NCBI RefSeq assembly: GCF_007289895.1
Contig: NZ_CP041660.1
Coordinates: 930,001 to 994,000 of the forward strand
Source of the DNA: Catenovulum sediminis
GTDB taxonomy: Bacteria; Pseudomonadota; Gammaproteobacteria; Enterobacterales; Alteromonadaceae
Length of the DNA stretch: 64,000 nt
Direction of reading: 5' to 3'
Position 1 is the stretch's first letter, and every line of letters starts with the position of its first letter. Position numbers and translations under genes: made by a program. This document shows, one piece after another, positions 1 through 64,000 of this stretch. Under the pieces are notes generated by a model. That model worked only from the letters and a program-made list of their open reading frames with translations. It searched no databases and had not been told where the DNA came from.

Positions 1-847
1 TGCTGTAAGCTAGGTGTGGATCATTTGCCAATAAGGGTTGACCACTTTTAGTATGTTTACCCGATACCACCCAACTGTTGCTGCCAACAAATTGTTTTTG
101 CTGTGCCTGAAAGTTTTGCGCCAATGCCATCAAAGGCTCAAGATCGGCCATGTTTTGTACTGTGGCTAGTTGTGTTATCGCAGATGCATCAATATCAAGC
201 GGCATCAACGCTTGCGTTTTTTCTAGCCCGTATGCCTGAATAAGCGCGGCACGCTGGATATCAGTTAGCATACTATTTGATAACTGAAAAGACAGCAGCT
301 GCATCCAAGATAATGAATCCACCTCTGTCCATTTTTCGGGTTGATGCTGATATAACAAAAATTCGGGTGGCAGAACGTTCAGTTGAGCCATACCGGCATT
401 AACCCCTTTGACATAAGCCTTCAGCACTTTTTTGTCAGCGGCCGGTAATTGCTGCCACATTTTTTTCGCGTTTTCGTATAGCCCCAAAACACGCATCAAT
501 TTGTCTGATTCAAGTGTCGAGCGCCCTAAAATTTCGCTCAAGCGACCCGCAGCTGTGCGCCGGTTCATCTCCATTTGCCATAAGCGGTTTTGCGCATGGA
601 CAAATCCCATACCATAAAACACCGCTAAGTCTTCACTCGCGCTGATTGTGGGTATCGCGTTGTGGTCATAATCAATCGTCACCGGCGCATTCAGATCTGG
701 CACTTTAATTTGTTGATGATTTTGCGCCAGACTTAAATCTAATACATATAAGGTGGCAAAACATAACAAGACAATCGGTAACAAAACAAACAGGCAAACG
801 CGCGCCAATAAGGGGTGACGTTGAATGACAAGAGTAACAAAATGCAT
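1..847 (-). CDS. S45 Ntn-hydrolase acylase (penicillin acylase/PvdQ type), 3' part outside the window
   Basis: Read directly from the minus strand, about 282 codons are present, beginning at ATG 847-845, one base after the stop of the upstream gene. A hydrophobic segment at residues about 11-35 suggests export to the periplasm. The S45 signatures follow: FVHAQNRLWQMEMNRR in the alpha subunit, KGVNAG, and near residue 260 the motif VGSNSWVVSGKHT, in which the Ser after Gly would become the N-terminal nucleophile of the beta subunit after autoproteolysis. The reading frame is open at base 1, so most of the beta subunit lies outside. The family cleaves amide-linked acyl groups; PvdQ removes the fatty acid from the pyoverdine precursor. 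Position as last visible gene of an NRPS operon suggests the same kind of deacylation, which is inference. A quorum-signal acylase is the main alternative. Confidence 0.85.
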   Translation of the reverse strand, partial: MHFVTLVIQRHPLLARVCLFVLLPIVLLCFATLYVLDLSLAQNHQQIKVPDLNAPVTIDYDHNAIPTISASEDLAVFYGMGFVHAQNRLWQMEMNRRTAAGRLSEILGRSTLESDKLMRVLGLYENAKKMWQQLPAADKKVLKAYVKGVNAGMAQLNVLPPEFLLYQHQPEKWTEVDSLSWMQLLSFQLSNSMLTDIQRAALIQAYGLEKTQALMPLDIDASAITQLATVQNMADLEPLMALAQNFQAQQKQFVGSNSWVVSGKHTKSGQPLLANDPHLAYS

Positions 848-848
848 C

Positions 849-1613
849 TCAATAAACCTCAGCAGAGCTTTTATCCGCTATCAAAGTCGCGCTGCGTTGC
901 ATTTTCAAATATATCTCGCGCGCTTGCTGATATATTTTTTGATACTGAGGGGCTACTTGAACAACCGTATCATTTGCCTTTTCAAAGCCGCATGAAGCTT
1001 CTACATTGGCATACCAATAGGGCGCCCAAACGCCGTCACTTTGTCTTTTCCCTTTTGGCCAACAGAGCATTTTTTCTGAAAAAGGAATATGTAAATGGCT
1101 ACATAACGCACTCAGTGCTTTTTTAGGTTCAGATAAAACCCACTGACTATCCATTACGATGGGGGGCACCGTGTTATTGGCCAGACAATATTGATAAATA
1201 TGCCATTGCTGCACAAACCCCAACTCATCAATGCTAAATTGCGGCCTAATTTTGGCGTACGAGTTGATTATTTTGGCTGGCTCACGCAATAAAAATACAT
1301 TTTTAAGATGTTTGGTAAAAGCCAAATCGACTTCAGGCAAAACATGATGTGTCATATGTTTTTGATAAAAAACCGTGCAGTTTGTATCAAGCGCTCCCTG
1401 CGTTAACTGTTCGGCAACTAGCTGCCAACGAGTAGACATGCTGGCCAATATTTCTGCTCTCGCTGGGTGCTGTAAACCGGTTTGTTGTAAATAATAAGCA
1501 TATAAAGGCTCATCCACTACACAGGTATCCGCCCGGTTTTCAAATGCCCGCATCATCGCCGTTGAAATATTACGTGGCCCAGACCACATCGCAATTCGAC
1601 ATTCATTTCTCAT
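849..1613 (-). CDS. sulfotransferase-family protein in the NRPS operon
   Basis: This 254-residue protein has a P-loop-like phosphosulfate-binding start, AMWSGPRNISTAMMRAFENR, and a later segment FLLREPAKIINSYA that resembles the 3'-phosphate-binding R...S region of sulfotransferases. Such sulfotransferase-like proteins use PAPS as donor when active, but the bacterial group with this WSGPRNIST start is poorly characterised, so the acceptor is unknown. The start codon overlaps the stop of the thioesterase gene by one base (TGATG), so it is translationally coupled into the NRPS operon. It may tailor the peptide, for example by O-sulfation, but that is inference. No signal peptide is seen, so it should be cytoplasmic. 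Confidence 0.7.
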   Translation of the reverse strand: MRNECRIAMWSGPRNISTAMMRAFENRADTCVVDEPLYAYYLQQTGLQHPARAEILASMSTRWQLVAEQLTQGALDTNCTVFYQKHMTHHVLPEVDLAFTKHLKNVFLLREPAKIINSYAKIRPQFSIDELGFVQQWHIYQYCLANNTVPPIVMDSQWVLSEPKKALSALCSHLHIPFSEKMLCWPKGKRQSDGVWAPYWYANVEASCGFEKANDTVVQVAPQYQKIYQQAREIYLKMQRSATLIADKSSAEVY

Positions 1614-2371
1614 CAGGCAGATACCTTTTCAAGCTGCGCTTGCAGCTCTGTATTGATTACACGCAATAATGCCTCTGTTGCAGTTTCTAAAAACAAATGT
1701 CCGCCTGGTATCTCACTAAACTGGCAATTTGCCGCAATCACTTCAGACCATTTAGACAACATCTTTTTCGGCACCCGTGTATCTTGCGTGCCGCACAAAA
1801 CATGGGTCGGACAATGGATTTTTGTCGGGTTTGGCTGATAAAAGTTTTCTGCTAGTTCAAAGTCAGCTTTTAACATAGGTAACAACAAAGCCATGAGCTC
1901 CTTGTTTTGCAAAATCTCGTCGGGCGTGCCATTTAGCGTTTTCAGTTTTTCAACAAATTCAGCTTGTGGTAAGTGATAGGTTTTATCCTGATAAGCAACT
2001 TGCGGCGGTCGGGTTGCAGATAAAATCAACTGCTGTGGCATGGGTAAATGCGCCTGCTCAATACGTTTTACCAGCTCATACGCCAACATGCCCCCCATAC
2101 TATGACCAAAGATAAAGTAAGGTTTGCTAAAGTGCGGGCGAATAGCCGCAAATAATTGTTCTGACAATAGCTCAATATCATTAATCGCCGGCTCGGAAAA
2201 ACGTGCGCCCCGCCCCGGTAACTGTACCAATGCAAGATCAATATTATCTTTTAATAACGCCCGCCAAGGGTGAAAAATAGCCGAACTGCCACCGGCATAG
2301 GGTAAGCAAAACAAGGTTGCTTGAGCATTTGGGGTTTGGCTGGCCAGCGTTAACCACGGGTTATTCATCAC
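1613..2371 (-). CDS. type II thioesterase of the NRPS operon
   Basis: A 252-residue alpha/beta hydrolase of the GrsT/SrfAD family. Visible signatures are FCLPYAGGSSAIFHPW near the N-terminus, the nucleophile elbow FGHSMGGMLAYEL at about residues 88-100 with catalytic Ser, a DTRVP segment carrying the likely catalytic Asp, and GGHLFLE with the catalytic His near the C-terminus. The family hydrolyses misprimed or stalled acyl groups from carrier-protein phosphopantetheine arms. The ATG overlaps the upstream NRPS stop by four bases, indicating translational coupling. Because no thioesterase domain sits at the end of either NRPS, this protein might also help release the product, but editing is the standard role. 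Length is normal for the family. Confidence 0.93.
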   Translation of the reverse strand: MMNNPWLTLASQTPNAQATLFCLPYAGGSSAIFHPWRALLKDNIDLALVQLPGRGARFSEPAINDIELLSEQLFAAIRPHFSKPYFIFGHSMGGMLAYELVKRIEQAHLPMPQQLILSATRPPQVAYQDKTYHLPQAEFVEKLKTLNGTPDEILQNKELMALLLPMLKADFELAENFYQPNPTKIHCPTHVLCGTQDTRVPKKMLSKWSEVIAANCQFSEIPGGHLFLETATEALLRVINTELQAQLEKVSA

Positions 2372-5300
2372 ACACTCCTTAGTTGCATAACACTGTCGTC
2401 TTGTAAAAGCGTTTGCAGACTGACCCGCATCTGCTGTAAAACGCGTTCGACATCTGCGTTATACAAACGACATAAATCCGGATGCAGTCTGGCGATAACG
2501 CCCTGCTCACAAAGTTCAATATGGACAAAAAATGCATGGCCCCGCACCCCTGCCAAACTGCGGCTTTCTTTATCACCACCATACTCAGTCGCCCACCAAA
2601 AGGGTTGCTCCTCGGCACTTTGTGTATCCTGTGATTCGCTTCCCCAGTTAATAAACAAGTTAATGCCCAACCAAGGCAAATATTTTTGGTAATCTCTGTC
2701 TAATGATGCAGATTGCGGCTCATCACCATATATCAGACTCATCAAACTGGCTTGTCTAACGCCCTGCTGTGTACTGCGTTGCCGGTTTATTTCAATCAGT
2801 TGTTGCGCTTTCGATAATGTCGCCAAGCATGACATATCTATCATATACACATCGTTACTGGTTAAATTACCAATTAGATTTTCTGCAGGTGCATGTAGCT
2901 CAGTGCTTTTCCGGTTGTCGTTTACGGTTTCAATTAATACTTTTTGACGTGTAAGAAAAGGTTCGATGGCCTGCAACTCTGCATATAACAAAGCATCGTA
3001 TAATAGCGCTTTGCCCGCTGGTGATGACAAGCTGGCTAATTGCGCAGCTTCTTGTTTTTCCAATAACTTAAATTCCAGCTGTTCAACAGCATGGTCAACA
3101 ACCTGATACACTTGTGGCGATTTCATCGGGGTAATTTCAGATAATTCAGACCATTCAAAGTTTTGCCAGTATTGCAATTCATTAGCTGAAAATTGCTTAA
3201 AATGATGGTAATAATGATTTAACCAAGCAATATAATCAGACCCAGTTGCGGTACGTGTTTTGCCCAGCGATAAATTGCGGTATTGACTGACTAATTGCTC
3301 ACGAATCAAAGCTCTTGAGTCTCCATCGACTATCATATGGTGAAATATCAACAGCAAGCGATTACCTAATTCCTCCGGTAAGCTAAAGTTTACAAATTTA
3401 AATAATGGTGCGTTTTTGTCTAACCTAAACTGTCTTTGATAGTCATTCGCTAATAACTCTAACTGCTCAATGGCTTCCTCTGCTGCTAAATGACTGAGCT
3501 CAACCTGTTCAATTCGATACTCAATACCAGTGGGCGCGAGGTATTGCTCTACCTTATCATTTTGATAATCTAATCTGAGCCGCAAAGCTGAATTTAAATC
3601 GATAATACGGTTTAGGCTGGCTTCCAGCAGAGGTAGATTAACCGTGTTTTTATGGTAGCCATAAAAGTCATAGGCGTTAAAATGGGCTAACCATTTTTGA
3701 TTTTCAATAAGGTAGCGAACCACAGGATAAACCGCGACCGGCTGCAACTCTGGTTGTCTGAGCTGGCGTATTTCAGTGCAATGCTGAATGACCTCAAGCA
3801 AAGCATCATATACCGCTTGTTTTAGGTTTTCTGCCTGACTTTGGCTAATCACTGCCAAATCATGATCCATATTGACCGACATTTTGCCACCGTGCACCAC
3901 GGCTGTAAAACTTAACGAAAATTTTTCTTGATAATCGGCTGCAATAAAATCGCCTGTCGGCTCACTGGCAAAACCTATCTCTTGCGCGGCAGACAATGTT
4001 TGATCAAACTGCCCCAGATAATTTAATACCACATCTGGCAAACAGGATTCGATTCGCGCTTGTGTATTGGTCATCTGACTTAACAGCCCATAACCTTGCC
4101 CATTATTTGGAATTTTACGATATGCTTCTTTAATGCTTTTAATAATTTCAGCAGTGCTCGACTGGTCACTGCGAAAGGTAAAAGGATAATGTGTGGTAAA
4201 CCATCCAACCGTCTGGCTGCTATCCAGTTGAGTATAACAATCATCGCGCCCATGACTTTCAAGCGCTAATGACAAGCAACCGTCACCCGACCAGTTTTTA
4301 AAAGCAATAAACCAAGCCGCTAACAACAGCTCGTTAATCTGCGTTTGATAAGCTTGTGCGCATTGACCAATGAGCTGTTCTGTTGCCGCTTGCGGTAGTG
4401 CAAATTGCACAGTCGCCCATTTTTTATCGGCGAGTGTGGCGGCATCTTGATTAAGCCGTTTTACGGCTTGATTTTGCTCTGTCCAATAAGGCTTTTCGGC
4501 CAGCAATGCCTTACTATTACTGGCATCTAGCATAGCTTGGCTCCATTGTTGCAGTGAGCAGGTTTTGTCGCCTAGGTTAATGCGTTCGGCGCTTTGGTGC
4601 TGAGCCCAAAGCTGCGCTAAATCATCAAGCAATACGCGCCAAGAGACACCATCTACCGCAATATGATGAATAATCCATAATAAACGTTGCGCTTTACCGG
4701 CCTGAAATAAAACCAACTTCATAATAGGCCCGTGGGTAATATCTAAACTGGCTTGTGCCTGATTGGCGCGCGTTTCAATAAATTGGGTATCCGCCAGTTG
4801 TTTAACCTGAACGACTTCAATACAGGATAATAATTCATCGGCATCTAAAGGCTTAAAGTAGAGTGATTTTTGGCCATCTACACGCAGCCTTAAAGCATCA
4901 TGTTTTTGCACGATAATTTGTAGAAATTTAAATAAAAGTGCACGGTCTAACTGCGCGGGTACGGCCAACATCGCAGCCTGATTGTAATGATCTAATTTTT
5001 GTTGTTGTGACAAAAACCTGCAGTATATTGGTAATTGCACCAGTTGCCCTTTCACTTCACCCTGATCGGCACGGTTTTGTATACTGCTTGTCACTTTTCC
5101 GGCCAAAGATTCAATGGTTGGATTTTTAAATAACTCGCGAACACTAAAATGAATATCCGCTTTAGCGCCTTTAGAAACCACTTGAATAGATAAAATAGAA
5201 TCGCCGCCGAGTTCAAAAAAGTTGCTGTCGCGAGCAATTGAATGCGCCGGCATATTAAGCACTTCAGACCAAATTTGACGCAGTTTAAACTCAATTTGAT

Positions 5301-8300
5301 TAATCGGTTTTTCTGTCGTTTGTACCGGGTTTACCGGCGCTTGGGGTAATGCATTGCGATCAATTTTACCACTGGTTGTTTGCGGCCAACTGTCGATCGG
5401 TATAATCACCGCCGGACACATATAATCCGGTAACCTCTGGCGTAATTCGCTTTTTAATTCAGCGACGATATCTGAGTGTTGCCCTTTCATTTCAGCTTGG
5501 GCTTTAATATAAGCAATTAATCTGGCAGGCGCTTGACTTAAAACCACAATCGCTTCTTCTACCGATGCATGTGCGGTTAAATGCTTTTCAATTTCACCTA
5601 ATTCAATGCGATAACCTCTAAGCTTCACTTGATTATCGCGACGCCCGATAAAATCCAAGGTCCCATCTTCAAGCCAACGGACTAAATCACCCGTTTTATA
5701 AATCCGACCAGTCGCAAACGGGTTGCGCAAAAATTTGTCAGCGCTCAGTTGAGGTTGATTTAAATACCCGTCCGCCAGTCCTTCACCACCAATATAGAGT
5801 TCACCCACAACACCCGAAGGGACGGGTTGTTGATTTTTATCCAGCACATAAACCAAGGTATTACTGGTCGGTTTGCCAATCGGAATCCGTTTATCGTCCC
5901 GCATCTGTATACAGGGCCAGTGAGTTGCAGCCGGCGCTTCAGTAGGCCCATAGCGATTAACCAAAACGGTTTGTTGTCCGACAAGCTGATAAAAAGCTTC
6001 GACTAAACTTTGTGGTAAAGCTTCTCCTGCACAAAAAACATATCTTAGTGCATTGTTTTTGGGCCACGCATCGGCGCTTAACATACTTTGTAACATGGTC
6101 GGCACAAAATGAATAATGCTGACTTGATGCTCAGCGATCATGCTTTGTAAATAATGCGGATCGGCATGCCCTCCGGGCGCCGCCAAAACGAGTTTAGCGC
6201 CGCTCATCAAAGTCCATAATAACTCCCAGGCGGAAACATCAAAACTATAGGGTGTCTTTTGCAACATCACATCAGCAGCACTGAGCGCATACGTTTTCTG
6301 CATCCAAAAAATCCGGCTGGCGATCGCGCGGTGAGAACAAATAACACCTTTAGGCTGACCGGTTGAACCAGATGTATAAATCACGTAGGCCTTTGATTCT
6401 GGCGCAGGACAAATGACTTGCTCTGTTAAATTGTCAGTCGGATATTGGATAAATTGCGGGTCTTCATCCAGCAAAACAGTTTTTCCTGTAAGCTGCGAAA
6501 AATCAGCCAAAGCCTGACAAATCGCTGATTGAGTGAGGACCAGTTTAGGTTTGGCATCTGCCAGAATGTACTTTAAGCGCGCTGGCGGATAAGTCGGATC
6601 TAAGGGTACATACGCTGCGCCCGCTTTTAATATTGCATATAAAGCGATAATTAAATCGCTGCCGCGCTCTGCATGCAATCCAATTAAATCGCCATATTCA
6701 ACGCCTTGTTCACGTAAATACCAAGCAAGCTGATTGGCTTTTTGATTCAATTGTAAATAACTGTACTGCATATTGTCGTCAAGCAATGCAATGTTATGTG
6801 CGTGCTTGTTAACTTGCGCTTCAAATACCTGATGCAAACATAAAGTGTCAGGCCACGACACTTGAGTATGGTTGTATTGACGCAGTATTTTTTCACTTTC
6901 AAGCGGCGTTAGGGTTTGCAACTGACTGATGGGTAAGTCAGGTTGATTCAACAACTGCCGCATTAAATGATTAAAATGGTTCGCCATTTTTTGCATGCTA
7001 TTTTCAGTAAACAAATCACTGGCGTACTTCCAACATAATTGATAGCCGGCCTGCCCGTTAACCACCTCCAAGACTAAATCAAACTTAGCGTTTGTATGCG
7101 CTATGCTATCAGCTTGTGCATTGAGTACCGTTTGGTCAAATTCACTTTGTTCTGAATTTTGCATCACCAGCATAATCTGGAATAAAACCGAATGACTTAA
7201 ATTGCGCTCTGGTTTTAACGCTTCGACAAGCTTGTCAAATGGCATCATTTGGTTGTCATAAGCGGCAAGTAAATACGCTTTATTGCTGACTAAGAGTTCG
7301 TTAAAACTTGGATCCGATGACAAATCTGAGCGCAATACTAGGGTATTGGCAAAATAGCCAACAACATTTGATAAAGCCGGATCACGCCGGTTAGCAATCG
7401 GCGCACCGATCACAATATCATCTGCCGCCGAATATTTGTGCAATAGACAGGCAAATACAGTATGAAAAATCATAAAAGCCGACACATTGTGCAGCTGTGC
7501 ATACTGGGTTAACTGCTTTGATAAAATGGCGTCAACGGTACTGGTTATACTCGCCCCTTTAAAACTTTGCGTTGCCGGTCGATTAAAATCTAAGGGTAAA
7601 CTATGCACTGTCGGCAAATTCTGTAATTTGTTTTTCCAAAACGTTAGTTGAGGCGTTAAATGCTGTCCGTCAAATAAGGCTTTTTCCCACGCTGCATAAT
7701 CAGAGTATTGCAGTGCTGTAGCGTCATTTACCGCACTTTCGTCTGCCTGTAACTCAGGCTGTGCGTATAACTGCATAAACTCATTAATTAAAATATTGAT
7801 CGACCAAGCATCACCGGCAATATGGTGCAAACACATCAGTAAAACATATTCATTTTCACTGCATTTAACTAACCGGACCTGCAGCATATAATCCGTTGCC
7901 AGCGCAAATTTATAGTTGACCAGTTGCTGCACAGACTGCTCAACCTGCTCTGCTTGTTTGTCACCCGCATTTGATAAATCAAGGCATTCAATTTGAAAAT
8001 CATCAACTTCTTTTACAACTGCCACCGGCTCATCATTTTCGACTTGATAACAGGTTCGAAGCACGGTGTGCCTGTGTAATAACCTTTTAAATACCCAATT
8101 CAATTTATCGATATCAATTGCTTGCTTGATGCGCATCACAAATGGAATGTTATAAGCCGATGCATGGGATTCTAACTGTTCGATAAACCAAAGCCGCCTT
8201 TGATTAAAAGACAGTACAATTTTATCGTTATGCGCTGTCCCCGATTTATTTTGTTTTTTTAATTCGGGTATCGCGGGCTGCGTTTGCCGGGCTTGATTGT

Positions 8301-8472
8301 GTGCAAGCCAATTAATCAGTTCACTTTTGTGCGTTTTTAGCAGCGCCATTAACTCAGCGCTTATACCGGCCTGACCAGCGGTAATCCCCAATTGTTCGTT
8401 GTTGTACTGAAGTGCAACATTTTCACTGGCACATTGTTGAATGACACGCTTTAAGTTGTGACTTAAATCCAT
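2368..8472 (-). CDS. NRPS, docking-C-A-T-E-C, one complete module plus a terminal condensation domain
   Basis: 2034 residues. Residues 1-60 look like a TubC-type N-terminal docking domain. A C domain follows (about 85-520, active motif HHIAGD near 216), then an A domain (545-1045; YTSGSTGQPKG, YGPTEA, GKIDR) and a T domain with FFELGGDSI (Ser near 1092). The GGDS form is typical before epimerisation domains. The E domain (1145-1570) has HHIAVDG, ESHGRD, TVGWFTTHYPF and VVLNYLGQFD. A last C-like domain (1580-2034) keeps HHMIVDG at 1711-1717. Pocket residues read by comparison with GrsA are D-V-W-H-F-A-R-A-A-K: the first five match serine domains, the rest do not, so substrate is uncertain. It should incorporate a residue and epimerise it. 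The start overlaps the previous NRPS by 10 bases. There is no TE domain; release or transfer through the terminal C domain is inference. Confidence 0.95.
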   Translation of the reverse strand: MDLSHNLKRVIQQCASENVALQYNNEQLGITAGQAGISAELMALLKTHKSELINWLAHNQARQTQPAIPELKKQNKSGTAHNDKIVLSFNQRRLWFIEQLESHASAYNIPFVMRIKQAIDIDKLNWVFKRLLHRHTVLRTCYQVENDEPVAVVKEVDDFQIECLDLSNAGDKQAEQVEQSVQQLVNYKFALATDYMLQVRLVKCSENEYVLLMCLHHIAGDAWSINILINEFMQLYAQPELQADESAVNDATALQYSDYAAWEKALFDGQHLTPQLTFWKNKLQNLPTVHSLPLDFNRPATQSFKGASITSTVDAILSKQLTQYAQLHNVSAFMIFHTVFACLLHKYSAADDIVIGAPIANRRDPALSNVVGYFANTLVLRSDLSSDPSFNELLVSNKAYLLAAYDNQMMPFDKLVEALKPERNLSHSVLFQIMLVMQNSEQSEFDQTVLNAQADSIAHTNAKFDLVLEVVNGQAGYQLCWKYASDLFTENSMQKMANHFNHLMRQLLNQPDLPISQLQTLTPLESEKILRQYNHTQVSWPDTLCLHQVFEAQVNKHAHNIALLDDNMQYSYLQLNQKANQLAWYLREQGVEYGDLIGLHAERGSDLIIALYAILKAGAAYVPLDPTYPPARLKYILADAKPKLVLTQSAICQALADFSQLTGKTVLLDEDPQFIQYPTDNLTEQVICPAPESKAYVIYTSGSTGQPKGVICSHRAIASRIFWMQKTYALSAADVMLQKTPYSFDVSAWELLWTLMSGAKLVLAAPGGHADPHYLQSMIAEHQVSIIHFVPTMLQSMLSADAWPKNNALRYVFCAGEALPQSLVEAFYQLVGQQTVLVNRYGPTEAPAATHWPCIQMRDDKRIPIGKPTSNTLVYVLDKNQQPVPSGVVGELYIGGEGLADGYLNQPQLSADKFLRNPFATGRIYKTGDLVRWLEDGTLDFIGRRDNQVKLRGYRIELGEIEKHLTAHASVEEAIVVLSQAPARLIAYIKAQAEMKGQHSDIVAELKSELRQRLPDYMCPAVIIPIDSWPQTTSGKIDRNALPQAPVNPVQTTEKPINQIEFKLRQIWSEVLNMPAHSIARDSNFFELGGDSILSIQVVSKGAKADIHFSVRELFKNPTIESLAGKVTSSIQNRADQGEVKGQLVQLPIYCRFLSQQQKLDHYNQAAMLAVPAQLDRALLFKFLQIIVQKHDALRLRVDGQKSLYFKPLDADELLSCIEVVQVKQLADTQFIETRANQAQASLDITHGPIMKLVLFQAGKAQRLLWIIHHIAVDGVSWRVLLDDLAQLWAQHQSAERINLGDKTCSLQQWSQAMLDASNSKALLAEKPYWTEQNQAVKRLNQDAATLADKKWATVQFALPQAATEQLIGQCAQAYQTQINELLLAAWFIAFKNWSGDGCLSLALESHGRDDCYTQLDSSQTVGWFTTHYPFTFRSDQSSTAEIIKSIKEAYRKIPNNGQGYGLLSQMTNTQARIESCLPDVVLNYLGQFDQTLSAAQEIGFASEPTGDFIAADYQEKFSLSFTAVVHGGKMSVNMDHDLAVISQSQAENLKQAVYDALLEVIQHCTEIRQLRQPELQPVAVYPVVRYLIENQKWLAHFNAYDFYGYHKNTVNLPLLEASLNRIIDLNSALRLRLDYQNDKVEQYLAPTGIEYRIEQVELSHLAAEEAIEQLELLANDYQRQFRLDKNAPLFKFVNFSLPEELGNRLLLIFHHMIVDGDSRALIREQLVSQYRNLSLGKTRTATGSDYIAWLNHYYHHFKQFSANELQYWQNFEWSELSEITPMKSPQVYQVVDHAVEQLEFKLLEKQEAAQLASLSSPAGKALLYDALLYAELQAIEPFLTRQKVLIETVNDNRKSTELHAPAENLIGNLTSNDVYMIDMSCLATLSKAQQLIEINRQRSTQQGVRQASLMSLIYGDEPQSASLDRDYQKYLPWLGINLFINWGSESQDTQSAEEQPFWWATEYGGDKESRSLAGVRGHAFFVHIELCEQGVIARLHPDLCRLYNADVERVLQQMRVSLQTLLQDDSVMQLRSV

Positions 8473-11400
8473 AAGGTTGTTCCTTGATTTTGTTCTTGTT
8501 CTTCTGTTTTATCTTCGGTTTGCTCTGCGGCTTGTCGTTGCTCTGATTGTGGCTCTGATTGTTGCTCTGACTGTTGACCGGCAGGCTGTTGTTTTAGTCT
8601 GTTTTTCTCAGCATCAGATGCCGCTTTAGCTAAGGGCTGGGCGGCGGTTACTTGTCTCAACAACGCAGCTTCGGCTATCGCCATTTCAACTGTATTCAGC
8701 ATGTCGGCAAAAACAGGGGCTTCAAAAATTTTACCGATTGGTAAGTCGACCAACATCTGCTCTTTAATTTGTGCAACTAAGCGTACCGCCAACAAAGAAT
8801 TTCCGCCTTTTTGGAAAAAGTTGTCCTGTTGATATACCGTTTCGAGTGCCAATACCTGAGACCAAATATCCGACAGTAATTTACTATTTCCCTGTTGCTC
8901 TGCGAGACAATCACTTTGCGCCTGCTCTGTCTGAGGTAACGGAAGTGCTTTTCTATCAATCTTGCCGTTTGCTGTAAGCGGCAAAGCCGGTAGTTCGATA
9001 AAGTGTTTTGGCACCATATAATCTGGCAATGAAAGTGCCAGAAAATCAGCTAGTTGTTGTTCCAGCGCTGCGGGTTCAGTTGGTTTTTGTTGATTAAACA
9101 TCTGAGCGTTGATTGCACCGACCGTTAAGCTATGCACTACTTTTTTATCCGCAATTTGAGGCAGAGCGGCAACTAACAGTGAGTGGTTTAGCTGCCCCAT
9201 GGCACAAACCCCGACCTGTTTAGCTAAACCTGCTAACGTCATTGCTTGTGAGATAAAACCGGCCGCCAAGGCGTTTTCGTTTTGTTTTGCAACAAAAATA
9301 AAGTTGAGCGCGGCACCGTTCGCTATCCGTGCATTTTCACCCGAATATAAATTCCCTACCGGCGTTTGCCAACATAAGTGTAAAGCATGCGTTTGCCATT
9401 GATAATGGTATATCCCGATGGGTAGCGTAAGCTCTGCACTGGTGATTTTTTTATCAACTTTAAGGTATAGCTCTGTTGAGCTATCAATCTCAGTTGCCGC
9501 CTGTTTCGCAGACAAGAGTAAATTATTTAATTGCGCAAGCGACAGGGCTTGCGGTAGATACTGACGATAACTTTTTCGCTGCCAGTGGGTAATATTATCG
9601 CCTCTCTGTATACAGCCTTGTGGTAATAACCTTATATCGCTTAAACCCTGACCTTTGTTGCAACTTTCACTGTTGTTACTATTGTTACTATTGTTACTGT
9701 TGTTACTGTTGTTACTGTTGTCGCTGCTTGCATCGGTGCACTCAGTTGGGTGGTGATGAGCTGGGTTTATTGGCTGTTGCGCTTTCTGTTGCGCTTGCTG
9801 CTTTGACTGTATTTGCAAGACTGAAATCAACTGGTGTTTTGCACTTAACGCCATAGCCTGCGGGATTTCAGACGACAATTCGGCCACATTTTGCAAGCCG
9901 CAAAGCATCAACTCAGGCGCAAGACAAGTTTGCATTAAATTGTGTATATAACCCGCTTCAACCTGTAAAAACAGCTCGCTATTTTGACCATACACAGGCA
10001 CGATTGCCTCTTCGTCGCCAAGCAGAAATAAACTCACTTGTTGCAGCGGTAAGCGGTGCTGCGATAGCTTAATGAGCTGATGCTTCAACGGGTGATAATA
10101 ATAACACCCTGCTAATAACTGACCTTGCGTATCTTTAATGCCAGCATTTTCAGGTAAATACAGATAAAGCTGAACGGCATAGGTAGAGCCGGCCGAGGGA
10201 TACAGAGCCTTGGCATTAATCGAAGTTTCGCATGCTACTCGTCTGCAAACTGCTAATATTTGATTCAGTTCGGAGAACGCAATTGAGGCAACAGAATTAA
10301 AGGTTTCTGGTGTCAGGCTGCTGTTTGTTTTAAGTGGAACAACTTTATCAACCGCCGGCAGCTCGATAACCCTAGCGTGCATGTCAAAATTGTCACGGAT
10401 AGCGCGATTTGATTTTTTAAATTCCAATAGCTGTGCTAATTGTTCAACTTCAGAGCTTGTGTCTATTTCAGCGCTTGTTTCCAACTCAGCGCTTGAAGGA
10501 TTCGACTGCGTATAATAAGCAACCAGTTGTTTTTGCCCGCCCGTTTCAAAGGTATTGATAAAAACCTCTTTTAACAACTGATGGCGTTTTAAGTTTGTTT
10601 CGATTTCACCCAGTTCAATACGAAATCCCTGAATTTTGACCTGAAAATCTTCCCGACCTAAAAATTCTATATTGCCATCAGGCAATAAGCGTCCACGATC
10701 ACCGGTTTTGTATAATTTAATGTTACGAACCGGATCGTCGATAAAACTGGCCGCAGTTTTTTGTTCATCCCGCCAATAGCCTTTTGCCAGTCCAACACCC
10801 GCAATATATAAATCACCGGCAGCCCAAACAGGCGACAAAGATAAGTCTTGCTGTAAAACGTAAAATTGCTGGTTGGCTAATGCTTTACCATAGGGGACCG
10901 AAGATAACGCTAGATTTGACGTATTGGTTTGAGATGTGCTTTCAGTAACAACTGAAGTAGGCGCAGTAGGCGCCACTATCGGATAGTGAATAGACCAAAT
11001 TGAAGCCTCTGTCGCGCCGCCTAAACTATGAACCTGACTGGCTGGCGATATTTTTTGGATGCGCTCAGGTAAATCCAGCGGGATCCAGTCACCACTCATC
11101 ATAACAATACGCAGAGCCAAAGAAGGCCTGTCCTGTGTTTTGCTTTCAAGGTGTTCCACTAACATTTGCATTAACGCTGGTACTGTATTCCACAGAGTGA
11201 CCTGCGGCTGTTGCTGCAAATAATTTAACCAAGCTGTAGGATCGCGGTATTCATCCGAGCTGGGCAGTACTAGGCACCCACCTGCGCCTAAAACCCCAAA
11301 AATATCATAAACAGACAAATCAAAATTTAAATTTGATAAAGCAAAAACACTGTCTTTTTCACTAACCTCAAATCTTTGGTTAATATCTTCTATCGTATTT

Positions 11401-14400
11401 CGCGCGCCGGCGTGGTCGGTCATCACCCCTTTAGGCATCCCGGTTGAACCTGAGGTAAAAATCACATACGCCAGATCACTGGCTTGATTGTGATAATCGT
11501 CAAACTTAATCACCCTATCTGTACCTGTGTGTGTATCGGCTGCCGGTATTTCATCTGCCAATACCTGTATGATGAGCTGTTCGGGTATTTGATTTGTATG
11601 TTCGCGGGTTGTCACCACTTGCTGAACTTCGCCCGATTTGAGTAACAAGGCGATCCGGGATGCTGGCAAGTTAGCATCAATAGGCAAGTACGCAGCCCCC
11701 GAGCGCAATATAGCCAGCACAGCGACAATTTGCTGCCAGCCTTTGTCCATTACAACCGCGATAAGTGTATTGGCACAGGCACCTTGCTGCCTAAGTTGCT
11801 GCGCTAACTTTGCACTTTCCTGTTCTAATTGCGCATACGTTAAACAGCCTTGTTGACAGCGAATTGCGGTTTTATTCGCAAACTTTTTCGCCGCGTTTAA
11901 GAACGGCTGATGTAACAAACCCTGTGGCAGATCACTGTCTGTCTGATTTACTGTCCGGACTAGATTTTGTTGCCACTGCGGCAAATCCAGATGGCTCGCT
12001 TGCAGACCTTGCTTGCTCATTGTTTGCAGTGTCGAGGTGAAGGCGGCAAACATATCATCCAACATGCCATGCGGAAATAAATCTACGACGCTATCCCAAA
12101 CCAGCTGTAATTCACCTTGTTCTTCACTGATCTGACAATCCAGCCAAACCTGTGAGGTTTGTGAGATGCTGTAAGTTGTCTCTCCCATTAAATGTTGTTG
12201 CGATGGCGTAAATCGCTGAATATCGTCGCTACTTTGTAAACCCAAAGTGCTGGTAAATACAATCGGATAACTGATCACACCTGAATGATGTCGCATCAGT
12301 TCAGTTAACAGCTGAGTACCATCAAATAAACTATGCTCTAGATCACGCCACAACTGTTGTTGCGTGTTTTTCAGATAATGCACAAAATCAAAGTTGCCTT
12401 GCTGCGAATTAAATTCCAGTAAGGTTAAAGTGGTAAAATCACCAACAATTTTTTCCACTTGCGGATGCACCGGAAGTCGGTTGAATAGGGTTAAATTCAA
12501 AGCAAAGTGTTTATTATCACTCCAACTTTCTATGACCTTGGCAAACACGCCCAACACCAAAGCGGTCGCTGTAATCTGATACTGCTTGGCTTGATGTTGC
12601 AAAGCCTGCCATTGTGTTTTAGGTAAAACAAAATCTCGGCGCTCAAATTCAGGTACCTTAATTTGTGAAGGATCTTGCGCCAGTGGCAATGTGGGTGCAA
12701 ACGGAAAGTCTGCCACACGCTGACACCAATAAGCTTTGGCAGCGAGATAAACATCTTGCGATTCAAGTGCTTTTAACGCATGTACATAATCACTAAAGGT
12801 TAAGCTTAAATCAGGTAAGTGGGTATCCGGTTGGTGATATAAGGTATAAAACTCCTGTTCAATGATCATGGTACTGGATGCATCCATTGCCAATGCATCT
12901 GTGCCTATATGCAAAATAAAATCATTATCTGCCAAACGGCTGACCTTTAAATCAAATAAAGGCCATTGCATACCCGAGAAAACCTGATGCGACATTTTTT
13001 CACGCAGCGCTAACACACGCTGTTTTTTAACAGTGTCTGGTAACGCTGACAAATCAAAATACGCTACTTGATATTCGGGCACCTCTGGTAAAATAACTTG
13101 TTCGCCATTTTCATCGACCACCATACGCAACATATCGTGCCGTTCGACTAAACGATTCCATGCCTGCTGCACGCGTTCTACATCCAGTTGCTGCGCGGTA
13201 ATCTCTGAATAGCCATACGCACCGACATTACCCAAAGCGAAATCATCTTTTCGTCCGATAAAATAGGATTGCTGAATACCCGTTAAAGGAAATGGCTGAT
13301 AACGTCCCTGCGCATTATGTGTAATAACAGGTAAACTTGCCTGTGCCGCGTCACTTTTTTCTATCAGTGCAGCGATATCTTGTACTTTCGGGTAATCCAA
13401 TAAGGCTTTTAGCGATATTTGTTTACCCAATGATTGTTTAATTTGGTTTACCAAACGCACGGCTAAAATTGAATGGCCACCTAAATCAAAGAAGCTGTCA
13501 TTGACACCGACTTTTTCAACTTGTAACAGGTTTTCAAATAACCGAACCAGCGTTTTTTCGGTTTCGCTTGTCGCCGCTTGATAAGCTTGATTAAACGAAA
13601 TGCTAGCGCGTGCATCCAGATGTTTTGTATCTAATTTTCCACCCAGTGTCATCGGCCATTCATCAACCAAGCAATAGGCATTGGGTAACATGTAATTAGG
13701 TAAAGCCGATTTCAGTTGTTGCCGAATATCTTTAAAGACAGCTTCAGCTTGTTCCTCATCACTTGGTGCGGTCAGTTTGACAAACGCTTTTAATTGTCCT
13801 TTTTGCGTTTCACTGACAATCACTTTTGTGTCGCTCACCTGCGCAAGGCGGCTAATTTGTTGTTCTATTTCCGCCAACTCCACTCTAAAGCCACGAATCT
13901 TAACCTGCTCGTCAATACGTCCGTCAAAAACGTACTGTGCATTGTTAAGGCGGCGCACTTTATCGCCGGTTTTATATATCCGCACGCCCAATCTAGGGTG
14001 TTCAAAGAAAACCTGTGCACTTTGCTGTGGATTATTCAGATAACCACGTGCCAGACGAGGCCCCGCCAAATAAAGCTCGCCCATTGCACCATCCGGTAAT
14101 GGGTTATTATCCGCATCCAGTACACCGGCTAAACTGTCATCAAACGTTTGTCCAATTGGCATGCTTGTTATCTGACTAAATTCAGCACGCGCTATTTTGT
14201 ATCTAAGCGCGGTAATACAGGTTTCAGTTGGTCCATACGCATTAATAATTTGCTCTAGTGCGGGAAATTTATCCTCTATTTGCAGCAATGAGTGGGTTGG
14301 AAAACGCTCACCGCCCAATATTAAGGTGTGCAAAAGGCAATCGGCAGTATCCGCGGCATCAACCGTTTGAATAAATTCAGACCAATAAGCTGGCGGGATA

Positions 14401-17400
14401 TCCAACACAGTTATTTTTAACGACTGGATAATGGATAATAAAACATCTGGTGTTTGTTGGTTATCTGCCAACAAATAACAGCTGGCCCCCAGAGTAAAAG
14501 GGGTAAACAACTGTTCAATAGATGCATCAAAGCTCAGTGACGAAAATAATACAAACCGATCTGCAGATGTAATGGCTAAATCTTGTGACCAGTTTATCAA
14601 GTGCTGATGAATGCTTGCATGCTCAACCATCACGCCTTTAGGTGTGCCACTTGAGCCTGAGGTATATATGATGTACGCAAGATCCTCTGCACTTATTCGT
14701 ACTTCATCCGGAGTCAGATTCTGGCTGTTAAAATGTTTGTATTGATTCAGCTGAGTTACATCAATACAAGACACATGGTTACTTTGAGTGCTATTTTCTG
14801 AGCTTTCCTGAGAGCCAAGAATGATAGTGACAGCTGCGTCCTGTACGATATTATTGATCCGCTCTACTGGCGTATTCGCATCCAGTGGAATATAGGCCGC
14901 GCCTGCTTTTAAAACGGCTAATATACTGACAACCGTTGTGTAATTGCGCTGGCAAATAATCGCTATGCTCGGCGTTTCACGGTTTGTATGATTCGACTGC
15001 GGTTTAGCCAACAGCTGTAATAAAAATCGTGCGAGTTGGTTAGCTTGCTGGTTTAATTGCTGGTAACTATAAATTTGAGGGGCTTGAGCCGTGCCGCTTA
15101 CTATCGCAGTTGCATTCGGCGTTCGTTTTACTTGCGCTTCAAATGCGCTGTGCATTAATTGGGTATTCACAAAATCGGTATGCTGCTTATCTGTGTTACC
15201 TTGGTTTAGTACTGAGCTCTTTATTGATCGTGCGGCAAGGTGTGCTTGCTGCAGGTGCGCAAATTCAGACGCAGTTAACAAGCCTATGTCAGCTAAGCAG
15301 CGCTTTGCATCCAGCATTTTTTCCAGCAAATTAACATAATGTTCAGCCATTTGCGCAATGCTGCGTGGCGCAAATAAATTACAATCGTACAACCATTGTA
15401 ATTGGGTTTGTTCGTTTGTTTCGTCCACCTCTATCTCTAAATCAAATTTACTCGCCTGGCCGGTGCTAATTTGCGTTGTAAACTTAACATCATCCAATGT
15501 GAGATCGACCGTCTCATTATTGTTCATCGATAACAGAATTTGACACAAAGGGGTATGTTGAGTGCTGCGTGCTATATTGAGATGCTCGATCAACTGTTCA
15601 AATGGAATATCCTGATGTTCCTGCGCCTGCAAATTTGTTTCTTTGATGGCAGCAAAATAACGACCAACACTCTGTTTGCTATCAATATCCGTGCGTAAAA
15701 CTAAGGTATTAATAAAAAAGCCAATTAAAGACTCTAACTCTGCTTGTCGTCTGTTGGCCACCACAGTGCCAATAATCACTTGTTTTTGATAGCTGTAACG
15801 CGCGATAAAAAAGCTTAATACGCCGTGGTAAAACATAAAAGGCGTCAAACCTTGCAGCCGACAAAAATCAGCAATACGATCCGCTAAACCCGCTGGCAGT
15901 GTACATTTGTGCATCTGTGCTGTGCCGCTTTGTTCAAGCGGTCTGGGGAAATCAAGAGGCAAACTATGGACAGTCGGGACATCTGACAATTGCTTTTGCC
16001 AGTAGCTCAATTGAGCATCAAAAGCCGCTCCGGTTAAGTGATTTTTTTGCCACACCGCATAGTCGATATATTGAATTGGCAAGCGGGTTAAACCGTGCGC
16101 CTCGCCCGACTTTAATGCTTGATAAATACACACAAACTCTCGCGCAAATATTGCGATAGACCAGCCATCACTGGCTATATGGTGCATATTAAATAACAAT
16201 ACCCCAGCCTGTTTAGCGCATTGAATATAACTGGCACGCAGCATAATATCTTGCGACAAATCAAATGGTTTTTCGGCATCCATTTGCGTCAGCTCAGCAA
16301 TTTTTTTCGCTCGTTCTGTTTTTTCTAACGCAGAAAAATCTATTCGTCGAATCTGCACATCAACATCTTTTAATACCTGTTGTAGCGGGCCATTTTCACC
16401 ATCACGATAAACCGTTCTTAATACCTGATGACGCTCAACAATCTGAGCAAGCGCTTGTTGTGCAAGTGTCAGATTAAAATGCCCTTCCACCGTTATTTGT
16501 GCGGGCATATTGTAGTTGGCCGAACCGCCTTGCATGCGATCAATAAACCACAATCTTTGTTGGGCAAATGACAAAGGATAAGCATCTTGCGTGCGCTCTA
16601 GCGCAGCGATAGCCGGGTATTGTTTTTGCTCTGCATTTTGCAGAAAATTGGCGAGTGCAACAATGCTCGGGTATTGATAAATATCTTTCAGTTTAACTGC
16701 ACGATTCAATACTTTTTGGATATTCGCAACCAAACGAACCACCAGCAAAGAATGGCCACCCAACTCAAAAAAGTTGTCTAACGTGCTGATTTTATCACTT
16801 GGCATCGCGAGCAATTTAGCCCAGATATTAATAAGCTCGGCTTCAATTTCATTTTTAGCGGGCAGATATTCATTTTGGCTGGTGATTGTCTCTATCTTGG
16901 GCAGCGCTCGACGATCAACTTTACCATTCGCCGTCAGTGGCCATTTATCCAATATTTGGATGGCAGATGGCAACATATAATCCGGCAAGTTATTTTGTAG
17001 TTGTGATTTTATCTGCGCAGCCCACTTGTCTTTACTCGCTTTGTCGGCTGTCATAGTGGTTGGTGAGGAGAGCGGTGTGGAGGTGGGTTTAGTGGGCGAG
17101 AACCTTAAAACCTGAGCAGCTTCCAATACCACATACGCCACTAATTGATTTAAACCTAAACTGTCTTTTTGTGGCAGGACCAGAGCAGAGGCAACCGAGG
17201 GCAATTGATCTAACTGATATTCAACTTCAGCCAGCTCTACACGATAACCCCTTACTTTAACTTGCTCATCGGCTCGTCCTAAAAACATTAAATTACCGTC
17301 GTCTAAACGACTCACAAGATCGCCGGTTCGGTAGAGCCGAAGCCTATTCTCGCCGTCAAAACTATGCTCAATAAATTTTTCAGCGCTTTGTTCTGGGTTG

Positions 17401-19904
17401 TTTAAATAACCGGATGCTAAACACGCCCCTGATACATACAGCTCCCCCTGCACACCGTCGGGTAATAAATTTCTATTTTGATCCAAGACCCAGCATTGAC
17501 AATTGGCCAGTGGTTTACCGATTGGCGGATGAAACGGCCAGTTTGAGGGGGTTTCATCAAGACGATAGGCCGTCACCACATGCGTTTCGGTCGGCCCGTA
17601 ATGATTGTCGAGTACAGCATGCGGCATCTGTTTTAGCCAACCACATAACTCATCTGTCATTTGTAACTGTTCACCGGCAGTGACAATGAGTTTGATTGGC
17701 CAGTTTAAATAACCAGCTTGTAATGCACTGACGGACAACACCTTAAGTGCGGCAAAAGGCATAAATAAACGCTCAATCTTTTGCTGCTGGATAAACTCGG
17801 GCAATTGATGAATATCTTTACGCGCTTGCTCTGAGATTAAACATAAAGTGCCGCCCCAGATTAAGGTAGAGATCATTTCGTGAAATGATGCATCAAAACC
17901 GATTGAAGCAAACTGCAATGTACGCATTCTTTCGCGCAACAACGGATTATGCTCGGTTTGCGCAAACAACAAATTACTCATTGCCTGATGCGACATCAGC
18001 ACACCTTTCGGTTTTCCGGTTGTGCCTGAGGTATATAAACAAAACACCGGATCACTTGCTTGCGCATCTCTAACATCTGCAGCCATTTGGCCAACCGGTT
18101 GACTTAAAATAGCGTTTTGACAGTTTTCTTCATCAATCAATAGGCTGTGGGTCGCGGCTGGGCAAATATTTGCAAACTGCTGTTGAGTGATAATCAACTG
18201 GGGATTTGCATCTTTGATAATGGTTTGCATGCGGCCCGGCGGAAAGCTGGTGTCTAGCGGCAGATAAGCCGCACCGGCTTTTAATATCGCAAGCACCGCG
18301 ATAAATTGCTCAAATGAACGTTGGATACATAAACAAACAATATCTCCCGCGCCAATCCCCTGTTGACGAATCAAGTGTGCAAGCTGGTTGGCCTTTTCGT
18401 TAAAGGTTTGATAGCTCAGCTGCTTCCCTTCAAAAGTCAGAGCGGTATCACTTGCGTACTGCTGCGCGGCATTTTCAATGAGCGAGTGAATCGTCTCATG
18501 GCGCAGTGGTGTGTGTGCCAGTGCATAACTATTATTGATAACGGCTTGCACCTGCTGTTTAGACATTAATGAATGTTGCAAACACCTATCATCAGGCTTT
18601 AAACACATAGACTGCAATGCATTGCGGTAGAACTCGGGTAGCTGCTGCGCAGATGATTCAGCTACCATTGCCGTATTGTATTGCAACATTACACTGAGTG
18701 AACCGGATAACCCTTGAATGAAAGTAACCGCCAGATCAGCATTCGTTTTTTCATCTATTTGCGCATCCAGTACCTGAAAGCCATCAATTCCTTGAATTAA
18801 TTCATAGACATGAAAATGAACAAAGTTGAACAATACATTGCTAATTGGGTGCCCTTGCGTTTTTACCATTTCAGCAATCGGAAAAGCGCGGTAAGGCATA
18901 TGCTGAGCTTGTTGCTGGCTTAGTTTTTCAATCAAAGCCGTCCAACTCATGTCTGCTAAATCACTGCTGGCAGGTAAAGAGTTAACAAACAAGCCCACCG
19001 CTTTATCGCCGCCTAATTGCTCTAAGCGGCTATTGCTTACCACTAAACTTGTCGCTTTTGGCTGGCCACTCACAAACGCGATGAGACGTAAATGCGCCGC
19101 TAATAATAAGGTTCGAATATCTACTTTACACTTTACGGCTAACTGTTTTAGCTGTTCAACCTGTGTTCTGTCGATATCAAATTTCAGGCAACGAACTATA
19201 TTGTTTTCATCGGCCTTGCTCTGCCCTAGTTTTAACGCATGATAATCAAGTGGTTTGAGTTGCGTCTGCCAATAATCAAGCGCTGCTTGATTGAGTAAAA
19301 TTTGACGCTCTACTTTGACAAATTCTTTAAATAAATTTTTTGTAACTGGCGGTGCAACCTGTCCGGCGGATATCAAACCAATGTTTGCGAGGTAATTTTG
19401 AAATAACTCAGTTAATACAACGGCCATACTCCAGCCGTCTAAAATCATATGATGGGCGTCTATGAGCAATTCAATACAGCCATCTACCCCTTGTAATACG
19501 GTAAATCGAATTTGACTGGGCTGAGACAGGTCAAAAGGTCTAGCTTGTAACTCGCTGATTTTGTCCGCAATACATGCTTGCAGTTGATGATCATTTTGTA
19601 TGTTAACCGCGCTATATTCGAATCGAACCACACCTTTTGCATGCACTAATTGCATAGGTTCACTAAACTTTTGAAAATCGAATGCAGTTCTGAGTATCGG
19701 GTGATGTGCAAGCACTGTCGCTATCGCGTTTTCAAACTCAGTTACATGCCATTGACATTTTAGTTTGAAGTGAAAAACATCATGATAAACCGCTGACGCT
19801 TCTGCCAGCATATAGTGAAAATACATTCCCACCTGCATATTGCTAAGTGGGTATGCGTCAACTACCTTGTTGTTTTTATTTTCTTTCTTGTTGATTCCAG
19901 TCAT
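8463..19904 (-). CDS. NRPS, C-A-T-C-A-T-Cy-A(Ox)-T, three modules with thiazole-forming third module
   Basis: 3813 residues. Order: C1 (17-440, HHMILDG 151-157), A1 (478-1000), T1 (Ser 1051 in GGHS), C2 (1107-1540, HHIASDG), A2 (1585-2095), T2 (Ser 2144), Cy (2195-2630) with DALAMDASS replacing HHxxxDG, A3 (2670 onward), an inserted McbC/SagB-type FMN oxidase (about 3155-3600) between A-domain core motifs A8 and A10, and T3 (GGNS, Ser 3702). Pocket codes read against GrsA: A1 D-A-H-F-V-A-H-V-V-K (proline-like), A2 D-A-E-D-I-G-A-I-T-K (acidic pocket, fits Lys or Orn), A3 D-L-Y-N-M-S-L-I-W-K (cysteine). Cy plus Ox predicts cyclisation and oxidation of Cys to a thiazole, known for EpoB and BlmIII-type modules. 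The Gln/Glu-rich C-terminus ending TTLWI may dock onto the next NRPS. First gene of the operon; an N-terminal C domain suggests an acylated start. Confidence 0.96.
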   Translation of the reverse strand: MTGINKKENKNNKVVDAYPLSNMQVGMYFHYMLAEASAVYHDVFHFKLKCQWHVTEFENAIATVLAHHPILRTAFDFQKFSEPMQLVHAKGVVRFEYSAVNIQNDHQLQACIADKISELQARPFDLSQPSQIRFTVLQGVDGCIELLIDAHHMILDGWSMAVVLTELFQNYLANIGLISAGQVAPPVTKNLFKEFVKVERQILLNQAALDYWQTQLKPLDYHALKLGQSKADENNIVRCLKFDIDRTQVEQLKQLAVKCKVDIRTLLLAAHLRLIAFVSGQPKATSLVVSNSRLEQLGGDKAVGLFVNSLPASSDLADMSWTALIEKLSQQQAQHMPYRAFPIAEMVKTQGHPISNVLFNFVHFHVYELIQGIDGFQVLDAQIDEKTNADLAVTFIQGLSGSLSVMLQYNTAMVAESSAQQLPEFYRNALQSMCLKPDDRCLQHSLMSKQQVQAVINNSYALAHTPLRHETIHSLIENAAQQYASDTALTFEGKQLSYQTFNEKANQLAHLIRQQGIGAGDIVCLCIQRSFEQFIAVLAILKAGAAYLPLDTSFPPGRMQTIIKDANPQLIITQQQFANICPAATHSLLIDEENCQNAILSQPVGQMAADVRDAQASDPVFCLYTSGTTGKPKGVLMSHQAMSNLLFAQTEHNPLLRERMRTLQFASIGFDASFHEMISTLIWGGTLCLISEQARKDIHQLPEFIQQQKIERLFMPFAALKVLSVSALQAGYLNWPIKLIVTAGEQLQMTDELCGWLKQMPHAVLDNHYGPTETHVVTAYRLDETPSNWPFHPPIGKPLANCQCWVLDQNRNLLPDGVQGELYVSGACLASGYLNNPEQSAEKFIEHSFDGENRLRLYRTGDLVSRLDDGNLMFLGRADEQVKVRGYRVELAEVEYQLDQLPSVASALVLPQKDSLGLNQLVAYVVLEAAQVLRFSPTKPTSTPLSSPTTMTADKASKDKWAAQIKSQLQNNLPDYMLPSAIQILDKWPLTANGKVDRRALPKIETITSQNEYLPAKNEIEAELINIWAKLLAMPSDKISTLDNFFELGGHSLLVVRLVANIQKVLNRAVKLKDIYQYPSIVALANFLQNAEQKQYPAIAALERTQDAYPLSFAQQRLWFIDRMQGGSANYNMPAQITVEGHFNLTLAQQALAQIVERHQVLRTVYRDGENGPLQQVLKDVDVQIRRIDFSALEKTERAKKIAELTQMDAEKPFDLSQDIMLRASYIQCAKQAGVLLFNMHHIASDGWSIAIFAREFVCIYQALKSGEAHGLTRLPIQYIDYAVWQKNHLTGAAFDAQLSYWQKQLSDVPTVHSLPLDFPRPLEQSGTAQMHKCTLPAGLADRIADFCRLQGLTPFMFYHGVLSFFIARYSYQKQVIIGTVVANRRQAELESLIGFFINTLVLRTDIDSKQSVGRYFAAIKETNLQAQEHQDIPFEQLIEHLNIARSTQHTPLCQILLSMNNNETVDLTLDDVKFTTQISTGQASKFDLEIEVDETNEQTQLQWLYDCNLFAPRSIAQMAEHYVNLLEKMLDAKRCLADIGLLTASEFAHLQQAHLAARSIKSSVLNQGNTDKQHTDFVNTQLMHSAFEAQVKRTPNATAIVSGTAQAPQIYSYQQLNQQANQLARFLLQLLAKPQSNHTNRETPSIAIICQRNYTTVVSILAVLKAGAAYIPLDANTPVERINNIVQDAAVTIILGSQESSENSTQSNHVSCIDVTQLNQYKHFNSQNLTPDEVRISAEDLAYIIYTSGSSGTPKGVMVEHASIHQHLINWSQDLAITSADRFVLFSSLSFDASIEQLFTPFTLGASCYLLADNQQTPDVLLSIIQSLKITVLDIPPAYWSEFIQTVDAADTADCLLHTLILGGERFPTHSLLQIEDKFPALEQIINAYGPTETCITALRYKIARAEFSQITSMPIGQTFDDSLAGVLDADNNPLPDGAMGELYLAGPRLARGYLNNPQQSAQVFFEHPRLGVRIYKTGDKVRRLNNAQYVFDGRIDEQVKIRGFRVELAEIEQQISRLAQVSDTKVIVSETQKGQLKAFVKLTAPSDEEQAEAVFKDIRQQLKSALPNYMLPNAYCLVDEWPMTLGGKLDTKHLDARASISFNQAYQAATSETEKTLVRLFENLLQVEKVGVNDSFFDLGGHSILAVRLVNQIKQSLGKQISLKALLDYPKVQDIAALIEKSDAAQASLPVITHNAQGRYQPFPLTGIQQSYFIGRKDDFALGNVGAYGYSEITAQQLDVERVQQAWNRLVERHDMLRMVVDENGEQVILPEVPEYQVAYFDLSALPDTVKKQRVLALREKMSHQVFSGMQWPLFDLKVSRLADNDFILHIGTDALAMDASSTMIIEQEFYTLYHQPDTHLPDLSLTFSDYVHALKALESQDVYLAAKAYWCQRVADFPFAPTLPLAQDPSQIKVPEFERRDFVLPKTQWQALQHQAKQYQITATALVLGVFAKVIESWSDNKHFALNLTLFNRLPVHPQVEKIVGDFTTLTLLEFNSQQGNFDFVHYLKNTQQQLWRDLEHSLFDGTQLLTELMRHHSGVISYPIVFTSTLGLQSSDDIQRFTPSQQHLMGETTYSISQTSQVWLDCQISEEQGELQLVWDSVVDLFPHGMLDDMFAAFTSTLQTMSKQGLQASHLDLPQWQQNLVRTVNQTDSDLPQGLLHQPFLNAAKKFANKTAIRCQQGCLTYAQLEQESAKLAQQLRQQGACANTLIAVVMDKGWQQIVAVLAILRSGAAYLPIDANLPASRIALLLKSGEVQQVVTTREHTNQIPEQLIIQVLADEIPAADTHTGTDRVIKFDDYHNQASDLAYVIFTSGSTGMPKGVMTDHAGARNTIEDINQRFEVSEKDSVFALSNLNFDLSVYDIFGVLGAGGCLVLPSSDEYRDPTAWLNYLQQQPQVTLWNTVPALMQMLVEHLESKTQDRPSLALRIVMMSGDWIPLDLPERIQKISPASQVHSLGGATEASIWSIHYPIVAPTAPTSVVTESTSQTNTSNLALSSVPYGKALANQQFYVLQQDLSLSPVWAAGDLYIAGVGLAKGYWRDEQKTAASFIDDPVRNIKLYKTGDRGRLLPDGNIEFLGREDFQVKIQGFRIELGEIETNLKRHQLLKEVFINTFETGGQKQLVAYYTQSNPSSAELETSAEIDTSSEVEQLAQLLEFKKSNRAIRDNFDMHARVIELPAVDKVVPLKTNSSLTPETFNSVASIAFSELNQILAVCRRVACETSINAKALYPSAGSTYAVQLYLYLPENAGIKDTQGQLLAGCYYYHPLKHQLIKLSQHRLPLQQVSLFLLGDEEAIVPVYGQNSELFLQVEAGYIHNLMQTCLAPELMLCGLQNVAELSSEIPQAMALSAKHQLISVLQIQSKQQAQQKAQQPINPAHHHPTECTDASSDNSNNSNNSNNSNNSNNSESCNKGQGLSDIRLLPQGCIQRGDNITHWQRKSYRQYLPQALSLAQLNNLLLSAKQAATEIDSSTELYLKVDKKITSAELTLPIGIYHYQWQTHALHLCWQTPVGNLYSGENARIANGAALNFIFVAKQNENALAAGFISQAMTLAGLAKQVGVCAMGQLNHSLLVAALPQIADKKVVHSLTVGAINAQMFNQQKPTEPAALEQQLADFLALSLPDYMVPKHFIELPALPLTANGKIDRKALPLPQTEQAQSDCLAEQQGNSKLLSDIWSQVLALETVYQQDNFFQKGGNSLLAVRLVAQIKEQMLVDLPIGKIFEAPVFADMLNTVEMAIAEAALLRQVTAAQPLAKAASDAEKNRLKQQPAGQQSEQQSEPQSEQRQAAEQTEDKTEEQEQNQGTTLWI
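9670..9723. repeat. 9-bp tandem repeat inside the NRPS oxidase domain
   Basis: Six consecutive 9-base units of the form CTGTTGTTA or CTATTGTTA on the plus strand, the last degenerate. On the coding strand they encode an Asn-Asn-Ser run at about residues 3395-3411. It sits in a low-complexity linker between the two halves of the oxidase domain. Unit length is a multiple of three, so copy-number change would alter linker length without breaking the frame. Confidence 0.9.
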
Positions 19905-20128
19905 TGTTCGAATTCTTATATTTAACTGTTAAGGTTTTTGCGAGAGCGCAACAAAAACCGAATAAATGCGATTTCAGGCATTCTTTAGTTAAACATTTTT
20001 TTTACAAAAATAACGTATGAATTCGTATGCAAAAATAAGGAATAGCATTACTGGATAATTACTGGATAATTGCTGGATAATTGTTTGGCTGAATAATGGT
20101 AGTGCGTTGCAGAATCATTGTATTGCGG
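19905..20128. other. leader region of the NRPS operon with three 11-bp direct repeats
   Basis: The gap upstream of the first NRPS gene contains no coding sequence that I can support. It must hold the operon promoter, but I do not see a convincing -35/-10 pair. Three head-to-tail copies of an 11-bp unit (ACTGGATAATT, twice, then GCTGGATAATT) occupy 20050-20082, about 150 bases upstream of the start codon. They could be regulator sites or a simple slippage product. The NRPS start lacks a strong Shine-Dalgarno sequence. Confidence 0.6.
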
Positions 20129-20156
20129 AAAAAGAGCAGGCCTTTACGGCCCGCTC
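20129..20156 (-). terminator. rho-independent terminator of the lipoprotein gene
   Basis: The hairpin GAGCAGGCC - TTTAC - GGCCCGCTC, with one A-C mismatch, lies at 20134-20156. Read on the minus strand it is followed by five T at 20133-20129. It lies 37 bases after the stop of the 20193-21014 gene and insulates the NRPS promoter. Confidence 0.8.
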
Positions 20157-20192
20157 ATTAAAGATGAATTGTAAATAGTACCTGTATGTCGT

Positions 20193-21014
20193 TTAGTTTG
20201 AGCTCAAATCAACAAAATTACTGAGCTGAGTGTTAGGCGCATCACAAGCCGCACTGCCTTGGTCGTAGTAATAACTCAACGGCACACCCTGCTCGCTATA
20301 TTCGGGTAACTTATCTAACTCACTGGCACTCAGTGCAGCTTTTCTAGGTGTCATCCAAATTTGTAATTTAAACGCTTCTAATAACGCGCTGATGGTTTGA
20401 TAATCATCCAGATTATTTAAAAACTGTTGATTGTCCAAGTCATATACTTGTGTGATCACCTCATTCTCGACGGTAACTCTCACTTTTGGTGGTGCCGCAA
20501 CATTAGGACAATCAACAAAAGATTGCTGAAATTCAAACTCGTAATCTTGCGTGTCTGTGTCTTGCCAATCTTCAATTGCTGCTTTTACATCAGCCAATAA
20601 ATGGAATTTTTTATGATCACTGATGACCTTGTATTCACAGTGTCTATCAACAACCGCCTCCGGTAAATCAGATAAAGGCGCAAAACCAAGTGTTTCAGCT
20701 TCGTTCAAATCGCCTTTGTGAATGGTAAATACGTTTATGCTGCCGGTATCTGAACCACAGGATTCGGGATACGAAAAACCATCGTATCCTTTTTGGCTAC
20801 AATGAATTTCAATGCTGTTTTCAGCTAACAACTGGGCACTGGTTGAAAGCGCGATCGCACTTGCTGGATCACATGCTAACATTTGGTCATCTTGATATAC
20901 TCGAATGTGCTTTTCTGCTTCTGGGATCTCAAATTCAATATCATCGTCGCAACCCACTAAAACAACCGATACCACTGAAAATACGCATCCAGTTAGATAT
21001 TTTATCTTGTTCAT
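20193..21014 (-). CDS. lipoprotein with a DUF6174-like domain
   Basis: 273 residues. An N-terminal hydrophobic segment ends in the lipobox LVGC at residues 19-22, so Cys22 should be lipidated; the acidic DDD following it does not give a clear sorting answer. The middle part has several Cys residues. Residues about 160-240 contain DYEFEFQQSFVDCPN, then KVRVTVENEVITQVYD, a pattern I associate with DUF6174 domains. No enzymatic motif is visible and the function is unknown. Monocistronic, with its own terminator and a run of 14-bp repeats directly upstream of the start. It has no obvious link to the NRPS operon downstream. Confidence 0.75.
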   Translation of the reverse strand: MNKIKYLTGCVFSVVSVVLVGCDDDIEFEIPEAEKHIRVYQDDQMLACDPASAIALSTSAQLLAENSIEIHCSQKGYDGFSYPESCGSDTGSINVFTIHKGDLNEAETLGFAPLSDLPEAVVDRHCEYKVISDHKKFHLLADVKAAIEDWQDTDTQDYEFEFQQSFVDCPNVAAPPKVRVTVENEVITQVYDLDNQQFLNNLDDYQTISALLEAFKLQIWMTPRKAALSASELDKLPEYSEQGVPLSYYYDQGSAACDAPNTQLSNFVDLSSN

Positions 21015-21025
21015 TATGACTCCTT

Positions 21026-21095
21026 GTTACTGATTAAACGTTACTGATTTAACGTTATTGATTCAACGTTGCCGATTAAATGTGACTGATTAGTG
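21026..21095. repeat. 14-bp tandem repeats upstream of the lipoprotein gene
   Basis: About five copies of a 14-base unit, GTTACTGATTAAAC with variation (units at 21026, 21040, 21054, 21068 and a partial at 21082). They begin 12 bases upstream of the lipoprotein start codon, so they lie in its 5' untranslated region or promoter. Copy number may affect expression; this is inference. Confidence 0.85.
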
Positions 21096-21372
21096 CTACT
21101 GACTACTGCTATAAATTAACAATAAGCATAAAAGAGAAATCGTTAAATATCTGTTATCGAATGTAATCTTTTGTATTGATTTGCAATCCAACGGGCGCAA
21201 CAAAGCAGGCCAATACGAAACGTTGCTGCCTACAACCTTATTGATCGAAGCGTATAAGAATTGTTTACAGATCGCGACATTTTACAGCCAATGTTTTGAT
21301 TGTTATGCCTGACAAATAACACCTTGAGCAACTAGACTCATTAGATCAACACGCAAACAAGAGGGCTAAAAA
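21096..21372. other. intergenic region between divergent lipoprotein and SapC genes
   Basis: No open frame or RNA gene is supported here. The region should hold the promoters of both divergent genes. A purine-rich AAGAGGG, 7-13 bases upstream of the ATG at 21373, is a plausible ribosome binding site for the SapC-family gene. Confidence 0.5.
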
Positions 21373-22077
21373 ATGATAACCGACTATCAGATTCTCAGCC
21401 AAGCTAAACATCAACAATTATGCGTTAAGACTGGTGATACCAACTATCTGCACAACCATACCCATATGGCACCCGTGTTATTGCCAGAAGTAGACAAATT
21501 AGCGGCGCATTTTCCACTGTGTTTTTCACACCATGGCCATGCAGATGAACTTGTCTTGGTGGCCCTGCTGGGTTTTGAAGAACACGAAAATGTCTGCTTT
21601 CAGCATGGCCATTGGTTGACACCAGAAATTCCATTGGCTTTTGCCAGACAGCCATTTTTAGTGGATCAATCTAATGGCCAAATATTTGTTGATGTGAAAA
21701 ACCCAAGCGTCAACCCAAATGAAGGCGAACCCTTGTTTACGGACAGTGGCAAACCAACTGCGTATTTACGTGAAAAAATGGCGCTGTTAGAACAGATTTA
21801 TCAGGCGGCTCATCCCACACAACACTTTGTCAGTACACTACAGGAGTACGGTTTATTAGAACCGGTAAAACTAGGCGGGAAAAAACTCAATGTGTCGCAT
21901 TCGACATTAAATGGTTTATATACCATTGCAATCGATAAATTAGCGGGTCTGAATGATGATTTTGTTTTGCACTTGTTTCATCTAGGATTATTACAACCCT
22001 GTTATCTGATACAACATTCAATGCAAAATATCGATAAATTGATCGCGTTAAAACGCAAAGCCCAACATAACCATTAA
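21373..22077 (+). CDS. SapC-family protein (isolated copy)
   Basis: A 234-residue protein similar in layout to the second SapC-family protein at 47792-48523: an early block HMAPVLLPEVDKLAAHFP, a middle block PEIPLAFARQPFLVDQ, a segment describing a short FTDSGKPTAYL, and a C-terminal GLYTIAIDKLAGLNDD...HLGLLQPCYLIQHSMQ. The family is named SapC but is not a transporter permease; no membrane segment is visible and its activity is unknown. It commonly accompanies flavin-dependent halogenase-like genes and TonB receptors. This copy stands alone, unlike the other one in this window. The nearby inverted repeat GCCCAAC/GTTGGGC at 22060-22092 could be a weak terminator. Confidence 0.85.
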   Translation: MITDYQILSQAKHQQLCVKTGDTNYLHNHTHMAPVLLPEVDKLAAHFPLCFSHHGHADELVLVALLGFEEHENVCFQHGHWLTPEIPLAFARQPFLVDQSNGQIFVDVKNPSVNPNEGEPLFTDSGKPTAYLREKMALLEQIYQAAHPTQHFVSTLQEYGLLEPVKLGGKKLNVSHSTLNGLYTIAIDKLAGLNDDFVLHLFHLGLLQPCYLIQHSMQNIDKLIALKRKAQHNH

Positions 22078-22121
22078 TAGCTTAGGTTGGGCGTTACGTT
22101 ATTTTATTGAAGCTCGAAAGC

Positions 22122-24362
22122 TTATTTATACGTGACGTTATTTAGCTGATAACCCGTATTATTCGCACGGATTTTAGGGGTATTTTTAAGTTGAATATCT
22201 TCAATCAAGGTAATAGGCTCGCCATTGGTTAAATACAATTCTAATGGCGCACTGTTATCCCACTCTGTGTTGGCAATATGTAGCTTTTGTACCCCATGAA
22301 AGTACATTGAAGCGCCGCTTCTATGGGTTGAACCTTTCCCTACATTAATCAAACGGTTATTGTTTACCGTCACCATAGGACCAAATGTACTTTCATCTGT
22401 GCCACCGCGATATACAGTTGCGACCTCTTCTTTAATATCTTTAAAGGTATTACCTGACAAGGTTAAATTTTCAACACTGTACACACCTAAATCATCTGTT
22501 TCTTTATTTAGCTGTAAAATAGCACCTGTAATATTAACCATTTCAGAATCAAGAATTTCGATATAGTCTGCAAAAGTGCCCGGATGCGCTTTAAAGAAAT
22601 AGAAAAAGCCGTTGACGTTTAAATCCGTTACTTTGACATTACGAACCGACAAAGCATAGTTAATATTCATTGAATAACGACTGGTACGGATCACACTGTT
22701 GCCTTTATAATCAGGCGATTCAGCACCATCAAACCATAAATTTTCAACTTCTAGCGCACCTCCATTTTCAATTACAATAAAGCTCGGCTTCTCTGAACGA
22801 ATAATCGGCTTTTCACCGGCTTTAGCCATAATTGTCACTGGATGTTGGATATTCGCAAAACGTGTTAACAAATACTCGCCGCCGTTTTCTAACACCAAAG
22901 TATCCCCCGGTTGGCTGCGATTTAATGCGCTCACAAGCGTATCTGTGCCGGCTTTAACCAGAAGCGTTTGACCACTTTGAAACGCCACATGTCGATCTTG
23001 TTTCGGGTAAAAGTTTGCCCCTGTTTCTGCTTTAGTGACAGGTAATTTAACTTCACCAAAAGCAATTTTGTCGATCAGCTTTTGCGCTGGCACACGCAAT
23101 CCATATTGATTCTCACGCACTGAATAAGGTTCGGAGCTAAAACCGGATTGAATCGGGTTGCTGGCGTCTTTATTGAGCACATTACCTTTAAAACTAATGC
23201 CAGAAATATCGTCAAAAACGGTAAATGGCGACAGGTTATGTTTCCCCATAATGATGTTATTTTGCATTTCTGTACTACTTGGCGGCGCAGAACGCTCAGC
23301 ATCGGCTCCGGCACATAGCTGAATATAATCACTGTCGATAACAATATTATTATTCATAGTCGATTCGATCACTGGATCATATCGGTTTGGTGGAGAGTTC
23401 GGCACACCATTCATAATCACCAAAGCACCGCGGAAACGATGCCCCGTGAGTCCATACAAATAATTGTTATTAACGGTTTGATGCTCATTAATGATGCGGA
23501 TACCGCCAGTATTGGGTTTTCGGTTGCCTAAAAAGTAGTTGTTTTCAACCCTTGTATAGTGACCATGGCGCATGGTTAAGGTCCCTTGCGCTTCATAAAA
23601 AACATTACCGCGGAAAGTATTGCCACTGGATTTATTTGAAATTATCTCATGCTCGCCATTGGTCCGGTCAAAATAATTGTACTGCACCAGAGTATTTGCA
23701 TATTCACGTGAATAGTGGCTGGTACCAATACGCAAAGTTTCACCACCATTAGCCCCTAAAACCTGACGTGGGCCAAAATAGTTATACTCGATAATATGGT
23801 TATTTTTACGGCTACCTTCTGAATTCATGCGTACCGCAAACGTTACACCGCGGTTGCGTTTATTGACAAACGTATTGTGATCGATACGATTGTTTTTACC
23901 ATACACAGCGACCCATAAATCGGATAACTGGCGTTCAGGATGGCTAAAATCATCGACCACAACGTTGGTTAAACGTGAGTGGTTTGCTAAATCATCGAGT
24001 GACGTGCGAAAAGCAATGACTTCACCCGTTGGCGTGTAGCCATCTTTAAAAGCCAAGCCTTCAACCACTAAATATTCACCGGAAAAGCTTAAATTAGATT
24101 GCCCTGAAATGATCACTTTGCCCGGCGTTTGTGCCTTTAATTTAATAGGCTTGTTTTTATGCCCTTTGCCTTTAAACACCAACTCGACATCACGCCACAC
24201 CCCGTTTGCCATCACCAGTGTATCGCCCGGCGCAAGGGTTTTAACCGCTTGATTAAATTGCTCTATGTTGTTAACAACTTGCGCATGACTGAACAGCGGA
24301 CAAGCCAATAACAAGAGTAAGAAAACCCGCTGACTGACTTTTGTTAACGGTAACTTAAACAT
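22122..24362 (-). CDS. PL6 alginate lyase, secreted, two beta-helix domains
   Basis: 746 residues with an N-terminal signal peptide (LLLLLACPLFSHAQ, cut near 27). The first domain carries polysaccharide lyase family 6 signatures: NGEHEIISNKS with the likely catalytic Lys at about 244, and GTLTMRHG with the likely catalytic Arg at about 265, separated by 21 residues as in AlyGC. A second parallel beta-helix follows from about residue 430. Length close to AlyGC supports the two-domain form. PL6 enzymes cleave alginate, often G-rich blocks, by beta-elimination. It is the last gene of the SDR-Nramp-kinase-lyase unit and 29 bases after the kinase. Probably periplasmic or outer-membrane associated. 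Dermatan-sulfate lyase activity (chondroitinase B) is the remote alternative; the alginate context argues against it. Confidence 0.93.
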   Translation of the reverse strand: MFKLPLTKVSQRVFLLLLLACPLFSHAQVVNNIEQFNQAVKTLAPGDTLVMANGVWRDVELVFKGKGHKNKPIKLKAQTPGKVIISGQSNLSFSGEYLVVEGLAFKDGYTPTGEVIAFRTSLDDLANHSRLTNVVVDDFSHPERQLSDLWVAVYGKNNRIDHNTFVNKRNRGVTFAVRMNSEGSRKNNHIIEYNYFGPRQVLGANGGETLRIGTSHYSREYANTLVQYNYFDRTNGEHEIISNKSSGNTFRGNVFYEAQGTLTMRHGHYTRVENNYFLGNRKPNTGGIRIINEHQTVNNNYLYGLTGHRFRGALVIMNGVPNSPPNRYDPVIESTMNNNIVIDSDYIQLCAGADAERSAPPSSTEMQNNIIMGKHNLSPFTVFDDISGISFKGNVLNKDASNPIQSGFSSEPYSVRENQYGLRVPAQKLIDKIAFGEVKLPVTKAETGANFYPKQDRHVAFQSGQTLLVKAGTDTLVSALNRSQPGDTLVLENGGEYLLTRFANIQHPVTIMAKAGEKPIIRSEKPSFIVIENGGALEVENLWFDGAESPDYKGNSVIRTSRYSMNINYALSVRNVKVTDLNVNGFFYFFKAHPGTFADYIEILDSEMVNITGAILQLNKETDDLGVYSVENLTLSGNTFKDIKEEVATVYRGGTDESTFGPMVTVNNNRLINVGKGSTHRSGASMYFHGVQKLHIANTEWDNSAPLELYLTNGEPITLIEDIQLKNTPKIRANNTGYQLNNVTYK

Positions 24363-24391
24363 CTTACAGTTCCTTATTTGTTTGCAAAAAA

Positions 24392-24886
24392 TTATGCAGA
24401 TTGTGTCTGCAAATAATCGATAGCCTGATTAACGACACTGTCGATGCTATTTTTAACATCAACAATGAGACCATAGTCTGGCGACTCAAAAGTCGACAGT
24501 TGCGACGCCAAAATACGGCCGTCAAAAAAGTGATTATGTCTGTTATTAATGCGCTCAGATAACAGCTCAAAACTGCCGGTAAGTATGATCCACTGCAATG
24601 GCTGTTGTGATTTGCTGGCTAAACATTCGCGATATACTTCTTTTAATGCCGAGCAAGCCAACACAGCACCGCCCTTGGATTCATATTCTGCCAACAGCTC
24701 AGCCAGCTCACATAACCATGGCCAACGATCAGCATCGGTTAATGGTGTGCCATGGCGCATTTTTGTAATATTGGATTCTGGATGAAAATCATCGGCATCA
24801 AAAAATGGCAAATTAATTTGCTCTGCCAATTTTTGACCAATTGTTGATTTACCCGTACCAGAGACCCCAGCAACAACAATTAACAT
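24392..24886 (-). CDS. gntK: gluconokinase
   Basis: 164 residues, full length for the GntK family. The Walker A motif GVSGTGKST is at residues 7-15, followed by FFDADDFHPESNITKMRHGTPL, which is the characteristic gluconate-binding stretch, and DADRWPWL. C-terminal NNRHNHFFDGRILASQLSTFE matches the lid and end region of gluconokinases. It would phosphorylate D-gluconate to 6-phosphogluconate in the cytoplasm, feeding the Entner-Doudoroff pathway. It sits between the transporter and the PL6 lyase in an alginate locus, where a PfkB-type KDG kinase would be expected; none is in the window. Whether it acts on gluconate or another hexonate here is open. Confidence 0.9.
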   Translation of the reverse strand: MLIVVAGVSGTGKSTIGQKLAEQINLPFFDADDFHPESNITKMRHGTPLTDADRWPWLCELAELLAEYESKGGAVLACSALKEVYRECLASKSQQPLQWIILTGSFELLSERINNRHNHFFDGRILASQLSTFESPDYGLIVDVKNSIDSVVNQAIDYLQTQSA

Positions 24887-24974
24887 TGGAAAACTCTCTT
24901 AGAATTTTACATTAAGTTGAATTTGCGCTCGTTCATTCGGTTATAGTAATAGTGAACCTCAGTTAAATTAGGCC

Positions 24975-26222
24975 TTAACTAAATTGACCTACAATGGCCA
25001 CCACCCCATTGATTGAAATCGCAATCGCAAACAATAGCGCAAATACCAGAATCACATTAAGCGACTTGCCCGCTACATGTTCTTTCATCAAACTTTTATT
25101 ATTGATGATCGATAAAATTCCAATAATGACTAAAGGCAAAACAAAAACATTAAACACCTGAGTTAAAATTTGTCCTTTAATCGGATTAAAACCAAACACT
25201 GGGATAGTTAATGCCAATACACATGCAACACCCGTGATAACCCTGAATTGAGTTGAGCGAGTATCTAATTTCCCCGAGCGATAATCAGCCACCAATAAAG
25301 GAGCAATAAGTAAACACGGGAATACCGACGATAAACCGGCCGCTAACGTGCCAAAAAAGAATACGGTTAATGCGGTTTTACCGGCTATCGGTTCAAGCGC
25401 GTTTACCATATCTAACACATGGGTGATTTTGCTGCCTTGGTGATACAAAGCGCCATGCGCAACTGCCATAACAGATGCACTGATAATAAAAACCAAAGCG
25501 GCGGCGACAAAGGCATCTTTTTTCTGCTGTTGCTGATGAGCCATATTCCAACCTTTCCCCTGAATAAATAAGGGTCGAGAAAGAAAAGTAGCGGCGGCCA
25601 TCGTAGTGCCAACAAATGCGGCAACCATCATTTTCCCGCCTTCAACTTCTGGGATCGTCGGCACAAAACCGGCAACCACTTCAGACGGTAACGGATGTAC
25701 GATAAACAGCGAAAATACAAACGAAATCCCCATACAGGAGACAAACATCACCAGAATTTTTTCAAACAACGAGTACTTACCAATCAACATGATGGCATAC
25801 ATAGTTGCAATCACAGTGACGGCGATCGCCAACACCGTTTGATATTTATAGTCGACAAGGGAGGGAGAATACAAAGCCAGCATTTCAAAAATAATGTTAG
25901 ATGAAATCCCCAGGATCCCCATCAAAGAATTCCATTGGCCGAAGGTCACGCCAATAATAATCATAATGGCAATTGGCTTACCAAGTTTTAGATGTTGTTT
26001 AAAACTGTAAAGTGCGGTTTTGCCGGTAACAATGGCAAAGTTACCATATGCGTAAATCAGTGCCCCCGAAAACAAACAACTTAAAAACAAAACCCACAAC
26101 AGTTGCATTCCATAGTTACTACCGGCAACGATCATCGACGTTACGCTGCCCGTACCTATGGTATAACCGATTGCGAAAAACGCAGGGCCAAAACTCATAA
26201 TCTTTTTAAAAATTGATGGCAT
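24975..26222 (-). CDS. Nramp-fold transporter without canonical metal-binding motifs
   Basis: 415 residues from ATG 26222; this start has GAGG six bases upstream, whereas the ATG at 26246 has none. About eleven hydrophobic segments are visible. The overall pattern (FGPAFFAIGYTIGTGSV at the start, VGTTMAAATFLSRPLFIQ in the middle) fits the Nramp superfamily. The usual TM1 DPGN metal site is replaced by a GYTIGTGS stretch, and the TM6 MPH motif is absent. This subgroup therefore probably does not carry Mn or Fe in the usual way. It lies 18-42 bases after the SDR gene in a uronate/alginate operon, which suggests an organic-acid or sugar-acid substrate, but this is inference. Inner membrane. Confidence 0.75.
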   Translation of the reverse strand: MPSIFKKIMSFGPAFFAIGYTIGTGSVTSMIVAGSNYGMQLLWVLFLSCLFSGALIYAYGNFAIVTGKTALYSFKQHLKLGKPIAIMIIIGVTFGQWNSLMGILGISSNIIFEMLALYSPSLVDYKYQTVLAIAVTVIATMYAIMLIGKYSLFEKILVMFVSCMGISFVFSLFIVHPLPSEVVAGFVPTIPEVEGGKMMVAAFVGTTMAAATFLSRPLFIQGKGWNMAHQQQQKKDAFVAAALVFIISASVMAVAHGALYHQGSKITHVLDMVNALEPIAGKTALTVFFFGTLAAGLSSVFPCLLIAPLLVADYRSGKLDTRSTQFRVITGVACVLALTIPVFGFNPIKGQILTQVFNVFVLPLVIIGILSIINNKSLMKEHVAGKSLNVILVFALLFAIAISINGVVAIVGQFS

Positions 26223-26264
26223 ATCAAACCTCAATAATCGTTGCATTTAATATATAAATGGCCT

Positions 26265-27032
26265 TTAAGCCATATATACACCACCGTTAATATCAATTGT
26301 TGCCCCCGTTATAAAACCATTATATTCAGAAGCTAAAAATACAACGGCTCTGGCAACATCAAATGGATTACCGGCCCGTTTCAACGGAATTTCACCGATG
26401 GTTTTATTGGCTGATTCGTCCGTTGTATGAGTTGCATGAAAACGCGTACCTAAAATTAAACCGGGTGCAATTGCATTGACCCGAATCTGATGTTCAGCAA
26501 GCTCTGACGCCAAAGAACGGCTGAAGGTTAGTACCGCACCTTTTGATGTGGAGTACGCCAAGGAACCCGCATGACCACCTTTTCGCCCGGCTAAAGAAGA
26601 AAGATTGACAATTGACGCGCCATCTTGCGCTTTTTTCAATAACGGTAATAACGCTCGGCTTACCATCATCATAGACGTTAAGTTGACCGCCATCACCTTT
26701 TCCCAAAATTCATTTTTAACGGAATCAAGCGCATAGCGTTCTACTAAGTCACCTGTGTTATTAACCAACACATCTAGCGCACCAACTTGCGCTGCAACCT
26801 TTTGCGCAAATTCATTAACCGAAGTTTCAGCGGTTAAATCTGCCTGCAACGGAATAATTTTACCCACCCCAGCTTCTGAAACTTCATTTTGCAAAACTTC
26901 AACCGCTTCTTTCGAACGATAGTAGTGAACAATCACATTTGCACCTTGTGCAGCCAGCGCTGCGGAGATCGCACCACCAATACCACTAGCGCCACCGGTC
27001 ACCAATACATTTTTACCAACGAGTGTATTCAT
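26265..27032 (-). CDS. SDR-family oxidoreductase of the alginate locus
   Basis: 255 residues, classical short-chain dehydrogenase length. Cofactor motif TGGASGIGG at about 12-20, NNTG at about 91, catalytic Ser in NLSSLAG, and Tyr/Lys in AYSTSKG, then the C-terminal GATIDINGG. An HYYRS stretch after beta-2 suggests NADPH preference. In alginate loci such SDRs can reduce the unsaturated-uronate product DEH to 2-keto-3-deoxygluconate, as the Sphingomonas A1-R enzyme does. With a gluconokinase downstream, a ketogluconate reductase (IdnO-like) is an alternative. First gene of the minus-strand unit; a TTGACA promoter and a LacI-type operator are upstream. Confidence 0.85.
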   Translation of the reverse strand: MNTLVGKNVLVTGGASGIGGAISAALAAQGANVIVHYYRSKEAVEVLQNEVSEAGVGKIIPLQADLTAETSVNEFAQKVAAQVGALDVLVNNTGDLVERYALDSVKNEFWEKVMAVNLTSMMMVSRALLPLLKKAQDGASIVNLSSLAGRKGGHAGSLAYSTSKGAVLTFSRSLASELAEHQIRVNAIAPGLILGTRFHATHTTDESANKTIGEIPLKRAGNPFDVARAVVFLASEYNGFITGATIDINGGVYMA

Positions 27033-27141
27033 TTTATTACCTTAAAATTCATGTATTTATTCAATATTTTCAGGATAAATCGCGTCATACCTTTGATATA
27101 ACAACGACCTTTAAATCAGCTTTCAAACCTCAAAAACAAAA

Positions 27142-27155
27142 CTAAACCGTTTTAG
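27142..27155. promoter_or_regulatory. LacI-type operator upstream of the SDR operon
   Basis: The 14-mer CTAAACCGTTTTAG is an imperfect palindrome with a central CG, as LacI-family operators have. It lies directly downstream of the -10 element of the SDR promoter, where bound repressor would block transcription start. The same motif occurs twice upstream of the TonB receptor gene. Confidence 0.7.
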
Positions 27156-27163
27156 CTAAATTC

Positions 27164-27191
27164 AATTTATCACGAGAAATTTACTTGTCAA
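27164..27191 (-). promoter_or_regulatory. sigma-70 promoter of the SDR operon
   Basis: On the minus strand a perfect -35 TTGACA (27191-27186) and a -10 TAAATT (27169-27164) are separated by 16 bases. The transcription start would fall inside or next to the operator at 27142-27155. Confidence 0.65.
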
Positions 27192-27534
27192 CCCATTAAA
27201 ATATGCAAAAAACAGCAAAACTACACTAATATTTTACATTTAACGGTTTATCCATTTACTAAATACCATGCAGTTTTTGTATGAATACCCAAGTACGATA
27301 GACAAGGTACAAACCACAATCTGCACTTTATCTCGGTGTGTGTTTTTAACAATTCAAAATTCACCCAACACTCAAAGCACAATAAAAAATAAATTAATAA
27401 CAACAAAAACAACAAGTTAAACTATTTTTATAAAAAATAGTGATATTTTTATTGAACAATAGATTGATCTTAATTTCATTTTATGTGAATGTAATGTTAA
27501 CCCTAAGGGCATCTGGGTTATTGGCAACAAAAAG
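27192..27534. other. AT-rich divergent intergenic region, no gene seen
   Basis: This stretch between the SDR promoter and the TonB receptor operators is very AT-rich. No open frame is supported. One further partial operator-like half site (AACGGTTTA near 27242) is visible. Confidence 0.5.
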
Positions 27535-27586
27535 ATAAACCGATTTAGTTGTTAAAATTTTTTAAATCCAGACTAAACCGATTTAG
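27535..27586. promoter_or_regulatory. two LacI-type operators upstream of the TonB receptor
   Basis: Site 1 is ATAAACCGATTTAGTT at 27535-27550 and site 2 is CTAAACCGATTTAG at 27573-27586. Both match the SDR-side site (CTAAACCGTTTTAG) and have the central CG of LacI-family operators. Their centres are 38 bp apart. The likely regulator is the LacI-family protein at 31926-32954. Confidence 0.75.
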
Positions 27587-27684
27587 TTGCAAATTAATTG
27601 TCCAAGAACACTTGGTATTTAACTTCAATGTTGTAGCAGAAGCTTACGAGTGTTTAGCAGGCTCACTACTTGGAGACACAAAAC

Positions 27685-30585
27685 ATGAACAAAAAATTAT
27701 CTAAACTAACCCTAGCAATTTTATCTGCATCAACAATGGGATTGCCTTTAATGGCACAAGCTCAAGATGCACAAAATGAAAACGTAGAAGTTATCGAAGT
27801 AAAAGGTTTAGCTGGCAGTATGGCTGAATCAGCTCGGCAAAAACGCTTTAATACGCGCATTGTAGATGCGGTCGTGGCTGAAGACATTGGCAAACTACCA
27901 GATAATAATATTGCAGAAGCGCTGCAACGTATTACCGGGGTATCCATTAGCTCAAATTTTGGTGTCGGCGAGTCTGTCACCATTCGTGGTATTTCACAAA
28001 ACCGGGTTGAACTTAATGGTCGTTCAACTTCTGGCAGTGGCCGCGGCGGCATCAGCTTAGAGGATTTTCCTTCTACCTTTTTAAAAACCGTAGAAGTGAT
28101 TAAATCACCTACGCCGGAAATGATAGAAGGTGCTCTGGGCGGTACCATTAATATGAAAACCGTTCGCCCACTTGAATTAAAAGAACCACTGGTCGCTTTT
28201 ACTTTAGATGCTGAATATGCCGATAAAACCGAAAACTGGGCACCCCGCTTTAACATATCAGCAGGCACAAACTGGGATCTAGGTGATGCGGGTTCATTTG
28301 GTGCGTCCGCCATTCTAGCCATACAAGACAGAACTTTACGCCGCGATGAATTTTTTAACCTAGTGACCCCAACAGAATTAGATTTAGACGGCGACGGCAT
28401 CAGCGAACAAGCCAACAATGCAGGCGGTAACTTTTTAGTCCGAAGCCAGAATACCGCTGAACAAAAAACAGAAAAACGCGACCGCACCGCATACGGTATC
28501 TCATTGCAGTGGGCACCAAAAGAGTTAGAAGGCTTTGTCTATTTAGATATCAATGCAACCGAACTGGACGGTGGACAAGAAGCCTACTCAGTACTCAATG
28601 ACAGCAAAGATTATTCTGATTTAGTACTCAACAGTGCATACGGTGACAACCACGGCCAATTACATAACTTTGGCTCGGGCAGTGTTTTTGTGCAACCCAA
28701 AACCTGGGCAGATTTTACCACCAATGAATCGACTTCAAACGCGCTTGGGGGCGAATTTCAGTTAACAGATCAACTGAAAGTATCCGGCGAAGTGGCTTAC
28801 ACTAAATCGGAAGCCTTACGCACCAAATCAGAATTTAATTTACGCCCCATTTCGCGTGAACAATACGAAGCAGACGGTACAATTACAGAACATTTGTTTA
28901 CCATTACCATGACACAAGAGGGTGATAAAGTACCTGGTATCGCCTTCTCAGACTCTGATGCCTTGTTAAATCCAGATAATTTGGCCATTCGCCAATTTAC
29001 CCACCAAAGATATACGATAGATAATGAAGAAACTGCGATACGGCTCGACCTTGAATACAGCGAACCTTTTGGCATCGCATTTATCCGCTCTGTCAAAGCC
29101 GGTGTGCGCACAACAGATAGAGACTACGAACTGGACAGACATGATTTACGCAACAATGGCAGCGAGCTGAAAAACCTGCAAACCAGTGTTTCATACAATG
29201 GGGTTGTGCGACCAACCTGGGCCGACGAATTTGATGACGCATACGGCGGATTTAAAGAAATTAACCACGCAAATTCATTTGAACAAAACGGCATTTCCGG
29301 CAATAACGCCCTAACCCATTACTGGGTATACGATGGTGCATTGTTAGCGTACGACATTAATGGTACTTACGACAGAGTTAAACAAATGTTAGATGGCAGT
29401 AGCCATGCATTAACCGGCAGCTTAGACGACAACATGGTTCGCAATACAGGTTCATACGCTAACATCAATGAAAAAACGCAAGCCTTGTATACTCAGTTTA
29501 ATTTAGATTTTGATTATATTACCGCAGTAGTAGGCGCACGTTATGTTGCAACAGAACTGGTTTCAAATACCTATGATGAAACAGGCCAGTATGACTATTC
29601 TGACTTTTTACCTAGCTTAAACCTAAGCTATAACCTAAGTGATGAAACCATCTTGCGTTTTGCTGCGGCAAAAGTTATGCGCCGCGCCGACTTTGGCGAA
29701 TTAAGCCCTGCCCTAAGTGTCGATAACTCACTGGTAACGGGGACTCAAGGTTCGTATAAATTAGACCCTTACCGTGTTACTCAATATGACTTCTCAGCTG
29801 AGCATTATTTTGCCAATGGGGGGATGGCCTCCGCTGCGATTTTCTATAAAGATGTACAATCTTTTACCGTTAGCAGCAGCTCATGTGTTGCCGATCCGGA
29901 TACTATCACAGGGCAAAACGTAACAGAATACGTCAATGTTTGTTTGTTGGATACAGCCGGCGTGAGCCAATCTGACGTAACATACGCAACCGGCAACCAA
30001 GATTTAGCCTATGTTGAAGCGCAGCGCGATGCCGGCTTGACCGGTATTGTAATAGATACCGACGTGAACGGCGGCAGCGGTGAAGTTGTCGGTTTAGAAT
30101 TAGCGTACCAGCAACAATTAGACTTTATTCCAGGTTTAGGTTTTGCAACTAACTACACCTATGCCGACAGTGAACAACCTGATGGCAACCCGCTACTGAA
30201 TATCTCAAACCATACCTTCAATGGTCAGATTTACTGGGAAAGTGATGGTATTCAGCTGCGTGTCGCCTATAACTGGCGTGACAAATATCTAGATAGCCAA
30301 GATGAAAAACGTGTTCGTCCAGTCGGTGCACTTGCCACTGGTATATACAACCGAACCGATCCGGATGCCCCTTTCTTTGACCCAACATTAGGGAATAACT
30401 ATCGGGATTCACGTGGTCAGTTCGACGTTTCTGCCAGCTACGATGTCAATGAACATTTCACCGTGATAGCGAATGCCGTTAACTTAACAGGTGAGCCAAT
30501 TCGTCAAGTCACCGAGCTTGACAGCCCTTGGTTATACAGTGAAGCCGATCGCCGCATTACCTTTGGTGTACGCGGTAAGTTTTAA
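27685..30585 (+). CDS. TonB-dependent receptor of the alginate locus
   Basis: 966 residues from ATG 27685, chosen because GGAG lies nine bases upstream; the frame is open back to a TTG at 27670. A signal peptide ends near AQAQ (about 27). The plug domain has LPDNNIAEALQRITGVSI and VTIRGI, and the long remainder is a TonB-receptor beta-barrel ending in a terminal Phe (RITFGVRGKF), as required for Bam-dependent insertion. It belongs to the large-barrel receptors used for polysaccharide fragments and should import alginate oligosaccharides across the outer membrane, judged from flanking lyases. A terminator follows at 30600. The operators upstream indicate control by the local LacI regulator. 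Confidence 0.93.
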   Translation: MNKKLSKLTLAILSASTMGLPLMAQAQDAQNENVEVIEVKGLAGSMAESARQKRFNTRIVDAVVAEDIGKLPDNNIAEALQRITGVSISSNFGVGESVTIRGISQNRVELNGRSTSGSGRGGISLEDFPSTFLKTVEVIKSPTPEMIEGALGGTINMKTVRPLELKEPLVAFTLDAEYADKTENWAPRFNISAGTNWDLGDAGSFGASAILAIQDRTLRRDEFFNLVTPTELDLDGDGISEQANNAGGNFLVRSQNTAEQKTEKRDRTAYGISLQWAPKELEGFVYLDINATELDGGQEAYSVLNDSKDYSDLVLNSAYGDNHGQLHNFGSGSVFVQPKTWADFTTNESTSNALGGEFQLTDQLKVSGEVAYTKSEALRTKSEFNLRPISREQYEADGTITEHLFTITMTQEGDKVPGIAFSDSDALLNPDNLAIRQFTHQRYTIDNEETAIRLDLEYSEPFGIAFIRSVKAGVRTTDRDYELDRHDLRNNGSELKNLQTSVSYNGVVRPTWADEFDDAYGGFKEINHANSFEQNGISGNNALTHYWVYDGALLAYDINGTYDRVKQMLDGSSHALTGSLDDNMVRNTGSYANINEKTQALYTQFNLDFDYITAVVGARYVATELVSNTYDETGQYDYSDFLPSLNLSYNLSDETILRFAAAKVMRRADFGELSPALSVDNSLVTGTQGSYKLDPYRVTQYDFSAEHYFANGGMASAAIFYKDVQSFTVSSSSCVADPDTITGQNVTEYVNVCLLDTAGVSQSDVTYATGNQDLAYVEAQRDAGLTGIVIDTDVNGGSGEVVGLELAYQQQLDFIPGLGFATNYTYADSEQPDGNPLLNISNHTFNGQIYWESDGIQLRVAYNWRDKYLDSQDEKRVRPVGALATGIYNRTDPDAPFFDPTLGNNYRDSRGQFDVSASYDVNEHFTVIANAVNLTGEPIRQVTELDSPWLYSEADRRITFGVRGKF

Positions 30586-30599
30586 CCACAATTTTTAGT

Positions 30600-30656
30600 A
30601 AAAATCTGGGAGGTAGGCTTCCCCCCCTTGTCTTGCCTCCTGGATTTTTGCTTTTT
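30600..30656 (+). terminator. rho-independent terminator after the TonB receptor gene
   Basis: The arms AAAAATC..GGAGG (30600-30613) and CCTCC..GATTTTT (30636-30649) pair around a C-rich loop, followed by more T residues. It begins 14 bases after the stop codon. The PL7 gene downstream then needs its own promoter or readthrough. Confidence 0.75.
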
Positions 30657-30711
30657 CTCTGTCGCCATTCACAACCTGTTGTTGTAAGCCAAGTTAAATG
30701 GAGCACAAAAA

Positions 30712-31809
30712 ATGATTACATTAAAGCAAACACGCCTTGCCTGTATGGCAACGGTCACCGGACTGATTAGCTTAACAGCCTGTACAAGTCATACTGCTGA
30801 ACCGACAAACACAGCTTTATCTGCCAGTACTGCAAGCGCGACCAGCAAAACCAGTAGCGCACACAAAACACCCGGACAGGTTTTTGACCTGAGTAAATGG
30901 AATTTAACCATCCCACTCGATTTAGACCAAAGTGGCAATGCCGACACCATCAGTGCCAAAGATTTAGCAAGCTATCAAATTGCCAACTATTTTTATCTGG
31001 ATGACAACCAACATATGGTTTTTGCATCGCCGAATAAAGCGATTACCACCCCGAATTCAACCAACACTCGCAGCGAATTGAGACAGGTATTTGACGAAGA
31101 TACAGATGACAAAGTCGGTGAGCGTAACCCGAAAAGTTATTTTGCGCTAGCTTCACACCCGCAAGCAAAACAATTTGCCTCGGTGGGCGCACGCATGGAA
31201 GCCAGCTTAAAAGTTAATCATGTTTCTTTAAATGCTAAATATGCCGACAAACCACCTGCCTATTCTGTTGTGGTTGGACAAATTCATGCTGGCAAGTTAG
31301 ACGAGATAAAAGAAGAAGGCTCAGGTTTTGGCTGGGGCAATGAGCCACTTAAAATTTATTACAAAAAATTTCCGCATCATGCAACTGGCTCGGTATTTTG
31401 GAATTATGAACGAAATCTAGTCAAAGATGATCCCAACCGTATCGATATTGATTACCCAGTATGGGGCCATGGTTGGGAAAGTGATGAAGATCCGGGTGCA
31501 AAAGGCATTGCATTGGGTGAAGAGTTTAGTTACATCGTAAACGTATATGGCGATACTATGTACTTGGAATTTTCATCAGAAAATCATCCGACGGTTAAAC
31601 ACAAAATAAATTTAGCGAATAATCAAGATGCAAACGGCGATATTGATCAGTATGATCATCCGCAAGGTTACTTAAAAGACTGGTTATTTTTTAAAGCCGG
31701 TGCATACAACCAGTGCAGCACCAAAGATGCCCCAGCTTTCGCTACCCTGCGTGTCCTGGGACGGGCGACTGGCAAACCGATAAAGCAGATGGCAATTATA
31801 CCAGCGTAA
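30712..31809 (+). CDS. PL7 alginate lyase, lipoprotein
   Basis: 365 residues. The N-terminus has a lipobox LTAC at 21-24, so Cys24 should be lipidated and the enzyme anchored, probably in the outer membrane. A Ser/Thr-rich linker runs to about residue 55. The three PL7 signatures are present: RSELRQ at 120-125, QIH at 190-192, and FFKAGAYNQ near the C-terminus, covering the catalytic Gln, His and Tyr and the substrate-binding Arg. The QIH form is usually linked to activity on G-containing blocks. It would cut alginate endolytically at the cell surface and supply the TonB receptor encoded just upstream. ATG follows a GGAG ten bases upstream. Confidence 0.94.
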   Translation: MITLKQTRLACMATVTGLISLTACTSHTAEPTNTALSASTASATSKTSSAHKTPGQVFDLSKWNLTIPLDLDQSGNADTISAKDLASYQIANYFYLDDNQHMVFASPNKAITTPNSTNTRSELRQVFDEDTDDKVGERNPKSYFALASHPQAKQFASVGARMEASLKVNHVSLNAKYADKPPAYSVVVGQIHAGKLDEIKEEGSGFGWGNEPLKIYYKKFPHHATGSVFWNYERNLVKDDPNRIDIDYPVWGHGWESDEDPGAKGIALGEEFSYIVNVYGDTMYLEFSSENHPTVKHKINLANNQDANGDIDQYDHPQGYLKDWLFFKAGAYNQCSTKDAPAFATLRVLGRATGKPIKQMAIIPA

Positions 31810-31881
31810 CATTTTCACACTTGCAGCTTAGTGCGCCCAAAGCGATGACGGAATAACTGTGATATAAATTAAAACCAACTT

Positions 31882-31905
31882 CTGGCATCAGTTTACAGAT
31901 GCCAG
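31882..31905. other. perfect inverted repeat in front of the LacI gene
   Basis: CTGGCATC and GATGCCAG form an eight-base-pair perfect stem with an eight-base loop, 20 bases upstream of the lacI-family start codon. There is no T-run, so it is not a classical terminator. It could be an mRNA structure near the ribosome binding site or a protein site. Confidence 0.5.
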
Positions 31906-31925
31906 CAAGCAAGGTAGCAATATAA

Positions 31926-32954
31926 ATGAATAAAAAAGTAAGATTAATAGATGTAGCGACAAAAGCCGGTGTTTCAAAAAGCACGGCTTCACAATTTTTA
32001 AACGGACGTTTTGATTTTATGTCGTTAGAGACACGCTTGCGAATTCAAAAAGCAGTCGAAGAACTGAACTATGTGCCAAACAACATTGCGCGCAGCCTTA
32101 AAACCAATAAAACCCGCACGCTGGGTGTGATTGTTAGGGATATCTCAAGTAATTACACCGGGCAAGCAATTCGCGGTATGGACGATTATTGCAAAAATCA
32201 TGGTTATGATCTGATTATCTACAATACCGATTTTGACCCCAAAACAGAAGAAAGTGCCATTAAAGCACTCTGCCTGTTAAACGTTGACGGTATCGTTATT
32301 GCCTCGTGCGGAACCAATGCATCACTTATCGAAGAAACCTCGCGCAATACTGTGCCTGTCATTCAGTTTCAGTTAGAGCACGAAGATTGTGATACCAGTG
32401 TTGTGGTTGCCGACTATAAACGCGCCTCGTGTGAAGCGACCAAATACCTGCTGGAATTGGGCCACAAACAAATATGTTTTGTGACACAGCAGTTTGAAAC
32501 GGTGAAATCAAGACACGATAAGTTTCAGGGTTTTGTAGAAGCGCATAATAAGTTTAACCTGACGGTTAATGAAGATTTAATCGTTTACTGGAACCGGCAA
32601 ACAGGTTTACAGCGCTGTCCGCTTGAAATTTTAAAATCGGATACACCACCGACCGCATTTTTTACCCAGCAAATTGCCATTACCATTGATGTGTTAAAAA
32701 CATTAAACGATGCCGATATTAGCATTCCCGACCGTGTTTCGTTATTAGGCTTTGAAGAAATCCCGAATGCAGAGTTTTTTAAAGTGCCGATTACCGTTAT
32801 TAAACAGCAACCTTACGAAATTGGCGAAGAAGCAGCCCGGTTGCTGATTAATAAACTTAACCACCCCAAATCTTTTAATACTCGCATTCAAATACCTTGT
32901 GAATTGGTCACACGTGAATCCTGCGCCAGCCCGAGTGAAAAGCAACTTCGTTAG
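31926..32954 (+). CDS. LacI-family transcriptional regulator of the alginate locus
   Basis: 342 residues. N-terminal helix-turn-helix VRLIDVATKAGVSKSTASQFLNG (residues 5-27, in LacI-family form), hinge helix VPNNIARSLKT, then a periplasmic-binding-protein-like sensor domain starting at TLGVIVRDISSNY and ending in SLLGFEEIP and TVIKQQPYEIGEEAA. It should bind the CG-centred palindromes at 27142, 27535 and 27573 and release them on binding a catabolic intermediate; KDG-responsive regulators of this kind are known in uronate pathways. Ligand identity is inference. A ribosome binding site AAGG lies 11 bases upstream. The terminator at 32985 follows the stop. Confidence 0.92.
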   Translation: MNKKVRLIDVATKAGVSKSTASQFLNGRFDFMSLETRLRIQKAVEELNYVPNNIARSLKTNKTRTLGVIVRDISSNYTGQAIRGMDDYCKNHGYDLIIYNTDFDPKTEESAIKALCLLNVDGIVIASCGTNASLIEETSRNTVPVIQFQLEHEDCDTSVVVADYKRASCEATKYLLELGHKQICFVTQQFETVKSRHDKFQGFVEAHNKFNLTVNEDLIVYWNRQTGLQRCPLEILKSDTPPTAFFTQQIAITIDVLKTLNDADISIPDRVSLLGFEEIPNAEFFKVPITVIKQQPYEIGEEAARLLINKLNHPKSFNTRIQIPCELVTRESCASPSEKQLR

Positions 32955-32984
32955 CCAAAGATTTAACATGCACAGATTAAGATG

Positions 32985-33010
32985 AGGCGCTAACAGCGCC
33001 TTTCATTTTT
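32985..33010 (+). terminator. rho-independent terminator after the LacI gene
   Basis: Perfect seven-base-pair stem AGGCGCT/AGCGCCT with loop AAC, followed by TTCATTTTT. It lies between convergent genes. Confidence 0.85.
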
Positions 33011-35213
33011 AAATGGCTCGGCGACGCCACAAAAATAATGTGAATATTGCAATGAAGTACAAAGCTAGAGTACTTGGTTCAGGCACTGCAGTGGGTCGAC
33101 TTGAAGGATTGGAGTCACCATCAGATGAACCTGAATCATCGACAAAATTCAACGCAAACGACCAGCCCTCGCTTAAGGTCGTGATACTTATATTCATACC
33201 ATCGCTTAAACCATTAAACCAGTCAGTAATCGCCAATGGCGCACCATCAGCATCTGCGACATTGCCGGTAACCGCAAAGAAGTCAAACGACGTACCACTC
33301 AAATCATCCCAACTTAGGCCATCGAGCAAATTAAAGCTAAGACTTATCGGATTAAACAAAGTCAGATCACCGTCGATAAAAATACTATCAAATAATAAGC
33401 TGCCATCCGAGGCACGACCAAATTCAATGTTTAAAACAACGTCATCCCAAATGCTGTCAGTGAAACTTAATTGCCCCGGACTATTACCCGGATTAATTGT
33501 AATATCATTTAAGTAGGTGTCACCGACAAAACCACCTGAGCCAGATAGGTTACCCGATAACGTTAACACCTCCTCTGGGCTAATATGGATAATCCCACTA
33601 TTGTGAAGGGTACCATCTAACAAAGAAGACCCAGCATACTCAATGGTACCGGTATTATTAACGACGCCGCCTGTATTGTTGATACTCGCATTGACATTTA
33701 CGTGAATCGTACCTTGGTTATCCAATATGCCATTATTGTTAAGAGCATCGGCATTCGTTAGCGTACCGTTGTTCGTCAAAGTACCACTGTTGGTTATAGT
33801 CTTGCTACTGAGGTCGCCGTTATTTACTAAGATACCGCTGTTGGCAATTTCGTTGACAATAGGGACACCGAAACTCACGTACGGGTTATCCAAGGTACCG
33901 TTATTTACAAAAGCACCCGTGTTTACTATATTGCCAGTGTTGATAAAGCGACCATCATTAATAAAATTACCTTGATTGGTTACAGTCCCATCATTATGGT
34001 ATTCTGAAAATAGGCCAACGGTCATATCACCCTTGTTATCGGTCTCGCCTAAATTACTCACAATACCTTCAGCGTAATGCATCGTCCCTTCGTTGTTAAA
34101 CGTTTTATCGTTTGCAAAATGGAAGGCTTGACTTACAATACGCCCATAATTAGTTAGGGTATTTTCGTTATAAAATTCGCCTGTAAGGCCTGAACCGATA
34201 TTGATATCACCATGGTTTTCGATTGTATCACTATTAATAATCAGGGCGTTTGTATTCCAATTTAAAACACCATCACTTGTATTAATTAAAATACCCGCGT
34301 TGTCTAACCTCGCGATAGAGAGATACTCTTCATCTTCATTAAAGCTAAATGAGCCACTATTAGTTATGGTGCCATAATTGGTCAGAGTGTTACCACTGAG
34401 TAAGATACCATCGTTAGTTATGGTGCTATAATTGGTCAGAGTGTTTCCACTGAGTAAGATACCATCGTTAGTTATGGTTCCACTATTGGTAAAAGCATCA
34501 GTATTCGTTAACGTACCGCTGTTTGTCAGCGCCCCAATGTTAGTTATAGTCGTGCTACTGAGGTTGTCGTTATTGACTAAGATGCCGCTGTTAGCAATGT
34601 CGTTGACAGTAGGGACACCATAACTCAAGTACGGGTAACCCAATATACCATTATTTATAAAAGCACCTGTATTTGCTATGTTGCCAGTGTTGAAAAAGTG
34701 ACCATCATTCATAAAATTACCCTGATTGGTTACAGTCCCCTCATTATGGTATTCTGAAAAGAAGCTAACGGTCATATCCCCCTTGTTATTAGTCTCACCT
34801 AAATTGCTCACAACCCCTCCAGCGTAATTCATCGTCCCTTCGTTGATAAACGTTTTATCATTTTCAAAATAGAAGGCTTGACTAACGATACGCCCATAAT
34901 TAATTAGGGTATTTTCGTTGTAAAATTCGCCTGTAAAGCCTGAACCGATATTGATATCACCGTCACTTGTATTGGTAACAGTCCCCCTATTGTATAGTTG
35001 ACCAAAGATATCGAGTGCTGTCGCGTTACTCCTGCACTCACTCGCACTTATAGTATATGTTCCAATTAGTGGAGAAGGAATTGGCTCACAAGTTGGCGTG
35101 GCGAACACAGTTTGGGTATTAAAAAAAACAAACGCGAATAGTATTGAACACAAAAAACTAGAGTGGTTAGAGTTTTTTAAGGGTTGGTTTAGAGGCGAAT
35201 CGGGGTTTATCAT
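33009..35213 (-). CDS. PEP-CTERM sorted repeat protein
   Basis: 734 residues from ATG 35213; the frame extends 12 codons upstream to a TTG without a better ribosome site. A signal peptide is followed by degenerate NxGTxTN-type repeats that look like a beta-solenoid, then a non-repetitive domain starting at INPGNSPGQLSF. The C-terminus has VPEPSTLAL, a hydrophobic helix and RRR, the PEP-CTERM/exosortase sorting signal. A 250-residue unit is duplicated: the block starting GDINIGSG recurs exactly 250 residues later. Inside it a 19-residue unit (TNDGILLSGNTLTNY) is doubled. Such proteins are processed by exosortase and exported to the surface or exopolysaccharide matrix. No exosortase gene is in the window. 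Specific role unknown; adhesion or matrix structure is a guess. Confidence 0.88.
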   Translation of the reverse strand: MINPDSPLNQPLKNSNHSSFLCSILFAFVFFNTQTVFATPTCEPIPSPLIGTYTISASECRSNATALDIFGQLYNRGTVTNTSDGDINIGSGFTGEFYNENTLINYGRIVSQAFYFENDKTFINEGTMNYAGGVVSNLGETNNKGDMTVSFFSEYHNEGTVTNQGNFMNDGHFFNTGNIANTGAFINNGILGYPYLSYGVPTVNDIANSGILVNNDNLSSTTITNIGALTNSGTLTNTDAFTNSGTITNDGILLSGNTLTNYSTITNDGILLSGNTLTNYGTITNSGSFSFNEDEEYLSIARLDNAGILINTSDGVLNWNTNALIINSDTIENHGDINIGSGLTGEFYNENTLTNYGRIVSQAFHFANDKTFNNEGTMHYAEGIVSNLGETDNKGDMTVGLFSEYHNDGTVTNQGNFINDGRFINTGNIVNTGAFVNNGTLDNPYVSFGVPIVNEIANSGILVNNGDLSSKTITNSGTLTNNGTLTNADALNNNGILDNQGTIHVNVNASINNTGGVVNNTGTIEYAGSSLLDGTLHNSGIIHISPEEVLTLSGNLSGSGGFVGDTYLNDITINPGNSPGQLSFTDSIWDDVVLNIEFGRASDGSLLFDSIFIDGDLTLFNPISLSFNLLDGLSWDDLSGTSFDFFAVTGNVADADGAPLAITDWFNGLSDGMNISITTLSEGWSFALNFVDDSGSSDGDSNPSSRPTAVPEPSTLALYFIAIFTLFLWRRRAI

Positions 35214-35713
35214 TAGAATTAGCAATCCTGCTTTTGAAAAATTTAACAAACAAAAGTCAAAGCAAAAAAAGGGCCACTTAATTTTTTATTATATTTTTCA
35301 GTTACATGGAGTTACTTATTGATATCCCCGCGTTTTAATGTAAAAAAAGCTGACAGTTTTATGTGTAATGGTCAAAGAGTAATATAAAACGCTAAGCAAC
35401 TTTTCAATTCAATGTATTTTGGGTATCGATTGGTAAATAGAGGCCTAACGATATTTAAACCACTTGATGCTCTGGTTTATATGACATTGAGAAAAGAGTT
35501 TATGACTTTAAATGCTCAAATTGACTGGTGTGACGAATATTTAAACAAGCTTCAAACGAAACAGGTTCATATTATAACTTCAGCTCAATTGCTGGGGTGG
35601 CACAGGACTTAACCGTTAAATTAAGAAAAATTGATAGATTATTTTCAGTTACTAAGATTTAATCTTAGTTTCTTTAATTAGATGATTTTTATCAAAATTT
35701 TTTTGTTTGAATA
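35214..35713. other. gene-poor region upstream of the PEP-CTERM gene
   Basis: This AT-rich 500-base stretch holds the PEP-CTERM promoter region. A 66-codon open frame at 35412-35612 (plus) has an ATG but no clear ribosome binding site and no recognisable domain, so it is not called as a gene. Confidence 0.5.
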
Positions 35714-35800
35714 TGGTGCCTAGGGACGGACTCGAACCGTCACGGATGTTACTCCGGCGGATTTTGAATCCGCTGCGTCTACCAATTTCGCCACCCAGGC
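35714..35800 (-). tRNA. tRNA-Leu (anticodon CAA)
   Basis: Read on the minus strand, a complete 87-base class II tRNA: acceptor GCCTGGG pairs with CCTAGGC (one G-U), D-loop has the AAATTGGTAGACGC form, the anticodon arm GCGGA-TTCAAAA-TCCGC gives CAA, a variable arm follows, the T-arm is ACGGTTCGAGTCCGT, and the 3' CCA is encoded. It decodes UUG leucine. Confidence 0.96.
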
Positions 35801-35985
35801 ACTGGGGAGATAACTCGAAAGAGTGACGCGCATTATACAAAGCTAAGTGTTTCTGGCAAGTAGTTTTTTTAATTTTTATGTTTGTTTGATTAAATTTCAT
35901 GCAAGCTTATATTAAATTGCAGTATGCGTGATAAACCGTATTATATATGGCCTTATTCGCAGCTTGTTTTTAGTAAGTATATTTT

Positions 35986-36513
35986 ATGTCTTCGCAATCA
36001 AATCATGTTCATGCCCCTTCTACTTCTCCAATTACAAAGCGAGCTGGTTTTGTTCGCCGTTTAGGTGCTTGGGTATATGATGCATTAATTATTACCGCCT
36101 TGATGTTGCTGGCTTCGTCTTTAGCTTTGGCTTTTATTTATGCTTTAAATGCGATGCAGTTGATTGAACTGCCAATGGGTATGGATGTGTCTGAGTATGC
36201 ACGAACGAACTGGCTTTATCGTTTTTATTTAATATTCTGCTTTTTTGGATTTTATATTTGGTTTTGGCGCCGTGGTGGTCAAACCGCTGGAATGAAAACC
36301 TGGCGTTTGCAGTTGCGCAGTTTAGATGGTGACAAATTAACGCATTTGCAATGTGTTTTACGCTTGCTCTTTTCTTTGTTTGGTTTGAGTAATCTGTGGG
36401 TTATTTTTCCGTGGAGTAAAAAACGCGCTTTGCACGATATTATGTCTGGTACCGAGGTTGTTGTTTTAAGTAAAGAAGAGAACAAGCACGTTAATTGGAA
36501 AGGTTATATGTGA
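35986..36513 (+). CDS. RDD-family membrane protein
   Basis: 175 residues. The RDD signature is recognisable as RAGFVRRLGAWVYDALII near residue 20, where R, D and D of the family appear partly as R..D. Three hydrophobic segments are visible (about 35-58, 80-100, 128-145). GGQTAGMKTWRLQL and the C-terminal KKRALHDIMSGTEVV are standard for the family. Function is not known in general; some members are linked to ion exchange or stress. It is monocistronic and immediately precedes a long satellite array, the first repeat beginning 17 bases after its stop codon. Confidence 0.9.
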   Translation: MSSQSNHVHAPSTSPITKRAGFVRRLGAWVYDALIITALMLLASSLALAFIYALNAMQLIELPMGMDVSEYARTNWLYRFYLIFCFFGFYIWFWRRGGQTAGMKTWRLQLRSLDGDKLTHLQCVLRLLFSLFGLSNLWVIFPWSKKRALHDIMSGTEVVVLSKEENKHVNWKGYM

Positions 36514-36530
36514 CTTGAGCGACGAGCAAA

Positions 36531-36607
36531 AAGTTTCAAGTTTCAAGTTTCAAGTTTCAAGTTTCAAGTTTCAAGTTTCAAGTTTCAAGTTTCAAGTTTC
36601 AAGTTCA
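36531..36607. repeat. AAGTTTC heptanucleotide array
   Basis: Ten perfect head-to-tail copies of AAGTTTC and a partial eleventh. It flanks the left side of the 116-bp satellite; a related GAGTTTC array flanks the right side. Confidence 0.97.
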
Positions 36608-36612
36608 TTGTA

Positions 36613-37163
36613 GGGTGTTCCTTTAGGGTGACAATTTTATTTCTACATTTGTGCTCCCTGCTTTTGTCGGACTAAAGTCCCGACCTACATTTTAGTTGCG
36701 AGCGACGAGTTGAGAGCATCGAGCTTGGGGGTGTTCCTTTGGGGTGGCGGTTTTATTTCTATATTTGTGCTTCCTGCTTGTGTCGGACTAAAGTCCCGAC
36801 CTACATTTTAGTTGCGAGCGACGAGTTGAGAGCATCGAGCTTGGGGGTGTTCCTTTGGGGTGGCGGTTTTATTTCTATATTTGTGCTTCCTGCTTGTGTC
36901 GGACTAAAGTCCCGACCTACATTTTAGTTGCGAGCGACGAGTTGAGAGCATCGAGCTTGGGGGTGTTCCTTTGGGGTGGCGGTTTTATTTCTATATTTGT
37001 GCTTCCTGCTTGTGTCGGACTAAAGTCCCGACCTACATTTTAGTTGCGAGCGACGAGTTGAGAGCATCGAGCTTGGGGGTGTTCCTTTGGGGTGGCGGTT
37101 TTATTTCTATATTTGTGCTTCCTGCTTGTGTCGGACTAAAGTCCCGACCTACATTTTAGCTGC
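36613..37163. repeat. 116-bp satellite with REP-like hairpin, five units
   Basis: Units start at GTGTTC positions 36615, 36731, 36847, 36963 and 37079, exactly 116 bases apart. The first differs at several positions, units two to four appear near-identical and the fifth is cut short at its end. Each contains GTCGGACTAAAGTCCCGAC, an imperfect hairpin; on the minus strand it is preceded by GTAG, as in REP elements moved by RAYT transposases. Between hairpins lies GAGCGACGAGTTGAGAGCATCGAG. Each unit also opens a meaningless 62-codon frame. Confidence 0.95.
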
Positions 37164-37230
37164 GAGTTTCAAGTTTCGAGTTTCGAGTTTCGAGTTTCGA
37201 GTTTCGAGTTTCGAGTTTCGAGTTTCGAGT
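37164..37230. repeat. GAGTTTC heptanucleotide array
   Basis: About nine copies of GAGTTTC, the second being AAGTTTC, and a partial last copy. It is the right-hand partner of the AAGTTTC array at 36531. Confidence 0.96.
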
Positions 37231-37478
37231 GATGCTGACCTCTAGATCACCCAATTAGTACTACTATTTTACAGTTTTTATCTATAAGGCCTATTTTATT
37301 GCTTAAAAAACCGTTATATTTACATTTAGTAATACCATAAACATAATATTAACCATTGTTTATTCGTATTATCTTGTTAACGAATAGGCGTTCGTTCATT
37401 GGACTTAACGCTTTTAGATAGTTTGGCGCCTGCGGCGTCAATAAGCAGCAATACTTATGACGAGAGGTTTGGCCTTTT

Positions 37479-39059
37479 ATGTATTTATCAACAATTGACG
37501 TAGCGATATTTGCTATGTATATCGTTTTTATCATTTCGCTGGCTTCGTGGGTTTCCCGTGAAAAGCCCGGCCATGATAAAAACGCTTCAGATTATTTCCT
37601 TGCAAGTAAATCACTGCCTTGGTGGGCTGTTGGTGGCTCGTTAATCGCATCTAATATATCGGCCGAACAAATCGTTGGTATGACGGGTGCAGGTTACGAC
37701 ATTGGTCTTTCAATTGCAGCTTATGAGCTCATTGCTGCCGCGTCACTCATCATCATTGCGAAATGGATTCTACCGATTTATCTGCACCAAAATATCTACA
37801 CCATGCCGCAATTTCTTGAGCACAGATATAGCACGAACGTACGAACCGTACTGGCTATTTTCTGGTTAGGCATTTATATATTTGTAAACTTAACGTCAGT
37901 GCTGTGGTTGGGTGCATTAGCCATGAATACAGTGGCAGATGTAAACATTATTTACGGCTTGATATTTTTGGGCGTTTTGTCGGTTGCCTACTCTCTATAT
38001 GGTGGTCTAAAAGCGGTTGCTTTAACCGATATTGTGCAAGTTGTTCTATTGGTCATTGGTGGCATAGTCACCTTATATGTGGCACTGGAAGCAATAGGTA
38101 TTCAGTTTGTTGCGCCAACAGCTGGTGCAAGCGAAGGGATGGATTATCTGTTTAATCACGCGAACGATAAGTTTGATTTACTCTTAGAAGAAGACCAACA
38201 CGGCTACGATCAATTACCTGGCATCTGGATGTTATTGGGTGGTCAGTGGATAGTCAACATGGCATATTGGGGTTTCAACCAATATATTATTCAACGCGCA
38301 TTGGCAGCTAAAAGTTTACAAGAAGCACAAAAAGGTATTTGTTTTGCGGCCTATATGAAGCTTTTTATGCCGATAATTGTGGTTATTCCGGGTATCGCCG
38401 CTTTCTTATTGTCACCTGAAATTGCAGATACGCCTGATAAAGCATATCCAGAGCTGTTAAAACTGGTACCTGAAGGTTTCCGCGGTCTGGCGTTTGCTGC
38501 TCTAGTGGCTGCTATCGTATCTTCGATTGCCTCTATGTGTAACAGTATTTCAACCATCTTTACGATGGATATTTATAGCCACTTTAAGAAAAATCAGTCG
38601 CAGCAGCAATTGGTAAAAGTGGGTCGTATCACGGTATTTGTATCACTTATATTAGCCATGTTGACGGCTCAGCCTTTGTTGGCCAGTTCTAAACAGGCAT
38701 TCCAATATATTCAGGAATATACCGGCTTTTTTACACCGGGTATTTTACTTATCTTCTTATTAGGTATGTTTTGGAAAAAAGCCAATGTTTATTCAGCTTT
38801 GATTGCCGCAATAGGTTCGTTTGCTCTGTCGATATTGTTAAAAGTGCTGGCCCCTGAAATACCTTTCTTAAATCGTATGGCGATTATTTTTGTGATTTGT
38901 TTAATCTTGTCTGTACTGGTAACCGTACTAATGGGTAATAAAGACGATCCGAAGGCATTAGATTTAGAAGGCATAGATATGGCGACAACGCCCAGCTTCC
39001 GTATTGCGGGGTTAGGTGTGTTCTTAATTTTAATTGGTTTATATGTCACGCTTGGATAA
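37479..39059 (+). CDS. sodium/solute symporter, SSS (SGLT) family
   Basis: 526 residues with about 14 predicted membrane segments. SSS-family marks are ASDYFLASKSLPWWAVGGSLIASNISAEQIVGMTGAGYDIG (start of TM1-2, given here as two visible blocks), AYSLYGGLKAVALTDIVQ, and GFRGLAFAALVAAIVSSIASMCNSISTIFTMDIY near residues 330-365, which holds the sodium-site Ser/Thr residues. The sugar-type vSGLT/galactose subgroup has this form. It should take up a sugar with sodium through the inner membrane. Convergent context and distance from araBDA leave the substrate open; L-arabinose or another sugar is inference. It has a terminator at 39086. Confidence 0.92.
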   Translation: MYLSTIDVAIFAMYIVFIISLASWVSREKPGHDKNASDYFLASKSLPWWAVGGSLIASNISAEQIVGMTGAGYDIGLSIAAYELIAAASLIIIAKWILPIYLHQNIYTMPQFLEHRYSTNVRTVLAIFWLGIYIFVNLTSVLWLGALAMNTVADVNIIYGLIFLGVLSVAYSLYGGLKAVALTDIVQVVLLVIGGIVTLYVALEAIGIQFVAPTAGASEGMDYLFNHANDKFDLLLEEDQHGYDQLPGIWMLLGGQWIVNMAYWGFNQYIIQRALAAKSLQEAQKGICFAAYMKLFMPIIVVIPGIAAFLLSPEIADTPDKAYPELLKLVPEGFRGLAFAALVAAIVSSIASMCNSISTIFTMDIYSHFKKNQSQQQLVKVGRITVFVSLILAMLTAQPLLASSKQAFQYIQEYTGFFTPGILLIFLLGMFWKKANVYSALIAAIGSFALSILLKVLAPEIPFLNRMAIIFVICLILSVLVTVLMGNKDDPKALDLEGIDMATTPSFRIAGLGVFLILIGLYVTLG

Positions 39060-39085
39060 AAGATAAGCAAAAAATTAAACGAATA

Positions 39086-39110
39086 ACGGCTCTTCATGGG
39101 CCGTTTTTTT
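39086..39110 (+). terminator. rho-independent terminator after the SSS symporter
   Basis: Stem ACGGC..GCCGT with a short TCTTCATGG centre, followed by seven T. It begins 27 bases after the stop codon. Confidence 0.85.
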
Positions 39111-39186
39111 CTATTCGATTTATTTACTCTTTGTTCCCTCACCCGATGATTCAGTGCTAAACATTATTCACAAGATTTTAGCGCCT

Positions 39187-40110
39187 TTACTCTCGCAACA
39201 ACTCACTGACTGAAAAGTTGTACTGTGTATAACCTGAATCAAGGTTTTTAATATAGGGATTTTCTAGCTGAATGATACGACGGCCGGACAATTGGGCAGT
39301 CTCAATACTGGGTAAATAATAAGTTTTCCAAAGTTCAACAAAACTGCCATCAGCAAAAGCACGTTTTAATCCCAATTCCACTCTTTTAGCTTGTTCTGTA
39401 TTACTTTTTGCTGTCATAAAAAATCGGGGCAACGGATATTGCAACAAAATATTAGGCTCAACGATTAAATTTGGGTGCTGTTGCTGAAAATTGTGTAACT
39501 CTTCTTCTACTTCATTAATACCGCGAAAAAACAAATCAGCCCGTTTGCGCGAGATCATCTCAAACATATTGTCGTAACCTGAAACTTTAAAAACACTTAA
39601 CTCATTTTCTTTTAGAATATCGCTATCAAGCCAGCCTATCCCTTGAATAATAGAGTATTTTTGCAGGTCTTCTGTGGTGCGCACGTTGGCGTATTTATTT
39701 TTACTGTCGGCATGGACAAACGCGACACGAAAACCGACAATTCCGCGATCGACCGGGATTTGTATGGCCAGAAAACGTTTTGTCATTTCATCGGTTGCTG
39801 AAAATTTAAAGAAAAAATTATGATAGAATCCGGTTTCAGCCAATTTCATTAAACGCTGTAAAGTTAAACCTTTTTCGCTGGCAACCATGCGATAAGGGCC
39901 ATATTCATCAACGGTTTTATCTAATGCCAGTTTCAGTATTTTTTTGTCATATAAATTACGTGTATCTGTACTACTCTCACTCCCCATATGCGTAAAAATG
40001 GTAACAGTTTCAACCTTAGATAGCGCACGACTGGCCGATTGGGCACTCACGGCAGATTGAAAAAATGCAGAAAATATTGAAAAAAAAGCAATTTGCAATG
40101 TTTTCATCAA
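39187..40110 (-). CDS. periplasmic substrate-binding-like protein (SBP_bac_3 type)
   Basis: 307 residues with a signal peptide (cut near VSAQSA, about 23). Later parts fit the extracellular solute-binding fold: LQRLMKLAETG, GFRVAFVHA, a hinge-like TEDLQKYSIIQGIGW, and MISRKRADLFFRGINEVEEEL, which resembles the second lobe. No membrane permease or ATPase gene is adjacent, so it is an orphan. Such orphan proteins often act as sensors or are simply paralogues of amino-acid binding proteins; the ligand is unknown. It runs convergently to the symporter upstream and divergently from the efflux gene at 40271. Confidence 0.75.
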   Translation of the reverse strand: MMKTLQIAFFSIFSAFFQSAVSAQSASRALSKVETVTIFTHMGSESSTDTRNLYDKKILKLALDKTVDEYGPYRMVASEKGLTLQRLMKLAETGFYHNFFFKFSATDEMTKRFLAIQIPVDRGIVGFRVAFVHADSKNKYANVRTTEDLQKYSIIQGIGWLDSDILKENELSVFKVSGYDNMFEMISRKRADLFFRGINEVEEELHNFQQQHPNLIVEPNILLQYPLPRFFMTAKSNTEQAKRVELGLKRAFADGSFVELWKTYYLPSIETAQLSGRRIIQLENPYIKNLDSGYTQYNFSVSELLRE

Positions 40111-40270
40111 GTTATTTAAATCGCTCTTGTTGATTAGGCAGGTTTAAAAATCTTAACATTAAGGATAGTCTATTATTTTCGATGTATAAAACTAATCACG
40201 TTATAATGTTCCTCATTCCAAAGACTTTTAAATACTCAGTAGATGATTTAAAAAGCAAAAACGGAGTCGT

Positions 40271-41446
40271 ATGACAACTCATATTTCAAAAGCGCTTACG
40301 GTTTTGCTCGCTTCTATTTTTGCGCTATCACCTTTTGCCATTGACACCTATTTACCTGCGATAACAATAATCGCACAGGATTTAAATAGTGAAGCTGAAT
40401 GGGTCAGCGTGACCGTTAGTTTATATGTTTTTGGTTTGGCTTTTGGTCAACTGATAGGTGGGCCATTATCGGATATCCATGGCCGGCGCAATATCATGTT
40501 ATTGGGGATCAGCATTTTTGCGATTTCGTCCTGCCTGATAGCCACCACACAGAATATCGAGAGTTTCTGGATTTTTAGAGTAGTGCAAGCTTTGGGTGGC
40601 GGAATATCATCTGTTTGTGTACCCGCGTTAATCAGAGACAGGGTTTCAGGTGCAGATGCCGCCAAACTTTTTGCATTGGTCGCTTTGATAATGATGATCG
40701 CACCTGCAATTGCACCCGGTATTGGTTCGTTAATTTTACAGTTTGCCAATTGGCCTGCGATTTTTATTTTTTTAGCGGTATTCGCCTTTTCAATCGCATT
40801 TGCAACCATAAAATTATTGCCGGATGTCGGAAAGTCACCCCATACAAATGTCGCCAGATCATCTTTTTTAGAGATTCTGAGCCACCGGCAAGCTATCAAG
40901 TATCTATTGGCGCAATGTTTTGGTTATTCCGTATTGATGGTGTTTTTAACCAATTCTCCGTTAATTTACATGCAATATTTTGCGTTATCGGCGAATGACT
41001 TCGCGCTGTTTTTTTCGCTAAATGTGCTGGTGATTATTATCAGCAACCGGCTGAATGCCTGGTTGTTAAATTATTATCAGCCGCATACTTTATTATGTGC
41101 ATTTTTATTAATACAGCTCAGTGGTGGCTTAATGATACTGCTATGCGCACTCTATTTTGCCAATAATATCGTTTTGGTTTTTATTGGTTTTGCGCTTGCT
41201 GTTGGTGCTATCAGCGGGATTGGCCCGAACGCGCAGGCTTGTTATTTTGACTACTTTGCTAAAAATGCAGGTTCGGCTTCTGCGGTATTTGGCTTTTCTC
41301 AGCATATGACAGGCGCGTCAGTCAGTGCATTATCTGCCGCTTTGTACAATATGACCTTATTGCCAGTGAGTATCGTCTTGGTGCTTTGCAGTAGTTGTGC
41401 TGTGATTGCGGTGAATGCGCGCCAACAAAAACGGAGCACATCATAA
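40271..41446 (+). CDS. Bcr/CflA-family multidrug efflux MFS transporter
   Basis: 391 residues with about 12 membrane segments. Motifs of the drug:H+ antiporter DHA1 Bcr/CflA group are visible: SPFAIDTYLPA in TM1, GPLSDIHGRRNIMLLG (motif A) in the TM2-3 loop, and RVVQALGGGISSVCVPALIRDR in TM4 (motif B). It would export small drugs or metabolites across the inner membrane using the proton gradient. The length is normal. No regulator is adjacent. It is convergent with araA, separated by a hairpin at 41473. Confidence 0.9.
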   Translation: MTTHISKALTVLLASIFALSPFAIDTYLPAITIIAQDLNSEAEWVSVTVSLYVFGLAFGQLIGGPLSDIHGRRNIMLLGISIFAISSCLIATTQNIESFWIFRVVQALGGGISSVCVPALIRDRVSGADAAKLFALVALIMMIAPAIAPGIGSLILQFANWPAIFIFLAVFAFSIAFATIKLLPDVGKSPHTNVARSSFLEILSHRQAIKYLLAQCFGYSVLMVFLTNSPLIYMQYFALSANDFALFFSLNVLVIIISNRLNAWLLNYYQPHTLLCAFLLIQLSGGLMILLCALYFANNIVLVFIGFALAVGAISGIGPNAQACYFDYFAKNAGSASAVFGFSQHMTGASVSALSAALYNMTLLPVSIVLVLCSSCAVIAVNARQQKRSTS

Positions 41447-41467
41447 TTTATTAAGTTCGATAGTGAC

Positions 41468-41490
41468 AAAAAAGCCGGCTTTCGCCGGCT
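41468..41490 (-). terminator. rho-independent terminator of the ara operon
   Basis: Stem AGCCGG/CCGGCT around CTTTCG at 41473-41490; on the minus strand six T follow (41473-41468). It lies 44 bases after the araA stop and also separates the convergent efflux gene. Confidence 0.88.
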
Positions 41491-41533
41491 AAAAATACAC
41501 ATGGGAATGTGATTTAAGACTTACATAAACAAC

Positions 41534-43036
41534 TTATAAACCTTGTGATAATGCATAATATGCTGCGTTTTGGCGCAATTCATTTTTGAACTGACGGATA
41601 TTTGTACTGTCATCAATTACCACAAGCTCTACACCTGCCATTTCTGCATAATCCGCAATGTTATCCGTGGTAATCGCCTGACTATACGCCGTGTGGTGCG
41701 CACCACCCGCATGGATCCACGCCGCAGCGGCAACGGACAGATTCGGCTTTGGCTCCCAAAGCGCAGATGCAACTGGTAAATACGGTGTATTTTCTGGTAG
41801 ATCAACCGCGTTCACTTCATTGACAATAATGCGGAATCGATTACCCATATCTATGGGTGAGACATTGATTGCAGGGCCGGCTTTACCGGCAAATAATAAT
41901 CTTGCTACGTCACATTTCATGCCAATGGTATGGCGATGCACTTCGAGTTTAGGTTTAGCGTTTGCTATCGATGGACACACCTCTAACATATGTGCGCCTA
42001 AAACTTGATCTTTTGTGCCAAAGTTATAGGTGTAGTCTTCCATAAATGATGTGCCGCCACTTATGCCTTGTGACATGACTTTCATAATGCGCACCATGGC
42101 AGACGTTTTCCAGTCACCTTCGCCGCCGTAACCATAACCCTGAGACATTAATCTTTGTGTTGCTAACCCCGGTAATCCGGTTAAACCCGTTAAGTTTTCA
42201 AAACAGTTGGTAAAACCACCAAATCCGCCATCTCGTAAAAACTTAGCCATACCCAGTTCTAGTTTGGCTTCATTTTTCAGCATATTTAATTGATATTCAT
42301 CTTTAAATAAGCTTTCAGCTATCTCGTAGTCATGCGCGTAGAGGTCAATTTGTGCCGCGACATCGGCCTCTGATACCTCATTCACAACAGCACTTAAATC
42401 ACCCAATCCGTATGCATGTACCTGATAACCAAATTGAATTTGCGCAGCAACTTTATCCCCTTCAGTCACGGCAACCTGACGCATATTGTCACCAAAACGC
42501 GCAATTTTTAAATTTTGGCTTTCATTCCAGCCAATCGCCGCTCGGCACCAATCATCTATTTGTTGTTGTACATCCGCATTTTGCCAATAGCCAACAACCA
42601 CTTTGCGCTCTTTACGCATTCGTGTGCCGATATAGCCAAATTCACGACATCCGTGCGCACTTTGGTGCGTATTCATATAGTTCATGTCAATCTCACCCCA
42701 AGGCAAAGCCGCATTAAACTGGGTGTGCAAGTGCATAAACGGCTTTTGTAGTTCGTTTAAACCTTGTATCCACATTTTTGCAGGTGAGAAGGTATGCATC
42801 CACAAAATTAAACCAACACAGTTTTTGTCCGCATTGGCAGCCTGACATACTGCGTGAATTTCTTCTGGTGATTTCACCGTGGGTTTGTTGACGATATTGA
42901 CACAAACCTTATCAGATTGATTAAAGCCAGCTGAGATTTGATCGCTGTCTTTAGCGACTTGTTCTAATACTTTTGGACCATATAAGTGTTGTGAGCCTGT
43001 CACAAACCACACTTCTTTTTGACCGAATACGCTCAT
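41534..43036 (-). CDS. araA: L-arabinose isomerase
   Basis: 500 residues, exactly the length of the E. coli enzyme. The catalytic residues are in place: Glu306 in [10 protein letters not shown], Glu333 in [10 protein letters not shown], and His349 in [10 protein letters not shown]; another His is near 449 in GGAHHTAY. It converts L-arabinose to L-ribulose with a divalent metal in the cytoplasm. It is the last gene of araB-araD-araA and is followed by a terminator. A gap of about 120 bases with 16-bp repeats separates it from araD. Confidence 0.98.
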
Positions 43037-43111
43037 GAGTTTTCACCTTTAATTAATGCTTTAATCTGTATTTATCAGATTGAATGCTGGTTTTTATTTG
43101 CCCAGCCTGTT

Positions 43112-43175
43112 TTACCTTGACCGCGACTTGCCTTGTCCGTGACTTGCCTTGTCCGCTATTTACCTTGTCCGTAGT
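43112..43175. repeat. 16-bp tandem repeats at the araD 3' end
   Basis: Four 16-base units of the form TTGCCTTGTCCGTGAC (starts 43112, 43128, 43144, 43160). The last unit belongs to araD and encodes its C-terminal GQGK and stop; the other three lie downstream in the araD-araA spacer, so the end of the gene was copied in tandem. Confidence 0.88.
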
Positions 43176-43854
43176 ACGCATCTTTGCCGTTTTTACGTAA
43201 ATAATGCTTGTCGACCAAACCTTGTTTTAAATCCCTAATTGAAGGCGTTAAAGTTTTGGTGAGGTAAGCCATTTTGGCGATTTCTTCTAGTAATACTGCG
43301 TGATAGACAGATTTAGCGGCATCTTTACCCCAGGTAAAGGGCGCGTGTCCGGCGACAATAACCATTGGCGATTCAAGTGGTGAGCGATCTGCAAAACACT
43401 CAACAATTTGCGCGCCGGTTTCTTCTTCATAATCACCATTGATACGTTCATCACTCATCACGGCCGCACACGGAATTTCACCATAAACATAATCTGCCTG
43501 CGTTGTGCCGTAACATGGGATGGCAATTTGTGCCTGCGCCCATGCAGTTGCATAGGTAGAGTGTGTGTGTGTGACCCCGCCAATTTCTGACCAAGTACGG
43601 TACAAATAAGTATGGGTTTTAGTGTCTGAAGATGGATTCAGTTTGCCTTCAACACGCTGGTTTTCTAAATCAACTATCACAATATCTTCTGGCTTTAATA
43701 CCTCATACGCGACACCACTGGGTTTTATCGCAACAACCCCTGCTTTTCGGTCAATTTGAGAAACGTTGCCAAAGGTGTAAGTCACCAATTTACGCTTATC
43801 CAGCTCCATATTGGCCTCATATACTTCACGTTTAAGCTCTAAATATTGGCTCAT
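43156..43854 (-). CDS. araD: L-ribulose-5-phosphate 4-epimerase
   Basis: 232 residues, class II aldolase/epimerase family. Metal-binding HTHS is in GGVTHTHSTYATAWAQ, and later AGHAPFTWGKDAAKSVYHAVLLEEIA carries the second His pair. It converts L-ribulose-5-phosphate to D-xylulose-5-phosphate. The ATG overlaps the araB stop by four bases (ATGA), so the two are coupled. The C-terminus GQGK lies in a 16-bp tandem repeat that continues past the stop codon. Confidence 0.97.
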   Translation of the reverse strand: MSQYLELKREVYEANMELDKRKLVTYTFGNVSQIDRKAGVVAIKPSGVAYEVLKPEDIVIVDLENQRVEGKLNPSSDTKTHTYLYRTWSEIGGVTHTHSTYATAWAQAQIAIPCYGTTQADYVYGEIPCAAVMSDERINGDYEEETGAQIVECFADRSPLESPMVIVAGHAPFTWGKDAAKSVYHAVLLEEIAKMAYLTKTLTPSIRDLKQGLVDKHYLRKNGKDAYYGQGK

Positions 43855-45515
43855 GCTTGACCTCCATCTACGTAGGCAGCTAACGCCTGATATTGTTTGT
43901 ACAAGTTTTCGTATAGCGCAGCATTTTCGGCATTCGGCTGATAGGTTTTACAAACTGGTGATGCCATGACTTCCTGCGCGGCTGAAACACTGGGATAAAC
44001 ACCGGCAGCAACCGAGGCAAATATCGCCGCACCTAATGCGCAGCTTTGTTCACTTTCTAATACGTCGATTGGGCAGTTCCAAACGTCTGCACAGGTTTGC
44101 ATCACAAAATCAGACTTCTTCGAAATCCCACCTATCGTCACAACAGAGCTGATATCAACACCTTCTGCTTTGAATCTTTCGATAATGGCACGTGCCCCAA
44201 ATGCGGTTGCTTCAACCAATGAACGATAAATTTGCGGTGCTTGGCTGCCCATTTTCAAACCGGTAATGGCCATTGCGACTGTTTGATCTGCATCAGGTGT
44301 ACGGCGTCCGTTAACCCAATCTAAAGCGGTAATGCCAGTAGAGCCAATGGGCAGTTTTGCGGCTTCTTCACCTAGTTTAAACAGGGTTTTATCTTCTAAT
44401 TCTTGTGCCAATTGCGTTTTTTGTTCGGCGGTCAGTACATCTGAGGTTTCGATATTTTTAAGCGGCCAGTTAATCAGGTTTCTAAACCATGCATACAAAT
44501 CACCAAATGCAGATTGTCCGGCTTCCAGCCCTATCATGCCCGGCATAACAGACCCATCAACTTGCCCACAAATCCCTTTAATGCATTTGTCGCCAATGTC
44601 CTGCGCACTGGCGATTGCGATATCGCAGGTTGATGTCCCCATCACTTTTGTCAGTACACCTGGTTTAACATTCGCACCGACAGCCCCCATGTGACAATCG
44701 AATGCACTAAAAGTGACAACCGTACCTGCTGGCAAAGCCAGTTTTTCGGCCCATTCTGCGGTCAGTTTTCCGCAGACTTGATCGGCTGTGTAGGTTTGTG
44801 CCGGTAATCTATCGCGAATGCCATCTAATACCAGATCGACTGACGTGAAGAATGTGTTTGGCGGATATCCCCCCCAGCTTTCATGCCACATTTGTTTATG
44901 CCCTGCTGCGCAGCGACTGGCTCTGAAATCTTTAGGATGAGTCGTACCTGTAATCAGTGCTGACATCCAGTCACAATGTTCTACCCAAGTATATGCCGCA
45001 GCGCGAACAGCCTCATCTTGACGTAAAACATGTAATGCTTTCGCCCAAAACCACTCTGATGAATAAATACCACCTTCGTATTTAAGGTAATTTTCATCCG
45101 CTTTTTCAGCGGCTGCTGTAAACTCTTGCGCTTCTTTTATTGCTGTGTGATCTTTCCACAATACAAACATTGCATTTGGGTTTTCAGCAAATTCTGCTTT
45201 TAACGCTAAGGCTAAACCATTTTCATCGACTGCTACCGGTGTAGAGCCTGTGGTATCAAAACTAATGCCAACCACTTGCTCTGCAGCGCCGACTGGGGCG
45301 ACTTGCCACAAGCCTTGCACAACTGCTTGCAAACTTTCGATATAGTCTAATGGATGTTGACGGAACTGATCGTTTGCCGGTTGACAATACAAACCTTGTT
45401 TCCATCTGGGGTAATACACCACATTGGTTGCTACTTCCTTGCCGCTTTGGGTATCCACCAGCAATGCCCGGACTGAGTCTGAACCATAGTCCAAGCCTAA
45501 TGCATAAGACGTCAT
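43851..45515 (-). CDS. araB: ribulokinase
   Basis: 554 residues, FGGY carbohydrate kinase family. The N-terminal ATP-binding block GLDYGSDSVRALLVD, TWVEHCDWMSALITG with a substrate Asp, and the C-terminal VTIGGISKKSDFVMQTCADVW and EQSCALGAAIFA are the expected ribulokinase signatures. It phosphorylates L-ribulose in the cytoplasm. First gene of the operon; a TTGACA promoter lies about 80 bases upstream. No araC-type regulator is adjacent. Confidence 0.97.
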   Translation of the reverse strand: MTSYALGLDYGSDSVRALLVDTQSGKEVATNVVYYPRWKQGLYCQPANDQFRQHPLDYIESLQAVVQGLWQVAPVGAAEQVVGISFDTTGSTPVAVDENGLALALKAEFAENPNAMFVLWKDHTAIKEAQEFTAAAEKADENYLKYEGGIYSSEWFWAKALHVLRQDEAVRAAAYTWVEHCDWMSALITGTTHPKDFRASRCAAGHKQMWHESWGGYPPNTFFTSVDLVLDGIRDRLPAQTYTADQVCGKLTAEWAEKLALPAGTVVTFSAFDCHMGAVGANVKPGVLTKVMGTSTCDIAIASAQDIGDKCIKGICGQVDGSVMPGMIGLEAGQSAFGDLYAWFRNLINWPLKNIETSDVLTAEQKTQLAQELEDKTLFKLGEEAAKLPIGSTGITALDWVNGRRTPDADQTVAMAITGLKMGSQAPQIYRSLVEATAFGARAIIERFKAEGVDISSVVTIGGISKKSDFVMQTCADVWNCPIDVLESEQSCALGAAIFASVAAGVYPSVSAAQEVMASPVCKTYQPNAENAALYENLYKQYQALAAYVDGGQA

Positions 45516-45596
45516 AATTTCACCGTAACCTTTATCACTAAATAAGTTGGCTTAATTGGTTTTCGTTAATCCCCACCAATTAAATACTACCACTAT

Positions 45597-45624
45597 ATAG
45601 TAATACTAATGAATGATATGTCAA
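45597..45624 (-). promoter_or_regulatory. candidate promoter of the ara operon
   Basis: On the minus strand a perfect -35 TTGACA (45624-45619) and a -10 TACTAT (45602-45597) are 16 bases apart. The palindrome ACTATATAGT overlaps the -10 and could be an operator. Confidence 0.55.
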
Positions 45625-45968
45625 CGAGGTAAATATGAATTTTAAATAAGTTGAAGTGAACAATTATTTCATTCCTAGCGATTATTAAACCTAACCATAT
45701 GAAAAATATAAATATAAATTAAACTTAAAGTCTTACAGTTAAACCAACAAAAATAAAGCATTATAAAAATTAAATATTACTTTTAATTAACATGTAGGCC
45801 GAATACAAACCAGTGGCAAAGAAAAATTTAAAATGAAAACAAAGAAAGAGCAAAATAGCGAAGGCAAGGAAAGAAGAAGTACAAGAAGAAAAACAAAGAA
45901 GAAAGAGGAAAAGGAAATAAAGCTCGGTTAAATAGACGAAACCACAGTCGGGTTTCGCCCGTAAGAAT
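45625..45968. other. AT-rich region with a polypurine tract and weak hairpin
   Basis: Between araB and the DUF2059-type gene. An A/G-dominated tract (about 45815-45922) encodes a 33-codon Lys/Glu/Arg-rich frame at 45833-45934 without a ribosome site; not called a gene. A hairpin CGAAACC/GGTTTCG at 45937-45957 could terminate the 45969 gene, but the T-run is poor. Confidence 0.55.
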
Positions 45969-46805
45969 TTAGCCTGCTGTCGCGGCTTGTTCTTCTACAA
46001 TAATTTTACCTATATCGGCCGCCCAATCTGCCAATACAATTTGAAAGCCTTGATTAACACCTTGCATAGCTAATTTATTAAATTTAGCGGTTACAGGTTT
46101 GGCTAAGAATTTTTCATAAGAAGCCAGTTCACTATCTGCAATATCCTGATACGAATAAACAAAAGAAACTGTCACCATTTGCTCTATACTTTGTTTCATC
46201 TGCGGCGCCATCGCTTGCATTTGTGCTTCATACGGTGCTAGATCTAACGGTTGATTAGGCGCGACTACAAACATAATTGCACTATATACAGCAACACCCG
46301 ATTGCTCTTGAACGGCCATGGTAAATTGAGTTGCACCAACCAAGTCATCAATTCGTTTAGCAGTCTCAACGCGTTTAGTATGGCCGAGCAAAGTTTGCGC
46401 TTGTGACATCATTTCTTGATACCCTTGCATAGTCGATGCTTTTTCTTCGGCTTGCGCTATTTTTCGGCCCGTGTCAGATTGATACCAATCCATTAATTGA
46501 TTTATTTCAGCCTGTGTTAAAGAAGATTTAATACGCTCTTTAACCTTGCCCAGTACAACTTCAGGTGAAATTTTTTGCTGTGCGCTGCCTAAGATTAAAT
46601 CAACGGTTTTTTTAGGTATAGGTGCACCTTGCTGCACACCTTGCATAAAACCAGCTTGCACGGCTTGCGGGTATTGTGCTGCTTGTTTTGAGATACCGGA
46701 TGCATCTAATAGTTTTTCAATTGCTTCGTCACTAGGTTGTGCGATTGCCGAACAACAAAATGCAGTTAGTAGTAAAAAAGCAGATTTTAACGTGAGTGTT
46801 TTCAT
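45969..46805 (-). CDS. secreted DUF2059-type protein
   Basis: 278 residues from ATG 46805 (MKTLTLKSAFLLL), preferred over the ATG five codons upstream because the signal peptide then starts normally. The signal is cut near SAIAQ. A helical block follows: SLTQAEINQLMDWYQSDTGRKIAQAE at about 95-120 matches the DUF2059 core, and a second, similar block DIADSELASYEKFLAKPVTAKFN occurs near 220. Probably periplasmic. No enzyme motif is visible and its function is unknown. It is monocistronic; heptanucleotide repeats lie about 165 bases upstream. Confidence 0.8.
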   Translation of the reverse strand: MKTLTLKSAFLLLTAFCCSAIAQPSDEAIEKLLDASGISKQAAQYPQAVQAGFMQGVQQGAPIPKKTVDLILGSAQQKISPEVVLGKVKERIKSSLTQAEINQLMDWYQSDTGRKIAQAEEKASTMQGYQEMMSQAQTLLGHTKRVETAKRIDDLVGATQFTMAVQEQSGVAVYSAIMFVVAPNQPLDLAPYEAQMQAMAPQMKQSIEQMVTVSFVYSYQDIADSELASYEKFLAKPVTAKFNKLAMQGVNQGFQIVLADWAADIGKIIVEEQAATAG

Positions 46806-46970
46806 ATAGTTTGATTCCATTTCTAATTGAGTTGATTCACTAATTCCTTAGGTGTATTAATTGTTTGTATCGGTATTTCTGATTTGCCAGAGGTAAACTT
46901 TTACCGTACAAAATGATCTAACACATCTATTTAGCGCAGCCATTCTATTGAGAAAAATCGTTAATTTAAA

Positions 46971-47012
46971 GTTAAATATTAAATGTTAAATGTTAAATGT
47001 TAAATGTTAAAT
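46971..47012. repeat. GTTAAAT heptanucleotide array
   Basis: Six head-to-tail copies of GTTAAAT, the second being ATTAAAT. It lies in the gap between two minus-strand genes, 51 bases after the stop of the DUF6445 gene. Confidence 0.92.
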
Positions 47013-47062
47013 GTAGTATTTCTTAATATATGGTAATTTTCACGTCTAAGTTTAACGCTATT

Positions 47063-47779
47063 TTAGGGCGTATTAACAATAAAGGTATTGAGCGTTAAGC
47101 GTCCGGTTGTCGGATCGTCAGACAATAATGCCGGCTTTATCAGCCCCGAATGTAAAAGATTCCCCGGATAAACAACCGCTCGGTTAAACACCACATCTAC
47201 TTGGCCAATTTTTTGATACAAACTGTTTTGCTCGGCTAAATACCCTGGCTTTTCATGTAACCTTGCAGCCATTGCCTGCTGTTTAAGTTGTGTCGCATAG
47301 TTGTTCAACTGTGCTTTGTTAATACGCTCGTAACCTGTACTGTTATGACGAAAAAATGCAGTACCACCAAATGTTTCATCACATAAATAGTGGACAACGG
47401 CCAATTGATTGTCGTTGGCTGTATCAAAATGTGGCAACATTTGAATCGGTTTTAGTTTTTCGGGTTGGGTAGTTGTTAACGAATAGGCGCATAAATTACT
47501 TTGCCATAAGCCCGTATGCATCGTAAATACTTGATTTAATTGCTGTGCATATAAACTGCAAATTTCTTCTGCATATTGTTTTGGTCCGGGCATTCTAAGG
47601 CCCGGATAATAATCGCTGGGGGTTTGTTTAAACTGATTGTGTGCTATCACATCTTGTTTTAACTTAAGTGCGCAACGGGAAAAGTTATCAATCACTAAGA
47701 CTGGGGTTTTATGCTCACCTAAATACACAATTTCACTTTTTGCTTGTGTATTTAGGTATTGAGAGTCTAATTCACTCAT
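47063..47779 (-). CDS. DUF6445-family protein
   Basis: 238 residues from ATG 47779; a GTG one codon earlier is possible. The protein has PHFDTANDNQLAVVHYLCD, with His and Asp spaced as in 2-oxoglutarate/iron oxygenases, GGTAFFRHNSTG, and FNRAVVYPGNLLHSG with a later His, so a prolyl-hydroxylase-like fold is plausible. DUF6445 proteins regularly accompany SapC and flavin-halogenase genes; the function is unknown. Last gene of the halogenase-SapC-DUF6445 set, 13 bases after SapC. Confidence 0.82.
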   Translation of the reverse strand: MSELDSQYLNTQAKSEIVYLGEHKTPVLVIDNFSRCALKLKQDVIAHNQFKQTPSDYYPGLRMPGPKQYAEEICSLYAQQLNQVFTMHTGLWQSNLCAYSLTTTQPEKLKPIQMLPHFDTANDNQLAVVHYLCDETFGGTAFFRHNSTGYERINKAQLNNYATQLKQQAMAARLHEKPGYLAEQNSLYQKIGQVDVVFNRAVVYPGNLLHSGLIKPALLSDDPTTGRLTLNTFIVNTP

Positions 47780-47791
47780 CACAATTTCAAG

Positions 47792-48523
47792 TTACGTAAG
47801 CTGCTGATTTTTGCGATCGATTAACGCGTAAATTTGCGCCACAGAATGTGCTAAACAATAGGCTGGCCCTAAGTATCCTTTAGTTTGCAATTGTTTAAGT
47901 TGCTCTGCATCTAAGTCAGCGAGTTTATCTTGCGATATTGTATAAAGACCATTAATTTTCATTTGTTGCTGGTTTGCCAGCGTAATATCCAAACTGATGG
48001 CTTCAATCAAATCTAAGCGCTCTAAATGGGTTAAAAAATCTCGAGTGAGTGGTTCACCTTGCAATATTTCGCTGATAATGCTGCGGCTATTTTTAAAAAA
48101 TTCTGTTTCTTCACCTGCATCATCGAACAAAGCCTGACCTTCTGTTTGGCTAATTGCAGGACTGTTTTCATCAATGCACAATACAAATCTGGCTTTATCT
48201 GCTCCTTCCTCTTTCTCTTGTCCAACAAAAAAGGGTTGTCGCCTAACTTGCAAGGGTACATACACGGCATTCCATTTATCCGCTTGCCAAAACAAGTTCT
48301 CTCCTTGTGACAGACCTAACATTGCACTACACATAAACTGTCCCGTTTGACTATTTTTTGTGATCACAATGGGGTAGTGCACTGCCAGTTTGATAAACTC
48401 AGATAAGACAGCGGGTACTAAATGCAACTGACTGCCGTGCTGCTCAATTAACTCTGATTTTATTCGGATATCGCGATGATGTTCTGGATTTAATGCGACA
48501 ATATTGTTGTTTGTGCTGCTCAT
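47792..48523 (-). CDS. SapC-family protein
   Basis: 243 residues, paralogue of the protein at 21373-22077. Shared blocks are an N-terminal LVPAVLSEFIKLAVHYPIV, VPLQVRRQPFFVGQ, LFDDAGEETEF and INGLYTISQDKLADLDAEQL. No membrane segment or catalytic motif is evident. It lies between the halogenase and DUF6445 genes with short spacers (19 and 12 bases), so it is co-transcribed. In other bacteria this trio sits next to TonB receptors, as here. Confidence 0.88.
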   Translation of the reverse strand: MSSTNNNIVALNPEHHRDIRIKSELIEQHGSQLHLVPAVLSEFIKLAVHYPIVITKNSQTGQFMCSAMLGLSQGENLFWQADKWNAVYVPLQVRRQPFFVGQEKEEGADKARFVLCIDENSPAISQTEGQALFDDAGEETEFFKNSRSIISEILQGEPLTRDFLTHLERLDLIEAISLDITLANQQQMKINGLYTISQDKLADLDAEQLKQLQTKGYLGPAYCLAHSVAQIYALIDRKNQQLT

Positions 48524-48542
48524 AATGACCTTCTGTGTGCTG

Positions 48543-50102
48543 TTAAACTTTACTCAATCCAAATTCGCGGATTTTATTTAATAATTCTCTATTAGTAGGC
48601 AGACTTTTAACCAGTTGATGACTCATCTGTTGATTGCGTGCAAACCACTGCTGTGCTTGCTTTTCATCTTGATACAGATATGACTGTTGTGCAAAGTCTG
48701 TTTTAAAGCCCATTCCATATAAAACATATAAATAGCTGGCTGCAGGAAAGACTTCATTGTTGCTGCTAAAGTCAAAATCAGCGGGTGGTCGTTTTTGCCA
48801 AAGCTGTAATAGCTCCAACAAGCTATCCGGGATGCTGGTTTGGTCACAGTTATCGCGCCAAAATGCACTGTCGGTGCGCTGCGTCAGCATATAATGTAAC
48901 TTCAGAAAATCGATGATACGTGCCCAGCGGTATAAAAATGTTTCATTAAAACGCTTTGCAACAATTTCCATCTCCCGTCCTGAAAACGGTAACTGCTGTG
49001 CAATCATATTGGCTGAAAGCTCAACCAAAACCAAAGCAGAGGCCTCTAAAGGCTCTAAAAAGCCTGCGGATAATCCCACCGCAACACAGTTTTTATGCCA
49101 AAAATGGCTTCTATGTCCACTGCGGATATCAATTTTTCGATAATCAAAATTTTGTGCTATTGCTGGATTAAGCTGTTTTACATAAGCGTATAATTCATCT
49201 GCCGCGCTTTGTTCTGACGTATGCTTACTTGAATAAACATGTCCAACACCACGACGACTGGTTAAACCTATATCCCATATCCAGCCATTTTTTTGTGCTG
49301 TCGATATAGTATGCGAGCTGATATCTTCCTGCTCTGATGCGTAAGGCACATGTAAGGCTAAGGCTTTATCGATAAATAAAACATCACGCTTATCAACAAA
49401 AGGAACTTGATAATGCTGCCCTAATAACAATGAGGCGAAACCACTACAATCAACAAACAAATCACCGCTAATTTCACCATGATTTTGGCTGCTTAAACTG
49501 GCGATATTGCCATCAATGGTGTTGTTAACCTGCACAACATGGTCCACTATGTGCCGTACCTTTAGTTTTTCGACACAATGTTTTTTCAATAAGCTGGCGA
49601 ATTTACCCGCATCCAAATGGTAAGCGTAGTTGGCAATACTGGCGAATTCGGCTGTGGTAACATTTTTAGGTGCTCGGCCTTGTTCACACAGGGCTTCTTG
49701 AAAACACACTGCATTAGAGTATGAAATTTTATCTTGATATTGCATCTGCCAATACGGCGTCAGATCAAACTGGGTAAAACCCTGTGGTAACATCAAAGGA
49801 TGATAGTAAAAGTCATCTTCTGCCCCCGTTCGCCATTTGGCAAATTTTGCGCCCTGTTTAAAAGAGGCATCACATTCGCGCAGAAACTCAGTTTCACTAA
49901 TGCCAATCGCTTTTAAAGTATTGCGCATCGTTGGCCAAGTCCCTTCGCCCACCCCAACGGGCGGTACGTCACTCGATTCAATTAAACACACTTCAACCTT
50001 TGAAGTTTCTAATTGACATTTATGCTGCGCGGCAATTCGGGCTGCTGTTAACCAACCGGCTGTGCCTCCGCCTAATACCACCACTTTATTTTTACGGTTC
50101 AT
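48543..50102 (-). CDS. flavin-dependent tryptophan-halogenase family protein
   Basis: 519 residues. FAD-binding GGGTAGWLTAARIA at 11-24, VGVGEGTWPTM, the halogenase Lys in DASFKQGAKF near residue 80, and LEPLEASALV with the likely catalytic Glu are all present. The WxWxIP motif appears as WIWDIG: Pro is replaced by Gly. Family members use reduced flavin to make hypohalous acid, which the Lys delivers to an aromatic substrate; many members next to SapC and TonB receptors have no known substrate. No flavin reductase gene is in the set. It is downstream of the STN TonB receptor and starts about 100 bases after that gene's terminator. Confidence 0.9.
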   Translation of the reverse strand: MNRKNKVVVLGGGTAGWLTAARIAAQHKCQLETSKVEVCLIESSDVPPVGVGEGTWPTMRNTLKAIGISETEFLRECDASFKQGAKFAKWRTGAEDDFYYHPLMLPQGFTQFDLTPYWQMQYQDKISYSNAVCFQEALCEQGRAPKNVTTAEFASIANYAYHLDAGKFASLLKKHCVEKLKVRHIVDHVVQVNNTIDGNIASLSSQNHGEISGDLFVDCSGFASLLLGQHYQVPFVDKRDVLFIDKALALHVPYASEQEDISSHTISTAQKNGWIWDIGLTSRRGVGHVYSSKHTSEQSAADELYAYVKQLNPAIAQNFDYRKIDIRSGHRSHFWHKNCVAVGLSAGFLEPLEASALVLVELSANMIAQQLPFSGREMEIVAKRFNETFLYRWARIIDFLKLHYMLTQRTDSAFWRDNCDQTSIPDSLLELLQLWQKRPPADFDFSSNNEVFPAASYLYVLYGMGFKTDFAQQSYLYQDEKQAQQWFARNQQMSHQLVKSLPTNRELLNKIREFGLSKV

Positions 50103-50146
50103 AACTCGCTCAATATGAAAGTTCTCGTATCCGTCGACAATTAAAT

Positions 50147-50171
50147 AAGTGGGCTATTGAATAGCCCACTT
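50147..50171 (-). terminator. terminator of the STN TonB receptor gene
   Basis: A perfect 11-base-pair stem AAGTGGGCTAT/ATAGCCCACTT with a three-base loop, 35 bases after the receptor stop; the minus strand continues TATTTAATT. It may be only partial, letting the halogenase operon be read through. Confidence 0.75.
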
Positions 50172-50205
50172 CATTCATTAGGTGCCTGCTAATGAAATTG
50201 CTTAA

Positions 50206-53200
50206 TTAAAAGCTGGCTCGAACACCCACAGCGTATCGAGTTCCACTGTCTTCTGCTTCTAAGAATTGATTAGCATACTGACCATGCTTAGAAGTTGTTT
50301 CACCCGTTAAGTTAAGTGCTTCAAAGAAAACAGAGAAGTTTTCTGTTAGCTCTAAACTACCACTGGCATCCCACTGAGCGTAATCATCAACAAAGACAAC
50401 CCCGTCACCATTTAACTGTGTCAGGCTTTGTAAAAACTCACCCCGCTGATTGTAGGCAAATCTTAATTCAACAGGGCCTTTTTCATAGAAGCCGACGAAG
50501 TTCATAGAGTCACTTAAACCCGGCAGTGCAAATACTTCACCAACCAGTTTAGGATCTAGCTCTGCATCACTGTCTGCAATGGTTGCGTTAAACATGACAC
50601 CAAAACCCGTTTCACCAAAGGTGTGCTGGGCAGCAAATTCCCAACCAGTAACTTGCGCAGTTTCGCCGTTATTAGGGAAGGTGACTGAGAACTTAGCCGC
50701 TTCACCGGTAACCGGGTCGGTAATCTCATCACCTGCTGAATTAGTGAACACCTGATCGCGTTGTTGCGTCACAATAAAGTTAGATACATCTTTTAAGAAA
50801 AAGCCGGCGGATACGTAACTGGCCGAATCATAATAGTACTCTAACGATAAATCGATATTGTTTGATTTAAAAGGAACTAACTCAGGGTTACCACTGCTTG
50901 CTGTTAAGTCACCACCTGGGCGTGTTGTCCCAATCACAGTGACCGGTGCCATATCGGTTAACGTTGGACGCGTCATCGTTTGTGAGGTGGCAAAACGGGC
51001 AACCAAATCATCGGTAATATTTAAGCGCATACTGAGATTTGGTAGTAGTGCCAAATAATCAGTTTCTTTGGTTACACCGGTGGCTTGCCCAAAGTTTTTG
51101 TTAAACTCAGTTTGGTCAAGTATCGTCAGACTTTCTAACGGTTCAGTGGTACCTGTCACCGTGACATCGGTCGCTTCTAAACGCACACCTGTGGTTGCAG
51201 CAAACTCCATACCGGCAATTGTTGTTTCAAAATCTAACTCAACATAGCCAGATAAAGTATCTTCTTGCACAACAAAACTATTACCCCGTTTAACCGCATC
51301 AAAACTAATCGGATTACCTTGCGAAGCCGCATACGCTTCTAAATAAGCAAATTGTTCTTCACCATTGTGGCGCAACCATTTAGTTGGCATATCCTGCATA
51401 CCACTAAATTCACCTAAGAAATCATCACCTGCGTCAAACAACCATTGCGGCGCTTGTTCTTGTGGCTCATCAGGATAACCACAAAAGACACAGTGTACGC
51501 CTGTATCATTATCCCAACGGTTTTGCGTTTTTTCTTCTGTCGAATACTGCACACCAAACTTCAATTTGCGTAAACCATCTACACCTTCGTCCCATACACC
51601 GTCGATACGGAACTGATCGACTACATCTTCGACTTCCCAACCACGACGTAACATAACGTGTGCTCGGCTATTGGCAACGTCTTCGAAATTGGAAACACCG
51701 GATGGCGCGACTGGATCATTAGTTGGGTCACCATCGGCCAAACGTCCCTCTTCAGGGTTACTATAAATATTCGGATTCGCTGACTGGAAATTACTGGCGT
51801 ATGGTAGATCAAATTCTGTTAACTGAAAACGCACGCGGTTAGCATAACCAATAAGCGATAGCTGATCTTCACCGCCATTATTTGCCGCTCGTTCTGATTC
51901 TGAGTGGCTGTAATCAAACTTCATAATTAAAGAGTCAGATACCAACCACTCTGCATTTAAACCAAATGCCGAGGTACTGGTTAAACGGTCAAACTTCTTA
52001 GAGTGCATATCAGTCGCCAAACCGGTTTCCTGATACAAATCAGTGACAGTGCCATTCGAGTCAATTTGCACATCTTCTAAGTTTGAAGCGGTAAACCAGT
52101 GCCCATATGAAGTTGAGTCTGTTTTAACATCAAAGTCTGAATATAAATAATCAGCGGTAATTTCTAAATTATCAGACGGTGCGTATTGAAATACTAAGTT
52201 ACCACCCGTTCGCGTTCTTTCTTCAAAAACCACTTGGTGATCATAATTTCGTGGTGAAAAAATATTGCCCTCAAAACCAGCTCCACCATTGATTTGATCT
52301 TGCGGGATACCGGCGTTTTCAAGCCAACCATCAGTACGGGCGCGTTGTAATCGGGTATCGCGCTGTTGATGCGAAACCGCAACCATAATCCCCATGGTAT
52401 CGTCATTAAATGTGGTACTGACTAAACCTGATACCGACGGAGAGGTTTCTTCACTATTGTCATCGTACACACCTTTGACCGATGCAACCGCTTTAAAGCC
52501 GGGATTGTCAAAAGGTCTGGCTGTGGTGACATTAACCGTAGCGCCCACCCCACCAGACTGTAATGTCGCTTGCGAGGTTTTGTAGACTTCAATACCACTG
52601 ACTAATTCAGACGCCAAGGTATCAAAACTAAAAGCACGCGTTCGGTTTTCGGAAGCCATTTGGCGACCATTCACCAGTACAGTATTAAACTGCGGACCAA
52701 AACCACGCACGGTAATCAATTGGCCTTCACCACCCGAACGGTCAATAGAAACACCGGTAATCCGTTGTAGCGATTCAGCCAAATTAGTATCTGGGAATTT
52801 ACCCATATCTTCGGCTGAAATTGCATCGACTACGCCGCCTGATATACGTTTAGTTGCGACCGCACGTGATAAAGACCCGCGAATACCGCGTACCTGTATC
52901 GTTTCATCTATTTGTTGCTCTTGTGCTGAGTTTGCTTCTTCTGCTGTAACCTGTGGTGTCATCATAGTACCTAGAACCGCGGCGACCGCTCCAGCTACTT
53001 TGTTTTTATTATAAATTGCCATTTCGTTATCTTGCTCCGAACTTGAGTGTAATGAAATAACGAGCTGACCATGTTTATCAAATTGCCCTTTTAATCCAGT
53101 ACCTTGCAATAATAGTTTAATTGCCTGATCTGCTGAATAACGTCCCAACAAAGGGTTTGCCTGCTTGTCGTCTATCTGCTCCACCGGAAACAACAAAGTG

Positions 53201-53463
53201 ATATTCGCTTGCTCGGCAAATTGAATTAAAGATAAATCAGCTCGCTGCCGCGGGATCTCAAAAAGTAGCTGGCTAATTTTCTGCTCTGCACATACTGGAT
53301 TTGCCAAACCTGCAGCAGCAACCAGACTTACAGTCGTTAACCAATACTTATCGCCTCCCGCATGTAATGGCTTCTGTAGCCACACATAGAGAGTAGACGA
53401 ATAACCCGGATAAATCCGCCATACATTTTTTAAATATTTTTTTAACACTTTTAAATTCGGCAT
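50206..53463 (-). CDS. TonB-dependent receptor with N-terminal STN signalling domain
   Basis: 1085 residues from ATG 53463; a TTG ten codons upstream is open. A hydrophobic stretch (about 41-58) ends in NPVCAEQ, a probable signal cut. An STN domain (about 62-140) follows, with LSLIQFAEQANITLLFPVEQID and YSADQAIKLLLQGTGLKGQF. Then comes MAIYNKNKVAGAVAAVLGTM (from residue 148), which resembles a second signal peptide, then a plug with FPDTNLAESLQRITGVSIDR and VRGFGPQFNTVLVNGR, and a barrel ending in Phe (RYAVGVRASF). STN receptors signal through FecR to a FecI sigma factor; both are encoded divergently at 53710. The substrate is unknown; the receptor belongs with the halogenase-SapC genes. Confidence 0.9.
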   Translation of the reverse strand: MPNLKVLKKYLKNVWRIYPGYSSTLYVWLQKPLHAGGDKYWLTTVSLVAAAGLANPVCAEQKISQLLFEIPRQRADLSLIQFAEQANITLLFPVEQIDDKQANPLLGRYSADQAIKLLLQGTGLKGQFDKHGQLVISLHSSSEQDNEMAIYNKNKVAGAVAAVLGTMMTPQVTAEEANSAQEQQIDETIQVRGIRGSLSRAVATKRISGGVVDAISAEDMGKFPDTNLAESLQRITGVSIDRSGGEGQLITVRGFGPQFNTVLVNGRQMASENRTRAFSFDTLASELVSGIEVYKTSQATLQSGGVGATVNVTTARPFDNPGFKAVASVKGVYDDNSEETSPSVSGLVSTTFNDDTMGIMVAVSHQQRDTRLQRARTDGWLENAGIPQDQINGGAGFEGNIFSPRNYDHQVVFEERTRTGGNLVFQYAPSDNLEITADYLYSDFDVKTDSTSYGHWFTASNLEDVQIDSNGTVTDLYQETGLATDMHSKKFDRLTSTSAFGLNAEWLVSDSLIMKFDYSHSESERAANNGGEDQLSLIGYANRVRFQLTEFDLPYASNFQSANPNIYSNPEEGRLADGDPTNDPVAPSGVSNFEDVANSRAHVMLRRGWEVEDVVDQFRIDGVWDEGVDGLRKLKFGVQYSTEEKTQNRWDNDTGVHCVFCGYPDEPQEQAPQWLFDAGDDFLGEFSGMQDMPTKWLRHNGEEQFAYLEAYAASQGNPISFDAVKRGNSFVVQEDTLSGYVELDFETTIAGMEFAATTGVRLEATDVTVTGTTEPLESLTILDQTEFNKNFGQATGVTKETDYLALLPNLSMRLNITDDLVARFATSQTMTRPTLTDMAPVTVIGTTRPGGDLTASSGNPELVPFKSNNIDLSLEYYYDSASYVSAGFFLKDVSNFIVTQQRDQVFTNSAGDEITDPVTGEAAKFSVTFPNNGETAQVTGWEFAAQHTFGETGFGVMFNATIADSDAELDPKLVGEVFALPGLSDSMNFVGFYEKGPVELRFAYNQRGEFLQSLTQLNGDGVVFVDDYAQWDASGSLELTENFSVFFEALNLTGETTSKHGQYANQFLEAEDSGTRYAVGVRASF

Positions 53464-53709
53464 ACTCTGATGTAATTGATAATCACAGCACAAGCTATTG
53501 AAAATATACGGTAGACCTCAGTAATGAATGAGTTTACTGGAACTTGTGCCAGCGCAATAAAAAGTTGAATAAACTTGTTATAAGGTAAACCAATAGTTAC
53601 AAGTTTTATATAAAAAAAGAAAATTTAATTCACTCTGATAGCGGATTTTTATCTCTCAATCGTCTATCTGTTAGAAAGGCAATAAAATTAAAGCAACCAG
53701 GCTAGGTTT

Positions 53710-54276
53710 ATGTCACAGGACTCAAAATTTCACGATGTATTCATAACATCACGGGAGATCATTGCCAAAATGGTTTCTAAAATAGTGCCACCACGTGAAA
53801 TTGAAGACATCGTTCAGGAAACTTATGTTAGGATTTGTCAGATAGACAATAAGGAAGAGATAAAGTCGCCTCGATCTTTTATGTTCAAAACCGCCAAAAA
53901 CCTAGCGTACGATCATATAAAAAGTGCCGGGGTAAAGTGGTTGGATGACACGAACGATGATGCAATGCTCGAACAGTTGTTATCTTCAAATCATGATGAC
54001 GAGATGTACCGAGCGGCCGCTTCTAACGAAGCGTTTGCCGACTTTTGTGAAGCGATTCGTCAGTTGCCTTTGCAGTGCCGTAAAATTTTTATTTTGAAAA
54101 AAGTATATGGTTATTCTCAGCGAGAAATCGCTGAACAAGTTAATTTGAGTGAAAGTACAGTGGAAAAACACATTGCGACTGGCATGAAACGTTGCACTTT
54201 ATTTATGCGGCAAAGACAGCATATTCCAGCTGAGAATCGTCAACCAGTAACCCAGCGTGGAGGTGGTTATGAGTAA
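53710..54276 (+). CDS. FecI-type ECF sigma factor
   Basis: 188 residues. Sigma region 2 is seen as REIEDIVQETYVRICQ and PRSFMFKTAKNLAYDHIKS, and region 4 as LPLQCRKIFILKKVYGYSQREIAEQVNLSESTVEKHI. The lack of other domains and the FecR gene that overlaps its end (ATG of FecR inside the last codons) mark it as iron-starvation-type signalling. It should direct RNA polymerase to the STN receptor promoter when the receptor is occupied. The ligand need not be iron. The ATG has only a weak AGG upstream. Confidence 0.93.
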   Translation: MSQDSKFHDVFITSREIIAKMVSKIVPPREIEDIVQETYVRICQIDNKEEIKSPRSFMFKTAKNLAYDHIKSAGVKWLDDTNDDAMLEQLLSSNHDDEMYRAAASNEAFADFCEAIRQLPLQCRKIFILKKVYGYSQREIAEQVNLSESTVEKHIATGMKRCTLFMRQRQHIPAENRQPVTQRGGGYE

Positions 54277-55321
54277 CGTATACCCCTTCCCTAAACAATC
54301 TGAACAAGTGGCCGATGAACGCGCAATTGAGCAAGCAAGTTTGTGGGTGGCCCGAATTGACAGAGAGTTACAGCCACATGAAAAACGCGAGTTAGAAAAC
54401 TGGTTAGCAGAAGAAACTGTCAATGTTCATGCATTTCTCGAAGTTGCCGAACTTTGGGACAAAATGGATGATGTTCAACGTTTATCTGATTTATTTCCAC
54501 GGCCACAACAGCCCCAATATAGAAGTAATCACAATAAGCTATGGACAATTGCAGCGTCAGTATGTTTTACCCTATTGCTCGGTTGGTTGTTGTTAGTACC
54601 TCAATTTAATCAACAACAAGATAATTTGCTTGCCGTTCAGCACAGTTATCAAACGTCGGTTGGCGAAAACAATACGTTTGTATTGCCCGATGGTAGTGAA
54701 ATCACGCTCAATACCAATACTTTTGTGCAGATTCGCTTTACACCTAATGCACGTGTTATTGATTTACAACGCGGTGAAATACACATTGAAGTGGCACATG
54801 AAAACAGTCGACCACTCAGTGTTTTAGTAGCGGGTAAAGTGATACAGGCGGTTGGCACAGCGTTTAGTGTGCAAATGGATCAAGAACTAGTTGAGTTGAT
54901 TGTAACCGATGGCAAAGTACTTGTTGCCAGCCAGCATAAAAAAGCAAAAGCTGAACCGCAAAAATTAAATAACCAAGCACTGGCAGTGCAGCGCGGCGAA
55001 AAAGTCGACTTGGATTTAACTGGACAAAAAACCGAAAAAGTGATCAAACTTGATGCCGCTGATATCGCGATTAATTTATCGTGGCGCACTGGTAATTTAA
55101 TCTTTAGAGGCGAATCACTGGAGCAAGCCATGGCTGAAATTGCTCGCTATACGCAAACTAAATTCAAATTGTCTGACTCGCAAGCATTGCGCAAAGTCAA
55201 AGTTGCCGGTGTGTTTAAAACGGGCGACGTGAATGGTTTATTAAGCGCGCTTAAACATAACTTCGACATTGAAGCACAAACCCTCGACAATGGCACAATC
55301 TATTTAAGCCCTGCCACTTAA
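54269..55321 (+). CDS. FecR-type anti-sigma regulator
   Basis: 350 residues from ATG 54269, preceded by GGAGG five bases upstream and overlapping the sigma gene stop (TATGAGTAA). The N-terminal part (1-80) has the DUF4880-like segment ASLWVARIDRELQPHEKREL. One membrane segment (IAASVCFTLLLGWLLLVP, about 92-109) follows, then the periplasmic FecR domain with SVGENNTFVLPDGSEITLN and GTAFSVQ, and a C-terminal STN-like end (GVFKTGDVNGLLSALKHN). It should carry the signal from the receptor STN domain to the sigma factor across the inner membrane. Confidence 0.93.
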   Translation: MSNVYPFPKQSEQVADERAIEQASLWVARIDRELQPHEKRELENWLAEETVNVHAFLEVAELWDKMDDVQRLSDLFPRPQQPQYRSNHNKLWTIAASVCFTLLLGWLLLVPQFNQQQDNLLAVQHSYQTSVGENNTFVLPDGSEITLNTNTFVQIRFTPNARVIDLQRGEIHIEVAHENSRPLSVLVAGKVIQAVGTAFSVQMDQELVELIVTDGKVLVASQHKKAKAEPQKLNNQALAVQRGEKVDLDLTGQKTEKVIKLDAADIAINLSWRTGNLIFRGESLEQAMAEIARYTQTKFKLSDSQALRKVKVAGVFKTGDVNGLLSALKHNFDIEAQTLDNGTIYLSPAT

Positions 55322-55714
55322 ACTTATTATTTAGAGCATAAAGTCTAAGCGTTAGTTTGTAATTCTAGATTAGCGCTGCGGCTTTGTCTTGCCCAAAAGC
55401 GGCACTTTAAACGTATTTGCAGTTAGCTTATCCATTTAACTAACGCAAACAGGAGTATAGACGCAGTCATGGATGACACTCCCTCACCTTTGCTTTCCCC
55501 GCTTGCAATGATTCAATCAAGGTAAAAAATCAACTGAGCTTTAAATAGGCATTATAATTGCTTAGTACTTTATCATTGAAGATTAATAACTGATGATTGA
55601 TCATTAACCCTGACTACCACGAGAAAAGTGAGTTTGCATGTTTCATTCTTTAATACAACGAATGATAAACATTCAAGCTGAACGTTAAGTCAAAAAGAAG
55701 CTACAGAATCAACT
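55322..55714. other. intergenic region upstream of motX
   Basis: No gene is supported in this 393-base stretch. It holds a sigma-54-like element (55547-55562). No strong terminator is seen after the FecR gene. Confidence 0.5.
55547..55562 (+). promoter_or_regulatory. sigma-54-like promoter in front of motX
   Basis: AGGCATTATAATTGCT has GG and GC ten bases apart and a TTGC element, close to the -24/-12 consensus TGGCAC-N5-TTGCA. It lies about 150 bases upstream of the start codon. Confidence 0.4.
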
Positions 55715-56350
55715 ATGAAAAAGAAAATGAACCATTTGTTTAGCCTAATAGCCTGTGCGTTTGCACCGCTGATAATGGTGGCACATGCACAAGAGTTAAA
55801 AGTTGTGCAACTCTATTCTCAAGAAGAATTAATCAGCTGGATCAACCAAAACACGCACTTAAATAGAGTGGTCGAAGACAGGTGCCAGCTAGTGCAGGAC
55901 ATAGAAGCACGCGCCGAAATCGTCAAAATTCCGGCATATCAGTTTTTATGGGGCGATATGTTGGCTTGGGGGGTTTGCGTCGAAAAAGACGCAGAACTTG
56001 GCTTGTACTACATTGAACAATCCGCGCATCAGGGGTTACCGGCAGGCCTAGAACAATTAGGTCGTTATTACGCGAAAGGAATTTTGGTTCAACAAGATAA
56101 TAAACGGGCAATTAATTATTTACGTGAAGCTGCTGCAATGGGCCATGTAAAAGCGCGTATAGAATTTGCTGAAAGTTTAAATCAGGGGCTCGGTAGTCCA
56201 TTAGACTTTGCAGATGCTTATCACTGGCTACACAATACGGTAATCGCAGATAAAAAGTTACACAAACGCGCGCAATTTGCGTTGCAAGAAATGGCAAAAA
56301 AAATGCCGCCCCGAGTTGTAGAAAAAGCCAAACGTGCTGAAATGCGCTAG
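55715..56350 (+). CDS. motX: sodium-driven flagellar motor protein MotX
   Basis: 211 residues with a signal peptide cut near MVAHAQ. The rest closely follows Vibrio MotX: a Cys in EDRCQLVQDIEARA, FLWGDMLAWGVCVEKDAELGLYY, then Sel1-type repeats HQGLPAGLEQLGRYYAKG and AAAMGHVKARIEFAESL. MotX and MotY form the periplasmic T-ring that lets PomAB stators work in polar sodium-driven flagella. It has 211 residues, like Vibrio MotX. Neither motY nor flagellar genes are beside it, which is normal since motX is usually on its own. The cheB, cheD and cheR genes nearby are also motility genes. Confidence 0.88.
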   Translation: MKKKMNHLFSLIACAFAPLIMVAHAQELKVVQLYSQEELISWINQNTHLNRVVEDRCQLVQDIEARAEIVKIPAYQFLWGDMLAWGVCVEKDAELGLYYIEQSAHQGLPAGLEQLGRYYAKGILVQQDNKRAINYLREAAAMGHVKARIEFAESLNQGLGSPLDFADAYHWLHNTVIADKKLHKRAQFALQEMAKKMPPRVVEKAKRAEMR

Positions 56351-56411
56351 TTAAACGATTGTCTTTGCACAAACGAATAAGAGTCAGCACGCCTTAGCAA
56401 AGCTCGGCAAG

Positions 56412-57296
56412 TTAGTACAACAGACTATATAATTTGCGCCGCGCCTTGGTTGCGATGGGGTCCCCTTTAGCCGCCGTTGCCAAAATATCCATCATTACTT
56501 TTTTAACCTCACCGTCCAGCGCATTAAGGTCTTTTATTAATACAGCAAGCAATAACTCAAGCGCTTCTTCGTTTTGCTGTGCTTGATGCAACTGAACCGC
56601 TAATTTTAGGCTAATACTTGGATCGCCCGGTTGTTTGTCCAGTTCAGCTCGCAGCGCTTGTATCTCAGGTGTTTCAGCGGCTTGTTTGTTCAGCTCTAAT
56701 TTAGCCTGCAATGATTGATAATAATCGTCTTGATTAACCATGGGTATTTTATCTAGCAGTGCTTCTGCTTCAGTGTTTTGACCTAAATTTAGCAAGACAT
56801 CAATTAGTAACTTTTGAGTTTCATCGCGCTGTGGTGCAATCTCATAAGCCTCTCTTGCCGGAATTAACGCATCGGCAAAATTATCATCTGCAATCAACGC
56901 ACTGACTTGTTTAATTAATGCGTCTTCAGGCTTAGGTAAATAAGGTTCGAAAAACTTTTGTAATTCAGCGTCACTTTGATCACCGGCGAATCCGTTGACC
57001 CCTTTGCCGTCTTGAAAAACAATACAAGTTGGTAAACTTTGTACGCCAAACTGCATCGCCAGTTGTTGCATTTGTGGATCATCACAATTGACTCGAGCCA
57101 GTGTCACACTGTCTTGTGCACCCGCGACTAAATTCGATAATTTTTGTGACAGTTGGGTACTTTGTTCACTTTGTTGGGTGTAAAAGTCGATAACAACAAC
57201 TTTTTCCTGCGAACCTTGCAAAATAACCTGCTGAAAATTTTCAGCATTAATTTCGACAACATTTGTATTTTCGCCTGCAGCGTTGATTGGTTGCAC
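56412..57296 (-). CDS. thioredoxin-like protein with TPR-like C-terminus (CnoX/YbbN type)
   Basis: 294 residues. Residues about 15-115 form a thioredoxin fold (VVVIDFYTQQSEQSTQLSQKLSNL...FGVQSLPTCIVFQDGK), with the cis-Pro at SLPT. The CxxC site is replaced by a Cys-free stretch (YTQQSEQS), so it cannot be a disulfide oxidoreductase in the usual way. The C-terminal half has helical TPR-like repeats (LIADDNFADALIPAREAYE, LLIDVLLNLGQNTEAEALL). The layout matches CnoX/YbbN, a chaperone holdase that works with GroEL and DnaK under oxidative stress. Monocistronic. Confidence 0.85.
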   Translation of the reverse strand: MQPINAAGENTNVVEINAENFQQVILQGSQEKVVVIDFYTQQSEQSTQLSQKLSNLVAGAQDSVTLARVNCDDPQMQQLAMQFGVQSLPTCIVFQDGKGVNGFAGDQSDAELQKFFEPYLPKPEDALIKQVSALIADDNFADALIPAREAYEIAPQRDETQKLLIDVLLNLGQNTEAEALLDKIPMVNQDDYYQSLQAKLELNKQAAETPEIQALRAELDKQPGDPSISLKLAVQLHQAQQNEEALELLLAVLIKDLNALDGEVKKVMMDILATAAKGDPIATKARRKLYSLLY

Positions 57297-57462
57297 TTTA
57301 TACTCTCACTTTAATTTTAAAATAACTTTAATGATTAATAAGTTGTTGTCTTCTATGTATATGCAAATTTAAAATTCTCAACCCTGATTAAGGCCTGTTT
57401 ATTTGCAACATTTATACGCTATTCTGCTGACTTTTGAAAAGCCGCTAAAACAAGTTATAAGA

Positions 57463-58533
57463 CTAAAGATTTTTAGTAACGCGTTGGTTACTAACGATTA
57501 GTCTGCGCAATATTGTCGGTGCGATATCCTGCAATGGTAATATTTGTTCTATTGCTCCCTGCTCAACCGCAGCACTCGGCATCCCCCACACAACACTGGT
57601 CGCTTCATCTTGTGCTATAGTATGCTGGCCTGCTTTTCTCATATTCAGCATTGCATACGCGCCATCTGCGCCCATCCCGGTCAACATAATTCCGGTTGCT
57701 TGATTAGAGCCCAATTTAGCAACCGAATCAAATAGCTTTTCAACTGAAGGCCGGTGACGATTAACTGGCACGTCATCATCTAACTGACAAAATAACGTGT
57801 GACCTTTTTTGTTTATCGTAAGATGCCGATCGCCAGGTGCTAAATAGATACAGCCCTGCTCTATCTTTTGTCCGTGCTGAGCTTCAAATACTTGCATTTT
57901 AGACACTGAATTTAAACGCTTGGCAAAAGACGTCGAGAAAACAGGCGGGATATGCTGAGTAATCACGATAGGTGACATACTGACAGGCAACCCGCGCACC
58001 AACTCTTTGATTGCCTCAGTACCACCAGTAGATGCACCAATCGCAACTAGATGATTTTCTGCGTAATGATTCTCTCCCACTGGCACTTCAATTTTGCTCC
58101 GCAGATAAGCGGTTGACAACGAACGTAATCGATTTTTACTGGTCGCGGCTACTCGCACTTTATGGGTCAATTCCTCATGATATCTGGATAATTCGGTTAA
58201 TAGATTTGATTTTGGCTTCGCGATAAAGTCAACCGCGCCCAGCTCCAGTGCTTGTAAGGCAGCTGGTGCGCCTTTTTCAGTTAAGGTTGAAACCATCACC
58301 ACAGGCATTGGCCTTAAACGCATCAAATTGCGCAAAAATGATAAGCCGTTCATTTTTGGCATTTCAATATCGAGCGTTAATACATCTGGATTATAGTGTT
58401 TTATTTTTTCTCTTGCGTCATACGGATCTTCGGCCGTTGCGACCACATCAATATCTGCATGGGCATTTAATATTTCGGTCAGTAAACTTCTAATTAAAGG
58501 AGAATCGTCAATAACGAGTACCTTTATTGTCAT
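57463..58533 (-). CDS. cheB: chemotaxis methylesterase/deamidase CheB
   Basis: 356 residues from ATG 58533, chosen because GGAG lies six bases upstream; a GTG six codons earlier is possible. The receiver domain has VLVIDDSPLIRSLL and the phospho-acceptor Asp in DVLTLDIEMPKMNGLSF. The methylesterase domain carries IGASTGGTEAI (catalytic Ser), ITQHIPPVFS (His) and LTGMGADGAYAM (Asp). It removes methyl groups from receptor glutamates when phosphorylated by CheA. Last gene of cheR-cheD-cheB. Confidence 0.96.
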   Translation of the reverse strand: MTIKVLVIDDSPLIRSLLTEILNAHADIDVVATAEDPYDAREKIKHYNPDVLTLDIEMPKMNGLSFLRNLMRLRPMPVVMVSTLTEKGAPAALQALELGAVDFIAKPKSNLLTELSRYHEELTHKVRVAATSKNRLRSLSTAYLRSKIEVPVGENHYAENHLVAIGASTGGTEAIKELVRGLPVSMSPIVITQHIPPVFSTSFAKRLNSVSKMQVFEAQHGQKIEQGCIYLAPGDRHLTINKKGHTLFCQLDDDVPVNRHRPSVEKLFDSVAKLGSNQATGIMLTGMGADGAYAMLNMRKAGQHTIAQDEATSVVWGMPSAAVEQGAIEQILPLQDIAPTILRRLIVSNQRVTKNL

Positions 58534-58551
58534 AGTGAGCTCCGTGTTCAC

Positions 58552-59190
58552 CTAGAATAATTCAATGTCAGTAGTATCTGGCTGTTTGATAATATCTTTA
58601 AAGTAAGCCACTTCCCGTTTTTCTATTGTATCATTGTGCATCGCTCGTAATCTTTTAACTTTAACAATGCCTGAGTTGGGACAAAAGATAATTTTTCTCG
58701 GCCAAGGCCCTCCAACATCATGCGCGACTACCGGTATTTCTTCATTTTTAAGATACAAACGAACAAAGTCGATATTATTGTGACCAATATCGGACATGTT
58801 AGCCATAATTTTGCCACCGCCAAAAATCTTGGATAATAAATGTGGGCGGCTGCCACCGTTTTTAATAATTTCATTGATTAAAAATTCCATTGCCCAGTGT
58901 CCGTATCGGCAGCTATAGCTGATGCTATTTAGCCACAGAGCATCGCCGACCGATGACTCTTTACACTCGCCTTGTTGTGGCAACATAAAGTGGTTCATGC
59001 CACCTATCCCTAACTTTTCATCCCAGATACAGGCGGATATACAAGATCCCAATACGGTCGTTATTAATTCGCGATGTTTAGTCACATACAACTCTCCCGG
59101 CAATATTTTAGCGACCACAGAGTCTCGCCGGTCGTCGACATAACGCTTAACCGTTTCAAACCCTTTAGCTGCAGGTAAGAGTTCTGCCAT
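58552..59190 (-). CDS. cheD: chemoreceptor glutamine deamidase CheD
   Basis: 212 residues. The catalytic Cys is in TTVLGSCISACIWD and the His in GGMNHFMLP, as in the family; the Thr of the triad is likely within the adjacent conserved region. It deamidates receptor glutamines to tune chemoreceptors. It sits between cheR and cheB: two bases after cheR and 18 bases before cheB, so the three are co-transcribed. Confidence 0.95.
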   Translation of the reverse strand: MAELLPAAKGFETVKRYVDDRRDSVVAKILPGELYVTKHRELITTVLGSCISACIWDEKLGIGGMNHFMLPQQGECKESSVGDALWLNSISYSCRYGHWAMEFLINEIIKNGGSRPHLLSKIFGGGKIMANMSDIGHNNIDFVRLYLKNEEIPVVAHDVGGPWPRKIIFCPNSGIVKVKRLRAMHNDTIEKREVAYFKDIIKQPDTTDIELF

Positions 59191-59192
59191 AG

Positions 59193-60011
59193 TTAATCCT
59201 TTTTCTGGTAAACAGTTTGACCGAGCGGCTGAAACAAGGTGATTTCTCTACCGATGCTTTCTGCATGGCCTAAAAATAAATATCCTTGGCTGTGTAAGTA
59301 GTCTGCGAATGTGCCGATAAGTGTATTTTTACACGCCTTATCAAAGTAAATCACAACATTTCGACAAAAAATCAAATCAAATTTGCCTTTCATTGGCCAT
59401 TCCGCTAACAAGTTTAAGCGCTTAAAATGTACGAGTTCACGAACTTCTGGTTTGATTCGAAAATGTGTTTTTTGTTTGTTTTCGAGTAAGTATTTTGAAT
59501 ACTGACGCTTTAATTCAGCTGACAGGCGGTCATTTGAATATTCAGCCTGCTTGCCAATTGCCAATACATTTGAATCTACATCAGTGGCCAGTATTTTGAT
59601 ATCCCAATTTTTTAAGTTCAATTTGCACGCCAGCGTCAATGCAATTGAATAAGCTTCTTCTCCGGTTGAAGAGCCTGCAGACCAAATTCTTAGCCTGCGT
59701 TTATCTTGCTTTTGCCAATCAGGAATTAATTTTTCACTTAAAAACTCAAAATGATGGGGTTCTCTAAAAAATGAAGTCAAATTCGTTGTCAGCGCATTTA
59801 AAAAGTGGCTAAGCTCTGTTTGCATATTCTTTTCTAAATAAAGACAGTAATGATCAAAATTAGCCATCCCCAACTTTCTCATTCGTCTGGAAAGCCTAGC
59901 GTAGGCCATTTCTCGTTTGTGCTGACCTAATACGATACCGGCATGTTGATAGAGCAACTTGACAACAAATTTAAAGTTATCGTCCGTGAAGTTAAATTCG
60001 TATTTGCTCAA
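59193..60011 (-). CDS. cheR: chemotaxis protein methyltransferase CheR
   Basis: 272 residues. N-terminal helical domain (residues 10-85) is followed by the SAM-binding domain with LTTNLTSFFREPHHFEFL, RIWSAGSSTGEEAYSIAL (SAM motif), ILATDVDSNVL and FDLIFCRNVVIYFD. It methylates receptor glutamates. First gene of the cheR-cheD-cheB set. No receptor or cheA/cheW gene is adjacent, so this set probably serves the main chemotaxis system elsewhere in the genome. Confidence 0.96.
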   Translation of the reverse strand: MSKYEFNFTDDNFKFVVKLLYQHAGIVLGQHKREMAYARLSRRMRKLGMANFDHYCLYLEKNMQTELSHFLNALTTNLTSFFREPHHFEFLSEKLIPDWQKQDKRRLRIWSAGSSTGEEAYSIALTLACKLNLKNWDIKILATDVDSNVLAIGKQAEYSNDRLSAELKRQYSKYLLENKQKTHFRIKPEVRELVHFKRLNLLAEWPMKGKFDLIFCRNVVIYFDKACKNTLIGTFADYLHSQGYLFLGHAESIGREITLFQPLGQTVYQKKD

Positions 60012-60076
60012 ATGTCAGTCTCTAATTTGGATACATTTATAGTCTAAAGATAGATACTAATATTTAAATTGACAAC

Positions 60077-60325
60077 TTAACCACCGGTCACGGGTGGAAA
60101 AAATGCAACTTCATCGCCATCTGACACAATGCTATTGGCTGATGCCATTGTTTGATTGATCGCACAAAGTGTTTTAGCGCGAAGTAATGCGCTTTGCCAA
60201 TTGGGCTGCTGTTGTACTAACCTTTGTTTTAATTGCTCTACCGTGAGGTTATCATTGATATCCAACTGCATACTGGCACAGTCTAATTCTTCTTTTAATT
60301 TTGCAAAAAATAGGATTTTAACCAT
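60077..60325 (-). CDS. moaD: molybdopterin synthase sulfur-carrier subunit MoaD
   Basis: 82 residues from ATG 60325, with AAGG eight bases upstream; the frame is open 35 codons further but overlaps moaC. The ubiquitin-like fold is seen in LFFAKLKEELD, and it ends in PPVTGG, the di-Gly tail that is thiocarboxylated. It gives sulfur to cyclic pyranopterin for molybdopterin. It is the last gene of the operon; the partner subunit MoaE is not adjacent in this window. Confidence 0.93.
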   Translation of the reverse strand: MVKILFFAKLKEELDCASMQLDINDNLTVEQLKQRLVQQQPNWQSALLRAKTLCAINQTMASANSIVSDGDEVAFFPPVTGG

Positions 60326-60335
60326 ATAACGACCT

Positions 60336-60809
60336 TTATACTTGCCAATTGCCTGATTTTCCACCCGCTTTCGCAAGCACGCGTAAACCCTCGATTTGCA
60401 TATTTTTGTCAACCGCTTTACACATATCATAAATTGTTAACGCGGCGACCGATGCCGCTGTCAACGCTTCCATTTCTACACCGGTTTGCGCGGCTAATTT
60501 GCAAAAACTGACAATTCGGACTTGGCATTGTTCTGCCTGCAGCTCGAAATCTACCTGCACTTTGGACAACATAAGTGGGTGGCATAAAGGTATTAAATCA
60601 GAACACTTTTTGGCCCCTTGTATACCGGCTATTCTAGCAATCGCGAGCACATCACCTTTTTTATGAGAGCCTTGTTCCAACAATTGATAAGCTTGCGGTG
60701 ACATTTTGATAAATGCTTCGGCCTGTGCAGTTCGGGTGGTCACCGCTTTTTCGCTGACATCCACCATATTGGCTTCGCCACGTTCATTTAAATGCGTCAA
60801 TTTTGCCAT
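60336..60809 (-). CDS. moaC: cyclic pyranopterin monophosphate synthase MoaC
   Basis: 157 residues from ATG 60809; a start 21 codons upstream would overlap moaB. Conserved blocks are [41 protein letters not shown] with the active-site His, [26 protein letters not shown] and GGKSG. With MoaA it makes cyclic pyranopterin monophosphate from GTP. It follows moaB after two bases. Confidence 0.96.
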
Positions 60810-60811
60810 AC

Positions 60812-61357
60812 TTAGCCTCTGCTCTCGCACTGCGTGGTTGCAGCCTGTTTTAAATGTGCCACAAAATTGCAAGGTCGCACGGATGCATCCAGTTGTTTGC
60901 TAATAATATCGTCCCAGCCTGTTTTGCAAGCGCCCGTTGAACCGGGTAAACAAAATATCACAACCCCATTCGCCATCCCGGCGATCGCTCGCGATTGAAT
61001 GGTAGATGTAGCAATATCGCGGTAAGATATTTGACGAAACAGCTCGCCAAAACCCTCCACCTGCTTATCAAATAACGGGACCACAGCTTCGGGTGTTGAG
61101 TCTCGCCCAGTAAACCCCGTGCCACCCGTTGCGATGACCGCTTGAATGTGCTCTGAAGCAATCCAATTAGATAATACCGCTCTAATTTGATAAATATCAT
61201 CTTTAACAATAATACGCTCGACAACCTGGTGACCATATTCACGGGCAGCATTAACTAAGTATTCACCTGAGCTATCTGTGGTTAAATCGCGTGTATCTGA
61301 AATAGTGAGAATTGCAATGTTCAGAGGTTGAAAAGGTTTTGCTGACTTGCCGCTCAT
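60812..61357 (-). CDS. moaB: molybdenum cofactor biosynthesis protein MoaB (Mog-like)
   Basis: 181 residues. MPT-binding [15 protein letters not shown] and a C-terminal [28 protein letters not shown] are typical for MoaB/MogA. The family adenylates molybdopterin before metal insertion; MoaB itself may be inactive or redundant in some bacteria. It is located between mobA and moaC in the operon. Confidence 0.93.
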
Positions 61358-61379
61358 TCTATGATCTCCAAAAATTTAT

Positions 61380-61985
61380 TTAAAATCTACGACCCAAATC
61401 ATCTTGAGTTTGTAAAAAAGCGCGCCATTGCTCTGGTGTATTAATGTTCATCAATAGCTTTTTATGCTCGCTTGAAAGCGGCCTTGCACTTGCCTGTATC
61501 AGCTTAATAAACGCTCGTAAAGAGCGGGCTTTTGCTGCTTTATTTTGCATCACACTGGATATTTGCGCGCCCATTTTATCAAATCCATACAAAGCAATTG
61601 GCATCATATAACTGTCAAAATATAGGCTAGCTTTCGTCTCCACCGCTTGTCTTGCTAATTGTGTTAACAAATCTGCAGATAACGCGGGCATATCGACCGG
61701 CAACACCATTACATTTGCCGGACAATCAGGTAACGCAGATAATGCATCGAGTCCGGCCAAGGGTCCGTAATTTGGGTAACGGTCTGCTATTTGTCCTTTT
61801 TTGCAACCACTGACGTAGACAGAGTAAAAACCCGCTCGCTCAAGTTTATCTTGCATATATTCAAGCAGGTTTCGCCCGTAAAGTTTAAGTTGCGCTTTGT
61901 CTTCGCCCATGCGGCGGGATTGTCCCCCTGCCAAAATTAATGCAGAAAATGCATGGCTATTTTTAGTTTTCTGTTGGCTTTGCAT
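61380..61985 (-). CDS. mobA: molybdenum cofactor guanylyltransferase MobA
   Basis: 201 residues. The nucleotidyltransferase signature LILAGGQSRRMGEDKAQL is near residue 16, followed by NYGPLAGLDALSAL and VLPVDMPALSADLL with the metal-binding Asp. It joins GMP to molybdopterin to make the bis-MGD cofactor for DMSO-reductase-type enzymes. The gene lies 20 bases after moaA. Confidence 0.93.
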   Translation of the reverse strand: MQSQQKTKNSHAFSALILAGGQSRRMGEDKAQLKLYGRNLLEYMQDKLERAGFYSVYVSGCKKGQIADRYPNYGPLAGLDALSALPDCPANVMVLPVDMPALSADLLTQLARQAVETKASLYFDSYMMPIALYGFDKMGAQISSVMQNKAAKARSLRAFIKLIQASARPLSSEHKKLLMNINTPEQWRAFLQTQDDLGRRF

Positions 61986-62005
61986 TAGCTTACTAGACCT
62001 GTCTT

Positions 62006-62980
62006 TTATCCCCCTAGCATGGCTAGGTGACGAGTTGCCCCCGTTAACCCCTGCTGAAGATAATGACTGGCTTTTTTACCGCTTAACGCCTCAGTTAAAT
62101 AATTTTGTAAATCACTTTGTTGTTCATCTGATTGCATAAATTGGCGTAAATCAAGACCTTCATCAGCGAATAAACACAGATGTAACTGACCCAATGCACT
62201 GACCCTAAGGCGATTACAAGAAGCACAAAAATCTGGACTGTAAGGCATGATTAAGCCAATTTTTCCTTTGAAATTAGGGTGATAATACTCTTCAGCGGGT
62301 CCGGCTTCTTTACGTTTAATAACCGGTAACCAGTTTTGCTCAATTAACTGTTGTTTAATCGATAGGCCACTTACATGATTAGCAGAAAAGAAGGATTGAT
62401 TGTCACCGGTTTGCATCAATTCGATAAAACGCAGTGTATAAGGCTTGTCTTTGAGCCACTCTTTATAGCTATTTAACTCATGCGCATTAAACTGCTTCAT
62501 CAAAACTGCATTAATTTTGATATTATCCAAGCCTAATACGCTGGCTTTTTCTAAACCGCGTAAAATACTATCGAGTTTGTTAAAGCCAGTAATCGCTTTA
62601 AACATCTTACTGTCTAAACTGTCAATACTGACATTAAGTGAAGTTAATCCAGCATTCACCCAAGATTCGATGTTTTTTTCAAGGTTAAAGCCATTGGTTG
62701 TCAGCGCAACCTGATTAATGCCTGGGGTCGACGCACAGATCTGGATAATTTCGCTCAGGTCTTTGCGTAATCCCGGCTCACCGCCGGTAATACGAACTTT
62801 ACTGGTGCCTAAGGCGGCAAACGCCCGTACCACTCGTTTTATTTCTGCAATAGATAAAAACGCGCGAGAAGTATCACACTGGTATCCGTCCGGTAAACAA
62901 TAGGTACATTTAAAATTGCACACGTCAGTGACGGACAGTCGCAAATAATGAAACTGTCTGCCAGAATTATCTTGTAACAT
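62006..62980 (-). CDS. moaA: GTP 3',8-cyclase MoaA
   Basis: 324 residues from ATG 62980. The frame is open 11 codons further (to 63013), but those bases belong to the Moco riboswitch, and E. coli MoaA begins at the same place. The radical-SAM cluster CNFKCTYC is near residue 20, and the second cluster is CASCNRLRVSALGQLHLC near 255-272. It ends in GG, needed for activity. It converts GTP to the 3',8-cyclo nucleotide, the first step of molybdopterin synthesis. First gene of the operon. Confidence 0.96.
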   Translation of the reverse strand: MLQDNSGRQFHYLRLSVTDVCNFKCTYCLPDGYQCDTSRAFLSIAEIKRVVRAFAALGTSKVRITGGEPGLRKDLSEIIQICASTPGINQVALTTNGFNLEKNIESWVNAGLTSLNVSIDSLDSKMFKAITGFNKLDSILRGLEKASVLGLDNIKINAVLMKQFNAHELNSYKEWLKDKPYTLRFIELMQTGDNQSFFSANHVSGLSIKQQLIEQNWLPVIKRKEAGPAEEYYHPNFKGKIGLIMPYSPDFCASCNRLRVSALGQLHLCLFADEGLDLRQFMQSDEQQSDLQNYLTEALSGKKASHYLQQGLTGATRHLAMLGG

Positions 62981-62982
62981 AA

Positions 62983-63075
62983 ACACCTTTCCAAATACGG
63001 GAGGCTGAGCCATTTCTGACGCAACCCTGGCAGCTCAGAAAGCTGCGGCGATAAATGCATATAAAAGTGTCTGGT
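62983..63075 (-). ncRNA. Moco riboswitch (moaA leader)
   Basis: The minus-strand leader has CAGGG, a GTTG/CAGC-stemmed hairpin containing AGAAATG, then CCTCCCGTATTTGGAAAGG and TGT, nearly the same as the end of the E. coli moaA leader. The 5' ACACTTT pairs with the 3' AAAGGTGT to close the structure, and an upstream stem GCAGCT/AGCTGC forms another arm. The motif responds to molybdenum cofactor (or tungsten cofactor) and in E. coli lowers moaA expression when cofactor is plentiful. The purine-rich GGAAAGG next to the ATG is the ribosome site within the structure. Confidence 0.88.
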
Positions 63076-63466
63076 ATTTTACTTAGCATTTAACGCTCGG
63101 AGTTTAACTGGATGCAATAAATTAGGTTATTGCACTTGAATCTCTATACATTATCTAAACGTTAGAGTAAGCAAAGTATGCCATTTTGTAAGCGATTTAG
63201 CATCTAGCCAAGATGATATTTTTTGCGGTCGAGATGATAAAACGTTCAAAAATTCGCACACTGCTGTCAATAAATTCCCGTAAAAACAAGACATCAATCA
63301 CAAAGAGATCCGATATGTCGAAATTTTTTATTAAAATTTATCTATTCACTTGTTTATTTATAGCGAATCTACTAATGTAAATTTAATGCCAAAGCGTCGG
63401 TCAAAGGTGGCCTTCAGGAAACGGCAGTAAACTTGGACTACATTAGAATATTTGGAGATTTTCAAC
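63076..63466. other. intergenic region between moaA and pilin genes
   Basis: It should contain both divergent promoters. A 21-codon hydrophobic frame at 63317-63382 (starts MSKFFIKIYLF) follows AAGAGA but has no known relative, so I do not call it. I see no reliable -24/-12 element for the pilin gene. Confidence 0.5.
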
Positions 63467-63985
63467 ATGATGAAACGAAGTAGTAACAAAGGTTTCACCT
63501 TAATCGAATTAATGATAGTGGTTGCTATTATTGGTATTTTGGCGGCTGTCGCAGTACCTGCGTACAACGACTATTTTGACTCAGCACGTTCTTCTGAAGC
63601 TAAACAAGCTGCAGAAGCCCTTAAAAAATCGGTAACTGCTTGTATCGTGCAAGAACAAGCGCGCGGCGAAGCAAATGCAAACAACTGTGACTCTGGTAGC
63701 CGAGGCATTCCAGCAGCCTTAGGTGCGGTAGCAGGTTCAACTATTGTTTGTGGTGCGGTCATCAACGGTACTATTGTCGTTAAATCAGAAAGAGATGCTG
63801 ATACAACAGCTGCACCAACGACTGCTGATTATGGTATTTCTTTAACACCAGACAATAGTGCAGGTCAAATTGTATGGTCTAGTGGTGAGTACGAAGATGC
63901 AACACAAATCAACTCAAGCGGCAGTACAGTTACGGCGCTTCTTGACACTAACACCTGTACAGAAAGCACAGCGTTAACCTTCTAA
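63467..63985 (+). CDS. pilA: type IV major pilin-like protein
   Basis: 172 residues from ATG 63467 (GGAG nine bases upstream); a TTG five codons earlier is open but unlikely. The class III leader MMKRSSNKG is followed by [20 protein letters not shown], the type IV pilin N-terminal helix with Glu5; prepilin peptidase cuts after Gly. The C-terminal half has two Cys pairs, one likely forming the disulfide loop. It would polymerise into a pilus or be a minor pilin. Which of these is not decided: no pilBCD genes follow in the window. Confidence 0.88.
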
Positions 63986-64000
63986 TAGCGTTTTTTACAG

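What the first reader, a model, noticed from the sequence alone, without database searches (positions are those of the whole stretch)
1..19904. Thiazole-forming NRPS operon with acylase, sulfotransferase-like and editing thioesterase genes
Two NRPS genes (C-A-T-C-A-T-Cy-A(Ox)-T and docking-C-A-T-E-C) carry pockets reading proline-like, basic (Lys/Orn), Cys with Cy and embedded oxidase, and a fourth, epimerised residue. The predicted core is Xaa(Pro-like)-basic-thiazole-D-Xaa. With the adjacent acylase this could be an acylated thiazole peptide. I do not recognise this combination as a named product, but could not search.
Basis: partly seen in the sequence, partly recalled or inferred. Interest (0 to 1): 0.8.

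Follow-up and report, generated by a model that had tools for sequence, protein, structure and literature searches.

The report
NRPS cluster for acetylhomoserine-thiazole peptide
A bacterium carries a gene cluster that probably builds a small fatty-acid-capped peptide with a thiazole ring and an unusual unsaturated residue made from homoserine, then exports it and trims off the fatty acid; the unusual residue appears to be made by a gene cassette shared with other bacteria.

Summary
In detail: NRPS1 (C-A-T-C-A-T-Cy-A[Ox]-T), NRPS2 (docking-C-A-T-E-C), TEII, sulfotransferase and acylase lie where stated. The window edge cuts the cluster. Outside it lie a PvdE-type exporter, a MetA-like homoserine acyltransferase (HTS), a frame-split CmlA-type hydroxylase, a FAAL-T-C-A*-T synthetase (NRPS3) and an EctD-like dioxygenase. 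So NRPS1 does not start the chain: its first C domain falls in the dehydrating-C clade and probably follows NRPS3. A* has pocket DAKNAGIDI, near the homoserine code DLKNFGSDVK. All nine A* clusters examined carry CmlA, a dehydrating-type C and a homoserine O-acyltransferase: MetA-like in seven, unrelated MetX in two (one on another contig). Eight fetched CmlA clusters without A* show neither acyltransferase. Best reading: fatty acyl-dehydro(O-acetyl)homoserine-Pro-like-basic-thiazole-D-Ser-like, exported, then deacylated. The acylase probably removes the lipid rather than adding it. No named product was found, but MIBiG could not be searched. The thiazole is ordinary NRPS chemistry; the homoserine cassette is the new part. 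No chemistry was measured.

The parts
8463..19904 (-). NRPS1, 3813 aa: C(dehydrating type)-A-T-C-A-T-Cy-A[Ox]-T
18552..19886 (-). NRPS1 first C domain; dehydrating (DHC/Cmod) clade, HHMILDG, FNFVHFH motif
   Evidence: PDB best hits McyA 228 bits and AmbE 132 bits; tree; motif
16875..18503 (-). NRPS1 A1, Pro-like pocket DAHFVAHVV
   Evidence: code read by motif; in a five-row starred set (96*) whose nearest rows are A domains of Plut_8, G047_1 and G141_12, the last two with DVQ...H pockets (Pro assignment recalled)
15297..16613 (-). NRPS1 second C domain, LCL type
13635..15167 (-). NRPS1 A2, basic-residue pocket DAEDIGAIT (Lys/Orn-like; assignment from recall)
11991..13322 (-). NRPS1 Cy domain, DALAMDASS
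10557..11927 (-). NRPS1 A3 core, Cys pocket DLYNMSLIW
   Evidence: pairs with the A domain of G008 at 99*
9750..10286 (-). Ox half 1, keeps the YPSAG..YAVQ part
9051..9599 (-). Ox half 2, keeps the GVCAMG part; both halves align to the single Ox stretch of relatives
8700..8897 (-). NRPS1 third T domain (GGNSL)
2368..8472 (-). NRPS2, 2034 aa: TubC_N docking-C-A-T-E-C; overlaps NRPS1 by 10 nt
5338..6855 (-). NRPS2 A domain, Ser lineage but pocket DVWHFARAA
   Evidence: six-row starred set (98*); four of its five nearest rows have Ser-type DVWH..S..ID pockets
3763..5088 (-). NRPS2 E domain, HHIAVDG
   Evidence: E clade 100*
2371..3747 (-). NRPS2 terminal C-type domain, HHMIVDG, very divergent; likely release step
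1613..2371 (-). type II thioesterase
   Evidence: PF00975 160 bits
849..1613 (-). Sulfotransfer_5 family sulfotransferase-like protein
   Evidence: PF19798 174 bits; weak PDB hit CurM E 0.0015
2..847 (-). first 282 aa of the 849-aa penicillin-acylase-family protein; gene continues left of the window (L010:8298-10847)

Best explanation
This is one biosynthetic gene cluster for a lipid-capped peptide that is matured after export. Steps: (1) the FAAL of NRPS3 loads a fatty acid; (2) A* of NRPS3 loads homoserine or, more likely, O-acetylhomoserine supplied by the cluster's own MetA-type acyltransferase; (3) the CmlA-type enzyme hydroxylates its beta carbon on the carrier; (4) the first C domain of NRPS1 removes water, leaving an alpha,beta-dehydro(O-acetyl)homoserine, and joins it to a Pro-like residue; (5) NRPS1 adds a basic residue and a Cys that Cy and Ox turn into a thiazole; (6) NRPS2 adds a D-configured Ser-like residue, and its terminal C domain releases the chain to an amine, to water or by ring closure; (7) a PvdE-type transporter exports it and the periplasmic acylase removes the fatty acid. 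The roles of the sulfotransferase and the EctD-like dioxygenase are open. Shown by sequence: domains, gene order, conserved cassette, clade placement. Inferred: every chemical step, substrate identities and the order NRPS3-NRPS1-NRPS2.
For: Gene content. Chain order: in P. luteoviolacea and G335 the FAAL-C-A*-T protein is directly followed by an NRPS whose first domain is 39-40% identical to NRPS1's first C. P. luteoviolacea keeps acylase-ABC-HTS-CmlA-NRPS3 contiguous, which ties the window's two halves into one cluster. DHC: McyA and AmbE are the two best PDB hits for this domain and for its Massilia counterpart; neither is listed for the control C2 at E<=1e-30; 10-row clade at 100* beside the post-E C domains; the T before it is E-type GGDS (10 of 10 DHC-clade, 13 of 13 before E, 2 of 24 before other C, two more of the 24 unreadable). 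A*: six rows form one clade at 98*; the code shares D235, K239, N278, G301 and D330 with the homoserine code in PMC7524897 (passages read). Homoserine O-acyltransferase in 9 of 9 A* clusters examined against 0 of 8 other CmlA clusters in their fetched parts. Three clusters found by A* alone all carried HTS, CmlA and a domain best matched by NRPS1's first C. The cluster HTS is a paralog beside a housekeeping MetA and keeps Cys, HPEY and RD. All seven cluster HTS have Glu after GAPx, against Gly or Ala in the two housekeeping MetA read. Export and deacylation: TIGR01194 at 344.5 bits, above the cut-off 286.2; acylase Ser256 aligned with residue 1 of solved beta chains.
Against: The CmlA gene, the only one found in this genome, is split by a frame break. 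If real, the beta-hydroxyl and hence the dehydration would fail here. No Hse or O-acetyl-Hse loading has been shown and only 5 of 9 pocket positions match the Hse code. The Lysobacter MetX-homoserine dehydrogenase pair could be an ordinary methionine operon lying by chance beside the cluster, although other, 35-37% identical MetX relatives exist elsewhere in both genomes; in Massilia rubra the cluster HTS is the only HTS match in the genome, so a housekeeping role there is not excluded. Acylase was not seen in the fetched parts of G335, G1002, G1140 and G1068, so it is not part of the core cassette. The PvdQ model scores 88.5 against a cut-off of 950. The phytochrome/heme-oxygenase and RND genes interrupt the cluster. 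In the Massilia and Lysobacter clusters A* is an internal residue and their DHC-type domains lack the FNFxxFH motif.
Confidence: 0.55

Rival explanations
1. NRPS1-NRPS2 alone make a Pro-like-basic-thiazole-D-Xaa peptide, and the NRPS3/HTS/CmlA group, about 8 kb beyond the ABC gene, is a separate cluster.
For: Phytochrome, heme oxygenase and an RND pump lie between the two groups; the two NRPS groups are separate transcription units by spacing.
Against: The P. luteoviolacea cluster keeps acylase-ABC-HTS-CmlA-FAAL-A*-DHC contiguous, and among this cluster's C domains only NRPS1's first one is of the type that follows A* in relatives. NRPS3 has no release domain and NRPS1 has no FAAL or loading module of its own.
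Confidence: 0.12
2. The first C domain of NRPS1 is a dual epimerising C rather than a dehydrating one, so residue 1 is a D-beta-hydroxyhomoserine-type residue.
For: Dual C/E, post-E and dehydrating domains lie near each other in published trees and share the E-type carrier group (PMC10880069 passages). No dual C/E reference was in my tree.
Against: Best matches are McyA and AmbE. FNFxxFH is shared with both, present in 6 of 10 clade members and in 0 of 75 other domains. Three of the other clade members follow Thr or Ser A domains by motif.
Confidence: 0.2
3. HTS acts after loading, acylating the CmlA-made beta-hydroxyl as a leaving group or cap; the A* substrate is then homoserine or another small polar residue.
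For: HTS sits next to CmlA in all seven clusters that have it.
Against: Lysobacter clusters have MetX beside a homoserine dehydrogenase, which points to free homoserine as acceptor. The dehydrating C domains described in the review passages act on free hydroxyls.
Confidence: 0.25
4. The cluster is decaying: the split CmlA gene shows that no functional product is made.
For: Frame break in the sole CmlA gene.
Against: Neither half looks decayed (53% and 59% identity to the P. luteoviolacea protein), and the other cluster genes are single open frames. The break lies in a short run of one base, a common place for sequencing error.
Confidence: 0.2

Closest known systems
Pseudoalteromonas luteoviolacea MMG009 / NCIMB 1944 cluster (unnamed product, L067/L068/L086-L089)
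   Same: Acylase, PvdE-type ABC, HTS, CmlA, FAAL-C-A*(same 9-residue pocket)-T, DHC-type next domain, second A domain nearest to NRPS1's A1, PhyH 40%, TEII 38%
   Different: Much longer NRPS chain; one search for the Ox domain found none in the genome, so no thiazole is expected by this route
Pyoverdine maturation system (PvdL/PvdE/PvdQ; recalled)
   Same: FAAL-initiated acylated peptide, cyclic-peptide exporter family, penicillin-acylase-family periplasmic deacylase
   Different: Acylase far below the PvdQ cut-off; different residues; no siderophore groups recognised
Cryopeptin cluster (CrpA CmlA-like + modified-AA C domain; PMC12181424, passages read)
   Same: CmlA-type enzyme plus modified-AA C domain proposed to give a dehydroamino acid
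   Different: Dehydrovaline, C-starter lipid, no homoserine enzyme and no thiazole mentioned in the passages read
AMB (AmbE) and microcystin (McyA) dehydrating C domains
   Same: Nearest solved relatives of NRPS1's first C
   Different: Act on a Glu-derived residue (AmbE) or on Ser (McyA, recalled); no homoserine
Laxaphycin/scytocyclamide homoserine modules (PMC7524897, passages read)
   Same: Homoserine pocket code with K239, N278 and D330
   Different: Four of nine pocket residues differ; homoserine stays saturated

Membership tests
Thiazole-forming NRPS | Cy domain with DxxxxDxxS | tested here: met
   DALAMDASS, no HHxxxDG
Thiazole-forming NRPS | Cys-activating A domain | tested here: met
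   Pocket DLYNMSLIW against DLYNLSLIW (recalled)
Thiazole-forming NRPS | Embedded FMN oxidase that is active | tested here: inconclusive
   Nitroreductase E 8.8e-05, just under the cut-off; BmdC E 0.005; 43% over about 120 residues to G008. The domain is a tandem of two partial halves; the structure job never finished
Dehydrating C domain (DHC/CmodAA) | Groups with AmbE/McyA type C domains | tested here: met
   AmbE and McyA themselves were not rows of the tree
Dehydrating C domain (DHC/CmodAA) | E-type carrier motif on the upstream T | tested here: met
   GGDSI
Dehydrating C domain (DHC/CmodAA) | Dehydration activity | not testable with these tools
   -
CmlA diiron beta-hydroxylase | CmlA_N domain plus metallo-beta-lactamase domain | tested here: met
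   PF18456 256 bits, Lactamase_B_3, THTHMDH; second half matches relatives at 43-61%
CmlA diiron beta-hydroxylase | One intact open frame | tested here: not met
   Split into 339 and 203 aa frames
MetA-type homoserine O-acyltransferase | Catalytic Cys, His, Glu (recalled triad) | tested here: met
   GLCWGAM, HPEY
MetA-type homoserine O-acyltransferase | NCBIfam equivalog cut-off | tested here: not met
   121 bits against 460.5 for MetA_acetyl: a paralog, not the housekeeping enzyme
PvdQ deacylase | NCBIfam PvdQ equivalog cut-off | tested here: not met
   88.5 against 950; filed only as penicillin-acylase family that may work like PvdQ
Cyclic peptide export ABC transporter (PvdE/SyrD type) | TIGR01194 above cut-off | tested here: met
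   344.5 against 286.2
Any MIBiG cluster with a known product | Close match of the whole cluster | not testable with these tools
   No MIBiG here; no close match to the terminal C domain in 394 other family genomes, the 7 congeners among them (best 32% over 176 aa)

The most novel reading that the evidence does not exclude
The cassette {homoserine O-acetyltransferase + CmlA + A*-T(GGDS) + dehydrating C} is a general device for putting a 4-acetoxy-2,3-dehydro-2-aminobutyryl residue into peptides. Where, as here, it is the N-terminal residue under a removable fatty acyl cap, deacylation in the periplasm would free the enamine, expel acetate and unmask a vinyl-imine or 2-oxo-3-butenoyl electrophile: a lipid-capped prodrug whose warhead is released on export.
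Probability: 0.2. Interest if true: 0.85.

Novelty: new variant of a known kind. Interest (0 to 1): 0.6.

Why it matters
It adds a likely new NRPS building block (an acyl-homoserine turned into a dehydro residue), recognisable by a short pocket code and a three-gene signature in Pseudoalteromonas-family bacteria, Lysobacter and Massilia relatives. Two unrelated homoserine acyltransferases sit in the same kind of cluster, which makes the substrate guess directly testable. It also corrects the reading of the thiazole peptide: one more residue, a lipid that is put on and taken off, and a possible periplasmic activation step.

Tried and rejected
Scan of genome contigs with whole NRPS2: 17 candidate stretches, none confirmed. 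Terminal C domain of NRPS2 against genus, family and plasmids: ordinary C-domain matches only, best 32% over 176 aa. Its tree place is a long branch and was not used. CmlA in viral contigs: 25 stretches, none confirmed. Those aimed at this cluster returned nothing usable: CmlA + homoserine O-succinyltransferase + NRPS, 0 papers; Catenovulum + nonribosomal peptide, 0 (the genus was only my guess at the host, which remains unnamed); CmlA + penicillin acylase + nonribosomal peptide, 0; thiazole + PvdQ + NRPS, 2 listed, neither on topic by title; Lysobacter terms, 13 papers, listing only; homoserine + adenylation terms, 14 papers, listing only apart from two opened; acetyl/succinylhomoserine terms with NRPS terms, 28 papers, of which the 15 listed carried none of the homoserine terms. 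Papers on the MetA acyl-specificity rule were not held, so the Glu = acetyl rule is recalled. Jagaricin was considered for the Massilia-type clusters and not supported (passages). A siderophore was considered for the acylase/ABC pair; no siderophore enzyme was recognised among the cluster ORFs scanned, no dedicated search was made. The structure prediction of the tandem Ox was never collected: not finished in any poll up. No fold search was run.

Selection notes: G335, P. luteoviolacea (two strains counted once), Massilia rubra and the two Lysobacter were reached through CmlA, so their CmlA is by choice; G1002, G1140 and G1068 were reached through A*. The eight CmlA clusters without A* are those I fetched; CmlA relatives in G132, G202, G079, second copies in G088, G230 and G395, and 12 plasmid records were not examined for acyltransferases. 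For L070 and L072 absence of A* means absence of its motifs in the fetched part. G335 is unnamed; G230 is the same contig as L074. Of the 12 loci returned (Massilia's own included) only the three best new ones were followed; no motif was printed for L108-L110, L113 and L114 (the A* motifs of G1140 and G1068 were then read from their fetched flanks in the same call), so further A* clusters are not excluded. The DHC-type domains of G1002, G1140 and G1068 were labelled by best tblastn match (31-34%), not placed in the tree. L. antibioticus has A* and MetX on different contigs. In the tree C fragments under 380 aa were left out; FAAL domains and A domains ending a protein were left out, apart from the three hand-offs named there.

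Full report
WHAT IS THERE. The window is bases 930001-994000 of the larger contig of a two-contig, 4.87-Mb genome. NRPS1 (8463-19904, minus) and NRPS2 (2368-8472) overlap by 10 nt, NRPS2 and the type II thioesterase by 4 nt, and the thioesterase and sulfotransferase by 1 nt; the acylase starts 1 nt after the sulfotransferase and the ABC gene overlaps it by 10 nt, so these six genes look like one operon. Pfam and motif scans give C-A-T-C-A-T-Cy-A(Ox)-T and TubC_N-C-A-T-E-C. Pockets read by motif, with assignments from recall unless stated: DAHFVAHVV (Pro-like; in a five-row starred set, 96*, whose nearest rows include two DVQ...H domains), DAEDIGAIT (basic), DLYNMSLIW (Cys), DVWHFARAA (six-row set, 98*; four of its five nearest rows are Ser-coded; four pocket positions differ, so its substrate is uncertain).

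THE CLUSTER GOES ON OUTSIDE THE WINDOW. Taking the next 25 kb to the left shows, on the same strand: the rest of the acylase (849 aa, Penicil_amidase 685 bits); an ABC exporter over the cut-off of the cyclic-peptide export family; a phytochrome-GGDEF-EAL protein and a heme oxygenase; an RND pump on the opposite strand; then an HTS (MetA-family) protein, a CmlA-type hydroxylase in two frames, NRPS3 (1784 aa: FAAL-T-C-A-T), a PhyH protein nearest to ectoine hydroxylase (148.6 bits, below its cut-off), and a PPTase-like ORF on the plus strand, which I named by eye and which matches a similar ORF in G008 at 38%. NRPS3 and the second hydroxylase frame overlap by 11 nt, and HTS lies 3 nt from the hydroxylase, so this looks like a second operon, about 8 kb beyond the ABC gene.

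ORDER AND THE MISSED FIRST RESIDUE. NRPS3 lacks a release domain and NRPS1 starts with a C domain that needs a donor. In two relatives, P. luteoviolacea MMG009 (named record) and the unnamed G335, a 1716-1724-aa FAAL-C-A*-T protein is immediately followed by an NRPS whose first domain is 39-40% identical to NRPS1's first C. P. luteoviolacea also keeps acylase-ABC-HTS-CmlA-NRPS in one uninterrupted run, with a TEII homolog a few kb beyond the acylase and a PhyH homolog at the far end of the cluster. This is the main reason to treat the two groups in the window's genome as one cluster, interrupted by the phytochrome and pump genes.

A DEHYDRATING C DOMAIN. Against solved structures, NRPS1's first C has McyA (228 bits) and AmbE (132 bits) as its two best hits, ahead of surfactin synthetase (116 bits). 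The corresponding Massilia domain gives the same two first. The control, NRPS1's second C, has teixobactin and tyrocidine synthetases first and neither of the two in its list at E<=1e-30. A review states that AmbE's domain dehydrates a beta-hydroxylated residue, that most characterised domains of this kind cluster in a group with dual and post-E domains, and that their upstream carriers have an E-type motif (PMC10880069, passages read). In a tree of 86 domains from this and related clusters, NRPS1's first C is in a 10-row clade (100*) with the domain that follows A* in each of the other five A* clusters in that tree and with four more, three of which follow Thr- or Ser-type A domains by motif (G335_1, Plut_6, G029_8); that clade is beside the 12 post-E domains (97*). 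No dual C/E reference was included. The carrier rule was tested here: GGDS in 13 of 13 before E, 10 of 10 before the dehydrating clade, 2 of 24 before other C domains (two more of the 24 had no readable motif). The FNFxxFH motif, also visible in McyA and AmbE, is in 6 of 10 clade members, the window's among them, and in 0 of 75 other domains. The Massilia and Lysobacter members lack it. A CmlA-like enzyme with a modified-AA C domain has been proposed to make dehydrovaline in cryopeptins (PMC12181424, passages read), so the pairing has a precedent.

THE HOMOSERINE CASSETTE. A* of NRPS3 reads DAKNAGIDI, and P. luteoviolacea, G335 and both Lysobacter agree; Massilia rubra and G1002 differ at one position, and G1140 and G1068 agree at the positions read. 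Six such domains form one clade (98*). I recalled a homoserine code of the same DxKN type and found it in print: DLKNFGSDVK, recognised as Hse in the laxaphycin work (PMC7524897, passages read). Five of nine positions agree, including K239, N278 and D330; the changes L236A and F299A would widen the pocket. Independently, the clusters carry homoserine enzymes. HTS is present in the window's cluster, P. luteoviolacea, G335, Massilia rubra, G1002, G1140 and G1068 (7). The two Lysobacter genomes gave no HTS match. L. chinensis has a MetX beside a homoserine dehydrogenase next to acylase and ABC (MetX model NF001209 375.9 bits, cut-off 331; another acetyl model, TIGR01392, 407 bits, is under its cut-off of 500). 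L. antibioticus has 66% and 70% identical copies beside FAAL, acylase and ABC, on a different contig from its A*. That is 9 of 9. In eight fetched CmlA clusters without A* (G067, G088, G230/L074, L070, L072, G047, G141, G029) neither HTS nor MetX was found in the fetched parts. The last three A* clusters were a test: they were picked only as the next-best A* hits in 392 genomes of Massilia's family, and when their flanks were fetched all three had HTS, CmlA, FAAL and, after A* with a GGDSI carrier, a domain best matched by NRPS1's first C. The window's genome has a separate housekeeping MetA (436 bits against 145 bits for the cluster copy). All seven cluster HTS keep the Cys, HPEY and RD residues and have Glu where the two housekeeping MetA read here have Gly or Ala. 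By a rule I recall but could not open Glu there means acetyl-CoA. The L. chinensis MetX also scores higher on acetyl than on succinyl models. Hence O-acetylhomoserine is the leading candidate. Against it: in Massilia rubra the cluster HTS is the only HTS match in the genome, and MetX beside homoserine dehydrogenase is also what a methionine operon would look like (recalled), though both Lysobacter genomes hold other, 35-37% identical MetX relatives.

MATURATION. The acylase has a hydrophobic N-terminus and Gly255-Ser256, with Ser256 aligned to residue 1 of solved beta chains; its best PDB match is a D-succinylase, and PvdQ is a distant relative. The exporter family is that of PvdE and SyrD (recalled). 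With a FAAL start this resembles pyoverdine maturation, where the lipid is removed in the periplasm (recalled). It is a likeness, not membership: the PvdQ cut-off is not met. The acylase is in 5 of 9 A* clusters as fetched (window, P. luteoviolacea, Massilia rubra, both Lysobacter), and also in five CmlA clusters without A* (G067, G088, G230/L074, L070, L072), so it is a separate theme.

THIAZOLE PART. The Ox insert is odd: in five other genomes (L079-L083) one Ox stretch within a large ORF aligns to both halves of this 450-aa insert. The two halves are hardly alike (21% over 71 aa, E 0.11), and each keeps a different part of the conserved sequence; an Asn/Ser-rich 9-bp repeat lies between them (9669-9721). 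A fused pseudo-dimer is plausible but unproven, so thiazole rather than thiazoline is likely, not certain. The same search found Ox-like matches in 8 of 369 class genomes, this one included, and none in the five A*-bearing records tried.

LIMITS. The CmlA gene, the only one found in the genome, has a frame break in a short single-base run. Neither half looks decayed (53% and 59% identity to P. luteoviolacea). Resequencing is needed to know whether the break is real. MIBiG could not be searched. No close match to the terminal C domain was found in 394 other family genomes, the 7 congeners among them, so the complete cluster appears rare. Nothing chemical was measured.

Noticed in passing
G000:C1:1091271-1117593 (L103, L104): A second FAAL-type NRPS cluster in the same genome with Gly-like and Cys-type A domains, broken frames near 1096.3 kb and, by eye, an exporter ORF like the first cluster's next to it.
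   Followed up: partly
L010:3058-6568 and L009:13621-17969: A phytochrome-GGDEF-EAL protein with a heme oxygenase, and an RND efflux pair on the other strand, sit between the two operons of the cluster.
   Followed up: no
window 9669-9721: 9-bp repeat, 5.9 copies, coding a Ser/Asn-rich linker between the two Ox halves; possibly length-variable.
   Followed up: partly
window 8537-8576: 12-bp repeat coding a Gln/Glu/Ser-rich tail at the NRPS1 C-terminus, near the docking end.
   Followed up: no
L054, L056, L064, L070, L072, L074: A second conserved cluster type: acylase-ABC-CmlA-FAAL NRPS, in Pseudoalteromonas amylolytica, Microbulbifer, Marinibactrum and unnamed relatives; first A domain Gly-like in the three read (G067, G088, G230); in L054 a class V aminotransferase and a Sulfotransfer_1 protein flank the acylase-ABC pair.
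   Followed up: partly
L051:2218-5096: G335 A* cluster also carries an Ldh_2-type dehydrogenase, an aminotransferase and a VOC protein; a 43% VOC homolog lies by the Massilia rubra cluster (L092:11450-12010).
   Followed up: no
L086:13206-18396: P. luteoviolacea cluster holds a second CmlA, a TauD dioxygenase, a beta-lactamase-family protein and a PhyH 40% identical to the window genome's.
   Followed up: partly
window 33009-35249: Large minus-strand ORF of repeated GTLTN/GTITN-like units with a C-terminal hydrophobic, PEP-like end (by eye).
   Followed up: no
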